This document shows positions 1 to 64,000 of a stretch of DNA of 64,000 nt, one piece after another. Position numbers and translations under genes: made by a program. The DNA is from Hymenobacter tibetensis (GTDB lineage: Bacteria; Bacteroidota; Bacteroidia; Cytophagales; Hymenobacteraceae). The stretch is taken from NCBI RefSeq assembly GCF_022827545.1, contig NZ_CP094669.1, positions 5,139,001 to 5,203,000 on the forward strand, written 5' to 3'. The notes under the pieces are model-generated. The model was not told where the DNA came from. It saw only the letters and a list, made by a program, of their open reading frames with translations, and made no database searches. Position 1 is the first letter of the stretch. Every line of letters starts with the position of its first letter.

Positions 1-1
1 T

Positions 2-1810
2 CCATTGCTGCGGCAGCCCGGCGGCAACTACCAGCAGTTGCCTACCGCCTCTATCACTACAGGCACACAAAATACGTTCAACAACTCCAACGTATTAGAC
101 TACAACTTCAAAACAGGTTTGCATTCGGTAGGGCTATTGGTTGGAGAAGAAATCTACCAGCAGCGCAACACGCAGCAATACATTCAAACCAATTTCTTGC
201 CGCTGGATATCACAGCAGAGCGGGCGTTGGCTAACATCAACCAGGGAGTGCTACCTGCTGGCCAAACGGCTCAGCCCGTATTGCCCCAAACCAGCATTCC
301 GCAGGACTATCGTCTGCTCTCAGGGTTCGGCCGCGTAACGTACTCCTACGACGACCGGTACCTGTTCACTGGCACCTTCCGGGCCGATGGCTCGTCGAAG
401 TACCGGGCTGGCAACCGGTGGGGCTACTTCCCCGGTGCTTCGCTAGCCTGGCGGATTTCGCGCGAGAGCTTTTTCCAAGATGTGAAGGCTGTTTCGGATT
501 TGAAGCTGCGCTTGAGCTACGGCAAAGCCGGTAACAACCGTATTGCCGACTTCCTGGGCGAGCAGCTTTTCTCGGCTGGTAGCGCACCTTATTCCATCAA
601 CCGCTCTATTGTGCTGGGGTCGGCAGCCACTTCGCTGGCTAACCCCAACTTGAAGTGGGAGTCCACTACGTCGCGCAACCTTGGGGTTGACTTGGCCTTG
701 CTCGATAACCGAGTGCAGTTCACGGCTGATGCCTACTACAATACCACCAGCGACTTGCTGATCAACCGCACTATTCCGGCGTTCCTGGGCTACACCAGCC
801 AGACGCAGAACATCGGCTCGACTTCCAACCGCGGTCTGGAACTGCAGCTGACGGGGACTATTATTACCAATCAGGCTTTCACTTGGACGGCAACGGCCAA
901 CGCATCGTTCAACCGGGGCCGTATTGAAAGCTTAGGCGAGGGCCTGGATGAGTTACCCGCTATCAACTCAGGTTGGGCTGGTAGCGCCGCTACCCTAACC
1001 CGGGACTACGTAGCACGGGTGGGCCAACCCGTGGGCCAGATGTTCGGCTACGTCACGGATGGCTACTATACGGCTGATGATTTTCAGAGCTACAACCCTG
1101 CTCAGCCGGCCGCTCAGCGCTGGGTTTTGCGAACTGACAGAACTGACTTGCTGCCAGTAGGTACGCCGGACGGTATAGCAGCCCAACCCGGTCTGTTGAA
1201 GCTGAAAGACATGAACGGGGATAAAGTAATCAATGAGCTTGACCAAGTAGTCATTGGCAATGCTAACCCTAAAATGGTAGGAGGCCTGAACCAGCAGTTC
1301 ACCTACAAAAGCTTCGACGCCAGCATATTCCTGAATTTTGTACTGGGCAATGATGTATACAATGCCAACAAAATTGAGTTCACCACAAACACGGCAAACA
1401 CAGTGTTTAGCAATGTGCTTAACGATATGAATTCGCGCTACCGTATCACTGAAACGGATGGTACGTTCATCACGTCGCTGGATCGGCTGCGCGAAATCAA
1501 CCAAGGCGCTGACATTTGGCGGCCAACTTCCAGCTACTTCCTGCATTCATGGGCGGTGGAAGATGGCTCGTTCTTGCGCGTGAACAACATAACTGTGGGC
1601 TACACCCTGCCCAAAGCGTTAACGACCCAAGCTAAAGTGCAGCAGCTACGCTTCTACGTGACGCTCAATAACCTCTATACCTTCACCAAATACACCGGTT
1701 ACGACCCAGAGGCCAACACGCGTCGCAATTCACCACTTACCCCCGGTGTCGATTACGCTGCCTACCCCCGCAGCCGGGCCTTCCTGTTTGGCGTGAACCT
1801 TTCTTTGTAA
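2..1810 (+). CDS. SusC/RagA-family TonB-dependent outer-membrane receptor, 3' part only
   Basis: The reading frame enters from the left edge, so the signal peptide, carboxypeptidase-like domain and plug are outside the window. About 600 residues of the C-terminal beta-barrel are visible, rich in alternating aromatic strands with SusC-type phrases such as SFGRVTYSYDDRYLFTG-like and GYDPEANTRRNSPLTPGVDY, ending in the barrel strand RAFLFGVNLSL. SusC proteins take up glycan oligomers across the outer membrane using TonB energy. The SusD partner begins 19 bases after the stop, which is the usual operon order. The substrate is not readable from the barrel; the downstream dehydrogenase/hydrolase genes suggest a deoxy-sugar-containing glycan (inference). 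Confidence 0.93.
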   Translation, partial: PLLRQPGGNYQQLPTASITTGTQNTFNNSNVLDYNFKTGLHSVGLLVGEEIYQQRNTQQYIQTNFLPLDITAERALANINQGVLPAGQTAQPVLPQTSIPQDYRLLSGFGRVTYSYDDRYLFTGTFRADGSSKYRAGNRWGYFPGASLAWRISRESFFQDVKAVSDLKLRLSYGKAGNNRIADFLGEQLFSAGSAPYSINRSIVLGSAATSLANPNLKWESTTSRNLGVDLALLDNRVQFTADAYYNTTSDLLINRTIPAFLGYTSQTQNIGSTSNRGLELQLTGTIITNQAFTWTATANASFNRGRIESLGEGLDELPAINSGWAGSAATLTRDYVARVGQPVGQMFGYVTDGYYTADDFQSYNPAQPAAQRWVLRTDRTDLLPVGTPDGIAAQPGLLKLKDMNGDKVINELDQVVIGNANPKMVGGLNQQFTYKSFDASIFLNFVLGNDVYNANKIEFTTNTANTVFSNVLNDMNSRYRITETDGTFITSLDRLREINQGADIWRPTSSYFLHSWAVEDGSFLRVNNITVGYTLPKALTTQAKVQQLRFYVTLNNLYTFTKYTGYDPEANTRRNSPLTPGVDYAAYPRSRAFLFGVNLSL

Positions 1811-1829
1811 TTCCCACCCGTTGCTTGAT

Positions 1830-3752
1830 ATGAAATCTTCAATTTTTTTCCGGGCTGCACTGGCAGCTAGTGTACTAGTCGGTACTGCCGGAATGGTCAC
1901 GTCCTGCAAAGATTATCTCGACGTAGAACCGATTGCGCTCAACACAACTGAATATACTTTTAGCACGGTAGCTGGAGCTACGGCTGCCGTTGTTGGAGCC
2001 TACGATCCGCTGTCGGGCGACAACAGCTACGGGCAGCGCGTAAGTATGTACTTCCCGTATGACAGCGACGAGATGATCAGCTCGCCGGGGGCAGCTACGG
2101 AAGGTGGACGCCGGGGTATCGCGCGCTACAAGGCGTTATCAACCAACTCCGACCTAGCCAACCCTTGGAATACGCTCTACCAAGGAGTAGAACGATCCAA
2201 CATTTGCATCCAACAAATTCCGCTTTCCCCCCTGTATAATGGCGGCACTGCGGCCGATACGGCGGCGATGCACCGGCTGCATGGCGAAGCCCTTACTTTG
2301 CGGGCGCAGTACTACTTTGACTTGGTGCGCCACTGGGGTGATGTACCGGCGCAGTTTACGCCATCGGTATCAGGCCAGGATTTTCTGCTGCCCAACGCCG
2401 ACCGTCAGGCCACACTTGCCAAACTGATTGACGACTTAGGGCAGGCGCAGAAGCTGGTACCTTGGCGCTCTGCTGCCGGTGCAACCAGTGAGCGGATAAC
2501 CAAAGGCGCCGTGAAAGCCCTACGCGCCCGTATTGCCTTGTTCCGGGGTGGCTACAGCCCCAACCCAACTAGTGGCCAAATGGAAAGGCCCGCTGATTAC
2601 CTCGACTATTACCGCATTGCGCGGCAGGAGTGCAGAGAGTTGATGGCGCGTCCAACGGAGCATTCCCTAAACCCGAGCTTCGAAGCACTATTCAAGAGCA
2701 TCAACACTCTGCAATACGAAAGCGCCAATGAAATTATATTTCAGGTTGGTATGACGGGCTCAACAGCTGTGTCAGATAGCAAGCTGGGCTACTATAACGG
2801 CCCTCGCTTGCAAAACCAATCGAGTATATACGGCTCTACGCAGGGTGGTGTGAACGTGGTGCCTACCTACTTCTACGCCTTCGACTCTACGGATACCCGG
2901 CGCGACGTAACGATTACGACCTATGGCATGGGTACCACCAGCACGCTCTTCACGGGAGTGGCTCTGAATGCCCTAACCGACGGTAAATTCCGCCGCGACT
3001 GGCGCACTCCGCTGCTCACCGGGTCGAGCAACTATCTGGGATACAACTGGCCGGTAATTCGGTATGCCGATGTGCTCCTGATGTTTGCTGAAACCGAAAA
3101 CGAACTTAACGGCCCCACTGCCGACGCCCAGGACGCCTTCTTGCGTGTTCGGACGCGGGCTTTCAATGGCAACCGCTCGCGGGCTACGGCCACACTTGCG
3201 CAAGCTGGCTTCAACCTGAACAACAAAGCAGCTTTCTTTGATGCCCTTGTACATGAGCGGTATTTGGAGTTCGGCAGCGAAGCTATTCGCAAGTACGACC
3301 TGATTCGCTGGAACCTGTTCAACACGAAGATGGCCGAAGTGAAAGCCAATTTGGAAAAGCTGGCTAAGGGAGAAGCCCCTTACCAAAACGTGCCTCGTTA
3401 TATGTACTATCGCACGCCAACGGCGGGTAGTAGCGTACAGTGGGCATTTTCTTTCTTTCGCCCTTCAAACCCGCGTTTTGATCCACCAACTATGCCTAAT
3501 GCTCCATCCACTGCCCCTGCGGGCACGGCACGCGTAAACTGGCGTCAGGCAATTGATGCTTCGTACATCGCCAATACCAAGCCGGTAGGCACCTCTTATA
3601 CACTTGTCACTGGCACTGGTAGTACCACCGCCGTCAGCCTTGGTACTGGCCTAGCCGCCGAGTATTTGCCTAATACCGGTAAAGAGTTGCTCCCTATTCC
3701 ACAGACCACTCTCGCTGCGGACAACAAGCTAGTGCAGAACTTCGGCTACTAA
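1830..3752 (+). CDS. SusD/RagB-family surface glycan-binding lipoprotein
   Basis: This 640-residue protein starts at the ATG at 1830; an in-frame TTG nine bases upstream is less likely. The N-terminus is a lipoprotein signal with lipobox MVTSC followed by KDYLD, as in most SusD proteins. Helical TPR-like repeats follow, including the SusD-typical phrase LTLRAQYYFDLVRHWGDVP near residue 155 and the late motif HERYLEFGSEAIRKYDLIRWN near residue 475. It lies 19 bases after the SusC stop and should cap the barrel of that receptor and bind the glycan. The C-terminus LVQNFGY is partly repeated just downstream as a gene remnant. Confidence 0.95.
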   Translation: MKSSIFFRAALAASVLVGTAGMVTSCKDYLDVEPIALNTTEYTFSTVAGATAAVVGAYDPLSGDNSYGQRVSMYFPYDSDEMISSPGAATEGGRRGIARYKALSTNSDLANPWNTLYQGVERSNICIQQIPLSPLYNGGTAADTAAMHRLHGEALTLRAQYYFDLVRHWGDVPAQFTPSVSGQDFLLPNADRQATLAKLIDDLGQAQKLVPWRSAAGATSERITKGAVKALRARIALFRGGYSPNPTSGQMERPADYLDYYRIARQECRELMARPTEHSLNPSFEALFKSINTLQYESANEIIFQVGMTGSTAVSDSKLGYYNGPRLQNQSSIYGSTQGGVNVVPTYFYAFDSTDTRRDVTITTYGMGTTSTLFTGVALNALTDGKFRRDWRTPLLTGSSNYLGYNWPVIRYADVLLMFAETENELNGPTADAQDAFLRVRTRAFNGNRSRATATLAQAGFNLNNKAAFFDALVHERYLEFGSEAIRKYDLIRWNLFNTKMAEVKANLEKLAKGEAPYQNVPRYMYYRTPTAGSSVQWAFSFFRPSNPRFDPPTMPNAPSTAPAGTARVNWRQAIDASYIANTKPVGTSYTLVTGTGSTTAVSLGTGLAAEYLPNTGKELLPIPQTTLAADNKLVQNFGY

Positions 3753-3762
3753 TGGCGTAACG

Positions 3763-3855
3763 CATCGGCGCCATCACCAGAACGTACCACAGCACATGTA
3801 TTACCGAACGCCTGCAGCCGATCCTGCCTTGGTGCAGAACGCCGGCTACAGATAG
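3763..3855 (+). pseudogene. Remnant of a SusD-like C-terminus
   Basis: Immediately after the SusD stop and in a different frame, about 27 codons read HQNVPQHMYYRTPAADP then ALVQNAGYR and a TAG. The upstream SusD contains YQNVPRYMYYRTPTAG at about residue 520 and ends LVQNFGY. The remnant therefore looks like the two ends of a SusD C-terminal region joined by an internal deletion of roughly 100 codons. It has no start, and it ends 11 bases before the large terminator. It may be the trace of a partial tandem duplication of the SusD gene, or of an older paralogue. Confidence 0.7.
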
Positions 3856-3865
3856 CCTCGTACTA

Positions 3866-3927
3866 AAACACCCATTACCACAAAGCCCCGACCGGTACCG
3901 GTCGGGGCTTTGTGGTAATGGGTGTTT
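3866..3927. terminator. 62-bp perfect palindrome, presumed terminator of the SusCD operon
   Basis: Two 31-base arms (3866-3896 and 3897-3927) are exact reverse complements with no unpaired spacer; the centre is ACCGGTACCGGT. In RNA this gives a very stable hairpin whose tip must open by about four bases. The outer end carries A and T tracts on both strands, so it could terminate in both directions. It follows SusD and its remnant. Confidence 0.85.
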
Positions 3928-3993
3928 CAGCGCAAACCAGTTTCTTGCAGCGTAAGCGCCCAGAGCCCCTACACTACAGGAGAGTGCGCCAAA

Positions 3994-4080
3994 CCTTATT
4001 ACTCATTTTTACTGGCGGCCTTCTTGGTGACTGGCTTGGTGCTGATTGCAGCCCGGCAGGCCATGAAAGTGGTAGGGTAG
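3994..4080 (+). pseudogene. Possible C-terminal transmembrane-helix remnant of a transporter
   Basis: A frame without a usable start reads PYYSFLLAAFLVTGLVLIAA followed by RQAMKVVG and TAG. This is one clean hydrophobic helix of about 20 residues with a short basic tail, as at the end of a permease. It lies between the SusCD terminator and the first dehydrogenase, where sugar-pathway clusters of this type often hold a permease gene. Only about 28 codons are convincing and no family can be assigned. The 140 bases before it and the 65 bases after it hold nothing I can support. Confidence 0.3.
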
Positions 4081-4147
4081 CCTACCAAAAGGCTGTTTGG
4101 CACGGTCTGATTTTACTATTCACGCAGCAAAATAGAAAGCACGTCCT

Positions 4148-4912
4148 ATGTTCAATCTAGCTGGAAAGAAAGCAGTTATTACGGGCGGCGGCAGTGGTAT
4201 TGGCAAAGCCATTGCGCTGACGTTTGCCCAACAAGGTGCCGAAGTACACATCCTAGAGTTGAACGCCACAGCAGGCGAGCAAGTGGTGGCCGAAATCCAG
4301 CAAGCAGGCGGGCAGGCTACTGCTCACGGGGCCGATATCAGCCAGCAAGCGCAAGTAGTAACTATTTTCCAGGCTATCGGACCACTCGATATTCTAATCA
4401 ACAATGCGGGTATTGCGCACGTTGGCAACGCGGAAAACACCTCGGAAGAAGACTTCGACCGGGTGTATAGCGTGAATGTGAAAGGTGCTTACAACTGCTT
4501 GTACGCCGCGCTACCGCAACTAAAGGCCCGCACCGGTGGCGTCATCGTGAACATGGCTTCCATTGCGGCGCACGTGGGCCTCACCGACCGGTTTGCGTAC
4601 TCGATGAGCAAAGGCGCCATCTTCGCCATGACCTTGTCGGTAGCTCGCGACTACCTGGCCCATAATATCCGCTGCAACAGCATTTCGCCGGCGCGGGTGC
4701 ATACACCGTTTGTTGATGGCTTTATTGCCAAAAACTACCAAGGACAGGAGCAGGAAATCTTCGACAAGCTCTCCCGCAGCCAGCCGATTGGGCGCATGGG
4801 CACGCCTAGCGAAGTGGCAGCCTTGGCCCTTTACTTGTGCTCCGATGAGGCTGGCTTCATTACGGGCTGCGACTACCCACTGGACGGTGGTTTCATCAAG
4901 CTCAATAATTGA
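4148..4912 (+). CDS. Short-chain dehydrogenase/reductase, probable sugar-acid dehydrogenase
   Basis: This 254-residue classical SDR has the NAD(P)-binding loop TGGGSGIGKA near residue 12, the NNAG motif near residue 86, catalytic Ser in NMASIA, and an intact YSMSK Tyr-Lys pair near residue 151. It ends in DYPLDGGFIKLNN. The next gene encodes an FAH-fold hydrolase. That pairing matches 2-keto-3-deoxy-L-fuconate (or rhamnonate) dehydrogenase followed by 2,4-diketo-3-deoxy-sugar-acid hydrolase. The SDR would oxidise the 2-keto-3-deoxy acid at C4. The substrate assignment is inference from neighbours; the SDR fold itself is clear. Confidence 0.9.
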   Translation: MFNLAGKKAVITGGGSGIGKAIALTFAQQGAEVHILELNATAGEQVVAEIQQAGGQATAHGADISQQAQVVTIFQAIGPLDILINNAGIAHVGNAENTSEEDFDRVYSVNVKGAYNCLYAALPQLKARTGGVIVNMASIAAHVGLTDRFAYSMSKGAIFAMTLSVARDYLAHNIRCNSISPARVHTPFVDGFIAKNYQGQEQEIFDKLSRSQPIGRMGTPSEVAALALYLCSDEAGFITGCDYPLDGGFIKLNN

Positions 4913-4987
4913 CTGTTGGTTGCTGAGGGATGCTTGCCAGTGGTTGCCCGTCGGCTTGCCGCGAAGTAGCTTACCCTCAACAGTCAA
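4909..4987. terminator. Hairpin after the first SDR gene
   Basis: TTGACTGTTG (4909-4918) pairs exactly with CAACAGTCAA (4978-4987), and TGAGGG (4924-4929) pairs with CCCTCA (4974-4979) just inside. The left arm overlaps the SDR stop codon. There is no long T tract, so it may be a processing or attenuating structure inside an operon rather than a full terminator. Confidence 0.4.
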
Positions 4988-5027
4988 CTTTTAGCAATCA
5001 ACCCCTTACCCTCACCAATCCAACCTC

Positions 5028-5885
5028 ATGAAATTGATTCGCTACGGCCAGCCAGGCCAGGAAAAGCCAGGTGTGTTACTAGGAGAGCAGCAAGTTGATG
5101 TATCCGCTTTCGGAGAAGACTACACCGAAACTTTCTTTGCCACGGACGGGCTGAAACGCTTGGCAGCATTCGTAGAGGCTCACGCGGGGCAACTGCCGGC
5201 TGTTGCAGCGGGTGAGCGGCTGGGTGCGCCAGTAGCACGGCCGTCCAAAATAGTGTGCGTGGGCCTCAACTACGCCGACCACGCCCGGGAGACCGGCGCC
5301 ACCCCGCCGCCCGAACCGGTGCTGTTCTTTAAGTCTACCACGGCCCTGGTTGGCCCCAACGACGACATCACCATCCCGAAAAACTCCGTGAAAACCGACT
5401 GGGAAGTGGAGTTGGCTGTGGTTATTGGCAAGCGTGCTTCCTACGTGGAAGAGGCAGATGCTCTCGACTACGTTGCCGGCTACACGCTGCACAATGACGT
5501 ATCGGAGCGGGAGTTTCAGCTGGAGCGCAGCGGCACCTGGGACAAGGGCAAGGGCTGCGACACTTTCGCGCCGGTGGGTCCGTTTTTGGCTACCCCCGAC
5601 GAAGTAGGCGACGTAGACAACCTGCGCCTGTGGCTAAGCGTGAACGGCCAGATGATGCAGGATGGCACCACGGCCAACCTGATTTTCCGCATCCCGTTCC
5701 TGGTTTCCTACATCAGCCAGTTCATGACGCTGCTGCCCGGCGACATTATTTCGACGGGTACGCCCGCCGGGGTGGGCCTGGGCTTCAACCCGCCCGTGTA
5801 CCTCAAGCCCGGCGACGTAGTGGAGTTGGGTATTGATGGGCTCGGCACTTCCCGTCAGGAATTGAAAGCGTACGTTAAACGCTAG
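5028..5885 (+). CDS. Fumarylacetoacetate hydrolase-family protein, probable 2,4-diketo-3-deoxy-sugar-acid hydrolase
   Basis: This 285-residue protein has a short N-terminal domain and then the FAH core: KIVCVGLNYADHARETG near residue 75, the metal-site region DWEVELAVVIGK near residue 124, HNDVSEREFQ near residue 155, and the C-terminal GDIISTGTPAGVG. This is the typical size and layout of the group that includes ureidoglycolate lyase, acylpyruvases and 2,4-diketo-3-deoxy-L-fuconate hydrolase. It would cleave a 2,4-diketo acid into pyruvate and a carboxylic acid such as lactate. Its place between two SDRs favours the sugar-acid role; that part is inference. Confidence 0.9.
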   Translation: MKLIRYGQPGQEKPGVLLGEQQVDVSAFGEDYTETFFATDGLKRLAAFVEAHAGQLPAVAAGERLGAPVARPSKIVCVGLNYADHARETGATPPPEPVLFFKSTTALVGPNDDITIPKNSVKTDWEVELAVVIGKRASYVEEADALDYVAGYTLHNDVSEREFQLERSGTWDKGKGCDTFAPVGPFLATPDEVGDVDNLRLWLSVNGQMMQDGTTANLIFRIPFLVSYISQFMTLLPGDIISTGTPAGVGLGFNPPVYLKPGDVVELGIDGLGTSRQELKAYVKR

Positions 5886-6022
5886 CCTTACTTTGGTTGG
5901 TGGGGCCGAGTCTGTGCGCTGACGCTGGCGGGGCCGTGCTTCCGCGCTTGCTTTGCTGGCCGCATACAAGCTCGGCCCCGCCTGCGTGGCTACTTCTTTC
6001 TGGTTTGCTTAGGCTTGAGACT

Positions 6023-6811
6023 ATGGACTTACAATTGCGCAACAAAGTCATTATTGTAACGGGCGGGGCCAAAGGCATCGGCGAGGGTATCGCGCGGGTA
6101 CTGGCTGCGGAAGGAGCCATTCCGGTGGTGGTGGGCCGCAATGCCGCCGACAACGAAGCCTTAGTGGCTGCCGTAGCCGCCGCCGGGGGCCACGCCGGCT
6201 ACGTGACGGCCGAGCTGTCGGACCCGGCGGAATGCGAGCGAGCCGTGCAAGAAGTGGTGCAGCAGTTCGGACGTATAGAAGGCCTGGTGAATAACGCCGG
6301 CGTCAACGACGGTGTGGGGCTGGAAAGCGGCACCTACCAGACGTTTATGGCCAGCCTGCACAAGAACGTGGTGCATTACTACCTGATGGCGCACTATGCG
6401 CTGCCGGAGCTGAAAAAGTCGCGCGGTGCTATTCTCAACATCACGTCCAAAACCGCCGAAACCGGCCAAGGCAACACCTCTGCGTATGCTGCTGCCAACG
6501 GCGGGCGCAATGCCCTCACCCGCGAATGGGCCGTGGAATTGCTGAAATACGGCATCCGGGTGAATGCCGTAATGGTGGCCGAATGCTGGACGCCAGCTTA
6601 CGAAACGTGGATCAAAACACTACCGAACCCGGAAGAAAAGCTGCACGAAATTACCAGCAAGATTCCGCTGGAAAGCCGCATGACAACAGCTGAGGAAATT
6701 GCCAATACCACTGCTTTTCTGCTTTCCGCCTGTTCCAGTCACACCACCGGCCAGATTATTCACGTCGATGGAGGCTACGTTCATCTAGACCGTGCCCTAG
6801 CCAACGCGTAA
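6023..6811 (+). CDS. Short-chain dehydrogenase/reductase with an altered catalytic motif, L-fucose-dehydrogenase-like
   Basis: I chose the ATG at 6023 (MDLQLRNKVIIVTGG) because the domain begins there; the frame is open further upstream without homology. The 262 residues contain TGGAKGIGEG, NNAGVNDG and Ser in NITSKTAE. At the YxxxK site the sequence reads SAYAAANGG, so the catalytic lysine is replaced by asparagine. The loop VMVAECWTPAYETW resembles that of L-fucose dehydrogenase-type SDRs. It follows the FAH-fold gene by 137 bases and probably belongs to the same pathway. Activity is uncertain because of the missing lysine. Confidence 0.85.
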   Translation: MDLQLRNKVIIVTGGAKGIGEGIARVLAAEGAIPVVVGRNAADNEALVAAVAAAGGHAGYVTAELSDPAECERAVQEVVQQFGRIEGLVNNAGVNDGVGLESGTYQTFMASLHKNVVHYYLMAHYALPELKKSRGAILNITSKTAETGQGNTSAYAAANGGRNALTREWAVELLKYGIRVNAVMVAECWTPAYETWIKTLPNPEEKLHEITSKIPLESRMTTAEEIANTTAFLLSACSSHTTGQIIHVDGGYVHLDRALANA

Positions 6812-6924
6812 TCTTTTGTTTGCCGGCCAGAAACACCCCCAGAAGACTGGCCTAGCTGAAAGTAGCGGCACCCATTGGGAATTACCACTAGCACGGGTAA
6901 GCGTGTTTTAGTACTTTCAGGTGT

Positions 6925-7410
6925 ATGGATACTCCTTGTGTTTTTCAGGCGCAGCTAGAGTCCGGTGGCCCGAGCTTCATGCCCACTCAACTTGTGGTGG
7001 TGCCGCCACTGGTAGTAGCGGCGCTGGGCGGCAAGGCCGCGAAGCGCGTGGTCGGCACACTCAATGGCTATCCGGTGCGGCTAGGGCTCTTGCCGCTAGC
7101 GGGTGGGGGCCGCTACCTGATGGTCAATAAAGACATCTGCCGCGCTGCGGCTATACAAATAGGCCAGCACATCACGGTCAGTATAGCGCCCGACCCACAC
7201 CCAGATGCCGTGGACGTACCACAAGAGCTGGCCGAAGCACTGGCCGCCTGGCCTGAGGCCGAACAGCAATTTAGCGCGTACTCTGCCAGCTATCGGCGGG
7301 CAATAGCGCAGCATGTAGCCACCGGCAAGCTAGCCGAAACGCGCGCCCGCCGGGCCGTGGAAATGGCCGAGCGGCTAGCATTGGGTCGTAATCCATTTCG
7401 GAAAGAGTAG
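6925..7410 (+). CDS. YdeI/OmpD-associated-type protein with a DUF1905-like domain
   Basis: This 161-residue cytosolic protein has an N-terminal half (about residues 5-95) resembling DUF1905: a small beta-barrel with VVGTLNGYPVRLGLLPLAGG and a conserved NKDICRAA segment. The C-terminal half (about 100-160) is the YdeI/OmpD-associated helical segment, with LAEALAAWPEAEQQF and a terminal ARRAVEMAERLALGRNPFR. Relatives are annotated as bacteriocin-protection proteins, but their biochemical role is poorly known. There is no signal peptide. It stands alone, 113 bases after the SDR, and could be monocistronic. A decayed member of a related YdeI/DUF1801 family lies at about 51.6-52.1 kb. Confidence 0.8.
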   Translation: MDTPCVFQAQLESGGPSFMPTQLVVVPPLVVAALGGKAAKRVVGTLNGYPVRLGLLPLAGGGRYLMVNKDICRAAAIQIGQHITVSIAPDPHPDAVDVPQELAEALAAWPEAEQQFSAYSASYRRAIAQHVATGKLAETRARRAVEMAERLALGRNPFRKE

Positions 7411-7574
7411 GCTGGCTTGCCCCACACGAAGGCGCCGCTGCCTCCCCTTGGCACCGCAACCGAAACAGCGGCGTGATGTGGCCGTTGGTATAGACTTGTG
7501 CGGTTTTGGCCGATTAGCCTTCAGCCAGGACGCGTCTTGCAACTACCTTTAAGTTGCCCATCTGCCTTCTCTCC

Positions 7575-8708
7575 ATGCCGCTTTTTACTTCCCGCCAAGC
7601 ACAGACATTTTTACTGCACGCTCTGATTTGGGTATTGCTGGGCGTGCTGTTGGTGTTGCAGCCTTCCAACCGGTTGCCTCAAACGCACTTCTACTTGTTG
7701 CAAGCAGTGCTGTTTGTGGTGTCATTGGGGGTGTTTTATGTGAATGCCTATTGGGCGGTACCGCACTTGCTCTATGGCCGCCGCCTACTGCGGTATATGT
7801 TGTTTCTGGTGGTGGCAGTGCTCGGCGTAACGGTACCTTACCGACAGGTTCAGAGCTACATAGAAACCACGTACGGCCCACAACGGCGCTTTTTTGGGCC
7901 GCCGCCTAGCGAGATGCAGGCGAACCAGCAAACGAGGCCATCTGCCAAGCCTGGCCGGTCTTTCAGACGGCCGCAGCCTTGGAGCCGACGCCAAGAGTGG
8001 GTGAATCCGGCGGTGATGCTTTCCACGCTTTTGGTGCTCGGGCTAAGCACCAGCGTGGCCGCGGTGCAGCGTGGCCAGCGCGAAGCCCGCATCCGGCAGG
8101 CCTTGGAGCAAGAAAAGCTGTCGACGGAACTGGCGTGGCTGAAAGCGCAGATCAACCCGCACTTTTTCTTCAACACCCTCAACAATATCTACGCCCTCAC
8201 CCTGCTCGACGGCGACCAGGCCCGCGAGGCTATTCACCGCCTTTCCCGCATGATGCGCTATGTGCTCTACGACACGCAATCCGGCACGGCGCCCCTCAGC
8301 CAAGAACTGCTCTTCATCCGCGACTACATCGACTTGATGCAGCTCCGGCTCCCCGAAAATGTAGAGGTGCGCTACCAAACGCCCGACGTAGTGCAGGAGG
8401 CTCCTATTGCGCCCATGCTGTTGCTTACCTTCGTGGAAAATGCCTTTAAGCATGGCGTTAGTGCTTTGGCTCCCAGCTACATCCATATCGTGGTCCAACA
8501 GCCAACCACCAGCACATTGGAAGTGGAGGTGCGCAATTCAATTTTCCCGGACCGCCCGGTGGCCTTAGACGAAAACCACGGCATTGGGCTAACCAACACT
8601 CGGCGCCGGCTGGCCCTGCTCTACCCCGACCGCCACACGCTCACCGTAACCGAACGGATGCCCGGGCGCGAATACTACGTGCGTCTTACCCTCACCCTAC
8701 AGCCATGA
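7575..8708 (+). CDS. LytS/YpdA-type sensor histidine kinase
   Basis: The start is the ATG at 7575 (MPLFTSRQAQ); a TTG 21 bases upstream is in frame but less likely. The 377-residue protein has four hydrophobic segments in the first 160 residues, then a His_kinase domain with the phosphoacceptor His in AQINPHFFFNTLNN near residue 200. The ATPase domain has an N box VENAFKHG and a glycine box GIGLTNTRRRL. The lack of a periplasmic sensor domain is normal for this family. The stop overlaps the next start (ATGA), so it is translationally coupled to the LytTR regulator. A box TACCTTTA at 7544-7551 resembles a Bacteroidota -7 element. Confidence 0.95.
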   Translation: MPLFTSRQAQTFLLHALIWVLLGVLLVLQPSNRLPQTHFYLLQAVLFVVSLGVFYVNAYWAVPHLLYGRRLLRYMLFLVVAVLGVTVPYRQVQSYIETTYGPQRRFFGPPPSEMQANQQTRPSAKPGRSFRRPQPWSRRQEWVNPAVMLSTLLVLGLSTSVAAVQRGQREARIRQALEQEKLSTELAWLKAQINPHFFFNTLNNIYALTLLDGDQAREAIHRLSRMMRYVLYDTQSGTAPLSQELLFIRDYIDLMQLRLPENVEVRYQTPDVVQEAPIAPMLLLTFVENAFKHGVSALAPSYIHIVVQQPTTSTLEVEVRNSIFPDRPVALDENHGIGLTNTRRRLALLYPDRHTLTVTERMPGREYYVRLTLTLQP

Positions 8709-9451
8709 CACTTACTTGTATTGCCGTCGATGACGAGCCGCTGGCGCTGAAGCTAGTCGGCCATTTCATCGAACAAACCCCGTTTCTGAGCTTGGTGGGC
8801 AGCTATGGCAGCGCGGTAGCGGCCCTGCGCGGCTTGCAGCAACAAGCCACGCCCGTCGATTTGCTGTTTCTCGATATTCAGATGCCGGACCTCAATGGCC
8901 TGGAACTGGCTCGGCTTCTCGACCGGGGCCCCGGTAGCCGGGGTCCCCGCGTGGTGTTTACCACCGCCTTCAACCAATACGCGCTGGAAGGCTACAAGGT
9001 AGATGCCCTGGATTACCTGCTTAAGCCTTTCACCTACGAAGAGTTTTTGCGCGTCGCCAACAAAGCGAAGTCGTATGCCGAGGTCAGCCAAGCCTCTAGC
9101 CAACCGCCCGCCGAACCCGCCGACACCCCCGACGACTACCTCTACCTGAAGGTGGAGTACCAGCTCGTGCGCGTGCCCTTCAACGACATCCTGTACATCG
9201 AAGGGCTGAAGGACTATGTGAAAGTGTATCGGCGCAGTGAGCCCAAACCACTGCTTTCGCTCACCAGCCTGAAAACTCTGGAAGAGCGTTTGCCTCCACG
9301 CCAGTTCATGCGCATTCACCGCTCTTATATTGTGGGGCTCAACCACATTGCCTCTATCGGCCGCGGCACGGTGCACATCGGCACCGAAACCATCCCAGTA
9401 AGCGACAGTTACCGGGACGCTTTCGACCAGTTTGTGAGCCGCTGGAAGTAG
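8705..9451 (+). CDS. LytTR-family response regulator
   Basis: This 248-residue regulator has a receiver domain with the acidic pair VDDEP at residues 8-12, phosphoacceptor Asp in LLFLDIQMPDLNG near residue 58, and a conserved Lys in LLKPF. A linker rich in Pro and Ala leads to a C-terminal LytTR DNA-binding domain from about residue 145 (YLYLKVEYQLVRV, FMRIHRSYIV). It overlaps the kinase gene by four bases, forming a standard two-component operon. The target genes cannot be inferred. A strong hairpin follows. Confidence 0.96.
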   Translation: MTLTCIAVDDEPLALKLVGHFIEQTPFLSLVGSYGSAVAALRGLQQQATPVDLLFLDIQMPDLNGLELARLLDRGPGSRGPRVVFTTAFNQYALEGYKVDALDYLLKPFTYEEFLRVANKAKSYAEVSQASSQPPAEPADTPDDYLYLKVEYQLVRVPFNDILYIEGLKDYVKVYRRSEPKPLLSLTSLKTLEERLPPRQFMRIHRSYIVGLNHIASIGRGTVHIGTETIPVSDSYRDAFDQFVSRWK

Positions 9452-9461
9452 ACACTAGTGT

Positions 9462-9512
9462 ACCACACAGGGGCGCATGGGAGTTGCTGTACCCCATGCG
9501 CCCCTGTGTGGT
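9462..9512. terminator. Bidirectional terminator between convergent genes
   Basis: Twenty-base arms at 9462-9481 and 9493-9512 (ACCACACAGGGGCGCATGGG and its exact complement) enclose an 11-base loop. The hairpin lies between the LytTR gene and the convergent pirin-like gene. Confidence 0.85.
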
Positions 9513-9528
9513 GGCGGTGTATGTGTAG

Positions 9529-10233
9529 CTACTGCTTCAGTTCAAGAACGAGTAGCAACGCGTTGTTGCTGAGCGCCTCTATTTCCACCTCTTGGGTGTC
9601 CCACAAAGCCAAACCGTCTTTTTCGTGTAGCAGCCGGCCTTCCACTTCAAAGGCACCCGCCAGCACGAAGGCAAACAGAGCCGCGCTGTTGCTGAGCGTA
9701 TGTTCCGCCTCTTGCCGGCCGGCAAAGCGGCCCATATAGAGTGAGAAAGGAAGCGGCTGGTTGGCAACACTCGCAGACACCACTTCTGCGAGCTGATTTT
9801 CAGTGGCGGCCAACCGGAATGCGCGCTTTTTGCTGCTAGTAGCCGCTATGGGGTGTTCGGCTTGCAGCCATAGGTGCAGGAACGTAACCAGCTCGTTTGT
9901 GTAAGGGTTTACAAGCTCGAACGTGGTGTGAGCCGGCAACGCCAGCACCTGTATTTCCTCTACTCCCACCATGACGCTGCCACTTGGGGCATTAAGTACC
10001 ACCTCTCCCGTCACCGGAATCAGAAGAATGTAAGTGGGCCGGTCGGTAGTGAATTCCAGGTGCTGTGTTCCACCGAGAGTTTCCTCGTTCAGGGCGTACA
10101 GGCTACCGAAAGCACTTTTGTGCTCGTGGATGTAGGCCCCGAAAGTAAAGGTACTGTATCGGCGAAACTCGCTGGTTTCCACTACTCCGCGCTGGTCGGC
10201 CAGAAAGATTTTACCGGGCGTTTGCTTGATCAT
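9529..10233 (-). CDS. Pirin-like cupin protein
   Basis: The likely start is the ATG giving MIKQTPGKIFLADQRG (234 residues); nine more in-frame residues upstream look non-coding. The protein has a double beta-domain layout as in pirin and YhhW: GGTQHLEFTTDRPTYILLIP in the first half and a second cupin-like half with FAGRQEAEHTLSNSAALFAFVLAGAFEVEG. The classic N-terminal pirin motif with metal-binding histidines (HPHRGFE) is absent; HEHKSAFGSLYALNEETL stands near its place. It is probably cytosolic with an unknown function, possibly quercetinase-like or a regulator. Confidence 0.7.
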   Translation of the reverse strand: MIKQTPGKIFLADQRGVVETSEFRRYSTFTFGAYIHEHKSAFGSLYALNEETLGGTQHLEFTTDRPTYILLIPVTGEVVLNAPSGSVMVGVEEIQVLALPAHTTFELVNPYTNELVTFLHLWLQAEHPIAATSSKKRAFRLAATENQLAEVVSASVANQPLPFSLYMGRFAGRQEAEHTLSNSAALFAFVLAGAFEVEGRLLHEKDGLALWDTQEVEIEALSNNALLLVLELKQ

Positions 10234-10289
10234 TCTTTCAGATGGCTGGGGTGGTAGCAAATCAGATAGCAGCTAAAGCACCAGCCGAG

Positions 10290-11018
10290 TTATACAGCCA
10301 CGTTCAACGTCATGGTTAGCTCGAAGCCGGCGGAGGTGCTGCCCGTTACGGTGGCTATTTCGGCGCCCGCGGTATCGTCGCTGAACACGTTGTCGCGGGC
10401 GTTGGTGGTGTAGCCGCTCATGCCTTTGCCGTAGCCATTAACGGCAGCCAGAGCAGTACCAACACCTTCCGGAAATGCAATTTGCGTTATTTTCAACGAC
10501 GTGCCGCTGGCGCTATAGATGTGCACGTGAATGTGCGTGGCTCGACCGTTGTACCAGCCCGGAAAAATGGTAGTGAACGTGACCAAGCCGTTGGCATCGG
10601 TGATTTGCCGGCCGCGCAGGAAGTGCACTGCTTGGTAATTGGTGGCTTGCATACCCGTGCCCCCATACTCCGAGTAGTTGCCATCAGCGTCGCAGTGCCA
10701 GATATCCACCAAAGCTCCCGACAACACAGCACAACTGTTGTTGGCGTTCTTGATGGTAATCTTCACCGTCAGGGGGTGGCCCGTTTTGCCGTCCACGATG
10801 TTGCTGCGCACGTAGGAAGCCGGTGATTTCGTGGGAAACGGCCCCTCGGTTTCGGTGGGCGCTACGGTGCAGCTGCTAGAGCCAGTGCCCGTGGTGCCGG
10901 TGCCCGTAGAGCCAGTAGAAGGCGTTACAGCCTCATCGTCTTTGCTGCAGGCAGCAAGCAATGCGGGAGTGGAAATGGCGCCTACTAGTAAGCTTTTGAG
11001 GAAGTGTTTTCTTTCCAT
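10290..11018 (-). CDS. Secreted lipoprotein with intradiol ring-cleavage dioxygenase fold
   Basis: Translation most likely begins at the ATG at 11018 (MERKHFLKS); a TTG lies nine bases upstream. The 242-residue protein has a signal with lipobox LLAACSKDD, a low-complexity Gly/Thr/Ser linker, then the intradiol dioxygenase core: TETEGPF, GALVDIWHCDADGNYSEY, and TTIFPGWYNGRATHIHVHI. The Tyr and His residues match the iron ligands of catechol and protocatechuate dioxygenases. Exported relatives occur in many Bacteroidota without an aromatic pathway beside them, as here. The substrate is unknown. Confidence 0.87.
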   Translation of the reverse strand: MERKHFLKSLLVGAISTPALLAACSKDDEAVTPSTGSTGTGTTGTGSSSCTVAPTETEGPFPTKSPASYVRSNIVDGKTGHPLTVKITIKNANNSCAVLSGALVDIWHCDADGNYSEYGGTGMQATNYQAVHFLRGRQITDANGLVTFTTIFPGWYNGRATHIHVHIYSASGTSLKITQIAFPEGVGTALAAVNGYGKGMSGYTTNARDNVFSDDTAGAEIATVTGSTSAGFELTMTLNVAV

Positions 11019-11156
11019 GGTATGCAAGGTGACAGAAGAAGTAGCGAATCTGATAAGTGAATTTCGCCTTCTCGCACAGCTGTTCCTTTCTCCAATCGAC
11101 AGTTCGCACCACTGAATCGACGGATTGCCTGCTTCACCTTAAAATACCACTACAGA

Positions 11157-14039
11157 TTACAACCGAATACTAAACGCCAGCGGCTCGAAAATCAGCTCTT
11201 GCGTGTAGGTGTTCAGTACCACCCGGGCACCCGCTTCCAGCGGAGTGCGTAGGCGCAGCACATTGAACAGCACCGACGTGTCTAGGCCCACATTGCGGTA
11301 GTTGCGCGTTGCCAGACCAGAACTTTGGCCTTGAGCCACATCGGCAAAGCCGGTGGCCCGAATCCGCTGCACGTACAGCCAGCGCCCCACCGACCAATGC
11401 GGATACGCCAGCGGCAAGTAATAATCCAGCGACGCAGCCCGTAACCGGTCAAAGCTCACGTAGCCCTCGCCGCGCGGAAACGAGACAGCCGCCGCAAACT
11501 GGTACTGGCGCTGCTGCTGTTGCTGGTAGCCGGCTCGTAACCGCAACGCATGATGCTTGCCCACCCCCGGCAGATACACGCTGCCTTGCCCGGCCAACTG
11601 CCAGGCATCAAGGCCTGCGCCAAAGGGGGTGGAGCGCGAAGTCAGCAACAACGAGCCTCCCCACCGTGGCGCCACGTCGCGGGCACTAAGCCGCAGCTGG
11701 CGCACATAGCTGAGCGTGTTTTGGATGGCGTGCACCGGTTGGTTAGGGCCCGGCTCGGAGCGCGACCGAACAGGCAAATCATAGTCGCTTACCCGCTCGT
11801 GCAGGTAGTAGCTACTCAGGGTCAAAGCCTCTAGGTATTTCGAGCGGGTGAGTGTGAGCGGCAGGCGCACACCCGCTGTAAGGCGCGTATAGCGCCATTG
11901 GTCGCGTTGGAGGCTGTCGAGGGGGCGCCGCCGGTCGACGTAGCGGGCTAGGTTGCGGCCACCATAGCTGATATCGGCATCCAGTACCGGGTACTGGCCC
12001 TGGTAGCTCACTCCGCCAAATACTGCCCCGGTGCGTTCGGTTTGGTCATAAGTGACGCCCGCAATAGCTTGGGTGGTACTCAGCACATCCTGCGAGCGGA
12101 CACCCAGGCTGACGTTGTTGCCAGACGGGTTTTGCACAACGCCCCACCCAAACACATTGAATGCATTACGCAGCACCGAATACGGCCGCGTGGGATACAC
12201 GCGAGCGGTATCTGGTGCTGTTCCAGCCAGCAGCGCCACCATCCGAGCTGCCCCTGGTTCTCGAGCGGTCAAGGCATTGACGTACGGACCAGGCATGGCA
12301 TTGGTAACAGTAGTTGTCTGTTGCCAGGTAGCTGGGTTGAGCGGCATTTCTACGATGCGGGCACCCGTGGCGCGGTAGTCATGAAAAGCCAGGTAGTTGC
12401 CGGCTGGTGAGGGGGCCGCATGGTAAGCGCCGAGTTGCCGGGAAGCCACTTGGTACGTCTGGCTGGTGCCGGTATGCACAGCGTATACATTGTCGATGCC
12501 CGACTGCGGCGAATTGTAGAGCACGTACTCGCCCCACGGCTGCGGGTTGCTTACGTTCACGTTGGCTACTGGCAGCAGAGCCCGTGTGGTGCCGGCGGCC
12601 GGGTCCAGCAGTTCCATGGTTTTGCCGGCAGGCTTCAAGGTCACGGTTACTATTCGCTGGCCATCGGGTGTCCAGTGGGGCTGCTGGTAGAAGTCGTTTT
12701 GCGGGTTGGGCAGGGTTTCAAGCACGGCGCCGGTGCGGGCATCGAGCACCGACAAGGCATGGTGGTAGCTGGAATCGGTTTCTACTGCTACCAGCCGCGT
12801 GCCATTCGGCGAAAGGGAGGCTGCCGTGTAGCGGTGCCGCCGGCCCAGGCGCGCCACCTGGCCGGTAGCCAAGTCCAGCACCTTCAGCTCGGAGTACACG
12901 CGCTGCCCCCAACGCGCGTCATACCGATACTCCGGCCACACCACCTTGCCTCCACCCACCGACAGCATTTCCGGTAGGTTCAACGGGCCCAGCACGTGCA
13001 GCTTCCGTTCTTTGCCGGTCTTGGTTGATAACAGAACCAGCTGCGCGATGTCGCCGAGGCCGGTTTTCAGGGCTACTATGGTGCTGTCATTGACGTACTG
13101 CGGGTATTGGTACTGCGTGAACACTCGGCCGCGGTACTGCCCGGCCAGCTCTCGCGCCTCGGTGGGCTTTAGCTTCCGCTGCTCGTCCTGCCACGTCGAG
13201 TCGAGGTTGGCCATGGTGCGCGCGTACAGTTGCTCCACACGCAAACCGGTGGTACGGCGCAGGCTGTTGGAAAACGAGAAAGGATAGAATGGAAAGCGGT
13301 TGTACCGGGTAAGTACCCGGTCCCACACATCGGCACCGTAGCGAGTTTTGGCGTAGGACGTGAGGTAGTAACCGAGCACATACCAGTTGGGTACATTGTC
13401 GCGCAGGGAGCCATTGGCGGCTTTTTGGTAGTTATAGTGTGCCCCGGCCAAGCGGTTGGCGCGCATGCCTACCCCAAACTCCGGAATACTACCCCGGCCG
13501 CTGCGCGTGAGGGCAGTTTCAGTTCCTACGGCGTCGCCCTCGAAAAACCACTGCGGCAAGCCCACCGCCGACACACCCAGCGCCCCATCACCGAGCAGAG
13601 GGCCCAACAGGCGCCCGATACCCTGCCGGCCTTTCTCGAACTGCCCGATGTGCCGGTACTCGTGCACCACCAATTGGTCGAGCCAGTCGTTGGTGCCCAA
13701 GCTCATGCCCTGCTCGGGCGTGGCGAAAAACTCGGCGTGCCGGGGCAGAAACGTTACAAACCCGTTGCTGACGCTGGTTCGGGTTTGAAGCACCACCGCA
13801 ATCGGGCGCGGCTTTACACCTAGGGTGGCTGCTCCGGGGCCGTGCACTTGCTCTAGCCGTTGAGCGGTGCGCTGCGCAGCGGCCTCAAAGCCCGTAGGGT
13901 ACAGCACCCGAAAATGCGGCGTATTTACTTGCTGCCACCGCAGCGAAGGCGGATTTTGGTCGAGGATGGGGAGGCTTTGGGCGAGGCCCGCTGCCGGAAA
14001 AGCCAGAGCTGCCAACGCAGCTAGCAGAAACTTGCGCAT
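11157..14039 (-). CDS. Exported protein with a zinc-peptidase-like domain, TolB-like propeller and C-terminal barrel
   Basis: The ATG at 14039 gives a signal peptide (MRKFLLAALAALAFPAAGLAQ); 960 residues in total. Residues 25-300 resemble a gluzincin peptidase: HEYRHIGQ near residue 145 is an HExxH site, and WFFEGDAVGTE near residue 187 could supply the third ligand. Residues of about 320-650 contain TolB/WD-like propeller blades (for example LSPNGTRLVAVETDSS and WTPDGQRIVTVTL). Residues of about 680-960 are rich in alternating barrel strands and end in ELIFEPLAFSIRL. An outer-membrane location is inferred. The family is recognisable across Bacteroidota but has no assigned role here. Confidence 0.8.
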   Translation of the reverse strand: MRKFLLAALAALAFPAAGLAQSLPILDQNPPSLRWQQVNTPHFRVLYPTGFEAAAQRTAQRLEQVHGPGAATLGVKPRPIAVVLQTRTSVSNGFVTFLPRHAEFFATPEQGMSLGTNDWLDQLVVHEYRHIGQFEKGRQGIGRLLGPLLGDGALGVSAVGLPQWFFEGDAVGTETALTRSGRGSIPEFGVGMRANRLAGAHYNYQKAANGSLRDNVPNWYVLGYYLTSYAKTRYGADVWDRVLTRYNRFPFYPFSFSNSLRRTTGLRVEQLYARTMANLDSTWQDEQRKLKPTEARELAGQYRGRVFTQYQYPQYVNDSTIVALKTGLGDIAQLVLLSTKTGKERKLHVLGPLNLPEMLSVGGGKVVWPEYRYDARWGQRVYSELKVLDLATGQVARLGRRHRYTAASLSPNGTRLVAVETDSSYHHALSVLDARTGAVLETLPNPQNDFYQQPHWTPDGQRIVTVTLKPAGKTMELLDPAAGTTRALLPVANVNVSNPQPWGEYVLYNSPQSGIDNVYAVHTGTSQTYQVASRQLGAYHAAPSPAGNYLAFHDYRATGARIVEMPLNPATWQQTTTVTNAMPGPYVNALTAREPGAARMVALLAGTAPDTARVYPTRPYSVLRNAFNVFGWGVVQNPSGNNVSLGVRSQDVLSTTQAIAGVTYDQTERTGAVFGGVSYQGQYPVLDADISYGGRNLARYVDRRRPLDSLQRDQWRYTRLTAGVRLPLTLTRSKYLEALTLSSYYLHERVSDYDLPVRSRSEPGPNQPVHAIQNTLSYVRQLRLSARDVAPRWGGSLLLTSRSTPFGAGLDAWQLAGQGSVYLPGVGKHHALRLRAGYQQQQQRQYQFAAAVSFPRGEGYVSFDRLRAASLDYYLPLAYPHWSVGRWLYVQRIRATGFADVAQGQSSGLATRNYRNVGLDTSVLFNVLRLRTPLEAGARVVLNTYTQELIFEPLAFSIRL

Positions 14040-14088
14040 AGAATGGGAACGGACGAAACGCAAGAAACCGAAAAAGCAACCCAAAATA

Positions 14089-14119
14089 AAGCCCGCCCTG
14101 CTGGGAGCAAGGCGGGCTT
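14089..14119 (-). terminator. Intrinsic terminator of the DUF2141 gene
   Basis: The arms AAGCCCGCC (14089-14097) and GGCGGGCTT (14111-14119) enclose a 13-base loop. On the minus strand the right end continues into TTTATTTT, as expected for a transcript coming from 14595. Confidence 0.8.
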
Positions 14120-14139
14120 CTGGTTACAGCTTCAGCAGG

Positions 14140-14595
14140 TTACTTCTTCAACACAATATTCACCACTTTGCCCGGGCCGTTGACCACGAATTTGCACTCG
14201 TTGAAGTCCGGTGCGGCTAGTTTGGGGCGTACGTTGTTGGAGAAGGCGTAAGGCTCGGTTGGAATTCCAACGAAATTCTTGTCTAGCTTATCGTTATTGT
14301 TGGTATCCTGGGTGATGGCCACGGCCCACTCGCCGTTGGGCAGGTTGATGGGCAATGTGATTTGCTGCTGCCCACCGGGCTGAATTACCCGCATAAAGGC
14401 ATAGCCGCCGTGTTGCAGAAACTTGTCACGCACATTGTAGAAATACAGCTTCACCGCCGACTTGGTAGAGGCCAACGCCGACACCACCACGGTAACCGAC
14501 GACGTACCCGACGGATTATCTCCGGCGGCGCTAGCTGACGAGGCAAGGAGCGGGCTGCTGGCAGCCATCAAGAAAGCGAGCTTACGTAGGTTCAT
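14140..14595 (-). CDS. DUF2141-family exported protein
   Basis: This 151-residue protein has a signal peptide (MNLRKLAFLMAASSPLLASS, cleavage near ASA) and then one DUF2141 domain. The family features are VKLYFYNVRDKFL, the acidic turn DTNNNDKLDKNFVGIPTEPYAF and a C-terminal VVNIVLKK strand. DUF2141 proteins are small secreted or periplasmic beta-proteins of unknown function. The NNDKLD segment may bind calcium. A terminator follows directly, so it is probably a single-gene transcript. Confidence 0.9.
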   Translation of the reverse strand: MNLRKLAFLMAASSPLLASSASAAGDNPSGTSSVTVVVSALASTKSAVKLYFYNVRDKFLQHGGYAFMRVIQPGGQQQITLPINLPNGEWAVAITQDTNNNDKLDKNFVGIPTEPYAFSNNVRPKLAAPDFNECKFVVNGPGKVVNIVLKK

Positions 14596-15263
14596 AAACG
14601 GGGAAATACAGAAATCCAGAAGGTGGCAAAATCGCCAACTTCGCTCGCCGACAAAAAGTGCCGTCGATGGCGGAAAGCCAAGTTAACCTTATTGCCACAG
14701 TAGCACACGGGCAACGCCACTGTTTTTTTGAAAATACAGCTTACAGATGCCAGGAGGCATTTTTTAGGGAAAATATAAAATTTGCTTGTCCCTCTAGGAC
14801 ACACTCTATCGAAGGCAATGCTGGCAGTGGACCAAGGCGACAGGAGAGGAATGGTTGTTAGTATAACGATAACAATAAAAATTTTAACGTTATCCTTTTA
14901 CTATTCCTTGCTTTTGTGAATCCAAATGCATTGGTTAAAGAGCCTTTACGGCATTTCTTTACCCTTTCTCTATGCAAATCAGACGCGCAATAGGCCGTTT
15001 AGGCCGGGGCTGGTATTACTGCCGCAAATAGCCTTGCTCTTTCTGCGTAGTACCCGTTCCGCCCTGTTACAGCAGCAGGACGCTAGGGTCTGTCTCCCTC
15101 AAAAAAACAGTAGTGCATCCACTTTTCCACTTCCAACACAGGAGGCTAACTGTCTGTGACTTTGGATGCTTACACGAAAGCGCCACTTAGCGCTAGCCCT
15201 ATTGGGGTCTTCTATAATGCGCAGAAAAGCCAGCTACCTCGCTTATTGTGCGTGCTATTTTCG
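14596..15263. other. 668-base stretch without a supported gene
   Basis: Several short open frames occur, including one of 77 codons at 14926-15159, but none has a recognisable domain, a good start signal or coding-like composition. The first 290 bases are AT-rich and hold the presumed upstream region of the DUF2141 gene. I see no RNA gene here. Confidence 0.5.
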
Positions 15264-15515
15264 TTACTCGCTGTCCTCTAACCGGGCCGTGTGGCAGATT
15301 TCATCTACCAGCAGTTCGATGTCGTGCGACTCGGTGGTGGGATTGAGCACCCAGTTGTTGAGCGCTTGGCAGTAGATGCGTAGCAGCTCGCTGCTGCCTA
15401 CCGCTGTCAACTGCTCCTCATGGAATTCCTTCATCCAGGCCGCCATCTTCTCCCGTACTCGGGGGTCAGCGTAGGAAGTACCCGACGGAATGGGCGGCAG
15501 CTTGAATTGAGACAT
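15264..15515 (-). CDS. Small hypothetical protein
   Basis: The start is the ATG at 15515 (MSQFKLPPIPSGTSYADPRV), preceded by a very AT-rich leader typical of Bacteroidota translation starts. The 83-residue product is acidic and helical, with a conserved-looking segment ELLRIYCQALNNWVLNP and an acidic tail ARLEDSE. It has no signal peptide or membrane segment. I do not recognise the family. The STAS-like gene upstream on the same strand begins about 500 bases away, so the two could be co-transcribed. Confidence 0.55.
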   Translation of the reverse strand: MSQFKLPPIPSGTSYADPRVREKMAAWMKEFHEEQLTAVGSSELLRIYCQALNNWVLNPTTESHDIELLVDEICHTARLEDSE

Positions 15516-15610
15516 ATTCAATAAAAATTAGAATATATACTATACGAGCCGTCTTAAAAAAGAGTTAACCTCCTCCTCTGTATTACCCTCTGTTTGCCAT
15601 TGAAGGCGAG

Positions 15611-16006
15611 CTACATCTGTCCTAGCCAAGCCGTAGCAGTTTCCAGACTATCGAAAGTTAGGATGAGCGGGCGAGTGGTATGCTGCAGGGTGAGGTCGGT
15701 GGAGAGGCGGCTGTACAGGTTGGGAGAGTATATCCAGGCAAAATACTGCAGCCCGGCTTCGGCCATGGCAGGAAACCACACGCGGCCGCCCCATTCTGCC
15801 GCATCGGCCCACATGCTTGTCACACGAGTGTTGTCGTTGAGTACCTTGTGGCACCGCTCGTCGCGCAGGCAGTCCAGCATCTTCAGGCACCCCGCTTGTA
15901 CCGATTCCAGCGTCTGGTCTCCCGTCCAATCCACGTATAGCCACTCATAGTTGTAGTCATACACAATCGTGACGTAGGAAGTCTGGAATAGTACGTGTTG
16001 AGCCAT
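15611..16006 (-). CDS. STAS/SpoIIAA-like protein
   Basis: This 131-residue soluble protein alternates strands and helices like the SpoIIAA/STAS fold: VTIVYDYNYEWLYVDWTG, a helix ESVQAGCLKMLDCL, then KVLNDNTRV, AGLQYFAWIYSP and a final SLETATAWL helix. Two more members of the same family lie at 55019-55417 and 55522-55929, the latter beside a BLUF photoreceptor. Such single-domain proteins may act as small regulators by protein interaction, but no partner is visible here. Function is unassigned. Confidence 0.7.
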   Translation of the reverse strand: MAQHVLFQTSYVTIVYDYNYEWLYVDWTGDQTLESVQAGCLKMLDCLRDERCHKVLNDNTRVTSMWADAAEWGGRVWFPAMAEAGLQYFAWIYSPNLYSRLSTDLTLQHTTRPLILTFDSLETATAWLGQM

Positions 16007-16206
16007 CTGTTGAAAGGTGTTGGGAGTAGCAGAGCGGAAGCGTAAAGGTAGACCGGAATCCTATACTCAATGTTTCAGCAAGCTCAAGTGTAATCGAACA
16101 AAAAAGCCCCCTGAAGTTGTAGTATAAGTCTGCGGGCCCGCGACGTCCGTTGGCGCTGTATTTGCGTACATGTGCCGTTCCGTTTTCACTTGTTTCTTTT
16201 TGCCTG

Positions 16207-16884
16207 ATGTCGTTTTTGAAATTGAAATCTTATTTGATGGGCTTGCTGCTGCTCACTATGGCATGCGGCCAGCAAAGCCCCGCCGGCGCCCAGACGCTAC
16301 GGTCTACCGCTGGCGGCTTGCCTACCACGGCCCAGGCCAAGGGTCTGGCGGTGGCTACCTTTGCCGGGGGCTGCTTCTGGTGCACAGAGGAGGTGTTCGA
16401 AGAGCTGCGCGGCGTGCAGTACGTGGTATCGGGCTATGCAGGAGGGAAAGAGCAGAACCCCACGTACGAGCAAGTAGGTAGCGGCCGTACCAGCCACGCC
16501 GAAAGCTTTCAGGTGTACTACAACCCGCAGCAAATCAGCTACCAGCAGTTACTCGACGTGTTCTTCTTAGCCGGCCACGACCCTACTACGCTTAACCGGC
16601 AAGGCCCCGACGCTGGCACGCAGTACCGCTCCGTGGCCTTCTATCGTACGCCCCAGGAAAAGCAGCTCATCGATGCTACCATCAAACGGGTAAATGCCTC
16701 CAAGCATTACCCCGACCCCATCGTAACGCAGGTCACGCCTTTCACACAGTTCTGGCCAGCCGAAGACTACCACCAGGGCTACTACCGCCTGCACCCCGAT
16801 AATCCGTACATCCAATCGGTATCGGTACCCAAGGTGATGAAGTTCCGCAAAGCCTACCCCCAGCTGCTCAAGAAGCCTATCTAA
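16207..16884 (+). CDS. msrA: Peptide methionine sulfoxide reductase MsrA, lipoprotein form
   Basis: The start at 16207 (MSFLKLKSYLMGLLLLTMAC) gives a lipoprotein signal with lipobox TMAC, so the 225-residue enzyme is probably anchored outside the cytoplasm. The catalytic motif is FAGGCFWCTEEVFEEL near residue 55. Further MsrA motifs are YAGGKEQNPTYEQVGSGRTSHAE, GRTSHAES, and GTQYRSVAFY, and a C-terminal PAEDYHQGYY. It reduces S-methionine sulfoxide in proteins. It appears monocistronic, with a terminator 18 bases after its stop. Confidence 0.96.
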   Translation: MSFLKLKSYLMGLLLLTMACGQQSPAGAQTLRSTAGGLPTTAQAKGLAVATFAGGCFWCTEEVFEELRGVQYVVSGYAGGKEQNPTYEQVGSGRTSHAESFQVYYNPQQISYQQLLDVFFLAGHDPTTLNRQGPDAGTQYRSVAFYRTPQEKQLIDATIKRVNASKHYPDPIVTQVTPFTQFWPAEDYHQGYYRLHPDNPYIQSVSVPKVMKFRKAYPQLLKKPI

Positions 16885-16902
16885 CCAGCGCTGGCCATTC
16901 AG

Positions 16903-16934
16903 AAACCGCCGACCTCATCTGGGTTCGGCGGTTT
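16903..16934 (+). terminator. Intrinsic terminator after msrA
   Basis: The arms AAACCGCCGA (16903-16912) and TCGGCGGTTT (16925-16934) form a 10-bp stem with a 12-base loop, followed by GTTTGT. Confidence 0.8.
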
Positions 16935-17072
16935 GTTTGTAGGGCGGTTGCTCGGCAAGCTCCACCGTACTTTTTTCAACTAGTTAGCTCCGCTACTCCT
17001 AATAGTGAAGTTCGGAACGGACGCGTACCTTGGAGTTCTGAAGCAGAGGTATTTCTCTCCGCAACGCGCGTC

Positions 17073-20000
17073 ATGCTACCCACCCTGCCCGACTTTCAAC
17101 TGCTGTTTGACGCGCTGCCAACTCCTTACTTGGCCTTGGCTTCCCCCAGCCTAACGGTGGTGGCGGCGAATGCGGCCAGCCAGGCGGCCGTTGGCTTAGA
17201 AGTACCACTGCTCGGGCGGGCCGCGCCCGAGCTGTTTGGAGCTACGGAGGCGGCTTGGCAGGCGGCGCTGAAAACCACGGGTATGGGTTGCCCGCTTCCC
17301 GTGTATTTGTCTCGGCCCGAAGGCCAGGCAGGCGCCTACGATGTGTGCTGCTGGCACCTAATGCTCACGCCCGTACGGCTGCCCACAGGGGAAGTGCATT
17401 ATTGGCTGTGCCAGCTGCAAGAACAGCCCGCCATGCGCATGGAGGTGAAAGCTGCTTCCAGCCTCGAACTGGAGTCAGAGCAGTTTCGCTTTCTGGCAGA
17501 GTTTATTCCGCAGCTGGTGTGGATCACTGACGCCAATGGGCGCTACCAGTACTTCAATGCCCGCTGGATGGCCTATACCGGCCACACAGTAGCCGACGGC
17601 GACGTACCGGGCCTGTGGCGGGCCATGACGCACCCCGACGACCAGCAGCGTGTGCGCCGCCAATGGCGCCACTCCCTTACCAGCGGCCAAGCCTACGAGA
17701 TAGAGCATCGGTTCAGGGCCCGCAATGGCTCGTTTCGTTGGTTTCTGAGCCAGGCCTTACCCCAGCGCGACGCGGCCGGCAACATTGTGTGTTGGTTTGG
17801 TACCAGCACCGACATCGATGATCAGAAACGCACGCGCCAGCTCCTCGAAGAAAAAGACCAGCAGCTCCAACAGATCTTGAGCCAGGTGCCCGCCTACATT
17901 GCCACCCTCACCGGCCCGAACCACGTGTACCGCTACGTAAACGAGCGGGCGCAGCAGCTATTTCGGGGGCAAGCTCGCGTGGGCTTGCCGGCGGCCCAGG
18001 CAGCTCCCGAGCTCGTGGAGCAGGGCTTCATTGCCCTCATCGACGATGTGTACCGCACGGGGCAGCCTTTTGTCTTGCATGAAATACCCTTTCACTCCAC
18101 CGACCAGTCAGCTGGCCGGGAACAGTGGTTTTTCAACGGTGTGTTTCAACCCTTGCTGGACGAGGAAAACCAAACGCAAGGCATCTTGGTGTTTGGCATC
18201 GACGTGACCGAGCAAGTGCACGCCAAGCAACGCGCAGCCGAGCTGCTAGAAGAAATACGCTACCAGGACCGTGAGTTTCAGCAGGCGCTGGAGTCGCTGC
18301 CACAAATGGCCTGGGTGTCGAGGCCCGAAGGAGGCGTGCTGTACTACAACCAACGCTGGTACGATTTCACGGGTGGCACCTTCGAGAACATGCGCGAGCA
18401 AGGGTGGGAAAACTTCATTCACCCCGACGACCTGCCCAACACGCAACGTAAATGGAAAGCCGCGCTGCGTGCGGGCACCACCTTTGAAACCGAGCACCGC
18501 TGGCGCAGCCAGACGGGAGAGTACCGCTGGTTTCTGGCTCGGGCCGAGGCCATTCGGCGGGAAGATGGCCGTATCCTGCGTTGGGTGGGCAGCAACACCG
18601 ACATCGATGATAAGCGGCTCGCGCAGGTGCGGCTCGAAGAGAAAGACCGGCAGCTGCTTCAAATTTTGAGCCAAGCCCCGGCTTCTATTGCCACGCTGGA
18701 AGGGCCGGAACACCGCCTCACTTTTTTCAATGACAGCTACTCCGTCTTTGTTGGCGGCCGCACCGAGCTGGGGCGCCGGGTAGCTGATCTGCTACCGGAA
18801 GTGGAAGAGCAAGGCTTCATTGCCCTCCTCGATGACGTGTACACTACCGGCCAGCCCCGGATGGTTTTCGAGACACTTATTGCCCTGAAGCAGCCCGGCA
18901 CCACTACCTTCCGGCAACACTACGTTACGTTCTCCTACCAGCCCCTGCACGACGAGCAACACCGCGTGAAGGGGGTGCTGGCTTTCATTCTGGACATCAC
19001 CGAGCAAGTGCGCAGTCGGCAGCAGTCGGAGGCCCTGGAGGCCCAGATACGCCGCCGCGACGAACAGGTGCGGCTCATGACGGAGTCGTTGCCGGTGATG
19101 ACCTTTGTCTGCAACCCCTCCGGGGACATCGTGTACGCCGGCCCGCAATGGTACGCCTTCACCGGCACTAGCCCTGCTACCAACGATATCAACGGTTCCT
19201 GGCCTGAGCTGCTGCACCCCGACGACCTGCCTACCATCCGGCGGGAATACGGGGCCGCTCTGCAAGAGAGCCGGGCCTGGAGCTACGAGTTTCGGCTGCG
19301 CCGCCACGATGGGCAGTACCGCTGGATACTAAGCCGGGGCATACCTGAGTTCGACGCCACGGGCCGCGTCCGGTGCTGGTATTGCACCAACACCGAGGTG
19401 CACGAGGAACACGAATTGCGCGAGCAGCTGCAAGCACAGAACGCCGAGCTGTTGCGCACCAACGAGAGCCTCGACAACTTCGTGTACACCACCTCCCACG
19501 ACCTGCGCCAGCCCATCAACAACATGGCGGGCATCTTTCAGGAGCTGATTCGCACGGCTTCCTTTCCCGATCCGGATGCCGTGAAGCTGGTGGCGATGTT
19601 CGAGCGGGCCCTCACGCAAATCAATGATACCATTCATGATTTGTCGGAATTGATACAGGTGCAGAAGCAGCGCCAATACCTGGACACGGAGCGTATCGAC
19701 CTAACAGCATTTACGGCGGAAGTGCTGGCCAGCATCCAAGACCAGCTTACAGCATCGGGGGCCACGGTTACCACCAATTTCGAGGCGGCACCAACCATTC
19801 AGTTTGTGCGGCCTAGCCTACAGAGCGTGCTCTACAATTTGGTTAGCAACGCGCTTAAATACGCCGCTCCCGACCGCCAGGCCCATATTCAGCTAAGCAG
19901 CTACCCACTCAAAAACTATGTGGTGCTGGTGGTGGAAGACAATGGAATAGGCATTGATATGGCGCGCTTTGGCAGCCAGCTATTTCAGCTGTTCCGCCGC

Positions 20001-20135
20001 TTCCACGACCATGTTGACGGGTCGGGAGTAGGCCTGTATCTGGTCAACCGGATAGTGCAGAGCCACGGGGGCCGCGTGGAGGTGGAAAGCACTGTGAACG
20101 AAGGCGCCGCTTTCCGGGTGTACTTGCCCCTGTAG
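17073..20135 (+). CDS. Multi-PAS sensor histidine kinase
   Basis: This soluble 1020-residue kinase has about six PAS-like domains and no membrane segment. After an N-terminal PAS-like domain (about 1-115), two kinds alternate: type A domains at about 131, 395 and 660 (HPDD and EHRFRARNGSFRWF-type PAC motifs) and type B domains at about 270 and 530 (both opening EEKDxQLxQILSQ and containing VEQGFIALxDDVY). The histidine box is YTTSHDLRQPINN near residue 808, the N box NLVSNALKYA, and glycine boxes VEDNGIGID and GSGVGLYLV. No response regulator is adjacent. A TACCTTGG box at 17026-17033 may be the promoter. Confidence 0.95.
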   Translation: MLPTLPDFQLLFDALPTPYLALASPSLTVVAANAASQAAVGLEVPLLGRAAPELFGATEAAWQAALKTTGMGCPLPVYLSRPEGQAGAYDVCCWHLMLTPVRLPTGEVHYWLCQLQEQPAMRMEVKAASSLELESEQFRFLAEFIPQLVWITDANGRYQYFNARWMAYTGHTVADGDVPGLWRAMTHPDDQQRVRRQWRHSLTSGQAYEIEHRFRARNGSFRWFLSQALPQRDAAGNIVCWFGTSTDIDDQKRTRQLLEEKDQQLQQILSQVPAYIATLTGPNHVYRYVNERAQQLFRGQARVGLPAAQAAPELVEQGFIALIDDVYRTGQPFVLHEIPFHSTDQSAGREQWFFNGVFQPLLDEENQTQGILVFGIDVTEQVHAKQRAAELLEEIRYQDREFQQALESLPQMAWVSRPEGGVLYYNQRWYDFTGGTFENMREQGWENFIHPDDLPNTQRKWKAALRAGTTFETEHRWRSQTGEYRWFLARAEAIRREDGRILRWVGSNTDIDDKRLAQVRLEEKDRQLLQILSQAPASIATLEGPEHRLTFFNDSYSVFVGGRTELGRRVADLLPEVEEQGFIALLDDVYTTGQPRMVFETLIALKQPGTTTFRQHYVTFSYQPLHDEQHRVKGVLAFILDITEQVRSRQQSEALEAQIRRRDEQVRLMTESLPVMTFVCNPSGDIVYAGPQWYAFTGTSPATNDINGSWPELLHPDDLPTIRREYGAALQESRAWSYEFRLRRHDGQYRWILSRGIPEFDATGRVRCWYCTNTEVHEEHELREQLQAQNAELLRTNESLDNFVYTTSHDLRQPINNMAGIFQELIRTASFPDPDAVKLVAMFERALTQINDTIHDLSELIQVQKQRQYLDTERIDLTAFTAEVLASIQDQLTASGATVTTNFEAAPTIQFVRPSLQSVLYNLVSNALKYAAPDRQAHIQLSSYPLKNYVVLVVEDNGIGIDMARFGSQLFQLFRRFHDHVDGSGVGLYLVNRIVQSHGGRVEVESTVNEGAAFRVYLPL

Positions 20136-20179
20136 TACGAGAGCCTACCAATCGGCCACAATGTTTGTTTCTGGATGCG

Positions 20180-20210
20180 AAGCCCTACCAGGCTATCTGG
20201 CAGGGCTTTT
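20180..20210 (+). terminator. Intrinsic terminator after the PAS kinase
   Basis: AAGCCCTACCAG (20180-20191) pairs with CTGGCAGGGCTT (20197-20208) with one mismatch and a 5-base loop, followed by a short T tract. Confidence 0.75.
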
Positions 20211-20301
20211 TGCAGGGTGCTTTTCGTAGGTCTGAAGCGGGGGCTTTACCTTAGGCATCCAACTGCCGGGGTTGCCCGCCGCTTCCACTAATCTCTCGTT
20301 C

Positions 20302-21459
20302 ATGTTTCCTATCGTTTCCAAGCTGCCTGATGTGGGCACCAGTATTTTTTCGGTGATGACGCAGCTGGCTCAGGAATGCGGAGCCATCAACCTGGCGCAG
20401 GGCTTTCCTGATTATGACCCGCCCCTGGCCTTGCAGGAAGCGCTGGCCCGCCACGCCACCACGCCTGGCCACCACCAGTATGCCCCCATGCCTGGCTTGC
20501 CACGCCTGCGCGAAGCCATTGCCCACAAAACGGCCCGCGTCTACCAGGTTCCCGCACCCGACCCCGCCACCGAAATAACCGTGACATGCGGCGCCACCGA
20601 GGCGCTTTACGCCGCGCTGGCCGCCGTGGTCCATCCCGGCGACGAGGTAGTTGTGCTCGAACCAGCCTATGATCTGTATGGTCCGGCCATCCGGCTGCAA
20701 GGCGGCATTCCAGTGTACGTCCCTCTTGACTCGCCCACTTTCCGCATCAATTGGGAGCGGGTGCGGGCGGCTCTTACGCCACGTACGCGCCTGCTCATGA
20801 TCAACTCGCCCCACAACCCCAGCGGCGCCGTCCTAACCACCGAAGACCTAGAGTCCCTGGCTGCGCTGGTAGCCGATACCCCCATTTTGATACTCAGCGA
20901 CGAGGTGTACGAGCACATGGTGTTTGATGGCGTACCGCACCGCAGCGCGCTACAACACCCTGCCTTGCGGGAGCGGACGTTTGTGCTTTCCTCCTTCGGC
21001 AAAACCTACCATGCCACTGGCTGGAAAGTAGGGTATTGCATTGCCCCACCAGCCCTCACCGCCGAACTGCGCCGGGTCCACCAGTTCCTGACTTTTGCCG
21101 TGAGCACGCCCACCCAGCACGCCCTCGCCGACGCCCTCGAAACCGACCCCGCGCACGACCAGCAGTTGCCGGCCTTCTACCAGCCGAAGCGCGACCTATT
21201 TCGGGAGTTGCTCGCCGCTTCGCGCTTCGAGCTGCTGCCGGTTCTGGGTGGCTATTTCCAGTTGGCCCGCTACTCTCAGATATCCACTACGGAAAGCGAC
21301 GTAGCCTTCGCGCAGCGCCTCACCCGCGAATCTGGCGTGGCGGTTGTGCCTGTTTCAGCGTTCTACCACAACGGCCATGACGAAGGTTTAATTCGGTTTT
21401 GCTTCGCCAAACAAGAAGCAACACTACGGGCTGCTGCTGATCGGTTGCGCGAACTGTAG
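20302..21459 (+). CDS. PLP-dependent aminotransferase, methionine/glutamine-type (YbdL/KAT-like)
   Basis: The start at 20302 (MFPIVSKLPDVGTSIFSVM) matches the N-terminus of this class I aminotransferase group; 385 residues. Visible motifs are INLAQGFPDYDPP, YAPMPGLPRLREAIA, the PLP-contact NSPHNPSG, DEVYEHMVFDG, and the Schiff-base lysine in SSFGKTYHATGWKVGYC near residue 237. The family includes E. coli YbdL and mammalian glutamine transaminase K, which transaminate methionine or glutamine with keto acids. The next gene encodes the matching omega-amidase, which supports a 2-oxoglutaramate-producing reaction here. Confidence 0.92.
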   Translation: MFPIVSKLPDVGTSIFSVMTQLAQECGAINLAQGFPDYDPPLALQEALARHATTPGHHQYAPMPGLPRLREAIAHKTARVYQVPAPDPATEITVTCGATEALYAALAAVVHPGDEVVVLEPAYDLYGPAIRLQGGIPVYVPLDSPTFRINWERVRAALTPRTRLLMINSPHNPSGAVLTTEDLESLAALVADTPILILSDEVYEHMVFDGVPHRSALQHPALRERTFVLSSFGKTYHATGWKVGYCIAPPALTAELRRVHQFLTFAVSTPTQHALADALETDPAHDQQLPAFYQPKRDLFRELLAASRFELLPVLGGYFQLARYSQISTTESDVAFAQRLTRESGVAVVPVSAFYHNGHDEGLIRFCFAKQEATLRAAADRLREL

Positions 21460-21689
21460 CCAACCAGCAAAGGCAATTAGGTGACGCAACCTGCGTTAGG
21501 GAGTTTTCTTGCGCCCAACCACCACGCGGTGCTCCGCACAATCATCAAGTATTCCGCTTGGAACAGTGCTTGCGTGCGGGTTGAGGGGGCGCGAATTATT
21601 TTGGGAACTATAACGGTATCTGCTGGCAGCTACCTTATATTTCTTGATAGTTATACTGACCTTCTTCTACCTCCTATTGCCCCACTTCC

Positions 21690-22484
21690 GTGTCTGATCT
21701 AACCGTTTCTTTCGTACAGGCTTCGTTGCAATGGCACGATGCAAAGGCCAATCGGGCCGAGCTACGCCGGCATGTTGATGAAATATCCATTGCCACCGAC
21801 CTGATTGTGCTGCCGGAAATGTTCACCACGGGCTTCAGCATGGAAGCTGCTAAGCTGGCCGAAACCATGGATGGCCCTACGGTAGCGTGGCTGCGTGAGC
21901 TAGCCGCTGCCCGTGATGCCGTCATGACTGGTAGCATCATCATCAAAGAGAAAGAGCAGTATTACAACCGCCTGCTTTGGGTGCGGCCCGACGGTAGCTT
22001 AAGCTACTACAACAAGCGCCACCTGTTCACGATGGCCAACGAGCACCACACCTACGTGGCCGGCACGGAACGCCTAGTAGAGGAATGGCGCGGGTGGCGC
22101 ATCTGCCCCCTGGTATGCTACGACTTGCGTTTTCCAGTTTGGAGCCGCAACTCCGTCACGCAGCCCTACGACCTGTTGCTGTACGTGGCCAACTGGCCGG
22201 CTGCCCGCCGCACTGCCTGGATGACGCTCCTGCGTGCCCGTGCCATTGAGAACCTGGCGTATACTATGGGTGTGAACTGCGTAGGCATTGACGGGAACAG
22301 CCTCGCTTACGCCGGCGACTCAGCCCTGCTGGATATGCGTGGCGAGTACTTGGTAGAAGTAGGCAACCAGGAAACTGGCATCACCCGTTCCCTTCGCCGC
22401 GCCGACCTTGACGCCTTCCGTGAACGGTTCCCCGCCCTCCACGACGCCGACTCCTTCGAGATGACGCAGTTGGCGAAATGGTAA
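21690..22484 (+). CDS. Omega-amidase, YafV/Nit2-type nitrilase-superfamily enzyme
   Basis: Translation appears to start at GTG 21690 (MSDLTVSFVQASLQWHD); 264 residues. The nitrilase catalytic triad is visible: Glu in VLPEMFTTGFS near residue 44, Lys in YYNKRHLFTMA near residue 111, and Cys in LVCYDLRFPVWSRN near residue 145. YafV-type omega-amidases hydrolyse 2-oxoglutaramate and 2-oxosuccinamate. Pairing with the aminotransferase upstream (230 bases) fits the glutamine transaminase/omega-amidase pathway, which salvages methionine keto acid and pulls the transamination forward. A bidirectional hairpin follows. Confidence 0.93.
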   Translation: MSDLTVSFVQASLQWHDAKANRAELRRHVDEISIATDLIVLPEMFTTGFSMEAAKLAETMDGPTVAWLRELAAARDAVMTGSIIIKEKEQYYNRLLWVRPDGSLSYYNKRHLFTMANEHHTYVAGTERLVEEWRGWRICPLVCYDLRFPVWSRNSVTQPYDLLLYVANWPAARRTAWMTLLRARAIENLAYTMGVNCVGIDGNSLAYAGDSALLDMRGEYLVEVGNQETGITRSLRRADLDAFRERFPALHDADSFEMTQLAKW

Positions 22485-22488
22485 GTGA

Positions 22489-22535
22489 AAGGCGCGGTTG
22501 CTGTTACGCTCCAACAGAGCCAACAACCGCGCCTT
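22489..22535. terminator. Bidirectional terminator between convergent genes
   Basis: AAGGCGCGGTTG (22489-22500) and CAACCGCGCCTT (22524-22535) are exact complements around a 23-base loop, lying between the omega-amidase and VCBS-protein stops. Confidence 0.75.
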
Positions 22536-22540
22536 CCTAG

Positions 22541-24817
22541 CTATTTTACCACCAGTCGCTGCATACCTAGCCGGCCGTCGGTGGTTTCGCAGCGCACCAG
22601 GTAGAGGCCGGCGGCTAGCCCACGCAGGTCCACTTCGTGCCGCCGGGCGAGGATCGTACCCTTACGCATGGTACGCCCCGTGAGGTCGAGTAGGGTGAGC
22701 TGCACGGGTTGGGGCGCTTCCACGGTGGTTGTGCTGGTAGCCGGATTGGGATAGAGTGAAAGCGGCAGGTTTTGGGCGGCGTTGCGCGTGCTCAATACCC
22801 GGTTTCGGGGGGCAGCCGCTAGCACCCCACCGCTTTCCATCCCGATGAACAGTTCTAGTCCGCCGTCGCCATCTACGTCGTTGGCAGCCAGGGTGAAGTG
22901 GTTCTGGTCACGGACTCCGAGTAGTGCGTTCTCGTAGGAGCCCAACGCATTGTTGTAGAACAAGTTGGTGCAGTCGAGAAAGACGCTGCTTTGCGCCCGC
23001 AGATTGCTGAACAGCCGCACAGTGCCGGATGCATCCGTAACGAGCAAATCGGGCGTACCGTCGCTGTCGAAGTCGGCTACCAATGGGCAAAGGTTAACGG
23101 GCCGGGTATTGTTGGCCGAACGAATCTGCCCGTAGTCGGCATTGGCTACTACAAACGCGTTTTCCAGGCTGCTGCTGCCGTTGTTGCGGTAGTAGCGCAG
23201 GCTTTGGCCTGGCAAGTCGGTGCGGATGGAATTGGTGCCGTAGAGCAAGTCCACGTTGCCGTCATTATCTACATCGAAGAACGTAGCCGTGTCGAACTCA
23301 CCGTTGGGCACGTTGTTGATGGTGCGCATCGTGCTGGTAGTGAAGCTAGGCGCCTGCCCCGCCGCGGCTTGGTTCAGGTAGAACCCCAGAAACGAGCTTC
23401 GCCCTGTGGCATAGTACCCGATGCACGCCAAATCCAGCGCCCCATCCCGGTTCAAGTCGACGATAACGGGTTGCAGCCGACCGAACTTTTTGGACGACAA
23501 GTTCAGGTAGTCGGTGGTAACCAGCTGGTAGACGGCGCGGGTGGCCGTGCCAGTGTTGCGGTAATGGGCTACGGAAGCCACAAAGAAGTTGCCAGGCGCG
23601 TCTCGGCGCGTACCAGCCACCAGCATATCCTTTAGCCCGTCGCCATCCACATCTAGAAAGGCGGGAGCAGCCAACGAGCTGGCTTCTATCATATCTCGTT
23701 GCAGAAAGTCCTGCTGGCGGAACTGGAAGTTGGTGGCTGCCCCGGTGCCCGCGTTTTCATAAAACCACACCGACTGGCGGGTGTCCAGCGTGTCGAGGTT
23801 GTCGAACACGCTCGGCGCCACCAGCAGGTCAAGTCGGCCATCAAAGTTTACGTCCAAGTGGTAACCGGCCGGGAAGTTCGGCACGCGGGCCGGGGTGGTG
23901 CCCGTCGGGAAACTGCTGTTGAGGCTGGTAGCCGACATGCTTTCCTGCTGGCTGTTGCCTTGGTTGACCATGGCCACCAGCTCCGAGCAATAGTCGCGGC
24001 CAATCACCAGATCCTTGTCACCGTCGGCATCCAGATCCAAGGCCAGTATGTTGCTGCCAAACGTATGCTGCACACCACCGGGGCGGCACAGCGTGGTAGG
24101 CGAGAAACTATAGGAACCACAGCTCCCCAAACACGACTGAATATTGCCCCAGCTAGCCGATGCCAGCGCAAACTGCAACCCGCCGCAGGCGCTGGTGCTC
24201 GTGTTGCGGTAATAGGTCACGTACTTGTTGTTGTCCCAATCATAAAGCAGGATATCGAGCCGGCCGTCGCCATTGACGTCGGTGATGGCCGGTAAGTTCA
24301 CGCCCGTGTTTATGTTCACCTGATTAGCACCCACCAGGGCCGAAAGCAGGGCAGTAACCAACTGAAACGAAGGGCGGCCACCCGGCCCAGCCACGTTGCG
24401 AAACACTTGAATATCCACCTCACTGGTCCCGCTGGTAAACAGATCGGGTCGGCCGTCACAGTCGTAGTCGCGCAGGAGGGCGAAATTGTGTATGCCTACC
24501 GGAAACAGGGCCTCGTAGTCGGGGGCATACTGCCACTGGCGGCCACCGCCCGCCGCTACGTTGAGGTACGTAAGTACTCGGCGGATGCGTCGGTCGAAGA
24601 TAAAGAGGTCTTCCTGGCCATCGGCATTTAGGTCGATGCTCGAAAACTGAGGCGAATCAAGCCCGCCAGCCCACGCATTGCGCAGGGTATCGGTGCCTTG
24701 CACTACTTTTGCCACCGAGCGCAATTCGAAGCCAAACGCCGTAGATTGAGCAACGGCCGGACTGGCGCACAGCCAGCTACAGCACACAAGCAAAGGAAGT
24801 AGAAAGCGTAATGTCAT
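22541..24817 (-). CDS. FG-GAP/VCBS-repeat secreted protein with T9SS sorting domain
   Basis: This 758-residue protein has a signal peptide (MTLRFLLPLLVCCSWLCASP, cleavage near VAQ). Its body holds repeated calcium-binding propeller units of the FG-GAP/VCBS type, such as SIDLNADGQEDLFIFD, DYDCDGRPDLFTSG, DVNGDGRLDILLYD, DLDADGDKDLVIG, and DVDGDGLKDMLVAG. The last 80 residues are a T9SS type A sorting domain beginning LYPNPATSTTTVEA with LLDLTGR and GLYLVR. It should be exported by T9SS to the cell surface. The ligand is unknown. No partner gene is adjacent. Confidence 0.93.
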   Translation of the reverse strand: MTLRFLLPLLVCCSWLCASPAVAQSTAFGFELRSVAKVVQGTDTLRNAWAGGLDSPQFSSIDLNADGQEDLFIFDRRIRRVLTYLNVAAGGGRQWQYAPDYEALFPVGIHNFALLRDYDCDGRPDLFTSGTSEVDIQVFRNVAGPGGRPSFQLVTALLSALVGANQVNINTGVNLPAITDVNGDGRLDILLYDWDNNKYVTYYRNTSTSACGGLQFALASASWGNIQSCLGSCGSYSFSPTTLCRPGGVQHTFGSNILALDLDADGDKDLVIGRDYCSELVAMVNQGNSQQESMSATSLNSSFPTGTTPARVPNFPAGYHLDVNFDGRLDLLVAPSVFDNLDTLDTRQSVWFYENAGTGAATNFQFRQQDFLQRDMIEASSLAAPAFLDVDGDGLKDMLVAGTRRDAPGNFFVASVAHYRNTGTATRAVYQLVTTDYLNLSSKKFGRLQPVIVDLNRDGALDLACIGYYATGRSSFLGFYLNQAAAGQAPSFTTSTMRTINNVPNGEFDTATFFDVDNDGNVDLLYGTNSIRTDLPGQSLRYYRNNGSSSLENAFVVANADYGQIRSANNTRPVNLCPLVADFDSDGTPDLLVTDASGTVRLFSNLRAQSSVFLDCTNLFYNNALGSYENALLGVRDQNHFTLAANDVDGDGGLELFIGMESGGVLAAAPRNRVLSTRNAAQNLPLSLYPNPATSTTTVEAPQPVQLTLLDLTGRTMRKGTILARRHEVDLRGLAAGLYLVRCETTDGRLGMQRLVVK

Positions 24818-24877
24818 GTAGCTGGTGGCAGGTTTTCAGTAAAACACAACAAGTTAATTTTAAGTTACTACAATATC

Positions 24878-26182
24878 ATGCAAGGCATAGCAGCCCTTTA
24901 CGACCAGTTCCGCGCCAGTGCTTCCGTTAGCACCGACTCGCGGCAGGCCCAAACCAACACGCTGTTTTTCGCCTTGAATGGCCCCACTTTCCGCGGAGTG
25001 GATTTCGCCCCCCAGGCTCTGGCCCAAGGGGCTCGGCACGCCGTAGTGGACGATGCCGCGCTGGCGGCCGAACACCCCGAGCACTATACCTACGCCGCCG
25101 ACCCGCTCCGCACCCTGCAAGACCTCGCCCAGTATCACCGCCGGCAGCTACGCATTCCGGTTCTGGGCATCACCGGCTCGAACGGCAAAACCACCACCAA
25201 AGAGTTGATTCACGCTGTGCTGAGCCGGCGCTTCCGGGTACAGTACACCCGCGGCAACCTCAACAACCACATTGGGGTACCGCTCACGCTGCTTAGCATT
25301 CGCGAAGAGGAGCACGAGTTGGCCATTGTGGAAATGGGCGCCAACCACCGCGGCGAAATAGAGCTATTGAGTTCCATTGCCGAGCCCACCCACGGGTTGA
25401 TTACCAACATCGGGAAGGCACACTTAGAGGGCTTTGGCGGCCAGGAAGGCATAGCGCAGGGGAAAGCCGAGTTGTTCCGGTTTCTGGCCGCAACGGGTGG
25501 TACTGCTTTCGTAAATACGTTGGATGCTCGGTTGGTGGAGTTGGGCGCTATGGTGCCGCAGCGCGTGAGCTACCCCGCTCCCTCCGATACCTACCCCGCC
25601 ACTTTTGTTGGCGCCACGCCACACGTCAGTTTCCGCCTGCCCGATAACACGCTGGTAGAGGCGCACATCACCGGCGACTACAACTTCCCGAACCTGGCTG
25701 CCGCCGCCGCGGTTGGGCAGCACTTCGGCGTTCCGACACTCGACATTGCCGAGGCATTGGCTTCCTATGCGCCAACCAACAACCGCTCCCAGCTCGTGCG
25801 AACAAGCCGCAACGAGGTGATACTCGATGCCTACAACGCCAACCCCAGCAGCATGGCGGCGGCATTGCGCAGCTTTGCTACTCGCCCCGGCGCCAGCAAC
25901 GCCAACAAGGTGGTTGTACTCGGTGACATGTTTGAATTGGGGGAGGAAAGCCCTGCCGAGCACCAGGCTCTGGGTCACCTGCTAGCCGATTTGCCATTTG
26001 GCATGGTGGTGCTAATCGGTCCGGAAATGCGCATGGCCAACTCAGCTTTTGGTGCTGCGCATTACTTCACCACCAAAGCTGAAGCGGCTGCTTGGCTGCA
26101 CGCCCAGGCACTGCAAGGCCGCCAGTTGCTCATCAAAGGCTCCCGCGGCATGGGGCTAGAAACGCTACTAGAACTAGTCTGA
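24878..26182 (+). CDS. murF: UDP-N-acetylmuramoyl-tripeptide--D-alanyl-D-alanine ligase
   Basis: This 434-residue enzyme has the Mur-ligase layout: N-terminal substrate domain with STDSRQAQTNTLFFALNG, ATP-binding loop GITGSNGKTTTKELI near residue 105, central-domain EMGANHRGEIELL, and a C-terminal domain with DAYNANPSSM, typical for MurF. It adds D-Ala-D-Ala to UDP-MurNAc-tripeptide in the cytoplasm, the last soluble step of peptidoglycan precursor synthesis. It stands outside a dcw cluster, which is common in Bacteroidota. The start ATG follows an AT-rich leader shared with the divergent VCBS gene. Confidence 0.96.
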   Translation: MQGIAALYDQFRASASVSTDSRQAQTNTLFFALNGPTFRGVDFAPQALAQGARHAVVDDAALAAEHPEHYTYAADPLRTLQDLAQYHRRQLRIPVLGITGSNGKTTTKELIHAVLSRRFRVQYTRGNLNNHIGVPLTLLSIREEEHELAIVEMGANHRGEIELLSSIAEPTHGLITNIGKAHLEGFGGQEGIAQGKAELFRFLAATGGTAFVNTLDARLVELGAMVPQRVSYPAPSDTYPATFVGATPHVSFRLPDNTLVEAHITGDYNFPNLAAAAAVGQHFGVPTLDIAEALASYAPTNNRSQLVRTSRNEVILDAYNANPSSMAAALRSFATRPGASNANKVVVLGDMFELGEESPAEHQALGHLLADLPFGMVVLIGPEMRMANSAFGAAHYFTTKAEAAAWLHAQALQGRQLLIKGSRGMGLETLLELV

Positions 26183-26205
26183 ATACTCCTTCGCTTCAGG
26201 GTTGT

Positions 26206-26246
26206 ATGAAGAGTAGCGCGGAAATCTGTTCCGCGCTACTCTTCAT
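26206..26246. terminator. Bidirectional terminator between murF and rfbC
   Basis: The 18-base arms at 26206-26223 and 26229-26246 (ATGAAGAGTAGCGCGGAA and its exact complement) enclose the loop ATCTG. Confidence 0.85.
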
Positions 26247-26248
26247 TA

Positions 26249-26791
26249 CTAGAAGGGGCTCTCGAATTCTGCCAGCAAGGGTAGAACTTGGTCTTTGTCG
26301 GATACGTTCGGGGAATCTACTCCCCAGTTAAGGCCAAGGGCCGGGTCGTTCCAACGGAGGCCACCTTCCGCGCTGGGCTGATAATACTCCGAGCACTTGT
26401 ACAGGAAAAGCGTGTTGTCTTCGAGCGCCATAAAGCCGTGGGCGAAGCCTATGGGCACGTACAGTACGTTGCACCGCTCTGCATCCAGCTCCACCGTCAC
26501 GTGCTGGCCGTAAGTGGCGGAGTCGCGGCGTAAATCCACGATGATGTCGAGGGCGCGGCCCTGGGCTACGCGCACGAGCTTAGCCTGGGCATAGGGTGGG
26601 CGCTGAAAATGCAGACCGCGCAATACCCCCCGGGCCGAACTCGACTGATTGTCCTGCACCCAGTCGTGGTGGACGCCCGCTTGCTCGTAGAGCCGGGCGC
26701 TAAACGACTCGAAGAAGATACCACGGGCATCCCCAAAAATGCGGGGCAGAAATTCTACGACACCCGCTAGGGCATGCTGCTTGATTTCCAT
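26249..26791 (-). CDS. rfbC: dTDP-4-dehydrorhamnose 3,5-epimerase
   Basis: This 180-residue cupin epimerase has a complete set of RfbC motifs: FESFSARLYEQAGV, DNQSSSARGVLRGLHFQRPP with the catalytic His near residue 62, VDLRRDSATYGQHV, YVPIGFAHGFMALED, and YKCSEYYQPSAEGGLRWNDP. It makes dTDP-4-keto-L-rhamnose, the third step of dTDP-L-rhamnose synthesis for surface polysaccharide. The other rml genes are not in this window. A glycosyltransferase gene lies 69 bases upstream on the same strand, so the two probably form a polysaccharide transcription unit. Confidence 0.95.
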   Translation of the reverse strand: MEIKQHALAGVVEFLPRIFGDARGIFFESFSARLYEQAGVHHDWVQDNQSSSARGVLRGLHFQRPPYAQAKLVRVAQGRALDIIVDLRRDSATYGQHVTVELDAERCNVLYVPIGFAHGFMALEDNTLFLYKCSEYYQPSAEGGLRWNDPALGLNWGVDSPNVSDKDQVLPLLAEFESPF

Positions 26792-26860
26792 GTGGAAAGA
26801 TTAGTCGTTTTTCTGGTAATTGAAGCGGTTGAGGAAGCAAGTTAGGCTGTTGCCTAATTC

Positions 26861-27982
26861 TTAGCGGCGCTTTGTCTGCACCGATGCCACCTCGGCCAAG
26901 TACTTGTCGAGTACGATTTGCTCGTCGAACTTGGTTTCGGCGAGCTGGCGGCCTGCGCGGCCCATAGCTTCCAGCTCCGTATCAGGGAGGTGCAGAATCT
27001 GCAGCATTTTATCGGCTAGATCCGGGGCATTGCGCACTTGGCAGAGCAGCCCGTTGAGGCCATCTTCCACGGTTTCGCGGCAGCCGGGCACGTTGGTCGT
27101 GACGATGGGTTTGCCCATGGCCGCGGCTTCGAGCAAGGTTTTGGGCGTGCCTTCGCGGTACGAGGGCAGCACCACGCAGTCGGCCTTTCGGATGTAGGCG
27201 GCCACGTCGTCGGTGGTGCCTAGGTACTCGATGTTGCCGGCGGTTAGCCACTGCTCGAACACCACGCGCTTCACGCCCACCCCGCCAGACTCGTCTACCC
27301 CACCGAGGAGCTGCACCCGGGTACCCGGCACTGCTTCCCGTACCAGACGGGCGGCCTCGAAGTACTCTTCCACCCCTTTCTCGTACAGCACCCGTGCTAT
27401 CATCAGAAACACAAACGGCTGCTGGCGAGTGAATTCAGTGGCTGGCACAAAACGCTTGGTATCAACACCCGACCCCGGCAGCACGTCCGTTATATTGGCC
27501 CGAACGAGCTGGTGCTGCAGAAACAAGGCCCGGTCGTCGCCGTTCTGGAAAAACACTTTGCGCGGAAATCGGAAAGCATAGCGGTAAAGCTGGAGGGCCA
27601 CTTTGCTCACGAAGTTCGGTACCAGAAACACGGTGCCCAACCCCGATACGTTGTTGACGCTTGGAATGCCTGCCAGCCGGGCCGCCAGTGCACCGTAGAT
27701 GTTGGGCTTGATGGTGTAATGCAAAACTACATCGGGCCGCTCGCGCCGATAAATGCCGTAGAAGCGCCGGGTCAACTGGGCGTCTTTCACTGGGTTGGTA
27801 CCTTTGTTTTCCATCAGGATGGGCACGTAACGGCATCCTAACTCGGTTTCCAACCGCTCGGAATAGGCATCAGGCGGCGCAATGGCCACCACTTCGTGGC
27901 CAGCAGCTTGCAAGGCCTGCACTAAGCTGCGCCGAAAATTCCAGATGTTCCAAGAGGTATTTATAACAATGGCAACGCGCAC
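26861..27982 (-). CDS. GT4-family glycosyltransferase, PglA-like
   Basis: This 373-residue GT-B enzyme starts MRVAIVINTSWNIWNFRRSL. It contains LHYTIKPNIYGALAA and NNVSGLGTVFL in the acceptor-side domain, and the donor-site EX7E region SYREGTPKTLLEAAAMGKPI near residue 280, followed by TTNVPGCRETVEDGLNGLL. The closest recognisable type is the N,N'-diacetylbacillosamine-lipid alpha-1,3-GalNAc transferase group (PglA). It probably adds a sugar to a lipid-linked oligosaccharide at the inner membrane. Neighbouring rfbC supports a role in surface-glycan synthesis; the exact sugar is inference. Confidence 0.9.
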   Translation of the reverse strand: MRVAIVINTSWNIWNFRRSLVQALQAAGHEVVAIAPPDAYSERLETELGCRYVPILMENKGTNPVKDAQLTRRFYGIYRRERPDVVLHYTIKPNIYGALAARLAGIPSVNNVSGLGTVFLVPNFVSKVALQLYRYAFRFPRKVFFQNGDDRALFLQHQLVRANITDVLPGSGVDTKRFVPATEFTRQQPFVFLMIARVLYEKGVEEYFEAARLVREAVPGTRVQLLGGVDESGGVGVKRVVFEQWLTAGNIEYLGTTDDVAAYIRKADCVVLPSYREGTPKTLLEAAAMGKPIVTTNVPGCRETVEDGLNGLLCQVRNAPDLADKMLQILHLPDTELEAMGRAGRQLAETKFDEQIVLDKYLAEVASVQTKRR

Positions 27983-28140
27983 GGATAGTAACTAAGAGAA
28001 AAGTATCGGAAGGAAGCTAACTGCAAAGATAACGGCGTGAGCAGGGCAAAGCAGGTTTCGAGCACCTGCAACAAGATAAATTGAGTGGAAGGCGTTAGTC
28101 GTAGCACAATTTATGTAGGCCGTTGGGCTTTTTCAGGCCT

Positions 28141-28148
28141 TACCTTTG
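28141..28148 (+). promoter_or_regulatory. Bacteroidota -7 box TACCTTTG upstream of the cytochrome c gene
   Basis: TACCTTTG matches TAnnTTTG exactly, and a TTG about 19 bases upstream can serve as the -33 element. Its position overlaps the first in-frame TTG, which argues that translation starts further downstream. Confidence 0.55.
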
Positions 28149-28196
28149 TTTACTGATAGCAACGACTTACCAGTTCTCCACCTCACTATCGCACCT

Positions 28197-29027
28197 TTGT
28201 TCACGCTTCTTATCCGTCTTCATGCTGTTGTAGTGCTGCTGGCACTGCTGTTTTTTGGCTACAAGCTGCTGTTGCTGCTTACCAACCAAACCGAGGTGCT
28301 GCGGAATCTGCGGGCCCGCACCCGCTGGACTGACAGCACCCTACTAGCGGCCGGTTTGCTGACCGGTGTGGCAGCCCTGCTGACGTTTCCTGCATCTGTA
28401 GCAGCAGGAACATGGTTTGTGGTGCTATACCTGACAGCGTTCCTGCTGTTCTTTGTTAGAGCGCTGCGGCGGGAAAGCAAGGGACTAGCCGCCTTTTACT
28501 TGCTCGGATTTGTGGTTTTATATGGCCTACAGGCGCACGGCGCTGTGTTCACTCAGCCCCTCCAGCCTAATACCCTGCAACAGGCCCTGCTGGGTGAAGC
28601 GCCCAATGCTGCCGCTCTGAAAGCGCCTGTTACTCCCCTCGGCCGACCCGAAACTACTCCTACCCCCGACGCCGTTCCTCCCGTTGACACGCTTCCCGAC
28701 GACAGCCCTGGGCTGTCGGAAGCGGAAGCGGCGGCGCTTGAAGCGGCCTCGGCCAGCGCAGCCCTGGCCTCTCCCCCCGCCGACCCCGAAGGCGAAGCCC
28801 TGCTCGCCGATGGCAAAGTGCTGTACACCGAAAACTGCGCGGTGTGTCACGGAGCCGATGGCCGGCTAGGTCTCAACGGCGCCCACGACCTCAGCAAAAG
28901 CAACCTCAACACCACCGGCCGCGTGTATATGGTTACGCAGGGCCTCGGCAAAATGCCCTCCTTCAAAGACAAGCTGACCGCTTCCCAGATTCAGCAGGTG
29001 GTAGCCTACTCCATCAGCTTGAAATAA
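28197..29027 (+). CDS. Membrane-anchored cytochrome c
   Basis: I place the start at TTG 28197 (MFTLLIRLHAVVVLLALLFF), since an earlier in-frame TTG lies within the promoter box; no ATG is available. The 276-residue product has about four transmembrane helices in the first 125 residues, an Ala/Pro/Glu-rich linker, then a class I cytochrome c domain. Haem is bound by CAVCHG near residue 219 and the distal ligand is Met in GKMPSF. The topology places the haem domain in the periplasm. It probably carries electrons in respiration. No oxidase genes are adjacent. Confidence 0.85.
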   Translation: MFTLLIRLHAVVVLLALLFFGYKLLLLLTNQTEVLRNLRARTRWTDSTLLAAGLLTGVAALLTFPASVAAGTWFVVLYLTAFLLFFVRALRRESKGLAAFYLLGFVVLYGLQAHGAVFTQPLQPNTLQQALLGEAPNAAALKAPVTPLGRPETTPTPDAVPPVDTLPDDSPGLSEAEAAALEAASASAALASPPADPEGEALLADGKVLYTENCAVCHGADGRLGLNGAHDLSKSNLNTTGRVYMVTQGLGKMPSFKDKLTASQIQQVVAYSISLK

Positions 29028-29304
29028 ACCACCCCGCCCTCGCTTCTGCTGCCTCCCGTTTGTTTGGCTACCTTACTGCACGGGCTACGGCTAGCTCTTT
29101 GCGGGGCGTGTTGGGTGCATGACGTTGTTTTCAAGCGGCTAGGCTCAACCTGCGCCGCAACTTGCGTTATTTACAAGAGTATACTGCCTAGTGAAAGCTA
29201 AAACCGAGGCCAGCTTCCGGGCGGCTCTCGTGATGCTAGCTTCCCGACGGAAGCGTGTGCTTTATTAGCTATTTATATCGTCCTTTTTACTTCCTGCTCT
29301 CTAC

Positions 29305-30645
29305 ATGGCGAAGAAATCAAATTCCGGTGGCCGCCAGCAAACCAATAGCACCCGCCATCCTGGCGCCACTGATAACGTGTCTGGCCGAGTAGGCCGCATT
29401 CTGGCTAAAGCAAACAAGGATGGCACCTACGAAACGGCCGTGCAGCGCGAAACCGCCGTACTCGTGGCCGTACCCGACAAGCGCCAGGCAGAAGCCCGCA
29501 CCCAAGAGTACCTCGACGAGTTGGAATTTCTGGCTGAAACGGCCGGTGTGGGCGTGAAAAAACGCTTCGTGCAGCGCCTCGACAAACCCGACATCCGCAC
29601 GTTTGTGGGGGAAGGCAAGCTAGCCGAAATCAAGGCGTACGTGATGCACGAAGACATCAGCGTCGTTATTTTCGACGACGACCTGTCGCCTTCGCAGCTC
29701 CGCAACTTGGAAGCCGAGCTGGCCGTGAAAATAGTGGACCGCTCCCTGCTCATCATCGACATCTTCGCTACCCGGGCCAAGTCGGCGACGGCACGGGCGC
29801 AGGTGGAACTGGCGCAGTACCAGTACCTGCTGCCGCGCCTGACGGGTTTGTGGAGTCACTTGAGCCGGCAGCGTGGCGGGGGCGTGAGTATGCGCGGACC
29901 AGGGGAAACGGAAATCGAGACGGACCGACGCGTAGTGCGCGACCGGATAGCACTGCTGAAAGAGAAGCTCAAAGACTTCGACAAGCAGAGCCACACCCAG
30001 CGCAAGTCGCGGGGTGGTATTGTGCGCGTGGCGCTGGTAGGGTACACCAACGTAGGCAAAAGCACCATCATGAACCTGTTGAGCCGCTCCGACGTGTTTG
30101 CCGAGAACAAGCTCTTTGCCACCGTCGATTCTACAGTGCGCAAGATTTCGTTTGACAACGTACCCTTCTTACTTTCCGACACGGTAGGGTTCATTCGCAA
30201 ATTGCCTACCCGTCTGATTGAAAGCTTCAAGAGCACGCTCGACGAAATCCGGGAAGCCGACTTGCTGGTGCACGTGGTGGATATCTCGCACCCCTCATTT
30301 GAGGAGCAGATTGAGGTGGTCAACGAGACCCTCAAGGATATTGAAGCCGCCGATAAGCCCATGCTACTGGTCTTCAACAAGATAGACCAGTATCGCACAG
30401 ATACTGAGACCGAGCGGCAGGCAGGGTTTGAAGGCATGAACGAAGACGAAGATGCTCCAAGTCGGCCTACCCTCACGCAGCTCCAAGCCACCTACATGGC
30501 CAAGATGCATGACCCAGTGATTTTCGTATCGGCTCAGGAACGCGAGAACATAGAGGAGCTACGCGCCTTACTCACGCGGCATGTGGCGAAATTCCATTAT
30601 CAGCGCTACCCAAACACGATAGTAGACCACCTGGACGGCGAGTAA
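29305..30645 (+). CDS. hflX: Ribosome-associated GTPase HflX
   Basis: This 446-residue protein has the HflX N-terminal domain (EFLAETAGVGV, FVGEGKLAEIKAY, FDDDLSPSQLRNLE), a glycine-rich linker GGGVSMRGPGETEIETDRR, and the G domain with G1 GYTNVGKST, G3 DTVGFIRKLP, G4 NKID and G5 SAQ. HflX splits stalled or hibernating ribosomes under stress. An N-terminal basic extension of about 50 residues is usual in this phylum. It is followed by its own terminator and appears monocistronic. Confidence 0.97.
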   Translation: MAKKSNSGGRQQTNSTRHPGATDNVSGRVGRILAKANKDGTYETAVQRETAVLVAVPDKRQAEARTQEYLDELEFLAETAGVGVKKRFVQRLDKPDIRTFVGEGKLAEIKAYVMHEDISVVIFDDDLSPSQLRNLEAELAVKIVDRSLLIIDIFATRAKSATARAQVELAQYQYLLPRLTGLWSHLSRQRGGGVSMRGPGETEIETDRRVVRDRIALLKEKLKDFDKQSHTQRKSRGGIVRVALVGYTNVGKSTIMNLLSRSDVFAENKLFATVDSTVRKISFDNVPFLLSDTVGFIRKLPTRLIESFKSTLDEIREADLLVHVVDISHPSFEEQIEVVNETLKDIEAADKPMLLVFNKIDQYRTDTETERQAGFEGMNEDEDAPSRPTLTQLQATYMAKMHDPVIFVSAQERENIEELRALLTRHVAKFHYQRYPNTIVDHLDGE

Positions 30646-30666
30646 ACGCTGGCTTCTGCTGCACAG

Positions 30667-30697
30667 AAAAGCCTTGGCAAACGCCGAGGCTTTTTTT
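30667..30697 (+). terminator. Intrinsic terminator after hflX
   Basis: AAAAGCCTTGGC (30667-30678) pairs with GCCGAGGCTTTT (30683-30694) with one G-T pair, a 4-base loop and a run of seven T. Confidence 0.88.
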
Positions 30698-30854
30698 ATG
30701 CTCCGCTGGCAAAAGCAGTAAGATCTGCACTACTGCTCAAAGGTTGGCCTGAAAAGCATAGCTAATTTGTAATATCACAATTTTATATGGTTATAAGTGC
30801 TATTTTAATAATACATTGACTTCCACTGCTCTAATCCACTAACCAAACCAACGT

Positions 30855-32135
30855 ATGAAGTCAAATTTTTACGCTCTTGCTTTGTCTTTTCTAGGCTTAG
30901 CCACTACTGCTTTTGCGCAAGAGGCCCGTTTAGCGTTCGATGGTACCCGCACACAGCCAGGCCGGCAGTGCGCTACCATGGAAGTGCTGCAAGCTCAAAT
31001 GGCCGCCGACCCTTCTTTGGCCCAGCGCATGGCGGCAGTCGAAGCGCAAACCCGGAATTTCGAGACGAATCCTACGGCCAACCGCTCAACTGCAGGCGAG
31101 GTAATTATTCCGGTGGTAGTGCACGTGTTGTATAACACGTCCGACCAAAATGTAGCGACTACGCAGATAGAAGCCCAAATTAGAGTGTTGAATGAGGACT
31201 TCGCGAAAAGAAATGCGGATGCTGCCTCCATTCCACCTGAATTTGCAGGCGCAGCAGCCAGCACCAACATCCAATTCGTGTTGGCCAAGCGCGACCCAAA
31301 CGGCGCTGCAACTACTGGCATTATCCGCAAGCAAACCAAAACCCGGTCGTGGAGCACCAACGACGCCGTGAAGAATTCCCGGCGCGGCGGCGATGATGCG
31401 TGGCCTACCAGCCAGTACCTGAACATCTGGGTATGCAACCTAGGCAATGGGCTGCTGGGCTACGCGCAGTTTCCGGGTGGCGCAGCCAGCACCGACGGCG
31501 TAGTGGTCCTGTACTCGTCGTTGCCGGGCGGTTCGTCTAAACCCTACGACAAAGGCCGTACTGCCACGCACGAAGTGGGGCACTGGCTGAACCTGCGGCA
31601 TATATGGGGCGATGCTTCTTGCGGCAATGACTTGGTGCAGGACACGCCTACGCAGCAAACCAGCAACTACGGTTGCCCTTCGTTTCCACGGGTAACGTGC
31701 TCCAATGGCCCCACCGGCGACATGTTCATGAACTACATGGACTACACCGACGATGCCTGCATGTACATGTTCTCGGCGGGCCAGTCTACGCGCATGAACG
31801 CCCTGTTTGGTGCGGGTGGTCAACGTGCTTCCTTGCTGACTTCGCAGGGTGGCACTGCGCCACGGCAGGCAAGCAGCGTTGCGGCCTTGGCAACCGACCG
31901 CGCAGCCATTGGCATCTACCCAAACCCCGCCAGCCAGACGTTGAACGTATCGGTACCAGCCAAGCAGGCCAGTGCGTGGAGCGTGAAAGTGTATGATTTG
32001 CGCGGCTACGAAATGCGCCAAGCACGCTACGATGGGCAAGGCCATGTGCCAGTGGCCGGCTTGCCACAAGGACTCTACCAAGTGGTGGTATCCGACGGTC
32101 AGCAAACAATTCGGCAACGTTTTCAGAAAGATTAG
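30855..32135 (+). CDS. M43-family zinc metalloprotease with T9SS sorting domain
   Basis: This 426-residue exported protease has a signal peptide ending TTAFAQ. A propeptide-like segment leads to the catalytic domain, with the zinc site THEVGHWLNLRHIWGD near residue 239 and a Met-turn MFMNYMDYTDDACMYMF, as in pappalysin/cytophagalysin (M43). The last 75 residues form a T9SS type A sorting domain starting IGIYPNPASQTLNVS, with VYDLRG and GLYQVVV. It is predicted to be secreted or surface-attached through T9SS and to degrade extracellular protein. The 209-base AT-rich upstream region probably holds its promoter. Confidence 0.95.
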   Translation: MKSNFYALALSFLGLATTAFAQEARLAFDGTRTQPGRQCATMEVLQAQMAADPSLAQRMAAVEAQTRNFETNPTANRSTAGEVIIPVVVHVLYNTSDQNVATTQIEAQIRVLNEDFAKRNADAASIPPEFAGAAASTNIQFVLAKRDPNGAATTGIIRKQTKTRSWSTNDAVKNSRRGGDDAWPTSQYLNIWVCNLGNGLLGYAQFPGGAASTDGVVVLYSSLPGGSSKPYDKGRTATHEVGHWLNLRHIWGDASCGNDLVQDTPTQQTSNYGCPSFPRVTCSNGPTGDMFMNYMDYTDDACMYMFSAGQSTRMNALFGAGGQRASLLTSQGGTAPRQASSVAALATDRAAIGIYPNPASQTLNVSVPAKQASAWSVKVYDLRGYEMRQARYDGQGHVPVAGLPQGLYQVVVSDGQQTIRQRFQKD

Positions 32136-32216
32136 CTTACTTACTGCCGGAGCCGGACCGTGTTGCAGCACTGCCCGTTTCCAGCACCCACACTCTTCCC
32201 TCATTCACCCATCCCG

Positions 32217-32242
32217 AAAAGCCCGCCTCCAAGCGGGCTTTT
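32217..32242 (+). terminator. Intrinsic terminator after the M43 protease gene
   Basis: AAAAGCCCGC (32217-32226) pairs exactly with GCGGGCTTTT (32233-32242) around a 6-base loop. The rest of the 378-base gap to sixA shows no gene I can support. Confidence 0.85.
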
Positions 32243-32513
32243 CTTGTATCGGCCCAGAGCCTAGTAGCAGTGCAAGCACACACGTGCTCAACAACTTGAA
32301 AAGCAAGGCGTGAGATGGTAGCGCCTACCTGCGGCCCAAGATCTTGCCCGAACCAAAGAAGGTATGCTTTTTGCCCGCTCGCGGGTCCTGCTTTATTTAG
32401 CTGGCAAGCAGCTCGATGCTATTATCTTTCTGTTGTGCTACGTGGCGGAAATAACCATTTTGCATACCCTGTAGTAAAGAGCCCTGCCCCTACGTTGTAA
32501 TTCTCTTGTTTGC

Positions 32514-33017
32514 ATGAAAAGCCTTTATCTGATGCGCCACGCTAAATCCAGCTGGAGCTTCGACGACCTCACCGATGAGCAACGCCCCCTCAACACCCGT
32601 GGCCGCGACGACGCGCCCTTGATGGGAAAGGCGCTGGCTAACCGCAACATCAAGCTGGATTTGCTGCTTTCCTCGGCGGCAGTGCGGGCGCTGACTACCG
32701 CGGCGCTGGTAGCCAAGGAAGTGGAATACCCCCACGAGAAGATAGCCGTGAACCCCGACATCTACCACGGCGACGTGCACACCCTGCTCAACATCGTGCG
32801 CGCCTGCCCCGACGAAGCCGAGTCGGTGCTGCTGGTGGGGCACAACAACACCATCACGGAGTTTGCTAACCTGCTGGCTCCCGACACATTACACCAAGAA
32901 CTGCCCACCGCGGGCATCGTATGCCTGCATATCAATGCGCAAAGATGGTCGGAAGTTGACCAGGCCAATACCGAGTTCTACTTCTTCGACCGTCCCCGTG
33001 AAGGGAAGCACCACTAA
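32514..33017 (+). CDS. sixA: SixA-type histidine phosphatase
   Basis: This 167-residue histidine-phosphatase-superfamily enzyme has the catalytic LMRHAKSSW at residues 6-14, with His9 as nucleophile, and a second His in LVGHNNTITEFANLL near residue 108. SixA in E. coli removes phosphate from histidine phosphotransfer proteins. It lies 136 bases upstream of ppk1 on the same strand, a common pairing in Bacteroidota. That neighbourhood could reflect a role in phosphate or polyphosphate metabolism, but this is inference. Confidence 0.9.
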   Translation: MKSLYLMRHAKSSWSFDDLTDEQRPLNTRGRDDAPLMGKALANRNIKLDLLLSSAAVRALTTAALVAKEVEYPHEKIAVNPDIYHGDVHTLLNIVRACPDEAESVLLVGHNNTITEFANLLAPDTLHQELPTAGIVCLHINAQRWSEVDQANTEFYFFDRPREGKHH

Positions 33018-33153
33018 GTTAACACACACCAGGAAGTAAGCGCCGGAATAGCCGCTGTTCGGCGGCGGCTTGTGTTGCCCTGCTTGCTTTTTTTTACTGC
33101 TCACGTTCTGGCCTTTGGGCTGCGCCTGAAAATTCAGTTAATTGATCAACCCC

Positions 33154-35289
33154 ATGGAAAAAATCGAAAAGAAAGCCGCTGCGGAGCCGGTATTGCTGAA
33201 CCGGGAACTAAGCTGGCTGGCTTTCAACCGACGGGTGCTTCAGGAAGCTCAAAACCCTGAGGTACCACTTTTGGAGCGCCTGAAGTTCATGGCCATTTTT
33301 TCCAGCAACCTCGACGAATACTTCAAGGTGCGGGTGGCTACGCTGCGGCGGCTGGTGAAACTGAAGAAGAAAACCCGGGCCAAGCTCGGGGACGATCCTA
33401 CCGAACAGCTCAAAGACCTGCTCGAGGAAGTGCGTCGTCAGCAACAAGAGTTCGGCGACACGTTTCGCAACAGCTTGCAACCGGCGCTGCGGGAGCAGCA
33501 CATCCACCTGATATCAGAGCACGACCTCACCGACGAGCAGCGGCAGTGGGTACAGCAATACTTCGAGCAGCAGGTACAGGACTTGCTTTCGCCCGTAATT
33601 CTGGACGACAACCTGCACCACCTGTTTCTGAAAGATCAGACGGTGTACTTGACCTTCTACCTCACGGAGCCAACTGAAGCCGCTGCAAAAAAGAAGAAGC
33701 ACCACGCAGAGAACGAGCGGGTATTGGTGATGGAGCTACCCGTGAAACGGCACGGCAGCCGCTTTGTGCAGCTACCCAGCCAGGGAGAAGACCGGTACGT
33801 CATGTTCCTCGATGACGTGGTGCGGTGCTGCGCGCACACTCTGTTTCCGAAATTCAACAAAGTGCAGGTGCAGTCCATCAAACTCTCCCGCGATGCGGAA
33901 TTGGACATTCAGGAAGAGGTGTCGGGCAACTTGATGGCCAAGATTAAGAGCAGCCTGCAAAAACGTGAAACGGGGTATCCGGCGCGCCTGCTCTACGACC
34001 CAGCTATGCCCAAAGAGGTGATGCAGGCGTTGATGCAGAAAACGGGCATTGGGAAAGACGAGCTAGTGGAAGGTAGCCGGTACCACAACTTCCGTGACTT
34101 CTTCGGCTTTCCCGACCTGGGCCTGAGCCACCTCGTGTACGAAGCCCAGCCCCCGCTTACGCACCCAACGCTCCCGCGCACGGGCCCGATGATTCCGGCC
34201 ATTGCCGAGCGCGACCATCTGCTGCATCTGCCGTATCAGCCGTTTGACTACGTAACTCGTTTCCTGCTGGAGGCGGCCACCGACCCGTTGGTGAGTGGTA
34301 TCAGCATCACGCTGTATCGGGTTTCCAGCAAGAGTGAAGTAGCCAAAGCCCTGCTGAAAGCCGTAAAGAACGGCAAGCAAGTGACCGTGGTAGTGGAACT
34401 GAAAGCGCGCTTCGACGAGGAAAGCAACATGTACTGGGCCGAGAAGCTACAGAAAGCTGGTGCCAACGTCATCTACGGCATTCCGGAGCTGAAAGTACAC
34501 AGCAAGCTCGCCCTAGTAACCCGCGCCGAAAACGGCAAAAACCAACTCTATGCTTACCTAAGCACAGGCAATTTCAACGAGAATACCAGCAAGATCTACG
34601 CCGACCACGGCCTGTTCACGGCCGACCCGCGCCTGACGGGCGAGGTGGCGGAGGTGTTCCGCTACTTCTATGATCGGCAAGACAAAGTAGGCAGCTTCCA
34701 TCATTTGCTGGTGGCTCCGTTCGAGTTGCGCGAACAGCTTAACGCCCTAGTTGACCACGAAATCAAGTTGGCCAAGCAAGGCAAGGACGCCTACATTATC
34801 TTGAAGCTGAACGCGCTGCAAGACGAGCGGATGATTCTAAAGCTCTACCAAGCCAGCGAGGCCGGCGTACGGGTAGAACTGCTGATACGGGGGATTTCCT
34901 GCTTGGTGCCGAGCCTGGATGGGCAGAGCACCAACATCAGCCAACGGGGCATTGTGGATCGGTATCTGGAGCACGCCCGCATTTACGTGTTCGGCAACGG
35001 AGGCGAAGAGAAAATCTACGTGGCGTCGTCCGACTGGATGGCCCGCAACCTCGACCGCCGGGTGGAAGTTGCCTTCCCCATTCTGCAAGACGACTTGCGC
35101 ACCGAAGTCCGGTACCTGCTTGACCTACAGCGCACCGACAACGTGAAGTCCCGAGACTGGCAAAACAACTTCTTGGGTGCCGATGATGCCTCTGCTCCTC
35201 GCATCAGAGCCCAGGCCGAAACGTACGCCTACTTGAAAAAGCTAAGCCGCAAACGCAGTAAGCCCGCCCCCAAACCCGAAAAGTCCTAA
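33154..35289 (+). CDS. ppk1: Polyphosphate kinase 1
   Basis: The start is ATG 33154 (MEKIEKKAAAEPVLLNREL), after an in-frame TTG 12 bases upstream. The 711-residue protein has the N-terminal domain with LNRELSWLAFNRRVL, the head domain, and two C-terminal phospholipase-D-like domains. The phosphoacceptor His is in ELKVHSKLALV (E. coli His435). At the place of E. coli His454 the sequence reads YAYLSTGNFNE, so Tyr replaces His. The second His motif YLEHARIYVFGNGG and SSDWMARNLDRR are present. PPK1 makes polyphosphate from ATP reversibly, usually at the membrane. Confidence 0.96.
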   Translation: MEKIEKKAAAEPVLLNRELSWLAFNRRVLQEAQNPEVPLLERLKFMAIFSSNLDEYFKVRVATLRRLVKLKKKTRAKLGDDPTEQLKDLLEEVRRQQQEFGDTFRNSLQPALREQHIHLISEHDLTDEQRQWVQQYFEQQVQDLLSPVILDDNLHHLFLKDQTVYLTFYLTEPTEAAAKKKKHHAENERVLVMELPVKRHGSRFVQLPSQGEDRYVMFLDDVVRCCAHTLFPKFNKVQVQSIKLSRDAELDIQEEVSGNLMAKIKSSLQKRETGYPARLLYDPAMPKEVMQALMQKTGIGKDELVEGSRYHNFRDFFGFPDLGLSHLVYEAQPPLTHPTLPRTGPMIPAIAERDHLLHLPYQPFDYVTRFLLEAATDPLVSGISITLYRVSSKSEVAKALLKAVKNGKQVTVVVELKARFDEESNMYWAEKLQKAGANVIYGIPELKVHSKLALVTRAENGKNQLYAYLSTGNFNENTSKIYADHGLFTADPRLTGEVAEVFRYFYDRQDKVGSFHHLLVAPFELREQLNALVDHEIKLAKQGKDAYIILKLNALQDERMILKLYQASEAGVRVELLIRGISCLVPSLDGQSTNISQRGIVDRYLEHARIYVFGNGGEEKIYVASSDWMARNLDRRVEVAFPILQDDLRTEVRYLLDLQRTDNVKSRDWQNNFLGADDASAPRIRAQAETYAYLKKLSRKRSKPAPKPEKS

Positions 35290-35341
35290 CGGTTTCAGTC
35301 AGCGCACCAGCCCCTAGTGCATAATGCGCCAGCTATGCACC

Positions 35342-35395
35342 AGAAAGCGGCCTCATCAAGCCCAGCTTTTGCTGAGTTCGATGAGGCCGCTTTCT
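35342..35395. terminator. Bidirectional terminator between ppk1 and the barrel gene
   Basis: The 16-base arms AGAAAGCGGCCTCATC (35342-35357) and its exact complement (35380-35395) enclose a 22-base loop between convergent genes. Confidence 0.82.
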
Positions 35396-35429
35396 TATGG
35401 ACTCTAAATAGGCTGTTACTTATTTAGGC

Positions 35430-36548
35430 CTAGCGGCCTACTCCGAACAAGCCTAGTAGCCCTTTAGTCGGCACAATGAATATTTCCAGGCTGGCGTAAG
35501 GAGCCCATTCAAAATTGCTGTCGATGATTTTCTCCCGGTCGTCGTTGGTTTTGTCGAAGGCGTCGAAGGCGTAGTTGTAGCGGTAACCGCCTTCTACCCC
35601 CAACCAGATGAAGTCGTATAACTCCCGCTCCCAGCGGCCACGGAATTTCACTTCGGTCTCGCGCAGTTCCAGGGTGCGCAGTGGCACAATGCCAGGCTCA
35701 GGCTGCCCATTGCTAAGCCGCCGCACCAGCGGCTCTTTGAGTTTGATGATGTAGTTGAAGCCATCAACTGTGTAGCCAGCCGTTAGAATGGAGCGGGGCG
35801 ACACATTGTAGCGCGCCGCCACCCGAGCCGGGAAGATGGCCTCTATGCCCCAACGCGAGTTGAAGGTACGGTTGTAGAGCAGGGCTGGGTAGGGGCTAAA
35901 GCGCCCGAACGTGTAGCCCAACTGCACCCCCACGCCCCACGAAAATTCGGGGCTGCGCTTCCAGCCGTATAAGAACTCAGACGATACCCGCAGGTAGTCT
36001 TTCACGTTCAGTTCACTGGAGGTATAGTCGCCGCTTAGCTCGCCTTTAATGCGGAAGATGTACCAGTTCACTGTGTTCACCGGCCGAATGACGGCCAACT
36101 GCGCACCCAGCGTTTTCAGGGCCTTGTCTTCGATGTTATCGTAGAGCTCGTAGCTGGTGGGGGTGTTTTTGAATTCAAATTCTTCCCGCTCATAGTTGAT
36201 GCCTAAAATCAGCTTTAGGTGCGGGTGATTGAGCATCGGCACATAGCCTTTGATAACCAGCCGGGCGTTCTTTTCGGCATCGGCAGAGTAGTCGGGCAAG
36301 TTGGCTACCTGGGCTCTCGATGTTACCCCGAAGCGGGGCATCCGCTCGTAGTGGAAAATGATTCCTTTGGTCGGGCCCTGGTTTACAACGGAGGGCGTGG
36401 CAAACTCCTGATTGGTAATCACCGTGGCAGTATCGCTGGACGCGGGTGCCGGAAACACCGGCGTGGGCGAAGCCGGCGTCACTTGCGCCATTGCCGTTGT
36501 AGCCAGCAAACCGCAGCTAAAGGCAGTAAATACCGAGTTGCGCACCAT
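35430..36548 (-). CDS. Outer-membrane beta-barrel protein, DUF6268-like
   Basis: I prefer the ATG giving MVRNSVFTAFSCGLLATTAM as start, because it yields a standard signal peptide cleaved at AMAQ; another ATG lies 30 bases upstream. The 372-residue mature protein begins with a Pro/Thr-rich stretch and then shows repeated amphipathic strands (LKLILGINYEREEFEF, FSWGVGVQLGYTFG, IWLGVEGGYRYNY) ending in a Gly-rich strand. This resembles DUF6268-type outer-membrane barrels of Bacteroidota. The substrate is unknown. It is convergent with ppk1 and precedes the phosphoesterase-barrel gene on the same strand. Confidence 0.75.
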   Translation of the reverse strand: MVRNSVFTAFSCGLLATTAMAQVTPASPTPVFPAPASSDTATVITNQEFATPSVVNQGPTKGIIFHYERMPRFGVTSRAQVANLPDYSADAEKNARLVIKGYVPMLNHPHLKLILGINYEREEFEFKNTPTSYELYDNIEDKALKTLGAQLAVIRPVNTVNWYIFRIKGELSGDYTSSELNVKDYLRVSSEFLYGWKRSPEFSWGVGVQLGYTFGRFSPYPALLYNRTFNSRWGIEAIFPARVAARYNVSPRSILTAGYTVDGFNYIIKLKEPLVRRLSNGQPEPGIVPLRTLELRETEVKFRGRWERELYDFIWLGVEGGYRYNYAFDAFDKTNDDREKIIDSNFEWAPYASLEIFIVPTKGLLGLFGVGR

Positions 36549-36699
36549 ACGCCCCCGGAAAGCAATAGGCAAAAACATACGCTACAAGGTCAAAGTAAAA
36601 TCTGGGCCGTTCGGTCTTAACGCACACCCCGCTAAAAAGGCTATGCCCCAAGACCGTTTTTGCACTTAAAAGAATTTCAAGAATAAGAGGGCAAGAAAA

Positions 36700-36723
36700 G
36701 AGCCGACCATAATCGACCGGCTC
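36700..36723 (-). terminator. Possible weak terminator of the phosphoesterase gene
   Basis: GAGCCG (36700-36705) and CGGCTC (36718-36723) form a short stem. On the minus strand it is followed by TTTTCTTGCC. It lies 31 bases after the gene stop. Confidence 0.4.
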
Positions 36724-36753
36724 CTTTCATACTACCTTGGCTATCAGCTACTA

Positions 36754-39700
36754 CTAGAACAGGAAATCAAACCCGAGGAACACCAGGTTTTCCTCGCCCT
36801 TCGAGTAGGTAACGTTGATAACCGCTTGCTTGAGGATATCAACCCATACGCCCCCACCATACGCGGTGTGGTAAGCGTCTAGCCCACTCTTCACGTCGTA
36901 GCGGGAGTACACCCGGGCGGCATCAGCCAGACCCATGATACCAAACTTACCGGGTAGCAGATAGGCATTGAACTCGAAAAGCTGGATGCGTACTTCTGCG
37001 TTGGCGTAGGTGCTAGACCGGCCGGCGTACCGCGTCCGGCGGTAGCCACGCAAGTTGGTAGTGCCACCCAGCGTGTTGGCCTGGAAGAAGCGGTAGTCGC
37101 CGAGGTTGCGGCTAGCACCCACACGGCCAGCCCAGGTGAGCTGGAAGGGGAAGTTGGGGCTCAGGTAGAAGCGGAATTCCGATGCCAGACGCCCGTACTT
37201 CAACTTCTCGGCGTTGAGCTGCGTGTTGTACTCCACGGCGTTGTACCAGCGCAAGCCAATACGCGGGTTCTTCGGCGACGAAGCCGCATCAATGTTGAGG
37301 TATGCGCGCCCACCGAGGTAGCGGTTAAGCTGGAAGTCGGAGGCCCGAATACCCACGGCACTTGTTCCTTCTATCCCATTGCCTTGGTCGTCGAGGTTGC
37401 TGGCTATTTCGCCGCCCAATCGCTCGGTGCTTACCCGGAACTGGTCGTACTGCGGACCGAAACCAACTTTTAGGAAGCTAAACACATCCCGCTCCAACAC
37501 CGGCGAAACGTAGAACCGCGAGAAGCGGACCCGGTAGGTGTTGTTGATGTCGCGGTTGCGGGTGTCGTTGTCGTCGGCTAGGATGTTGCGCGTGTCGTTG
37601 CCCAAACCGAAGTAGTTATACAGCAGCTGCGGGCCGTAGAGCTGCGAGGTTATGCGCAGGTCGTACTTGCCAATCACATCCACAAAATGCCCCAAGTAAC
37701 GAACGTTGTACGCCTGCTGCGAGGGAGAATAGTTGGCCGCTAGGCTCTGCTCGGTGGCGTACGGTTCTTTCCGGAAGCCATAGGTCCGGTACACGGCCCC
37801 ACCACCCACGAACAGCCGGTCATCGATATTATAACCGAAGTACAGTGTTGGGCCGAGATAGTTGAGCGTGTAGTCTTTGCGGTCCGAGCGGTTGTGCACG
37901 TCATACCGGCTTACATCAATACCAGGCTGCGTCCGCAGGCGAGTGTCTTTACCGGGCGTTATCACGTTACCGGTGTCGGCGTCGTAGATGTGCGTGTAGT
38001 GCCGGAAGCCAGCCACGTTGGACCGGTCGGTGATAGAGTCTTTGTCGGTACCGGCAATGATGCGCACCTTGGTGCCGCGTTGCACGTCCCCTTTCACGTC
38101 GTACACGTCGTTGCCCTCGAACCCGTAAAGGCGCAGCTCTTTGGTTACTTTGTTATCGAAGGTGCGGTCAAACAAGGTTTTGCCCAGGGCGCCTTCTTTG
38201 GTGATTTTGCGGACCTGCACGCGGGTTTTGTTGTCGGCTAGGCGTTCCACCGTGAACTTTTCGCGCTTGCTAGAGCCTTTCACCTCGGTCACCTTGCTTA
38301 CCACAGTGTAGTAGTCGGCGGCTAGCTGGGGCAGCAAGTCGCGGCGGCTTTTCAGTTTGGCTATTATCTCGGGGCCGTGTAGCTCATATATCTGCTTGGG
38401 CCACCGCTCCCGGAACGCCTTTTCGATAACGTTGTCGGTGAGGGAAGCTTTCAATTCCTCGGCCTGCTTCACCCACTGCTCTTTCGTAACGGAAGCCAGG
38501 TACACCCGGTCGTTGCTGAGGGCCGTTAGGTTGAGCCCTTTCCAGTCGGCGTAGTCTTTGCCGAAATTCTGGAAGTTGCGGATAGCCCATTTCCGCGAGG
38601 CCAAGTATGGGAAGATACCGTCGCCCTTGAAAAAGGCCACGTCCCGGTCTTCTGGTACTGCTGTGAATTTCCGGTCGCCTTCCTTGTCTTTCTTTTCAGC
38701 CCAACGCCACTGGTCTTCGTGCCGGTCCCAGTCGCCTATCCACATATCAAACAAGCGCGAACGGGCGAATGCCTTTTCATCAACCCGGTTGTCGTTGTCG
38801 TCCACTAGGCGCTCAAACACCTTGTCGGTCCCTACTAGGTTCTCGGCGTTGCCCAAGGAGGCTACGTTGCTTTGGTCGTCTTTGGCATCTTCTTCAATAG
38901 CACCTGGCGTATTGGAAAACCGCTCTAAGTACTGGCCCAGCAGCGGGTCTTGCGGAATAAACCGAAGTTCTGGATTGGTATGCAGGATGCCAGCGGCTGT
39001 AGCCAGCGGAGGAATTGCTAAGCTACCGTAGGGGTGCTGCGCCGAAATCTGGTCTTGCAGGATGTCGGCAGCGGCTCCCGTCCGTAGCGCTTCAGGCAGC
39101 ACGGCCGATGGGTCTTTGTTGAGGCTCCGGATAGTGAAGTTGCGTCCTTCTTCGTTGCGCACCTTCAACGAGGCCGTTTGCTTGCCGCCCCCGATTTTGT
39201 ACGGCGTCAGACCACCTTTTTCGGTTGCCAGATCCAAGACCGGAAACTTCACGGGCGTAGCCCACTCCTGCCGGTAATGCTGCCCAAACAACGACTTGTG
39301 CAGCTTGCTCCGGTCCAAGTAGCGGGGGTTGACGGCCAGAGTCACCGTACTGTCTCTGTACTTAGGGCGCGGGCCGGCCGGAACCGGACTAGCTTCACTG
39401 GCCACCACTGGCTGCGCATAGAGCGGAGTCCGGAACACGAGGCGGGCTGTTTCACCTGCCCCGTTCGGAATATAGTATTCCACCCATGCTTGGCCATCGT
39501 CATAGTAGTTTACCCGTGCCAAGCCTTTCTCTTTATCGGAGAAAATGGCGTCGGCGCTGTTGCCAGTGCGCGTGTGCTGCGTTTTACAACCCGAGCCGCT
39601 TACAATCTGATGGTAGGTGGGGGTTTTGAAATATTGGAGGTTGTGCTCGTGCCCGGAAGCGTAAACGATATTGGGGTGCTTGGCGAAAATATCTTCCAGG

Positions 39701-40644
39701 CCCTTCTTATAAGCCTGGTAGAGCGGATGCGGAATGTCTTGGCTAATACCGCCGTATTTGCGGGCAAATGGATACACCGAGCCGAGAACCGGCAACGGCA
39801 GGAACGCATATTTGAAGACGATGGAGAGCGGAAAAATGTGGTCGGCCAACGTGAAGTAGCCGCCATGAATGCCATCGGACTGGATAGGATGGTGCGCAAT
39901 CACCATGATATTCTTGTCCTTGTTGCGCTCGATGATATCTTCCAGCTGCGTGAAGAAGTCGGTTTCGTTAGCCACACCGCAGCCGCTGTTGGCGCCATAG
40001 GGTCGCTCACCAGCACCTTGCAAGAACCATTGCGAATTGATGGCAATCAACACCAGATTGTCCTGCAACCGCACCTCAAACGGGCCGGGGCAGGCATCCC
40101 GCGGAATAAAGAAGTCGCCGGTGTAGGAGAAAGCCGCCGAGTCATTGGTCATGAAGTTTTCTACGAACCGTTGCTGCCGGTTCACCTGCTCCACTCCTCC
40201 GGTGCGGCCCTGCTTCCAGTCGTGGTTGCCGGGAATCATGTATTTCTCTCCGGCGTAGCCCCGCAGGATGTTCAGCTGGTCTACAATGCGGCGCTCCGAC
40301 TCTTCCCGGTCGAATGCCCCCTCTTCGGGCATGCCGTACTCGTATATATTATCGCCGAGGTAAATGGCAGTGCTTTTCGCGCCAGCGGCCAGCATTTGCT
40401 TGCGCATAAAGTTCAACGATGGCTCTCCCCCATCCTTGGCAGGAATTGGCTTGCCTACGTCGCCAATCAGGAAAACAGAATATGCAATGCGGGAACTGTC
40501 TGGCGGTGTTTTTGCTTCCCAATTTTCACCGCCTTTTGTATAGTTTGGACGAATGGGGTGTGGAGTCTGTGTGGTTTTCTGGGCCCAGGCGGAAGTGCCG
40601 CTCAGCAACCAAAACAGGCTACAAGACAAGAGAATACGCTTCAT
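36754..40644 (-). CDS. Metallophosphoesterase fused to a BamA/TamA-like outer-membrane barrel
   Basis: ATG 40644 gives a signal peptide ending SAWAQ; 1296 residues. The N-terminal calcineurin-like domain (about 50-350) carries all metal motifs: FLIGDVG, YLGDNIYEYG, IPGNHDWKQG, VIAHHPIQSDG, and SGHEHNLQYF. A central region (about 430-880) contains RSRLFDMWIGDWDRHEDQW and a domain of unknown fold. The last 400 residues are a surface-antigen-type barrel with the hallmark LGGTTNLRGYRRTRYAGRS. It should sit in the outer membrane with the phosphoesterase on one face. The gene follows the DUF6268-like gene in the same orientation, separated by a weak hairpin. Confidence 0.9.
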   Translation of the reverse strand: MKRILLSCSLFWLLSGTSAWAQKTTQTPHPIRPNYTKGGENWEAKTPPDSSRIAYSVFLIGDVGKPIPAKDGGEPSLNFMRKQMLAAGAKSTAIYLGDNIYEYGMPEEGAFDREESERRIVDQLNILRGYAGEKYMIPGNHDWKQGRTGGVEQVNRQQRFVENFMTNDSAAFSYTGDFFIPRDACPGPFEVRLQDNLVLIAINSQWFLQGAGERPYGANSGCGVANETDFFTQLEDIIERNKDKNIMVIAHHPIQSDGIHGGYFTLADHIFPLSIVFKYAFLPLPVLGSVYPFARKYGGISQDIPHPLYQAYKKGLEDIFAKHPNIVYASGHEHNLQYFKTPTYHQIVSGSGCKTQHTRTGNSADAIFSDKEKGLARVNYYDDGQAWVEYYIPNGAGETARLVFRTPLYAQPVVASEASPVPAGPRPKYRDSTVTLAVNPRYLDRSKLHKSLFGQHYRQEWATPVKFPVLDLATEKGGLTPYKIGGGKQTASLKVRNEEGRNFTIRSLNKDPSAVLPEALRTGAAADILQDQISAQHPYGSLAIPPLATAAGILHTNPELRFIPQDPLLGQYLERFSNTPGAIEEDAKDDQSNVASLGNAENLVGTDKVFERLVDDNDNRVDEKAFARSRLFDMWIGDWDRHEDQWRWAEKKDKEGDRKFTAVPEDRDVAFFKGDGIFPYLASRKWAIRNFQNFGKDYADWKGLNLTALSNDRVYLASVTKEQWVKQAEELKASLTDNVIEKAFRERWPKQIYELHGPEIIAKLKSRRDLLPQLAADYYTVVSKVTEVKGSSKREKFTVERLADNKTRVQVRKITKEGALGKTLFDRTFDNKVTKELRLYGFEGNDVYDVKGDVQRGTKVRIIAGTDKDSITDRSNVAGFRHYTHIYDADTGNVITPGKDTRLRTQPGIDVSRYDVHNRSDRKDYTLNYLGPTLYFGYNIDDRLFVGGGAVYRTYGFRKEPYATEQSLAANYSPSQQAYNVRYLGHFVDVIGKYDLRITSQLYGPQLLYNYFGLGNDTRNILADDNDTRNRDINNTYRVRFSRFYVSPVLERDVFSFLKVGFGPQYDQFRVSTERLGGEIASNLDDQGNGIEGTSAVGIRASDFQLNRYLGGRAYLNIDAASSPKNPRIGLRWYNAVEYNTQLNAEKLKYGRLASEFRFYLSPNFPFQLTWAGRVGASRNLGDYRFFQANTLGGTTNLRGYRRTRYAGRSSTYANAEVRIQLFEFNAYLLPGKFGIMGLADAARVYSRYDVKSGLDAYHTAYGGGVWVDILKQAVINVTYSKGEENLVFLGFDFLF

Positions 40645-40900
40645 ACAATGAGGCAATAGAGAGAGAAAGCAAGCCTGAAACTAGTGCCTAAACCGAATTG
40701 GACTAGGCGTAGTTATTGGAAATACGAGTAACTTACTGAAACGGCTGCGTGCAAACGACGCCTAGTAAGCCAGAATGCCTGCCGTACGCAAACCTGTGAC
40801 TCACGGTTGAGATACGGCTGCAAAAACCTCCACGTATAATTCGCGTTCAAAGTCGGTTAGGGGTGCCGCCCCGTTATGCCGCTCACCCTGCCTCCTCCTA

Positions 40901-42148
40901 ATGGAACCTACGGAAACCCTCCAACCGGCCAAAGCCGAAAAATCAGAAATTCTGAAGCAGGCGAAGTCCTACGTGACAAAGCTAATGGAAGAAAAACTTC
41001 CACCTCAGCTTGTCTATCATTCGCTTAAGCACACAGTTTCTGTTGTGAAAGAAGCCCGCACCTTGGGCGAAGATTCTGGCTTGGAAGCCCATGACCAAGA
41101 GGCGTTGCTGCTGGCCGCTTGGTTTCACGACACCGGCTACATTGAAGTCAATGATGGTCACGAATATAAAAGCATGGTTTTCGCCGAAAACTGGTTGCGC
41201 GAGCAGGGCTACCCCGAGCCGCGTATCCAGGTGGTTAAGGACCTGATCCGGGGCACGCACCGCGACGAAGCCTGCGAAACGGAATTGCAGCAACTGCTCA
41301 AAGATGCCGACATGAGCGGCATGGGTCGGGAAGACTTCTTTGCCAATGCCGAGCTACTTCGCGCCGAATGGGAAACCACGCTCGGCAAAACCTACTCCAA
41401 TGTGGAGTGGGCAGAGTCGCAGCTGGACTTTCTGTTGTCGGCAAAGTTTCTGACCTCCGCGGCCAAAGCGCGCTACAAAGACCAGTTCAAGGCCAACCTG
41501 AAGGAGCAGCGCGACCAGCTTAAGAAGACCGAGAAAAAGAAGAAGAAAAAAGAGGAGGAAGCTACCGGCACGTTCGCCGAGCCCAAACGCGGCATCGAGA
41601 CGATGTTCCGGACCATGTACAGCAACCACATGAAGCTGTCGGATATGGCCGATAAAAAAGCTAACATGATGATTAGCTTGAACGCCGTGCTGCTGTCGGT
41701 TATCATCACGTATTTGGGTGCCAAAGCCGGCACTAAGTCGGGAGTACTCAGCCCTACTATCGTCAACAACCCCGTTCTCACTATCCCGATTGGGTTGCTG
41801 CTGGCTACGGCACTGGGCTCGGTTGTGACGGCTATCCTGTGCGCCCAGCCAGACGTAACGAGCTTTAAGTGGCTAAAGAAGAGCCCAGAAATTGCCACCA
41901 ACCGGCGCGTCAATTTGCTCTTCTTCGGCAACTTCAGCAAACTCTCTCTCGACGACTTCCACTCGGGCATGAACCAAGTGATGAGCGAAAAAGATGCGCT
42001 GTACACTAACATGGTCACCGACATCTATTACCTCGGCGATGTACTTACGCGCAAGTATCGGTTGCTGCGCATCAGCTACACCATCTTCATGGTGGGCCTT
42101 ATCCTGACTTCGCTTTCCTTTGGTATTGCATTGCTGTACAAAATGTAG
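40901..42148 (+). CDS. HD-domain protein fused to a PycTM (DUF5706) membrane effector
   Basis: This 415-residue protein has an N-terminal HD phosphohydrolase domain (about 20-190) with YHSLKHTVSVV, AAWFHDTGY, GTHRDE and KDADMSGMG, so the metal-site residues look intact. A strongly basic Lys-rich linker (about 205-225) follows. The C-terminal domain (about 235-415) matches Pycsar transmembrane effectors: SDMADKKANMMISLNAVLLSV and three or four membrane helices, ending GIALLYKM. Known PycTM effectors respond to cCMP or cUMP made by a phage-triggered cyclase. No cyclase gene is adjacent, so the HD part may instead hydrolyse or sense the signal nucleotide (inference). Confidence 0.88.
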   Translation: MEPTETLQPAKAEKSEILKQAKSYVTKLMEEKLPPQLVYHSLKHTVSVVKEARTLGEDSGLEAHDQEALLLAAWFHDTGYIEVNDGHEYKSMVFAENWLREQGYPEPRIQVVKDLIRGTHRDEACETELQQLLKDADMSGMGREDFFANAELLRAEWETTLGKTYSNVEWAESQLDFLLSAKFLTSAAKARYKDQFKANLKEQRDQLKKTEKKKKKKEEEATGTFAEPKRGIETMFRTMYSNHMKLSDMADKKANMMISLNAVLLSVIITYLGAKAGTKSGVLSPTIVNNPVLTIPIGLLLATALGSVVTAILCAQPDVTSFKWLKKSPEIATNRRVNLLFFGNFSKLSLDDFHSGMNQVMSEKDALYTNMVTDIYYLGDVLTRKYRLLRISYTIFMVGLILTSLSFGIALLYKM

Positions 42149-42256
42149 GTATCCGCTAAGCAGGTGCGCAACAGGCTTTTTACATAAGCGCGTAACAGTA
42201 TATGCGTAGCCGTTGCCTACTTGCCGCCTAGTTTTCTTCTCTTATACATTTCGCGC

Positions 42257-42264
42257 TACCTTTG
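42257..42264 (+). promoter_or_regulatory. Promoter -7 box of the tRNA-Arg gene
   Basis: TACCTTTG matches the Bacteroidota -7 consensus TAnnTTTG and ends 14 bases before the tRNA. A TTTTC about 22 bases upstream is a weak -33 match. Confidence 0.6.
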
Positions 42265-42278
42265 TGCCACTTCACATT

Positions 42279-42350
42279 GGCCCCGTAGTTCAACGGATAG
42301 AATAAGGGTTTCCTAAACTTTAGATGTGAGTTCGATTCTCGCCGGGGCCA
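42279..42350 (+). tRNA. tRNA-Arg (anticodon CCU)
   Basis: A 72-nucleotide cloverleaf can be folded by eye. The acceptor stem is GGCCCCG with CGGGGCC, the D stem GTTC/GAAT, the anticodon stem AGGGT/ACTTT with loop TTCCTAA (anticodon CCT, reading AGG), and the T stem GTGAG/CTCGC with loop TTCGATT. The discriminator base is A and CCA is not encoded. A terminator follows at once. It marks the switch from the core-like left part to the accessory region, and tRNA genes are frequent integration sites. Confidence 0.95.
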
Positions 42351-42354
42351 CAAC

Positions 42355-42385
42355 AAAGCCTCTCTACTACATGTAGAGAGGCTTT
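42355..42385 (+). terminator. Intrinsic terminator of the tRNA gene
   Basis: AAAGCCTCTCTA (42355-42366) pairs exactly with TAGAGAGGCTTT (42374-42385) around a 7-base loop, followed by TT. Confidence 0.9.
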
Positions 42386-42657
42386 TTGCTTAAAAAGGGG
42401 GCACGTTAGGGAACAGAACACCAGAATAATCTTTAAAAGATCTTTAGGTCCTCCCTCACTCCTGTGGCAGTTAGCAAGGGAAGAGCCCATACATACAGTA
42501 AACAAGCAGTGGTCAAGTGAACCTGAAGTTTATAGCGACTAGACCATAATAACAGCTTCCACCTTCGGATGAAAAATATCGCCGACTATAAGAGTACGGC
42601 TAACGGCATATCCTGCAAGATGTATTATATTTTATTTTTATCTTTTACCGTCATTAT

Positions 42658-43338
42658 ATGATTAAATATATATTTCCTTCACTGCTTACTGCTAGCTTGC
42701 TCAGTTGTGCGTATCAGGCCTAGGCTCAAGCACCGGCCAAACAGTGGGACCGCACCTTCGGGGGCGATGGCAATGATCAGTTCTATGCTTTGCAGCAAAC
42801 CAGTGGTGGAGTTTATATTCAAGGAGGGTATTCAGACTCCGATAGCAGGGGCGACAAGACGCAGCCAAATCTGGGCTATTATGATTACTAGCTGGTTAAG
42901 ATTGATGCCAGCGGCACCAAGCAATGGGACCAAACGATTGGGGGCGATGGAAATGATTTCCTTCACACTATCCAACAAATCAGTGACGGGAGCTATATCC
43001 TTGGGGGCCGTTCTAAATCCGGAATTGGTAGTGATAAAACTCAAGCTAATCAAGGCGACAATGACTGTTGGATTGTCAAGATCGGCCCTGCTTCACTCGC
43101 TACTACCACCGCATCGCTTCAGCGCCTGCCCCTGACAGCATACCCCAACCCCGTCAACTCGGCCCTCACCCTATGCGGTCCCGCGGGCACACCCTACCAG
43201 TTGCTCAACCAACTCGGCCAAGTCGTGCGCACTGGTAAAGTGTCCGCCCAGCCGCTGGACGTGCAAACCCTGCCCGCCGGCCTGTATTTGCTGTACGATG
43301 CAATTAGTGGCCGCACCACTAAGCTTGTTAAAGAGTAA
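42658..43338 (+). pseudogene. Repeat-type T9SS protein interrupted by two in-frame TAG codons
   Basis: One frame of 227 codons runs from ATG 42658 to TAA 43336 with no shift. It encodes a signal peptide, two repeats of the type KQWDRTFGGDGNDQFYALQQ and KQWDQTIGGDGNDFLHTIQQ, and a T9SS domain (LTAYPNPVNSALTL, LPAGLYLL). TAG interrupts at codon 22, at the signal-peptide end (YQA*AQAPAK; AWAQ-type in relatives), and at codon 78, where the motif DYW-LVKIDASG predicts Trp. Both fit TGG to TAG changes. Without suppression only 21 residues would be made. The gene follows the tRNA after about 270 AT-rich bases. Confidence 0.85.
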
Positions 43339-43421
43339 CCTAGTAGCACGTTTCCTAGAAGCTAAGTGTACATGGTAGTAACCTGTCATCGTTATTGTCT
43401 GCGTATAGCTCATCATAGATC

Positions 43422-43685
43422 ATGCCCACCACCCATTATGCCTTTCGGGCCTTGCCCTTCGAGCAGCAAATAGTACTGGTGTGGGACGAAAGGCAACATG
43501 TAGCAACCCGCTATGAGGAAGTAGATACCGTTGCTCCTTACTACATGGGCGGAGCCTCCTTTGTCGAGTTGTTCTACAATCCCATCTATAATGTGCTCCA
43601 AGACCGGTTGCGGACGTTTGTGAGCACGGCCTTGCTGGAACCCTATGCCTCTGTTGTTAATCTGGATGATTTAGCTCTGGAGTAG
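43422..43685 (+). CDS. Small hypothetical protein
   Basis: The 87-residue product starts MPTTHYAFRALPFEQQIVLV and contains VATRYEEVDTV, FVELFYNPIYN and an acidic end VVNLDDLALE. It is mixed alpha/beta, without a signal peptide or membrane helix. I do not recognise a named family. Coding composition and a clean ATG start support it being real. It lies head-on to the broken small gene at 43707-43994, with only 21 bases between their stops. Confidence 0.6.
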   Translation: MPTTHYAFRALPFEQQIVLVWDERQHVATRYEEVDTVAPYYMGGASFVELFYNPIYNVLQDRLRTFVSTALLEPYASVVNLDDLALE

Positions 43686-43706
43686 GGAGGCCTCATCCGT
43701 GTGTTA

Positions 43707-43994
43707 TTAGTCAGCAGCAACAGTTACCTCTTGCTGCACCAGCACGTACATGTCGGCTACCACGAAGAAGTCGCTGCGGAACAGATGGGATTCCCGCTCG
43801 GCAATCGCCTCGTAGGCCGACTCGGCAATTTTCAGGTGCGCGACCTCGCCACTCGTGCCCTGCCCCCGGTCACCATGTACGCACAGCAGATGGTCGTACT
43901 AGTTAAGCGGTTTGTACTGAAAGATGCGGCTGAAGGCCTTACGCTCGGTATAGGCAGCTAAATCAGCGGGGATAGCAAGCTTCTTGGAACTCAT
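43707..43994 (-). pseudogene. Small gene interrupted by one TAG
   Basis: On the minus strand a 96-codon frame from ATG 43994 to TAA 43707 reads MSSKKLAIPADLAAYTERKA, then FSRIFQYKPLN, TAG (codon 32), and YDHLLCVHGD continuing in frame through EVAHLKIAESAYEAIAER to the end. Both sides look coding and there is no frameshift. CAG to TAG is the likely change. Upstream on the same strand is TACCTT, similar to a promoter box. The family is not recognised; the size and acidic helix suggest a small cytosolic protein. Confidence 0.7.
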
Positions 43995-44119
43995 GGTTGC
44001 ACGGGAATACGCTCGAAGGTAGAGCCCCTTGCGCAAAATGCAGTAGCTATTGAGCGCAACAGCAATGATTGTAATTATTTTACTTACTTAGTACTTACTT
44101 GCAGGACTATCTCAAGCAT

Positions 44120-45745
44120 TTATTCTATCACAAGGCGAGATACCGATGCCCCCATCCGGACCCAATACAAGCCCCGAACGAGACCCGTCAAGTCGAGTGG
44201 TATCGTCTTGCTTCCCTGCTCTAGTATAAACCAGCTTACCTGCCGACCCAGTCCGTCGAGCACCTGCACCACCTGACGGCCGGTAGTGAGTGGGCTCCGG
44301 GTGAGCACGGTACGTGTCAGAGCGGGGTTGGGAGCCAAGCTAAAGGGAGAAGCAGAACGCGGTGTATGGGTCGCTAGCCCCATATTCGTCAGGTGAGCGA
44401 CAAACGCTCCGTCGCGTACACTCGACAGGGTTGTAGGACCAAAGGTAGCTGGGCTCGCATACAGACCTGCCACCACCGTTGTTCCTTTACTGACTAAAGC
44501 TGTTCCGAAATCGTCGCCTGGGCCGCCAGCACGCACGGCCTGCGTCCAGGAGCCGGTGGAGTTAAGCGTAGCGACTACAAGATCGCGTCCTCCAGCACTT
44601 GTTAAGCTAGTGGAACCAAAGAGCGCCGTGCCTGTGAAAAATCCGGTGATGACCACGTTCCCTTGCCCATCCAATGCTACCCCAAAAGCCGCATCTAATT
44701 CGGAGCCTCCGGCTTGAACGGCAAAACCCCACTCTCCGGAGGGATTTAAGCGAGCTACGAAAATATCCGCTGAGCCCATACTGGTTAAGGATGTGGCGCC
44801 AAAGCTGGCTGTGCCGCGGAAATACCCGGTGAGGGTAGCATTGCCAACATTATCGAGTACGACCTGGCCGCCATAATCACCATCGGTACCGCCAGCCCGC
44901 ACCACCTGGATCCAATTTCCCGCGGCATCAACCCTTGCCACAAAGGCATCGTTGTTACCCGCACTGGTAAGCAGTGTAGTGCCAAAGGCCGCCGAACCAC
45001 CGAAGTAGCCCGCGATAACGGCCGTACCGTTCCCCTCTAAAGCAAGAGAGGAAGAAGAATCAAACGCGGCTCCCCCCGCCCGCACCGCCTGGGTCCAAGT
45101 ACCAGCTGCACTTAGCCTAGCCACAAAAACATCCGTACTTCCGGTACTTGTTAGATTAATCGTGCCAAAGGTTGCGGTATTGTCAAAAGTACCTGTTAGA
45201 ACGGCACTGCCATTCGAATCTATGGCGATAGATTGCGCGTAATCGGGACCTGGCCCCCCGGCTCGTACCGCCTGGGTCCACTGCCCAGCTGCGTTCAGCC
45301 GTGCTACAAAAAGATCGGCATTGCCGGCGCTCGTTAGGGTGGTGGTGCCGAAGGTCGCGGTAGTAGAAGCCAGTCCTCCGCGCAGAACTCCAAAATAACC
45401 CGCCAACAACGCATTTCCTGTGGCATCCACTACTATATCATATATATAGTCGTCGCCCTCTCCCCCAGCCCGCACGGCTTGCGTCCATTCGCCGGAAGCA
45501 TTCATACGAGCCACAAACACATCGGAATTGCCTGTGCTGGTGAGCACATAAGTACCTAAGGTTAGGGTAGTGGCAAAATTACCAGCCACAATGGTGTTAC
45601 CAGCCCCATCAAGTGCGATTTGCACATTAGTGCCGCCAGCGCCTTCAACTTGACTGACCCTCTGCCATGTGGTTTGCGCCCATGCCGGAGCAGCACTCAG
45701 GATCAAAAAAACAACTGCCAATTGGCGTAGCGTATCGTGTAGCAT
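44120..45745 (-). CDS. SBBP-repeat beta-propeller protein with T9SS sorting domain
   Basis: ATG 45745 gives a signal peptide ending SAAPAWAQ; 541 residues. The body has about eight blades of the SBBP type, each with a phrase like GDVFVARMNASGEWTQAVRAGG and a turn such as DATGNALLAGYFGG followed by ATFGTTTLTSAG. The C-terminal 80 residues form a T9SS domain: FSLAPNPALTRTVLT, VLDGLGRQV, RGLYWVRMG. It should be secreted to the cell surface. A relative of the same design, broken by one TAG, lies at 60495-62168. Function unknown; blades are typically ligand- or matrix-facing. Confidence 0.93.
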   Translation of the reverse strand: MLHDTLRQLAVVFLILSAAPAWAQTTWQRVSQVEGAGGTNVQIALDGAGNTIVAGNFATTLTLGTYVLTSTGNSDVFVARMNASGEWTQAVRAGGEGDDYIYDIVVDATGNALLAGYFGVLRGGLASTTATFGTTTLTSAGNADLFVARLNAAGQWTQAVRAGGPGPDYAQSIAIDSNGSAVLTGTFDNTATFGTINLTSTGSTDVFVARLSAAGTWTQAVRAGGAAFDSSSSLALEGNGTAVIAGYFGGSAAFGTTLLTSAGNNDAFVARVDAAGNWIQVVRAGGTDGDYGGQVVLDNVGNATLTGYFRGTASFGATSLTSMGSADIFVARLNPSGEWGFAVQAGGSELDAAFGVALDGQGNVVITGFFTGTALFGSTSLTSAGGRDLVVATLNSTGSWTQAVRAGGPGDDFGTALVSKGTTVVAGLYASPATFGPTTLSSVRDGAFVAHLTNMGLATHTPRSASPFSLAPNPALTRTVLTRSPLTTGRQVVQVLDGLGRQVSWFILEQGSKTIPLDLTGLVRGLYWVRMGASVSRLVIE

Positions 45746-45943
45746 ATAACTGGATATATCCCCACAAAGATAACTCAACAGCAATTACAGCCCAACTTTC
45801 GCGTCTTCTAAATTGGAGAATAAGAAGTATATGAGTTACTGACAAGAACAAGACTGCGTCCGTAAGCCCTTCACTTTAGTCGCAGCGGTGCCCCACGGTT
45901 GGCAAGCCATTTGCAGTGATGATCACACCTACCCTTAATTATT

Positions 45944-46186
45944 ATGCACGCCTCTATCACCCCCATTTATAGCGCCGATACCGAGCGCCGCCATCAAGCC
46001 TTTCTCGTCTGTGCCGTTGGCCTGGCTGAACGCCACAAGCTGTACTTGGAAGAAGAAGGCAAGAAGATTGCTGACTGCTACACGCTAGAGATTGGCAATC
46101 ATAGCAGCCGCATTGAGATCCATCAGGATGTGCCGATGGACTTGTATGAGGAGATACACACGTGTTGGAAACACTGCTTCAATTGA
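45944..46186 (+). CDS. Small hypothetical protein
   Basis: This 80-residue acidic protein starts MHASITPIYSADTERRHQAF. It has a helical centre (VGLAERHKLYLEEEGKKIAD) and a Cys/His-containing end (EIHTCWKHCFN). It has no signal peptide and no recognised domain. A strong terminator eight bases after the stop supports a genuine transcription unit. Confidence 0.6.
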   Translation: MHASITPIYSADTERRHQAFLVCAVGLAERHKLYLEEEGKKIADCYTLEIGNHSSRIEIHQDVPMDLYEEIHTCWKHCFN

Positions 46187-46193
46187 TACAAAT

Positions 46194-46223
46194 AAAAAGC
46201 CCCGGCAACTGTCGGGGCTTTTT
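46194..46223 (+). terminator. Intrinsic terminator
   Basis: AAAAAGCCCCG (46194-46204) pairs exactly with CGGGGCTTTTT (46213-46223) around an 8-base loop. Confidence 0.9.
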
Positions 46224-46345
46224 GGTAAGTGTGGTTGCAGATAGGATGTGACTAGAGCTTGTCAAATAGTGTACCAACACCGGATCAACTCCTGCTTCAG
46301 TGCATAATAAATCCAAGCAGGCCTGCACCTTCGTAAGTCGTCGCT

Positions 46346-46654
46346 ATGACCAAGCGTTTTTCTTTGCCTCGTCTAGCCGAGCGCGCGCGCCGGCGCCACG
46401 CCTGCCGCACTCACTTTCCTTTGGCCAGCAGCTACTTCCCTTCTCTTTGGGACTGGTACTGCTGGTGTCAACACAGCGACATTACGGGACTCCCGGTGCT
46501 GGAAGCAAGCATAGAGCTAAGCGGCAGGTGATACCCGGCTGTGCCACGAATGGATAAAGATTTCCTGGTCTTTGCGGGCCTCGGCAATAGCTGGGCAGGT
46601 GGTCTATACAGTATGATCGGTACTGAACTACATCTTCTGTACATCTTCACGTGA
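46346..46654 (+). pseudogene. Small hypothetical gene with an internal TGA
   Basis: A 103-codon frame from ATG 46346 ends in a TGA that overlaps the next ATG (TGATG). TGA at 46529-46531 interrupts it at codon 62. Both halves look coding: WYCWCQHSDITGLPVLEAS before, and RMDKDFLVFAGLGNSWAGG then LYSMIGTELHLLYIFT after. CGA or TGG to TGA would explain the stop. The overlap with the next gene suggests a former two-gene unit. The family is not recognised and the amino-terminal 30 residues are Arg-rich and less convincing. Confidence 0.5.
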
Positions 46655-46857
46655 TGATCCAGATCTACAATGATGGGAAAGGGAAAACCGATTCTTGTGA
46701 GGCGACCTTAGCAGACCCTGAGACGTGGGGGCTACAACCGATCTATGGATTAGGAGCCTCGCGCCAGTAAGTTGCGGTAGCCCTGAAACAGGCCATCGAG
46801 CAGCACATTGCGAAGCTGCAAGCCCTCGATTATACGGCAGTCGTTTTTACAGAGTAG
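46654..46857 (+). pseudogene. Small hypothetical gene with an internal TAA
   Basis: A 68-codon frame starts MIQIYNDGKGKTDSCEATLA, continues DPETWGLQPIYGLGASRQ, is cut by TAA at 46768-46770, and resumes VAVALKQAIEQHIAKLQALD to TAG at 46855. The two halves fit one small protein with a beta start and a helical end. GAA or CAA to TAA would explain the stop. It overlaps the preceding broken gene by one base, so the pair was probably translationally coupled. No family name can be given. Confidence 0.6.
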
Positions 46858-46984
46858 CTCACCTTCTGCTTGGCTGACTCCTAATCCGCTCGCGCACTCA
46901 ATTGAGCCGACAGCACCTAACACTGAACCAGTACCAGAACAGGCTTCTTGCTTGCTAGAGGGGCAGTGCCTTCTATCTTGCGCC

Positions 46985-47044
46985 ATGAGGAAAGCACTAC
47001 TTACAGGAATCGTACTGGCCTCGGCCTTGTCCGCAGGCGCGTAA
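46985..47044 (+). pseudogene. Severed signal-peptide segment of the serine protease gene
   Basis: ATG 46985 encodes MRKALLTGIVLASALSAGA, a textbook signal peptide, then TAA at 47042-47044. The same frame continues with Ser and the Met of the protease at 47048. A Gln codon (CAA) instead of TAA would give a normal AGA/Q cleavage site. The likely ancestral gene therefore ran 46985-47740. Confidence 0.75.
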
Positions 47045-47047
47045 TCG

Positions 47048-47740
47048 ATGACCAAACGCGACCTACTGCAGAACATCGTTCATCTCTCGTTCCCTAAGAC
47101 GTTTGGCAGCTATGGGGGTTCTGCTTTTCTGCTCGACAACGGCATTCTCGTCACCTGTGCCCATAACATGTATCGCAGTCCCAACCGCTACGTCAAGTGG
47201 CTAACCCTCTACGTACGGGAGGCGGTACCAAGCGCCACTCCGGAGTCACTGACCCTCTCAGCTGACTACATTAAGCGCAACACCGTCACCTCTAGCTTGT
47301 TCATCTACCCACAAGTAATTCGGCACAAAAAAGCGCGAATAAAGTATGATTACGCCTTCATTCGCATCAGCGAGACTGCTATGCAACGCTTGCGTCCAGG
47401 GCTACTACCGGCAACTATAGCAACGACTCCTCCTGTGCTCACTGACTCGCTATATCTGATAGGCTATCCAGACAGTAAGCTCACCAGTCTATCCTACGCC
47501 CCGGGGCGCTGGGCCGTCGCTCCCGAAGAGAATGACGCCACTTTAACCGATCTTACCCGAATGTGGTACGTTACTGATGCACTAACAGACGGCGCCAGTG
47601 GCAGCCCACTGCTGCAAATACGAGACGGAAAAGCTGTCTTAGTCGGGGTACACACGGACGGAGCAGCTGACCCACCTTACAAACCGGGTAACAAAACCGC
47701 CGGGGTAACGAACTGGACTAAATTTAACGAAGACTACTAA
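47048..47740 (+). CDS. Trypsin-like serine protease, cut from its signal peptide
   Basis: The remaining open part encodes 230 residues from MTKRDLLQNIVHLSFPKTFG. It is a chymotrypsin-fold protease of the V8/glutamyl-endopeptidase type. The catalytic triad is visible: His in VTCAHNMY near residue 37, Asp in IKYDYAFIRI near residue 101, and Ser in DGASGSPLLQ near residue 184. With the signal peptide severed by TAA 47042, a product started at 47048 would stay in the cytoplasm, where such a protease is unexpected. The gene may be inactive, or translated by re-initiation three bases after the stop. Confidence 0.85.
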   Translation: MTKRDLLQNIVHLSFPKTFGSYGGSAFLLDNGILVTCAHNMYRSPNRYVKWLTLYVREAVPSATPESLTLSADYIKRNTVTSSLFIYPQVIRHKKARIKYDYAFIRISETAMQRLRPGLLPATIATTPPVLTDSLYLIGYPDSKLTSLSYAPGRWAVAPEENDATLTDLTRMWYVTDALTDGASGSPLLQIRDGKAVLVGVHTDGAADPPYKPGNKTAGVTNWTKFNEDY

Positions 47741-47862
47741 GCTGCCCTGCAAAAACCGGGACGTTAAACAGATACATTACCTAGCAGATAACTAAATCTA
47801 TTGCACTTGCTCTCATCTGTTAGTTGCGCTGCTATCAACAAGGCTCATTCAATTCTCGCTCG

Positions 47863-47891
47863 AAAAGCCCCGCTCGTTTGGCGGGGCTTTT
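47863..47891. terminator. Bidirectional terminator between protease and porin genes
   Basis: AAAAGCCCCGC (47863-47873) and GCGGGGCTTTT (47881-47891) are exact complements around loop TCGTTTG. Confidence 0.88.
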
Positions 47892-47913
47892 AGTAACTGG
47901 TACTTGTCTGCGG

Positions 47914-48612
47914 CTAAAGCGCACTCAACTGATAGCTCACCTGTGCTTGCAGAGTGCGATTGCGGATTCCTTCGGTCCGGCTGGTTGGGATAGTAGTAGC
48001 ATAGTCGAGGGGCTGGCGAACTGACGTGAGGCCCGCGGCATAGCGCAGCTCGACACCAAAGCGAGTGGTTGCTTGATAGCCGATGCCGACGACGTAGCCC
48101 ACTTCCCAGCGCTGATAATCGTTCGTCCCGCGTACGCTGGTTGCCTCGGGAAACACGAACGCGGGATCCGGTACGCCGCTAGCCAATTCCGCCCTAGAAT
48201 GGCCCCGCCGCCGTGCCCCTACCAAATAGCTTAGCTGCGGCCCCGCGACGGCAAACCACTTCTCCCCGTGCACGCGCCCTAGGACCGGTAGCCCGATATA
48301 GTGCAACAAGCTTCTTTCCTGGTACGTGTACTTCACGTTCGTATCGGTGCCCCGGTACTCCTTTGTGTACGAGGTACGGGCACCGCGTTGCTCGAACAGC
48401 AATTCAGGCTGTACGTCCAGGTGGGTAAACAAGGGTAGGCGCGCCAGCACCCCCGCCATAGGCCCTAGTCGGAAACGGGGGTTCGCCACGTCGCCACCGT
48501 AGTAGGTGCTGGCATTGAGCCCGGCTTTGACGCCGAATCTAAGGTGTTGTGCCTGTAGCGTGTTAGTAGCTGCCAGCAACCCTAAGAGCGAAAGTGTAAA
48601 GTGACGGATCAT
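47914..48612 (-). CDS. PorT-like outer-membrane beta-barrel protein
   Basis: This 232-residue protein has a signal peptide cleaved after LQAQ and an eight-stranded barrel pattern typical of the outer-membrane-beta-barrel (PorT-like) family: LRFGVKAGLNASTYYGG at the start, LFTHLDVQPELLFEQRG, LHYIGLPVLGRV, and a final strand LQAQVSYQLSAL. Members are abundant in Bacteroidota and mostly of unknown function. A remnant of a second gene of this type lies at 59274-59440 and keeps LRYAA, LRQP and LQAQISYAFGAQ. Confidence 0.88.
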   Translation of the reverse strand: MIRHFTLSLLGLLAATNTLQAQHLRFGVKAGLNASTYYGGDVANPRFRLGPMAGVLARLPLFTHLDVQPELLFEQRGARTSYTKEYRGTDTNVKYTYQERSLLHYIGLPVLGRVHGEKWFAVAGPQLSYLVGARRRGHSRAELASGVPDPAFVFPEATSVRGTNDYQRWEVGYVVGIGYQATTRFGVELRYAAGLTSVRQPLDYATTIPTSRTEGIRNRTLQAQVSYQLSAL

Positions 48613-48820
48613 AGCGTGTAATAATAAAGCGGTGAGTACTACACAGAGTAAGCTGACGCACAGAAGGTTGGCAGCTCAAGAAAGATAGAACGAACAGCTG
48701 GCAATCCCAAAGAGCCCATTCCCATAAGTGGGACTTCTTAAACGGGTATAGCGGTTTGATATACCCTTGGTGAGCCTGTCTCATTCCCAAAAGTCAATAT
48801 CTCTTACGGGCCTCGCTTTA

Positions 48821-49129
48821 TCACGGAAAAGTGGCTCGAAACTCCCGCGTCGACAGACTAGTTTTCGCTTTGAAGAGCTTGCTGAACGAGGGTACATGCT
48901 CAAATCCGAATTCGTAGGCAATTTCGCTCGCAGTGCTAGAGGTGGCCGACAACTTTTCCTTTGCTTTCGCAATCAAGTGGGCATGAATGTGCTGCTGAGT
49001 ATTTTGCCCTGTCACGACGCGCATTAGGTTGCTCAAATACTTGGGGGAGAGCTGTAAGCAGTCGGCCACATAGTGCACCGCAGGCACACCTCGTTCCGGT
49101 AACTCAGGGCTGTTGAAGTGGCCGTTCAT
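48821..49129 (-). CDS. AraC-type DNA-binding domain, probably a truncated regulator
   Basis: Only 102 residues are present. They form the AraC/XylS C-terminal domain with two helix-turn-helix units: VADCLQLSPKYLSNLMRVV and ASEIAYEFGFEHVPSFSKLF. Full-length members carry about 170 further N-terminal residues for ligand sensing. Upstream in the same frame there is a TAA nine bases before the ATG, and the space beyond is occupied by the remnant of another gene on the opposite strand. It is either a pseudogene or a stand-alone DNA-binding domain. Confidence 0.75.
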   Translation of the reverse strand: MNGHFNSPELPERGVPAVHYVADCLQLSPKYLSNLMRVVTGQNTQQHIHAHLIAKAKEKLSATSSTASEIAYEFGFEHVPSFSKLFKAKTSLSTREFRATFP

Positions 49130-49254
49130 ATGGCATTATCAGTACCGCCCACATCTCCTACTTGCGCCAGCTCCTTATTTACTCGTGCCACCTGCTCAGC
49201 AAGGTGTGCATTTATGCGAACTTGTTCTCACTCTAGATACGCCCACGGGCTTAA

Positions 49255-49419
49255 CTACTGCTTCTCTCCGTCGGCTCCAATTCAGCATTTGAAGCCGATG
49301 AAAAGGGGCTTGTCGAGTCTGTTGCTAAGGCACGCGGTGTAATTGTATCTAGTTTAGTGCGCCTTTTAGCCTTCGATGAAGCTCGCCGTTTAGGTATACC
49401 ATTACCTAGCAAGTCTTAA
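49255..49419 (+). pseudogene. C-terminal fragment of a possible ribbon-helix-helix protein
   Basis: Without a start, the frame reads SNSAFEADEKGLVESVAKARGV-like residues in two parts (AFEADEKGLVESVAKARG, then VIVSSLVRLLAFDEARRLGI) and ends PLPSKS with TAA. The pattern of an acidic strand, a helix with Ala/Gly, then SSLVRLLAF resembles ribbon-helix-helix DNA-binding proteins such as MobC/NikA-type mobilisation factors. Upstream the coding-like frame switches (TPTGLTTASLRRLQFS), suggesting a frameshift. Family assignment is tentative. Confidence 0.4.
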
Positions 49420-49456
49420 GTACCAGATAACGTACGGCTGTTCTATAAGAAGGAAG

Positions 49457-49479
49457 AAGCCCGGCCAATGACCGGGCTT
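49457..49479. terminator. Intrinsic terminator of the AAGCCCGG type
   Basis: AAGCCCGG (49457-49464) pairs with CCGGGCTT (49472-49479) around a 7-base loop. It belongs to a set of similar hairpins in the accessory part (also 52318, 57831 and 62875). Confidence 0.75.
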
Positions 49480-49566
49480 TGTTGTGTAATGAGTAGATGA
49501 GTTTACATTGTAGACGGACATCATATAACGCGTAATACTTACTCAAATATGACTCCTACAGATATA

Positions 49567-49633
49567 CTCTATTCTCATCATAAATAGGAAAGCTCCTTAG
49601 GTAGGGACTTTCTTATTTATGATGAGAATAGAG
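49567..49633. repeat. Long inverted repeat upstream of the Crp/Fnr gene
   Basis: Arms of 26 bases at 49567-49592 and 49608-49633 match as reverse complements with one mismatch and enclose a 15-base loop. The arms are AT-rich (CTCTATTCTCATCATAAATA at the left) and unlike the GC-rich terminators elsewhere. It sits 127 bases before the Crp/Fnr start. It may be a regulatory RNA structure, or the trace of a small mobile repeat. Confidence 0.75.
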
Positions 49634-49760
49634 GCATCCAGTGAATTATACCCTTCAGGTATTTTTTTAAACCCGCCTGCTTACTCTTTCCGGAATAAGT
49701 AGCCATCAGAAAGTGTGCGTTATTGTAACGTTAGATACTATCCGCCATAAGCCGCTTGGT

Positions 49761-50339
49761 ATGTACGCTCCCTTGCTCGCCCATATTGCTCGCTACGTAA
49801 CCCTGACACCAACAGAAACCGACATACTGGTGAGCTACCTGCGTACCCAGACGGTTGCCCGCAAAGATTTTCTGCTGCGCGAAGGCCAGGTTTGCTCAGC
49901 CAGCTATTTCGTGCTTGGCGGCTGTCTGCGCACGTATTTCCTCTCCGATAAAGGCACCGAGCACATCATCCAGTTCAGCATCGAAAACTGGTGGGTGACA
50001 GATTATGCGAGCCTGAGCGCGCAGACGCCAACGCCCTTCACTGTGCAGGCCCTGGAGCCAACGGACGTGGTCGTCTTCGACCAGTCGGTGCAGGAGGAAG
50101 TGTTCCATCGCCTTCCCCAGTTGGAACGGTATTTCCGCCTGATTTTGCAGCGTACGGTCGCCGCGGCTCAGTACCGCAACCAGTTCCTGTTTGGCCTTTC
50201 CGGGGAAGAGCGGTACTATCATTTTGCCGCAGCCCAACCGGGGTTTGTACAGCGGGTGCCGCAATACATGCTCGCGTCCTACCTCGGCTTCACGCCCGAG
50301 TTTCTCAGTAAAGTCCGGGCGAAAGCCGGCCACTCTTAA
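49761..50339 (+). CDS. Crp/Fnr-family transcription regulator
   Basis: The start is ATG 49761 (MYAPLLAHIARYVTLTPTET); 192 residues. The N-terminal part is a cyclic-nucleotide-binding beta-roll (FLLREGQVCSASYFVLGGCL, IIQFSIENWWVTDYASL), a dimer helix follows, and the C-terminal winged helix includes RVPQYMLASYLGFTPEFLSKVR. The arginine-containing phosphate cassette of true cAMP receptors is absent, as in many Bacteroidota members. It precedes two AhpD-like genes on the same strand by 113 bases and may control them, a frequent arrangement in this phylum. Confidence 0.93.
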   Translation: MYAPLLAHIARYVTLTPTETDILVSYLRTQTVARKDFLLREGQVCSASYFVLGGCLRTYFLSDKGTEHIIQFSIENWWVTDYASLSAQTPTPFTVQALEPTDVVVFDQSVQEEVFHRLPQLERYFRLILQRTVAAAQYRNQFLFGLSGEERYYHFAAAQPGFVQRVPQYMLASYLGFTPEFLSKVRAKAGHS

Positions 50340-50452
50340 CACCGGCCGTACGCGCAACTGGCCGGCGTTTTCTTAACCTAGATTAAGGAGAAGCGGGGCA
50401 CGGGGGTTCGACCTTTGACGCATCGTTCAACCCCTTATTAACCCCTGCTACC

Positions 50453-50890
50453 ATGCGCGTTAACATTCAGCAAACCGAGCCCGAAGCCTTCAAAGCCGTC
50501 TATGAACTGGAGAAATACCTAAGCCAGTCCCGCCTCACGCCGATCCATGCCGAACTAATCAAGCTGCGGGCTTCGCAGCTCAACGGCTGCGGCTTTTGCA
50601 TCAACCTGCACGTGAACGAAGCACGCCAGCACGGCGAAACCGACCAGCGCCTGCACTTGGTGGCCGTATGGCGCGAAGCCGGGGAACTGTTCACTCCGGA
50701 GGAAAAAGCCCTGCTAGCCCTTACGGAAGAAGTAACTCTTATCCACCAGCACCATGTGTCGGATGTGACCTACGACGCGGCTGCGGCCTTATTTGATGAG
50801 CAGTACTTAGCCCAGGTCATTATGGCTATTGCCACCATCAACGTCTGGAACCGCGTGGCTATCACGACTCATCTACCGGTGATAGTTTAG
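50453..50890 (+). CDS. AhpD-like carboxymuconolactone decarboxylase-family protein
   Basis: This 145-residue all-helical protein has the AhpD core with a redox CxxC: LRASQLNGCGFCINLHVNEA near residues 43-62, followed by RLHLVAVWREAGELFTPEEK and ALTEEVTLI. Such proteins act as small alkylhydroperoxidases or thiol oxidoreductases in the cytoplasm. It lies between the Crp/Fnr gene and a second paralogue, whose ATG follows 56 bases after this stop. The three genes probably form one unit responding to oxidative stress (inference). Confidence 0.92.
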   Translation: MRVNIQQTEPEAFKAVYELEKYLSQSRLTPIHAELIKLRASQLNGCGFCINLHVNEARQHGETDQRLHLVAVWREAGELFTPEEKALLALTEEVTLIHQHHVSDVTYDAAAALFDEQYLAQVIMAIATINVWNRVAITTHLPVIV

Positions 50891-50945
50891 GGTGTCGCCT
50901 GTACGCGTTGCGTTCGTTTTACCTCTCCTTGTTACGTTACCTCTT

Positions 50946-51416
50946 ATGCCCGAAACCTCCCCTTCCGCCCCTGTCGTGCCGCAGTCGCGTTTCACGCTGC
51001 ACCTCGTCGAACCCCAGGCCTACGCCGGCTTGCTGCTGCTCGACCAGCATTTAACTCAATCAGCTCTTACCAAGGCTCACTGGGACTTAATCAAAGTCCG
51101 TACCTCGCAGGTGAATGGCTGCGCGTACTGCATTCAGTCGCATTCAACAGAAGCGTTGGCCCATGGTGAAACGGAGCAGCGCCTGCGCGCACTGCCCGCG
51201 TGGCGGGAGTCGCCTTACTTCACGGCGGAAGAGCGGGCCATCCTCGCCTTTACCGAGGAGCTAACGCTGCTTGTGCCGCACCACCTCTCCGACGCCACTT
51301 ATGCCGAGGCCGTGCGTCTGTTGGGTGTGCCCTACGTGGCGCAGGTGCTGTTGGCCGTAACCAACATGAACGCTTGGAACCGGCTAGGCATCGCCGCTCG
51401 TTTAATACCTGCTTAA
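50946..51416 (+). CDS. Second AhpD-like carboxymuconolactone decarboxylase-family protein
   Basis: ATG 50946 (MPETSPSAPVVPQSRFTLHL) is the likely start; a GTG at 50892 would add a hydrophobic leader. The 156-residue protein carries VRTSQVNGCAYCIQSHSTEA with the CxxC motif and RLRALPAWRESPYFTAEERA, parallel to the preceding gene. The two proteins are clear paralogues and probably arose by tandem duplication. Function is as for the first copy. If the GTG were used, the leader VAFVLPLLVTLPL could direct export, so the start matters. Confidence 0.9.
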   Translation: MPETSPSAPVVPQSRFTLHLVEPQAYAGLLLLDQHLTQSALTKAHWDLIKVRTSQVNGCAYCIQSHSTEALAHGETEQRLRALPAWRESPYFTAEERAILAFTEELTLLVPHHLSDATYAEAVRLLGVPYVAQVLLAVTNMNAWNRLGIAARLIPA

Positions 51417-51556
51417 CATCAGCAATATACATAATACCATATCCAGCGCAACGCTTCCAACGTTACGCTCGACACGCTACGTAATGTGTTTGCCCCGATG
51501 TTGCCGATGGGTGCGGCCGTTGCTCTTTAGTCGGTACGCCCGCCTGCACCGTTAGA

Positions 51557-52120
51557 ACATGGGAAACAGCCCTAGCACAGTTGCGACGGATTGTACTGGC
51601 TAGCGGCCTGCGTGAGGAGTTGAAATGAAGTATGCCCTATTACACGTTTCAGAAAAAGAATGTCGTCCTGCTGCACGCGTTCAAGACCTATTGCGCGCTC
51701 AATTCTTTCAACGGCGCCCTGCTCCAAGATGCGCACGGTCTGCTGGTCCAGCAAAAGGAAAACATGCAAGCCGTGCGACAACTGCGATTAACGAGTGTGC
51801 AGGAAATACTCGCCCAGGAACACCTGATCACAGCGTGCCTCGACGAGGCTATTGCCGTGGAAAAGTCCGGCTTGAAGGTGGACTACAAGAAAACCGAAGA
51901 ACTCGCGCTTCCACAGGAATTCCTCGCTAAGCTGCAAACCATACCTGGGCTCAACACGGCATTCTATGCCCTAACGCCGGGGCGGCAACGAGGCTACCTT
52001 CTGCATTTTGCGGAACCCAAGCAAACGACCACTCGGCTGGCACGAGTGGAGAAATATCTGCAGCACATTCTTCTGGGCAAGGGGTTGCAAGACGAGTGTA
52101 GCCCTTACTCGCTACGCTAG
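51557..52120 (+). pseudogene. YdeI/DUF1801-family gene with an internal TGA and lost 5' end
   Basis: From ATG 51632 an open part of 162 codons encodes MPYYTFQKKNVVLLHAFKTY and ends with the YdeI hallmark ALTPGRQRGYLLHFAEPKQ followed by RVEKYLQHILLGKGL. In the same frame upstream stand TWETALAQLRRIVLASGL and REELK, then TGA at 51626-51628 just before SMPYYTFQ. Relatives read EELKWGVPCYTFQ, so TGA replaces the Trp codon TGG. The N-terminal 20 or so residues of the family are no longer recognisable. The gene is therefore decayed, although the downstream ATG could still give a truncated protein. Confidence 0.8.
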
Positions 52121-52251
52121 CTGCTTTACCTCTGCTCCGATTGACCGAGAGTGACTACGCTTCTTTGACACAAAGCTGAACTTTAACACCTTTCATAATC
52201 GTACGAAAACATACATTTACGAAGCCACCTTCCAGCAAGCACAGTGCCCAC

Positions 52252-52297
52252 ACAACCACAAAGAGTGTTCATTCCAACGGGCACCCTTTGTGGTTGT
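52252..52297. terminator. Hairpin in the gap between convergent genes
   Basis: ACAACCACAAAG (52252-52263) and CTTTGTGGTTGT (52286-52297) are exact complements, with further partial pairing inside (AGAGTG with CACCCT). It lies between the YdeI remnant and the NmrA-like gene. Confidence 0.6.
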
Positions 52298-52317
52298 CAT
52301 AGCACCTAAGAATAAGA

Positions 52318-52340
52318 AAGCCTGACCACCGGCCAGGCTT
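52318..52340 (-). terminator. Intrinsic terminator of the NmrA-like gene
   Basis: AAGCCTGACC (52318-52327) pairs with GGCCAGGCTT (52331-52340) with one mismatch. It lies 29 bases beyond the stop of the minus-strand gene and belongs to the recurrent hairpin type of this region. Confidence 0.6.
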
Positions 52341-52368
52341 CCGTGTAGTTCAATAGATCACCTGCTCT

Positions 52369-53025
52369 TTACTTCTCTGCCAGCAACGGGGCTTTATGCA
52401 GAAACGCGTTGCTGGCCAGAGCGTCTACCATAAACTTGGCTAACTGCTGGCGGCTGAGGGCAAATGGCGAAGGTGTTTGCTCGTAGCGCACCACTAATTC
52501 TTGGCGCGGTGCGTTGTTGTTGAGTGCCACGGGACGGGCAATCACCCACTCCAGGGTAGACTGCCGCAACAGGGTTTCCTGTTGGTTGTGGTCGGCAAAC
52601 ACCAGCTTGAAGTTGGTGAGCCGAATAATCAGGCGCATGTACCATGGCGCGTAGGGTCGCGAGTCGCCCGCCCCGATGGAGGAGAGCGTGACGATGCGCT
52701 GCAGACCCTGTTCTTCCATCACCTGAATCGTGTGGCGCATGGTCGTTGCCAACGTGTGAGGCGGCACTATTCTCTTGCGCAAGAACGACTCGGACTCGCT
52801 TAAGGCGCTCAAGGCACTAAGCACGGCATCACAGCCCGGCATAGCCCGGCGCACATCGGCCAGGTTTGTGGGCGAGCCTTGGATAACGGTTAAGTGCGGA
52901 GAAGTAATAGCGAGTTTGTCGAGGTTGCGCACGAGTACCGTCACGGCATAGCCTTGTTGCAGGGCATACTCGGCAATCAAGCGGCCGGTGCGGCCGGTGG
53001 CCCCGTAGAGCAGGATTCTTTTCAT
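52369..53025 (-). CDS. NAD(P)-binding NmrA/atypical SDR-type protein
   Basis: ATG 53025 (MKRILLYGATGRTGRLIAEY) places the dinucleotide loop GATGRTGR at the very start, as usual; 218 residues. A Rossmann fold follows, with VLVRNLDKL, CDAVLSALSALSES, LQRIVTLSSIGAGDSRPY, and WVIARPVALNN. These proteins are atypical SDRs, often NAD(P)H quinone reductases or redox sensors. The gene is divergent from an HxlR regulator with 110 bases between the starts, a classic regulator-target pair, so it is probably induced under electrophile or redox stress (inference). Confidence 0.9.
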   Translation of the reverse strand: MKRILLYGATGRTGRLIAEYALQQGYAVTVLVRNLDKLAITSPHLTVIQGSPTNLADVRRAMPGCDAVLSALSALSESESFLRKRIVPPHTLATTMRHTIQVMEEQGLQRIVTLSSIGAGDSRPYAPWYMRLIIRLTNFKLVFADHNQQETLLRQSTLEWVIARPVALNNNAPRQELVVRYEQTPSPFALSRQQLAKFMVDALASNAFLHKAPLLAEK

Positions 53026-53135
53026 GAAGTGGTAGCGGGAATTGTTCCCTGCTTGCGGATGCAAAACTACCTGCCGGGGGTAGTAGCTTTGGGGTGCGTT
53101 ACCTGTTTGATACCGGTTACCAAAACAATACCCCT

Positions 53136-53522
53136 ATGCTCGTCTGCCCCGGCTCCGAAGCCAAGAGCCAACACCAAGCCGTGCACGATACGCTGGACGT
53201 CGTCAGCGGCAAATGGAAACTCATCATCCTGGCCGTGTTGCTTGTGCGTCCGTACCGGTTCAAAGAACTCAGCCGCGAACTAGGCGTCTCCCCGCGTATT
53301 CTGTCGAAGGAGTTACAGGAAATGGAAGGGCACCACTTAGTTACGCGCACCGTGTGTAACACCCGGCCCGTGAGCGTCGAGTACGCCTGCACGGCCCATA
53401 GTCGTACGCTGCTGCCCGTGGTGCAAGCCATGGCCGATTGGGGTTACCTGCACTATGAGGCGGTTGTCGGCAGCAAGCGGCCGGACGACCCTACCCCTCG
53501 CCGCCATACAGACCGGGATTAA
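53136..53522 (+). CDS. HxlR-family transcription regulator
   Basis: The likely start is ATG 53136 (MLVCPGSEAKSQHQAVHDTL); 128 residues. The winged helix is typical of HxlR: VVSGKWKLIILAVLLVRPYR, FKELSRELGVSPRILSKELQ, then HHLVTRTVCNTRPVSVEYA. A Cys at residue 4 lies in the position of the redox-sensing Cys of HypR- and YodB-type members. It faces the NmrA-like gene across a short shared promoter region and probably controls it. The role of the Cys is inference from relatives. Confidence 0.93.
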   Translation: MLVCPGSEAKSQHQAVHDTLDVVSGKWKLIILAVLLVRPYRFKELSRELGVSPRILSKELQEMEGHHLVTRTVCNTRPVSVEYACTAHSRTLLPVVQAMADWGYLHYEAVVGSKRPDDPTPRRHTDRD

Positions 53523-53635
53523 GATTCAGCTGGTACCGCCAGCATAAGCCGGAAGCCCCACCAGTGGCCGGGCGTCGAGGCAGGATGGCAAAAGAGTTGA
53601 TTGGCTTCTCTCAGCGCTTTTATGAGCAAGCCAGT

Positions 53636-54565
53636 CTATACCAAGGGTTGACGCCGGTGCAGGAAGCGTTGCTTGAGCCAAAGGAAGGGAGCGCCCAGTG
53701 CTAGGATGAAGCCCCAGTCGGCACCAAACCGCTCTAAGCCCTCCACCGCTAGGTCTACCCGCCCGACGGCAAGCCCAGCTCCTACCAATGCCGCTGCGGG
53801 AATAAAAGCCATGGCAATCAGCGGACCAGCTTGAAAGCTGCGCCGAAACGCCGCCAGAATGACTATGCCGGACAGGGCTCCGGCGGCGGCCATAAGCAGT
53901 TCCAGGAGTTTCGGATGCGCTAAGTGCTGGACTTCGCCATTCGCCGCCAAGGCGTCCGCGCTGGTTTCGCCGGCCGCCACCAAGGCTAGCATGGTCAGGG
54001 CCGCTGCCCCAACCAGTACGGCGTAACCGGCCAGTACCGAAACCAGCCCCCGGCCCACCAGCGGCCAGTGTCGCAATACCAAGCCCAGGGGCACTTTGGT
54101 CATGGGGTCGAAGCCGGGAGCAATGATAGCCGAGGCGACAAAAGCCACGGCCTGCGGCACCGGTTCCGACACAAGGCCGATGGCCGCCACCACCCCACCC
54201 AGAGCCATTAGAAGCAGATAATTGGTGGTGATGCGCCCCTGATGGCGCAAACCGCTTTCCATTTCCTCCCAGATGGCTTCGTCCCGGTCGTCATCTACGG
54301 CGTGGTGGCTGGCTGGCGAAATGAAGCTGGTCGCCTCGCTGGTCACGATGCTTAAGGCCTGGTGGTCCGTCACGGCGGCGCGGGCCCGACGCAGTACCTC
54401 ATTGGCCCCACGGTTGAGCACGTGCACAATCAGCACATCGCCGGCTGGTTTGAGCGAAGCTCCTCGTTGGAGGGTCAGGCCAATGACTTCATCCAAGGAG
54501 ATAAGTTCGGTTTGCAGAGAAGCAGTTACGTCGGGCGGAACGGCCAGTTCAATCGTACGGTGCAT
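53636..54565 (-). CDS. DUF389-family membrane protein
   Basis: ATG 54565 (MHRTIELAVPPDVTASLQTE) gives 309 residues. The first 115 residues are a soluble domain (VLIVHVLNRGANEVLRRARA). The rest contains about six hydrophobic helices with the DUF389 signature FVASAIIAPGFDPMTKVPLG near residue 160, ILAAFRRSFQAGPLIAMAFIP and a terminal GAPFLWLKQRFLHRR. The family (TIGR00341-like) is widespread in bacteria and its transport or sensing role is unknown. It stands alone here. Confidence 0.88.
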   Translation of the reverse strand: MHRTIELAVPPDVTASLQTELISLDEVIGLTLQRGASLKPAGDVLIVHVLNRGANEVLRRARAAVTDHQALSIVTSEATSFISPASHHAVDDDRDEAIWEEMESGLRHQGRITTNYLLLMALGGVVAAIGLVSEPVPQAVAFVASAIIAPGFDPMTKVPLGLVLRHWPLVGRGLVSVLAGYAVLVGAAALTMLALVAAGETSADALAANGEVQHLAHPKLLELLMAAAGALSGIVILAAFRRSFQAGPLIAMAFIPAAALVGAGLAVGRVDLAVEGLERFGADWGFILALGAPFLWLKQRFLHRRQPLV

Positions 54566-55018
54566 ACAGGCGACGGAGGATATTCCTGCTGCAACGAACA
54601 AGGAGCTTCAGGGTTACTCTATTACCTATATATACGATAGACAGCCTACGTTTGATACCCTCACGTAGCGGTGACTACCAGCGCTATGAGTAAGGCGATT
54701 GTCAACTGAAAAACCACACGTCAACCAGTAGGCACAGACTTAGAAGCAAGCAAAGAAGTAGAATCCGTCTCAAGCACAAGAGGCGTCGAATCCGGGCACG
54801 AGTATGCTTCATTGAACACACACTAGAGGCTAGTACCATTACACCAAAGCAAGCTCGGCCAGCAAGGCCAAGGCAGATACTATACACAAGAGCGTAGAGG
54901 CCCCTAATTCCTCGGTAAAACGATATGGAGTAGAGTCTTTTAGCATGTAAAACGAAGAAAGGATTATAAACTATGTACAAACATATTTACATAGTGCAAA
55001 TACATTGCCAGACTTTTT
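54566..55018. other. 453-base stretch without a supported gene
   Basis: A 92-codon minus-strand frame (54702-54980) is hydrophobic and Leu/Cys/Arg-rich, but shows no domain, and its composition looks like chance. The last 60 bases are AT-rich and lie downstream of the STAS-like gene. Nothing else is seen. Confidence 0.5.
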
Positions 55019-55417
55019 CTATTCTTGGGCTAGGAGCCACGCGACAGCTAGGTCTTCTCGATCGAAATGCTGATAAACGACACCTGAGTGCTGCATTGCC
55101 TGCAGGCTTATACTGTGCACCGCGAGGCGCGCAAACAAGTGGGTGGAGTTAAGGATGGCGCCGTAGCGGTAGCCTTGTTGGGCCGCCCGCGGCAACCAGT
55201 CGAGCATGTACCACGCTGCGTCTTCGTCAGCGGGCGGGTCTGCTAGGCGTTGGTCGGTGAGTACTTTATGGCACCCCCAAGTGCGCAGCTCGAGCAGGAC
55301 GCGCTCTAAGACGGCGCGCGTAGCTGCGCTCGAGATGGGTCCTGCTAGCCACGTCACGTGCAAAAAGCCGGCGGGGTGGAACACGATACTGGCAGCAGGT
55401 GCCGTCGAAAAAGCCAT
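55019..55417 (-). CDS. STAS/SpoIIAA-like protein, second copy
   Basis: This 132-residue soluble protein shares the layout of the members at 15611-16006 and 55522-55929: an N-terminal strand pair ending LHVTWLAGPIS, a helix RAVLERVLLELRTWGCHKVL, a DQRLADPP turn, then WLPRAAQQGYRYGAILNSTH and a C-terminal DLAVAWLL helix. It follows the third copy on the same strand by 104 bases, so the pair probably forms an operon divergent from the BLUF gene. A signalling role is suggested by that position only. Confidence 0.75.
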   Translation of the reverse strand: MAFSTAPAASIVFHPAGFLHVTWLAGPISSAATRAVLERVLLELRTWGCHKVLTDQRLADPPADEDAAWYMLDWLPRAAQQGYRYGAILNSTHLFARLAVHSISLQAMQHSGVVYQHFDREDLAVAWLLAQE

Positions 55418-55521
55418 CAGGACCAGGGAAAGAACAGGTACATTGGCGCCTCGCTCGTTGCGGTCACCCCATGTTGTACTAGTATACGAGAGACCACAAA
55501 AAAACGCTCGCTAGGGCAGAG

Positions 55522-55929
55522 CTACGCTACGTGTGGTTGCGTTCTCAGCCACGCGCGGGCCTCCTCTTCGCTCACGCCCGTGTAATAGCGGGGCCAAGGC
55601 GCGGTCTGATCGTGCAGGATGTCGACCAGCGCCATATGCGAGAGCAGATCCGGCGGCTGCACTAAAGCACAGTACCGGTAGCCCGCTCGTAGAGCCCGGG
55701 GCCGCCAATCGAGTTGCAACCAGACTTGCATCTCCACGGAGAAGGGGAGCTCGGCCTGCTGGGAGACCAGCAGCTTTTGCCAGTGATGGGTTTGCAAGGC
55801 CCCCAGCACTTGCTCCATTACGTGCTGCAGGGCAGTATCCGTGTGCAGACCGGGCCCCCAGTGTAGGTGCAGGTAGTCAGCTCCGGAGTGCAGCGTGATG
55901 CGCGCGACGCGATTGTGGAAGTACACCAT
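55522..55929 (-). CDS. STAS/SpoIIAA-like protein, third copy
   Basis: This 135-residue protein has RITLHSGADYLHLHWGPGLH, a helix HVMEQVLGALQTHHWQKLLV, then WLQLDWRPRALRAGYRYCAL and an end EEEARAWLRTQPHV. It matches its neighbour at 55019-55417 in fold and in the phrase PRA-(Q/R)-GYRY. It is divergent from the BLUF photoreceptor gene, with 97 bases between the starts. The arrangement suggests a light- or redox-controlled regulatory unit, but no experimental family role is known to me. Confidence 0.75.
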   Translation of the reverse strand: MVYFHNRVARITLHSGADYLHLHWGPGLHTDTALQHVMEQVLGALQTHHWQKLLVSQQAELPFSVEMQVWLQLDWRPRALRAGYRYCALVQPPDLLSHMALVDILHDQTAPWPRYYTGVSEEEARAWLRTQPHVA

Positions 55930-56026
55930 CGGCTTCTATACGGTCAGGCTGCTTTTGCGTAGTGGCCCCCGGTAAAACCCGTAGTTATGCGGAGTCAATT
56001 GTTCACGTGGCCTGCGTATACCTACT

Positions 56027-56605
56027 ATGAAGAATTCCGACCTACTACGGCGGCAGAAAGCCGTCGCGTGGGTCTTGACCCTCACCGAGAACACCCGCTT
56101 TACTCCGCACCCCTACGAGCAGCACTTACTTGAACGCTTTGCCCAAGGCGAGATTGCACTCGACGACATCCCGTCTTTATTTGCGGCGCGTGTACACCAC
56201 ATTCTTTACCGTAGCCGAGCTACCCACCCGTTTACGCAGGAACAGCTCACGGACTTGGTTGCGCATTCGCGTCCCTACAACACGTATAGCGACATCACCG
56301 GCTTACTCTGTTACTGCGATGGGACCTTTGTGCAGTTACTCGAAGGGCCGGAAGCGTCGGTACTCGAACTCTACGCCGCCATCTGCCAAGACCCGCGGCA
56401 TGAACAGATCGAGACTCTAAGCGACGCGGCCGGCTCTACCCGGTGGTTTGCCGACTGGCGCATGGCCCTGACTACTCCACCACCAACAACTTTCTACTGG
56501 TTGATCTCACACCTGGAAGCGCGTGAGCAGGCACTTGTGCAGCCTCAGTTTCCCATAACTGATCCGCACCTACTGACCTTGCTGCAAGCGTTCAGCAGGC
56601 TGTAA
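56027..56605 (+). CDS. BLUF-domain photoreceptor with a VbhA-like N-terminal extension
   Basis: The 192-residue protein ends in a BLUF flavin domain (about 56-150) with VHHILYRSRA (key Tyr), SRPYNTYSDITGLLCY (Asn) and GTFVQLLEGPEASV (Gln), so the flavin photocycle residues are present. The first 55 residues read RRQKAVAWVLTLTEN and LLERFAQGEIALDDIPSLF, resembling the helical antitoxin-VbhA type unit with its GEI-x-x-D motif. BLUF proteins sense blue light through FAD. The N-terminal fusion is unusual. Neighbouring STAS-like genes are divergent and may be its targets. Confidence 0.88.
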   Translation: MKNSDLLRRQKAVAWVLTLTENTRFTPHPYEQHLLERFAQGEIALDDIPSLFAARVHHILYRSRATHPFTQEQLTDLVAHSRPYNTYSDITGLLCYCDGTFVQLLEGPEASVLELYAAICQDPRHEQIETLSDAAGSTRWFADWRMALTTPPPTTFYWLISHLEAREQALVQPQFPITDPHLLTLLQAFSRL

Positions 56606-57157
56606 ACGTAGATGGAATGTTGCCTAGTAGCGCCAGTAACGGGGTACTTATGAGCTCAGACTGTCTGCTTAGAATGCAGCCGTTTTCTTCTCGAGTCCTC
56701 ATGTGTCGAGCAACACGCAATACAAGCAGCGTTTGCGCCCGACGCCCTGGCCAACGAGGCGTTCGGCTGGTGGAATACTACCCCTATCGGACAATCCGGT
56801 TAGATTATGTCATACTAACTCCAGGCTAATGCCTGGAGCCCTGGCATGGAAAGAGAGAATGTACTTTGCTGGCATGGTGGGGTATGTACGGCGACGGGAC
56901 CAAAAGACGGCGAAGTGCCCACGCTGATTGCCTGTCTACAGCTTGTACATCTGACACACGTGCGGACTTGTCTGCTCTAGCTCTTTGTCACAAATAGCCA
57001 AACTCTTAGACTAGTGCACTACGAAAAAAAGCCTTCTAAGCTGAACAGGAGATGATTGATGGTGCTATATACTTGTGAAAGCATACTATACTAAGGATAA
57101 CACCAGTCACAGTAGCGCACGAGGTGTCCTGTTGGTCGGCTAGTAGGTGAAGTAGCT
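56606..57157. other. 552-base stretch holding at most a short gene remnant
   Basis: At about 56690-56803 a plus-strand frame without a start reads EQHAIQAAFAPDALANEAFG then WWNTTPIGQSG and TAG, which looks coding-like and may be the end of a lost gene. A small hairpin, CCAGGCtaatGCCTGG, follows at about 56822. The remaining bases to 57157 are AT-rich and hold nothing I can support. Confidence 0.35.
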
Positions 57158-57397
57158 TTGCAGTACTACAAAGCTTCCTCGCGCTTCTATCCACTCACAC
57201 TTACCTTGCCTACTTCTATACCTTCGTGTTCTGCTCCCTTACCCATTGCGTCTCACTTGTTTACGCTCAGCGCCCTGGACGTCGCGCCGGGTTACGCTAC
57301 CATTGACGGCGAGTATATTGCCCAAGAAGACGGCGAAGAAGCCTTGCGCACTGGCCGGGCTATGTTAGTTGGTGGCCTGTTCGTTGGGTTAGAGTAA
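57158..57397 (+). CDS. Doubtful small hypothetical protein or remnant
   Basis: The frame of 79 codons opens with TTG and has no in-frame ATG before residue 68. The last 50 residues (FTLSALDVAPGYATIDGEYI, then AQEDGEEALRTGRAMLVGGL) look coding, with a GYATIDGEYI strand pair and an acidic turn. The first 25 residues are Pro/Ser/Leu-rich and less convincing. It may be the 3' part of a lost gene. I do not recognise a family. Confidence 0.35.
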   Translation: MQYYKASSRFYPLTLTLPTSIPSCSAPLPIASHLFTLSALDVAPGYATIDGEYIAQEDGEEALRTGRAMLVGGLFVGLE

Positions 57398-57422
57398 CGT
57401 CGAGTAAGCGCATCCGTATTCC

Positions 57423-57720
57423 CTACATAGATAGCCCCTGCGAGCAATCACGCGAGGTGCCTTCTCGTTCCAGACTAGCCACCGCATTGGTACGCATGCG
57501 ACGGTGTTCCCACTCTTCTTCCAAGGTAGCGCCGATGGAGCGTTGCACCGTGTCAAGCACACGGTTGATCCTTTCAATGGTCTGCCAATCGAAGCAGTAA
57601 CTAACCTGCATACCTACCCGTCCTGCTTCTAATGGCTGGATCTTCCACACATTAGCGCTGGCTTGTTCTAGGCCCGCCTGAATGCATCTGAATGCGTTCT
57701 GCTTGCTCTATTGAACTAGC
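57423..57720 (-). pseudogene. Small hypothetical gene broken by a 10-bp tandem duplication
   Basis: On the minus strand the upstream frame reads SSIEQAERIQ and the downstream frame AGLEQASANVWKIQPLEAGR then VGMQVSYCFDWQTIERINRV to TAG at 57423. The break is at two adjacent copies of CTGAATGCAT/CTGAATGC (57678-57695, plus strand). Removing one 10-base unit restores a continuous reading SIEQAERIQAGLEQASANVW. The 5' end is lost where a dispersed repeat begins at about 57719. The family is not recognised; the product would be helical and cytosolic. Confidence 0.7.
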
Positions 57721-57853
57721 CGTGCAGACTTCGCTGGAATTAAAGGTGGATACCGATCCTACGCAGTAAGTTGAATTCTTCACTGTTAATCATCCCGTAA
57801 GGCTGCGACGCAAGATAACTGCACAACAAGAAGCCCGGCCAGTGGCCAGGCTT
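57719..57853 (+). repeat. Dispersed repeat copy A (gene end plus terminator)
   Basis: About 135 bases match 62763-62899 closely, including an identical stretch of about 50 bases starting TGGAATTAAAGGTGGATACC. Both copies encode the same C-terminal tail (LELKVDTDPTQ, TAA), the same 3' leader and a similar hairpin. Copy A has no upstream gene body and abuts a truncated gene on the other strand. Confidence 0.85.
57831..57853. terminator. Terminator hairpin within repeat copy A
   Basis: AAGCCCGGCC (57831-57840) pairs with GGCCAGGCTT (57844-57853) with one mismatch, then TTTC. It lies 23 bases from the stop of the convergent dehydrogenase gene. Confidence 0.7.
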
Positions 57854-57876
57854 TTCGCTTCTAAAACCGCAGCAGA

Positions 57877-59181
57877 TTACATACCGCGGTAACTCACGCG
57901 CCAGATAACGCCGGCTCCGTCCTCGGCAATGAGCAGCGCCCCGTCACTAGCCACCGTGATGCCCACGGGCCGGCCCCACACCTGCGGGGCCGCGCGCTGG
58001 CCGTCATTGAGGTGCCAACCCGTAACGAAGTCCTCATAGCCCGCTCCGCGCCCATCTGCCCCGGCCGTTTCGGGTACGCCAGCCGCATTCATGCGGATGC
58101 GCACCACTTTGTAGCCACTGCCTTCGGCGCGGTTCCAAGAGCCGCGCATAGTCACGAACAAATCGCCGCGGGCATCAGCAGGAAAAGCGGTGCCATTGTA
58201 GAACGTCAGGCCCAGAGCAGCCGAGTGCGGCCGCAACAGCACTTCCGGCGTACGGGTGGTAGCGACCTCCGCCGGCACCGGGCCGGGCACTCGCGGGTCG
58301 CGGTTGGTAGGCGCCAAATACACCCAGGGATAACCGAAGAAGCCGCCGCGGGGCACCGCCGTCACGTAGTCCGGCACCAGATCGTCACCGAGCAAGTCCC
58401 GCTCGTTGGATACCGTCCAGATTTCCCCCGCTCGAGCCGGGTTCACGTCCATGCCCTGCGGGTTGCGCAGTCCCGAAGCGTAGGTGGCTTGGCCCGTGCC
58501 ATCGAGGTTGAATTCCTGAATGGTGGTCCGACGGGGGTCCTGTTCTACCGTCGCGTTTTGCGACGAGCCGATGCCCACGTAGAGCTTGTTGTTATACAGC
58601 ATCAGGGAGCGAGCCGGATGCTGCGCCCCACCCGGCAGGTCGGCCAACTTGGTCGGCGCCCCCGCGGCCTGGGTCTGACCGCTGGTGTACTCGTAGCGCA
58701 ACAGCGCTCCGGAGCAGGCCACATAGAAACTGTTCCCGTTGAAGGCCATACCCATCGGCCGGTCGAGTACCCCCGCTGAGGCCCAGACGCTGCTGGTTTC
58801 AGCTCGGCCGTCTCCGTCGGCGTCGCGCAGCACTGTGATTTGGTTTTGCATCATCTGCGCGACAAACACGTCGCCGTTGGGCGCGATGGCCATCCAGCGG
58901 CCGGTGGGCACGTCCTCGCGAAAGATGTTGACGGCATATCCCTGCGGCACCCGTAGTTTGGCATCCGTGGGGCGCTCCATGAGCACCTGCGGGTAGTTGG
59001 TGGCGGACGGGGTCGCGTAGGGCGCCGGCAACTCGGCGAGCCGAATGGTCGTGGTGGCGGGCGTCAGCGTTTCCGTCGGGAAGTCGGCCACCTGCGGTTC
59101 GGTGTTGCTATCATCGTCGTTGTTGCAGGCATTCAAGCCCAGCAGCAGCGCTCCGGACAGTACGTAAATAGTAAGTTTCAT
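57877..59181 (-). CDS. PQQ-type glucose/sorbosone dehydrogenase-like lipoprotein
   Basis: ATG 59181 (MKLTIYVLSGALLLGLNACN) gives a lipoprotein signal with lipobox GLNAC followed by an Asp/Asn-rich tether; 434 residues. The body is a six-bladed propeller of the soluble glucose dehydrogenase/L-sorbosone dehydrogenase family: PTGRWMAIAPNGDVFVAQ, GVLDRPMGMAFNGN, ASGLRNPQGMDVNP, FGYPWVYL, RGSWNRAEGSGYKV and WGRPVGITVASDGALLIAED. These oxidise sugars or related alcohols in the periplasm or at the surface with PQQ. The frame is also open 96 bases upstream, but that part belongs to a porin remnant. Confidence 0.92.
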   Translation of the reverse strand: MKLTIYVLSGALLLGLNACNNDDDSNTEPQVADFPTETLTPATTTIRLAELPAPYATPSATNYPQVLMERPTDAKLRVPQGYAVNIFREDVPTGRWMAIAPNGDVFVAQMMQNQITVLRDADGDGRAETSSVWASAGVLDRPMGMAFNGNSFYVACSGALLRYEYTSGQTQAAGAPTKLADLPGGAQHPARSLMLYNNKLYVGIGSSQNATVEQDPRRTTIQEFNLDGTGQATYASGLRNPQGMDVNPARAGEIWTVSNERDLLGDDLVPDYVTAVPRGGFFGYPWVYLAPTNRDPRVPGPVPAEVATTRTPEVLLRPHSAALGLTFYNGTAFPADARGDLFVTMRGSWNRAEGSGYKVVRIRMNAAGVPETAGADGRGAGYEDFVTGWHLNDGQRAAPQVWGRPVGITVASDGALLIAEDGAGVIWRVSYRGM

Positions 59182-59273
59182 AGCGAGTTGGTTGGCGTAC
59201 AGAAGGCTATACGCAACCTCAACTAGGCCGTTATGGACCAGCTTTACCGAATGCTCCTGACGGATGACTTCAC

Positions 59274-59440
59274 TCACTGCGCTCCGAAGGCGTAGCTTAT
59301 TTGTGCTTGTAGACTGCTAGTGCGCACGTACCAGAGTTGTTGCGGCTAAAAGGGCGTATCATAGCATCATAGCGTAACTTCGAGGAAGGTTGGCGTAGCT
59401 TGGTGACCTCCGCCGCGTAGCGCAATGAGAAAGCCCTTGG
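59274..59440 (-). pseudogene. 3' remnant of a PorT-like porin gene
   Basis: Minus-strand codons read FSLRYAAEVTKLRQPSSKLR, then after a one-base frame change RTSSLQAQISYAFGAQ and TGA at 59274. The intact porin at 47914-48612 has VELRYAAGLTSVRQP and ends RTLQAQVSYQLSAL, so this is the last quarter of a related gene. No upstream part remains: a TAG precedes it and the barstar gene lies beyond. Confidence 0.75.
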
Positions 59441-59471
59441 CTAGAGTTAGCGTTTAGTGCCGAGCCAGTAA

Positions 59472-59744
59472 CTAGACCAGCACAATGCGCTTACCCGGCC
59501 GCTCGGTTTCGTAGTCCTGTATTACCTGCCGCAGGATGCCCATATCCTTCGGGCAAGCTTGAGCAAATTCCTCCCAGTTCACCAGCACCAGCTGCTCGGG
59601 CAGTTCGACGATGGCGATGATGCAGTCCCAGAAGGCGTCCCAGCTCGCCCAGCCCACGCCGTACCAGTCGGGAAAGCCCAGCTGAATTTTGAAGAGCTCG
59701 TGCAGGGCAGCTTTGGTGGTGATGCCGCGTAGGTCTAGGGTCAT
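59472..59744 (-). CDS. Barstar-family ribonuclease-inhibitor-like protein
   Basis: This 90-residue protein has the barstar fold signature: LDLRGITTKAALHELFKIQL, then GFPDWYGVGWASWDAFWDCI, followed by LPEQLVLVNWEEFAQACPKD and a final strand GKRIVLV. Barstars bind and block barnase-type RNases and serve as immunity proteins for secreted or contact-dependent toxins. No barnase-like gene is in the window, so it is an orphan immunity gene or a regulator. It is divergent from the SH3-domain gene. Confidence 0.9.
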   Translation of the reverse strand: MTLDLRGITTKAALHELFKIQLGFPDWYGVGWASWDAFWDCIIAIVELPEQLVLVNWEEFAQACPKDMGILRQVIQDYETERPGKRIVLV

Positions 59745-59813
59745 GCGGTAAAGTAGGAAGAGTGCAGGGAATCCGGCATTTTGCCGAACTTATTTATAGC
59801 AATACTTCTATTC

Positions 59814-60413
59814 ATGAAACAGGGTCGACTTGTTTAGGTGCTCTTTTTCTTGTCGTTGGTAGCCTCTGCACAGGTTCGCGACAGTGCTCGGGTCGACCAG
59901 ACGGACACGCAGGAACAACTTCTCTCCTATCGCTACGTCAATGCTTCATCCTTAACCTTACGAGCGCTTCCCTCCGCTGCCGCACAAGCCTTAGCTCGCC
60001 TTGACGGAGCGAGCCGGCTACTGCTGGTAGAAGAGCGTGCCGATGGCTGGAGCCAAGTGCAGGTGCAAGACTATCTTGGCTATGTCAAGTCGGAATACCT
60101 CGTCGAAGAGCAGGACCAGGTTACGGCCGAAACAGTTGATTGGGAGATAGTGGAAGTTGCCGGCGGGCAGGCCTATACCAAGGTCAGCACTGTCGAATCG
60201 CCGCGGGTGGTGGCTGGGCACCCTGCCACCCGCCCAGTGTCTTCCAAGCACTCCAGGGGACCGAAAGCATACATCTGCAACAATGGCCGCACAGAAGTTT
60301 ACCATAATAGTGAGGACTGCTCGGCTATGCGCCGCTGCACCTATCAAACCAAGATAGCCACCACCAGCGAGGCCAGAAACTCAGGCTTACGCGAGTGCAT
60401 GAAATGCTTTTAA
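59814..60413 (+). pseudogene. SH3-domain exported protein with TAG in its signal peptide
   Basis: ATG 59814 opens MKQGRLV, TAG follows at 59835-59837, and the frame continues VLFFLSLVASAQ, completing a normal signal peptide if the TAG is read as an amino acid (Trp by TGG to TAG is plausible). The rest is open to 60413. It has a bacterial SH3 domain (NASSLTLRALPSAAAQALAR, GWSQVQVQDYLGYVKSEYLV) and a C-terminal Cys/His motif (YHNSEDCSAMRRC, GLRECMKCF) seen in exported Bacteroidota proteins. A GTG right after the TAG could restart translation and still give a hydrophobic leader, so the gene may be functional. Confidence 0.75.
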
Positions 60414-60494
60414 CCACGCTCCGACTGCTTGGATAACACCTTTTTGCTGTAGTATGCTAACAAGCAAACCTCCCTTCTACCCAAACTATACTAT

Positions 60495-62168
60495 TTGATG
60501 CACACATCTACTTCTTCTATCCTCCGTCACGTCTGCTCGCTGTTGGCCGTTCCGTTGCTGCATGTTGGCGCCTTGGCTCAATCTACACCTACCTGGCAAA
60601 ATGCCCGTGCTGTAGGCACCAACCTGACTGTATCAGGCGCCGCCGCTGTTGATGCGAATGGCAACACCTATGAAGTGGGCTCGTTTTCGGGCACGGCTAC
60701 TTTTGATGGCCTCTCTCTAACCAGCCAAGGCAACATCGATGGATACATAGCCAAATACACTCCAACGGGCACCATAGCGTGGGTGCGCCAATTGGGTTCG
60801 ACAGGCCGAGATCTGGCGTTCAGTGTTGCGCTCGATGCGACTGGCAACACTTATGTTGCAGGAGATTTCACTAATTCGATTGCGCTGTCGGCCAGTGTCG
60901 TGCTCGATGGGGGTAGCACGACTACCTCTAAAGCCTTTGTAGTGCGCTTTTCGCCGCAAGGCACACCCGAGTAGGCGCAACAGAGCGTTCCGACACCTGA
61001 CAATGCACCCACAGCTAGTGGGGTGGGTACCGACGCCCTCGGCCATGTGTATATAACCGGGGTTTTTTCCCGAACCATCACGATTGGTTCTACCACAGTT
61101 ACGTTGCCTACTAATGTGAATAGCGTCTTTACGGCACGCTTATCAGCGGCTACTGGCACCATAGAGTCATTAGCATCTGCCTTTTATTACGCTACGTCTA
61201 CCAGCCCAGGCACCTTTGATTACTTTTATCCGCAGCTGGCAGTCACCCCTACCGGTGAGATGTACATTCTGAATACGTTTAATCAGTCCCCTCTATTTAG
61301 CAATACGACCCTCACCAGTCGTGGCAGCAATGATGTGCTAATAGCAAAATATAATGCCCAAGGCAATTTCGAATGGGCACAACAGTTCGGCGGACCTAGT
61401 GAAGAGAACATGCGGGACGGAGTAGTTGATGCGGCTGGCAACCTATACGTAGTAGGCAGCTTCACTGGCCCGGCCACGTTCGGCAATACCACACTGTCTG
61501 GGGCTGGCAACTTCGATGGGTGCCTCGTAAAATACTCGCCGCAAGGCACGATGCAATGGGTGCAATCTGTAGGGGGACCCAACGTGGACGGACTAACCAG
61601 CGTGAGCCTGGATACCAGCGGCAATCCCTACGTAACAGGCTATTTCACGGGTACCGCTCAATTTGGTTCGGCTACGCTTACCAGCACCGGCAGCCGCGAC
61701 ATTATGGTGGCAGCCTATACGCCACAAGGGCAGCTACGGTGGGCGCAACAAGCTAGTGGCCCCGGCGCAGATACCGGCACTTATCTTGGCATTGATGCCA
61801 CGGGGGAGGTATATGTACATGGGCTTTTTACGGGTAGTTGTAACTTCGGCCCGCTTTCTATAGCTAACTCTGCCACTGGCTATGAATCCTTTGTAGCCCG
61901 CCTTGGCAACCACACGTTCGCTACATCAGCCCGCCCTACTTTCTCGACAGGGCTTTATCCTAACCCTGCTACTACTTCCGTGCACCTTCCTTCTGTGCCC
62001 GTTGGTAATCAGGTGCAGTTACTGGATGCCGTAGGCCGCATAGCCCGCACCACCGTAGTAGCTCCCGGAGGTAGCGTGTCGTTACAGGGAGTAACCCCTG
62101 GCTTGTATGTGGTACGAGCCACCGATGCGCAGGGCCACCAGGTTAGTGGCCGGCTAGTCGTGGAGTAG
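60495..62168 (+). pseudogene. SBBP-repeat T9SS protein interrupted by one TAG
   Basis: A single 557-codon frame runs from ATG 60495 to TAG 62166. It has a signal peptide (cleavage near ALAQ), repeats like DANGNTYEVGSFSGTATF, DAAGNLYVVGSFTGPATFG and DTSGNPYVTGYFTGTAQFG, and a T9SS domain (TGLYPNPATTSVHLP, LLDAVGR, GLYVVRATDA). TAG at 60972-60974 (codon 160) reads GTPE*AQQS, where the parallel blades read GNFEWAQQ, GTMQWVQS and GQLRWAQQ. Trp is therefore expected and TGG to TAG explains it. There are no frameshifts. It resembles the intact protein at 44120-45745. Confidence 0.9.
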
Positions 62169-62198
62169 ACCTTATGCATTTAGATTTTCTGCTTCTTT

Positions 62199-62453
62199 AT
62201 GTTCGTTACCCTTCTGCTGTTCATGGGTGATATCGGCGCTACCGAATTGCTCACCATTATGAGCCTGCTCCTGATTCTCATCTTGGCGGCTATTTGGCGA
62301 TTGCTGCGACCAGCAAAACACACCGTCATCGTACAGCCGCCAACCGCTTCCTTCTCTGTTGCCGACGAACTGCAGAAGCTCGAACAGTTGCGGTAGCAGG
62401 GCGTGCTCACTGCCGAAGAGTTCGAAGCATAGAAGCAGCGGTTGCTACGCTAG
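62199..62453 (+). pseudogene. Membrane protein with SHOCT domain, interrupted by two TAG codons
   Basis: The 85-codon frame starts MFVTLLLFMGDIGATELLTI, has one membrane helix (about residues 18-40), a Pro-rich linker and a C-terminal SHOCT domain. That domain reads ADELQKLEQLR, TAG (62394-62396), QGVLTAEEFEA, TAG (62430-62432), KQRLLR, and a final TAG. In SHOCT consensus both interrupted sites usually hold Gln, Glu, Asp or Lys, so CAG to TAG fits. The first TAG leaves the membrane part intact but removes most of SHOCT. It follows the T9SS gene by 30 bases. Confidence 0.8.
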
Positions 62454-62580
62454 AACCACTTCATCCTTACCGCATAGACTACGCCTCTAACTCGCACGAG
62501 GGTGTGAAATGCTAGTAAGCAGAAAACCCAGGTTACCTCTCCCTACCTCAGCGCATCAAGAGCACATTCTTTCCGACCCA

Positions 62581-62811
62581 ATGAAGTTGCTGCTTTCTTT
62601 CCGCGAATCCCAGTATGGAATTCTCCTCCTGCTAAATAGCATTGGGTGGCGAGTAGTTCTATGGACTACAGAACAAGAGTAGGGCCTTCGCGTGGCGGAA
62701 GGATAGCGGTCCGAACTATGCTTTGTGACAGGATTGGATCTGCTTTCCGCCGTAGCTCCAGTCGTACAGGCTTCACTGGAATTAAAGGTGGATACCGATC
62801 CTACGCAGTAA
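62581..62811 (+). pseudogene. Small hypothetical gene with two in-frame TAG codons
   Basis: One 77-codon frame starts MKLLLSFRESQYGILLLLNS and continues IGWRVVLWTTEQE. It meets TAG (62680-62682), then GLRVAEG, TAG (62704-62706), and RSELCFVTGLDLLSAVAPVV, ending VQASLELKVDTDPTQ with TAA. The end is shared with repeat copy A at 57.7 kb. No frameshift is seen. The family is not recognised, and because it is short the coding assignment rests on the continuous frame and the conserved tail. Confidence 0.55.
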
Positions 62812-62899
62812 GTTGAATTCTTCACTGTGTTAATCACCACGTAAGGCTGCGGCACAAGCTAATTGCACAACAACAAAGCCCGACCACTGGCCGGGCTTT
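62763..62899 (+). repeat. Dispersed repeat copy B (gene end plus terminator)
   Basis: This copy holds the last 16 codons of the preceding broken gene, its stop, about 65 bases of trailer and the hairpin. It matches 57719-57853 with only scattered differences, including a 2-base insertion (CTGTGTTAAT against CTGTTAAT). Confidence 0.85.
62875..62899. terminator. Terminator hairpin within repeat copy B
   Basis: AAAGCCCG (62875-62882) pairs with CGGGCTTT (62892-62899) around a 9-base loop that itself pairs partly, followed by ATTA. Confidence 0.75.
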
Positions 62900-62937
62900 A
62901 TTATGCATAGGTGAATATACGTAATGCATTATATGCT

Positions 62938-63462
62938 TTAGTTCGTAAGCGTTACCACCACGGACTGTGCCTGTGTGCCACTCGTTAGGCGAAGCGTAGA
63001 TGCGCTAAGCTCTTGAATGGAATGGGTCGTAGAGGAGCCAATACCGATTGTCCCTAGTGGCACGGGCTTGCGAAGCGTAATGGTCAACTCGAGTTGATTC
63101 CTCTCGAATTGCCACTTTCCACTCGCCGTCTGCGGGTCGGAGGGATTTTGCTTTAGCACCCCCTCATCGAACACGAGGCTATTATCGGCTTTGAACAGAT
63201 AGGTGTCGTCTTTTCGATAAGCCGGCATGTTAGCCATCCAATCGTCTATCTGAGGTGGTTGCGTGTTTTCCGTAGTACTACCCGCTGCAATGTGCCACGG
63301 ACGAGCAGTTAACTGGCTAGTTTTGGCATCAAGAATTGGAGCGGGGTTCGACTCCTTTTTGCAGGCCCCAATAGTACAGGCCAGCATACTCACGAGCACG
63401 CACCAATTAGCGGCAGAAACACTTATAAGGCAATTGGTGACGGGTGTACGGCTTTGTCTCAT
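62938..63462 (-). CDS. Hypothetical lipoprotein, lipocalin-like
   Basis: This 174-residue protein has a long N-terminal region and a lipobox CTIGAC followed by KKESNPAP, so it is probably lipid-anchored outside the cytoplasm. Then come LTARPWHIAAGSTTEN, DDTYLFKADNSLVFDEG, SGKWQFERNQLELTI and a final strand series LSASTLRLTSG. This order (Trp strand, YLFKADN, GKWxF) is that of lipocalin-like Bacteroidota lipoproteins of unknown function. The start may be the upstream Met or a later one, since 20 residues precede the hydrophobic core. Confidence 0.75.
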   Translation of the reverse strand: MRQSRTPVTNCLISVSAANWCVLVSMLACTIGACKKESNPAPILDAKTSQLTARPWHIAAGSTTENTQPPQIDDWMANMPAYRKDDTYLFKADNSLVFDEGVLKQNPSDPQTASGKWQFERNQLELTITLRKPVPLGTIGIGSSTTHSIQELSASTLRLTSGTQAQSVVVTLTN

Positions 63463-63539
63463 AGGCTAAACTTATTCATTTTTGGCCGCACCTGTGTATC
63501 TACAGAGCACTATTCCTTTGCTTTAAAAGCAGGATCTTC

Positions 63540-63740
63540 AACAGCCTGAAGTTTCGGGCCCGGCACAAAGCCAGTGGACTTAACACTATCAAACACAGTT
63601 GGACTCTGCTAGTAGGCAGCGTCTGCTACGGCTTGAACTTCATGCCGCGTGACCTGCAGGACACAGCTGGCGTGAGTGGGCAACAAGAGCGCGCACAGTT
63701 TTTTACCGGCTTTACTTTCAAGGTTACTCTAGGAAAATAG
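63540..63740 (+). pseudogene. C-terminal remnant of an outer-membrane barrel gene
   Basis: A 67-codon frame without a start reads NSLKFRARHKASGLNTIKHS, WTLLVGSVCYGLNFMPRDLQ, DTAGVSGQQERAQFFTGFTF and KVTLGK, then TAG. The alternating pattern and the final strand FTGFTFKVTLGK fit the end of an outer-membrane beta-barrel. No start or signal peptide is present in the 77 bases before it, so it is a truncated gene. The rest of the 63463-63839 gap holds only the promoter of the next gene. Confidence 0.5.
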
Positions 63741-63748
63741 ACTATTTC

Positions 63749-63756
63749 TACCTTTG
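63749..63756 (+). promoter_or_regulatory. Bacteroidota -7 box upstream of the last gene
   Basis: TACCTTTG matches TAnnTTTG exactly, 83 bases before the ATG at 63840. The intervening leader is AT-rich. Confidence 0.55.
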
Positions 63757-63839
63757 CCCTGATAAACTGAACTTGAGTATAGACAAGTTATTTTTTGTCA
63801 GGATTACAACAATTTCTATCAAGAATTCTGAATAACAAT

Positions 63840-64000
63840 ATGTTACGCAAATACATAAATTCTATCTTATTATATCTCATACTCCTATTTCCATGTCTAT
63901 CTGCACAGGCACAGTTGCCCGGCAACTGCGACTTATTCACTTTAGATGCCCCCGTCCCTAATACACGGGCCCTCTTTGGCTTCCGTGCGAGTATCAGTGA
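63840..64000 (+). CDS. Exported hypothetical protein, 5' part only
   Basis: The frame starts at ATG 63840 in an AT-rich leader and runs off the right edge after 53 codons. It opens with a signal peptide (MLRKYINSILLYLILLFPCL, cleavage probably after SAQA) followed by QLPGNCDLFTLDAPVPNTRA. The visible part is too short to name a family. Codon use at the start is more AT-rich than in the core genes. Confidence 0.7.
   Translation, partial: MLRKYINSILLYLILLFPCLSAQAQLPGNCDLFTLDAPVPNTRALFGFRASIS

Follow-up and report, generated by a model that had tools for sequence, protein, structure and literature searches.

The stretch of DNA analysed here, referred to as the window, comprises 64,000 nucleotides of Hymenobacter tibetensis (G000:C1:5139001-5203000), whose genome amounts to 6.33 Mb in seven contigs. 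One protein of the window has its named relatives in Hymenobacter, the best of them at 78% (sp. YC55). Positions beyond the window are given as extended coordinates, for which the window was continued into L081 by adding 64000 to the L081 position. A tRNA-Arg(CCT) gene marks one end of a lineage-specific island, and nine of the features inside it carry stop codons that had been described as premature. The features were as follows.

42279..42351, plus strand: tRNA-Arg(CCT) gene, the integration site (ARAGORN; Rfam RF00005)
42328..64000, plus strand: lineage-specific island, with its left end within the 3' end of tRNA-Arg(CCT); absent at the same tRNA in G009, G023, G002 and G007
42658..43338, plus strand: gene for a T9SS-sorted secreted protein (Por_Secre_tail), with TAG at 42721 (possibly premature) and 42889 (firm)
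43707..43994, minus strand: small gene carrying TAG at 43899 and short of six residues compared with its relatives
46346..46857, plus strand: remnant in pieces lying in different frames, with TGA at 46529 and TAA at 46768
46985..47740, plus strand: trypsin-like ORF (Trypsin_2 on 47048-47740), with TAA at 47042, two codons ahead of ATG 47048
51485..52120, plus strand: OmdA/DUF1801 gene (Pfam match on the 3' part), with TGA at 51626
59814..60413, plus strand: gene with an SH3_3 match below cut-off, with TAG at 59835 followed by GTG at 59838
60498..62168, plus strand: gene for an SBBP beta-propeller protein with a T9SS tail (Pfam and NCBIfam matches on the 3' part), with TAG at 60972, the rest being one open frame
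62199..62453, plus strand: gene for a SHOCT-domain membrane protein (SHOCT above cut-off when the stops are read as X), interrupted by TAG at 62394 and 62430
62581..62811, plus strand: remnant with TAG at 62680 and 62704

The right end of the island lies beyond the window, at extended coordinate 67940 (L081:3940), giving a total of about 25.6 kb. There, at 67917-67940, a degenerate duplicate of the tRNA-Arg(CCT) 3' end was found, and 188 bp from this copy is the start of a tyrosine integrase gene (405 residues; L081:2512-3729, minus strand) encoding Phage_integrase (PF00589) and SAM-like domains. The tRNA-Arg(CCT) site was empty in all four relatives examined: in G023, G002 and G007, homology to extended coordinates 68120-68271 onward is reached about 150-250 bp past the tRNA, and in G009 about 1.9 kb of other sequence separates the tRNA from the right-flank homology. 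The stop-bearing genes are thus cargo of an island of about 25.6 kb in tRNA-Arg(CCT), part of which lies outside the region originally described (42658-62811). Islands that a tyrosine recombinase has integrated into a tRNA gene enter at its 3' end, and a copy of that end is found on the far side. The insertion point, the far-side copy, the adjoining integrase and the empty site in relatives are all present here, although the copy in this case is degenerate (20 of 24 bases, with 17 of 18 in its core). This anatomy and the comparison of occupied with unoccupied relatives suggest that the island entered the site by insertion. No transfer or mobilisation genes were recognised among the proteins scanned. 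Several island genes are intact, so gene loss is not general across the island, a point against the decay reading given below.

Integrases related to this one (E up to 1e-60) were detected in 56 of 120 genomes, the present genome among them, and the two genomes with the closest integrases were examined further. In G013 the integrase (76% identical) has tRNA-Arg(CCT) on one side and the same right flank on the other, and a copy of the genome's own tRNA end (16/18, detected using the tRNA of G013 itself) stands 203 bp from it. In G134 (70% identical) a tRNA-end copy (17/18) stands 191 bp from the integrase, and the tRNA-Arg is at a distance of about 36 kb. A block with a related integrase thus occupies this tRNA in two further relatives, G013 and G134. 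A point against such recurrence is that, when the tRNA end of the present genome was the only probe, a copy with at most 3 mismatches was seen at just 2 of 30 integrase loci, those of the present genome and G134.

The preliminary description had counted 13 premature stops. All 13 codons stand at the positions reported (43899 on the minus strand), and in order to evaluate them each stop in the island genes was written as X and the genes were compared by alignment with DNA from other Hymenobacter genomes. This comparison showed that six of the stops (42889, 43899, 51626, 60972, 62394 and 62430) interrupt a gene relative to its Hymenobacter relatives. At 42889, all 20 alignments with at least 42% identity, derived from 7 loci, have Trp, and 15 more distant ones (34% identity or less) have other residues; at 60972, Trp was present in 16 of the 19 alignments covering the site. 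Gln was found at 43899 in 5/5 relatives, Trp at 51626 in the single relative found (L153), and Gln at both 62394 and 62430 in the single relative found (G130). At all six sites the Trp or Gln codon is one transition away from the observed stop. The one-transition origin that had been put forward wherever a residue could be predicted fits Trp at 42889, 60972 and 51626. At 47042, for which Gln had been predicted, ATG 47048 may be the true start: the ORF 47048-47740 contains a complete Trypsin_2 domain, the TAA may merely lie upstream of the gene and hence not be premature, and no relative of this ORF was present among the Hymenobacter loci compared.

Two further stops fall within signal peptides. 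TAG 59835 is probably premature, judging from two relatives that carry Trp (L164 and L176), although Cys (L158) and Pro (L170) are found in two others in this poorly conserved signal peptide, and a GTG start directly follows it at 59838; TAG 42721, where relatives have Thr or Asn, is possibly premature. Comparable support from relatives was absent for 46529, 46768, 47042, 62680 and 62704. For the 46346 locus only the 3' pieces match a relative (L034, with Leu at 46768), and a piece of the locus is also present in G023 with a broken upstream frame; for the 62581 locus the relative L174 matches residues 50-76 only, past both stops. As for the six loci said to be interrupted by TAG alone without a frameshift, the statement applies to 42658-43338, 60498-62168 and 62199-62453, but 43707-43994 is in addition six residues short compared with its relatives.

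The concentration of stops was then measured against ORFs of relatives, a stop being accepted when at least 6 of 12 residues were identical on each side of it. Four stops in 2,458 aligned island codons passed, versus 1 among 22,247 codons of the flanks. Fisher's test gave p = 4.5e-4, and 1e-4 when the flank stop was left out. This agrees with the dense cluster originally noticed, with the island rate biased upward because many island references had been retrieved using broken stretches as queries. The sole passing flank stop, 40797, is intergenic; the 33-residue match that contains it is in a different frame from the gene starting at 40901, so the 22,247 flanking codons yielded no passing stop within a recognised gene. 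The other flagged flank stops (6 on the left, 8 on the right) failed, as did 59790 and 59835 among the six flagged in the island. Reference-free surveys for stops with coding sequence on both sides were also attempted. The first overlooked known sites and was rejected, and so was the second, in which 42889 and 60972 became visible only at threshold zero, alongside 98 others in 1.2 Mb. The third returned 20 candidates in 1.324 Mb (12 TAG, 6 TAA and 2 TGA), which, judged by a downstream ATG, were largely adjacent genes in the same frame; 7 of the 20, including 42889 and 60972, had no ATG within 15 codons, in weak agreement with the island result. A tblastn search for paralogues within stretches of the present genome was overwhelmed by antisense ORFs, and the 107 stops that it flagged were discarded.

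Stops were present in only 2 of the 19 SBBP matches of the present genome, both inside the island. Broken SBBP genes were also seen elsewhere: among the matches listed, four Hymenobacter entries contain 6 TAG and 1 TGA, and two entries from outside the genus contain 1 TGA and 1 TAA. In G018, 33 of 42 alignments have Trp at one TAG and 21 of 42 have Gln at a second one, the other stops being ambiguous or in poorly aligned stretches.

The predominance of TAG is within chance and needs no special cause. Given the codon usage of long ORFs (250,899 codons), transitions are expected to generate 54.7% TAG, 23.6% TAA and 21.7% TGA. TAG leads because, of the codons that a single transition turns into a stop, Gln-CAG is the most frequent, and because Trp codons feed both TAG and TGA. 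Against this expectation, the observed 9 TAG of 13 (P(>=9 of 13) = 0.22) and 6 of 7 at firm or probable sites (P(>=6 of 7) = 0.10) are unexceptional. Other sources of TAG were considered and rejected: by eye, only 42721 fits a Dcm-like site (CCWGG), and the firm changes occur on both strands, contrary to strand-biased deamination. A neutral stop spectrum from transposases could not be derived from just three PF01609 matches, one of which has a stop (TAA).

Taken together, we consider it highly probable (about 0.92) that the firm stops arose by nonsense mutation in cargo genes of an integrative island, genes under weak selection or none, and reflect recent and largely neutral decay. In such a course of events, the tyrosine integrase would have targeted the 3' end of tRNA-Arg(CCT), so that the inserted element of about 25.6 kb is bordered by the complete tRNA at its left end and by the duplicated 3' end at its right. 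Some cargo genes would bring no benefit to the host, so that transitions at their Trp and Gln codons would not be purged. That the broken genes are free of selection, and whether insertion or gene loss came first, are matters of inference. The reading proposed earlier, in which selection was lost recently and mutation was of the transition type, agrees with the Trp and Gln identities of the six firm sites. The loss appears recent because the best-supported genes are otherwise intact in frame and divergence is not raised: pN/pS of the 60498 gene was 0.37-0.54 in ten comparisons (two with the same place) versus 0.32-0.77 in 21 pairs of relatives, with synonymous sites saturated, so that these values lend weak support to recency. 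No sister strain with an identical island, by which the stops could be dated, was found.

Pseudogenes of this kind have precedents. Of 346 Salmonella pseudogenes with a single lesion, 131 were due to premature stops (Kuo and Ochman, PMC2916853), so pseudogenes broken by stops alone are ordinary. As in the recent bacterial pseudogenes treated there, lesions here are mostly small; in contrast to the single-lesion cases, the SHOCT gene has two firm stops, and 42658-43338 has one firm and one possible. Failed horizontal transfer is an established suggestion for a source of pseudogenes (Liu et al. 2004, PMC522871); the evidence in that work was base and codon composition in 64 genomes, whereas here it is an island together with its site. 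Among the matches listed in a literature search, none dealt with islands or read-through in Hymenobacter; one of them is a Hymenobacter genome announcement (PMC8407713) in which the word 'pseudogene' occurs once.

The same decay might instead have taken place in a donor, the genes being broken before the island arrived. The heavy degradation of the 46346 and 62581 loci and the broken upstream frame next to the 46346 piece in G023 would fit such a history. Against it, divergence of the 60498 gene does not exceed that among its relatives, and in G130 the SBBP and SHOCT genes lie side by side, free of stops across the aligned stretches. We regard decay in a donor as unlikely, though it is the strongest of the alternatives.

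Sequencing or assembly errors could in principle have produced the stops, given that the best sites differ from relatives by single-base changes only. Such errors would not be expected to spare the recognised genes of the flanks, where the same test gave 0 stops, nor would they account for the genes in pieces that the block also contains, and this explanation is very improbable.

Still less credible is read-through, by which TAG would be decoded, whether by a suppressor tRNA or through local context, so that full-length products would still be made. The share of TAG among the listed stops, the single frame of three genes apart from their stops and the unraised divergence of the 60498 gene could be quoted in its favour, but the amber sites stand for Trp (42889 and 60972) as well as Gln (43899, 62394 and 62430), and one suppressor would not restore both; TGA 51626, moreover, interrupts a gene inside the same block. 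The preliminary description had already regarded read-through as weakened because TAG ends normal genes, and this is in line with the present genome, in which TAG terminates 194 of 479 long ORFs. The search for a tRNA with anticodon CUA that it had also proposed was run genome-wide: ARAGORN read all 41 Rfam tRNA matches and none has this anticodon, and since 150 of 194 candidates had been scored, a pattern scan of the whole genome for CTA anticodons was added. The scan, which assumes a standard T arm and is not exhaustive, hit two tRNA-Glu and two non-tRNA places. Release factor 1 is present above cut-off, together with a second, weaker release-factor match. Nonsense decay of island cargo thus remains the preferred reading, and the stops look like routine gene decay and not like a new reading of the genetic code.

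A more speculative idea, to which we attach very little credence, is that tRNA-Arg(CCT) islands form a family in Hymenobacter, within which type IX secretion-sorted surface proteins are silenced by nonsense changes and kept as a reserve for recombination with whole paralogues; if that were true, selection would explain why frameshifts are so few in the best-kept genes. The decay reading has more immediate consequences. A TAG-rich cluster of stops can be explained by codon usage together with the decay of island cargo, which calls for caution in scans for recoding, and tRNA-Arg(CCT) is documented as an integration site for one integrase family in three Hymenobacter genomes.

Features that accompany the tRNA-Arg(CCT) gene and the adjoining island with its partly decaying cargo, together with one locus of another Hymenobacter genome (G018), were as follows.

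40901-42148: gene encoding HD and PycTM (Pycsar effector) domains, immediately before the tRNA
48821-49129: ORF of 102 residues, hardly more than an AraC-type helix-turn-helix
46195-46221, 49454-49480, 57828-57854 and 62873-62899: hairpin-like repeat of 27 bases, between genes
G018:C8:1178500-1181500: broken SBBP (beta-propeller protein) gene

Despite its Pycsar effector domain, the HD/PycTM gene is located in the conserved flank and not in the island. Within the island, the trypsin-like ORF (47048-47740) was weakly matched by the LmuA and RT-Protease_XI models of PADLOC, which probably reflects a common protease fold only, and the AraC-type ORF is perhaps a truncated regulator. Short matches to 46194-46224, a stretch containing one copy of the hairpin-like repeat, were found in many genomes of the genus, and the repeat is probably a terminator of a shared type.

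A direct repeat of 69 bases (57718-57786 and 62760-62828, 94% identical) lies within a longer stretch of 88% identity. The island therefore holds two copies of the 3' end of the broken locus at 62581..62811 (+), an arrangement that points to gene conversion or to duplication of part of the locus.

Two TAG codons were observed in the SBBP gene of G018, one opposite mostly Trp and the other opposite mostly Gln, the same pattern as that of the H. tibetensis island.
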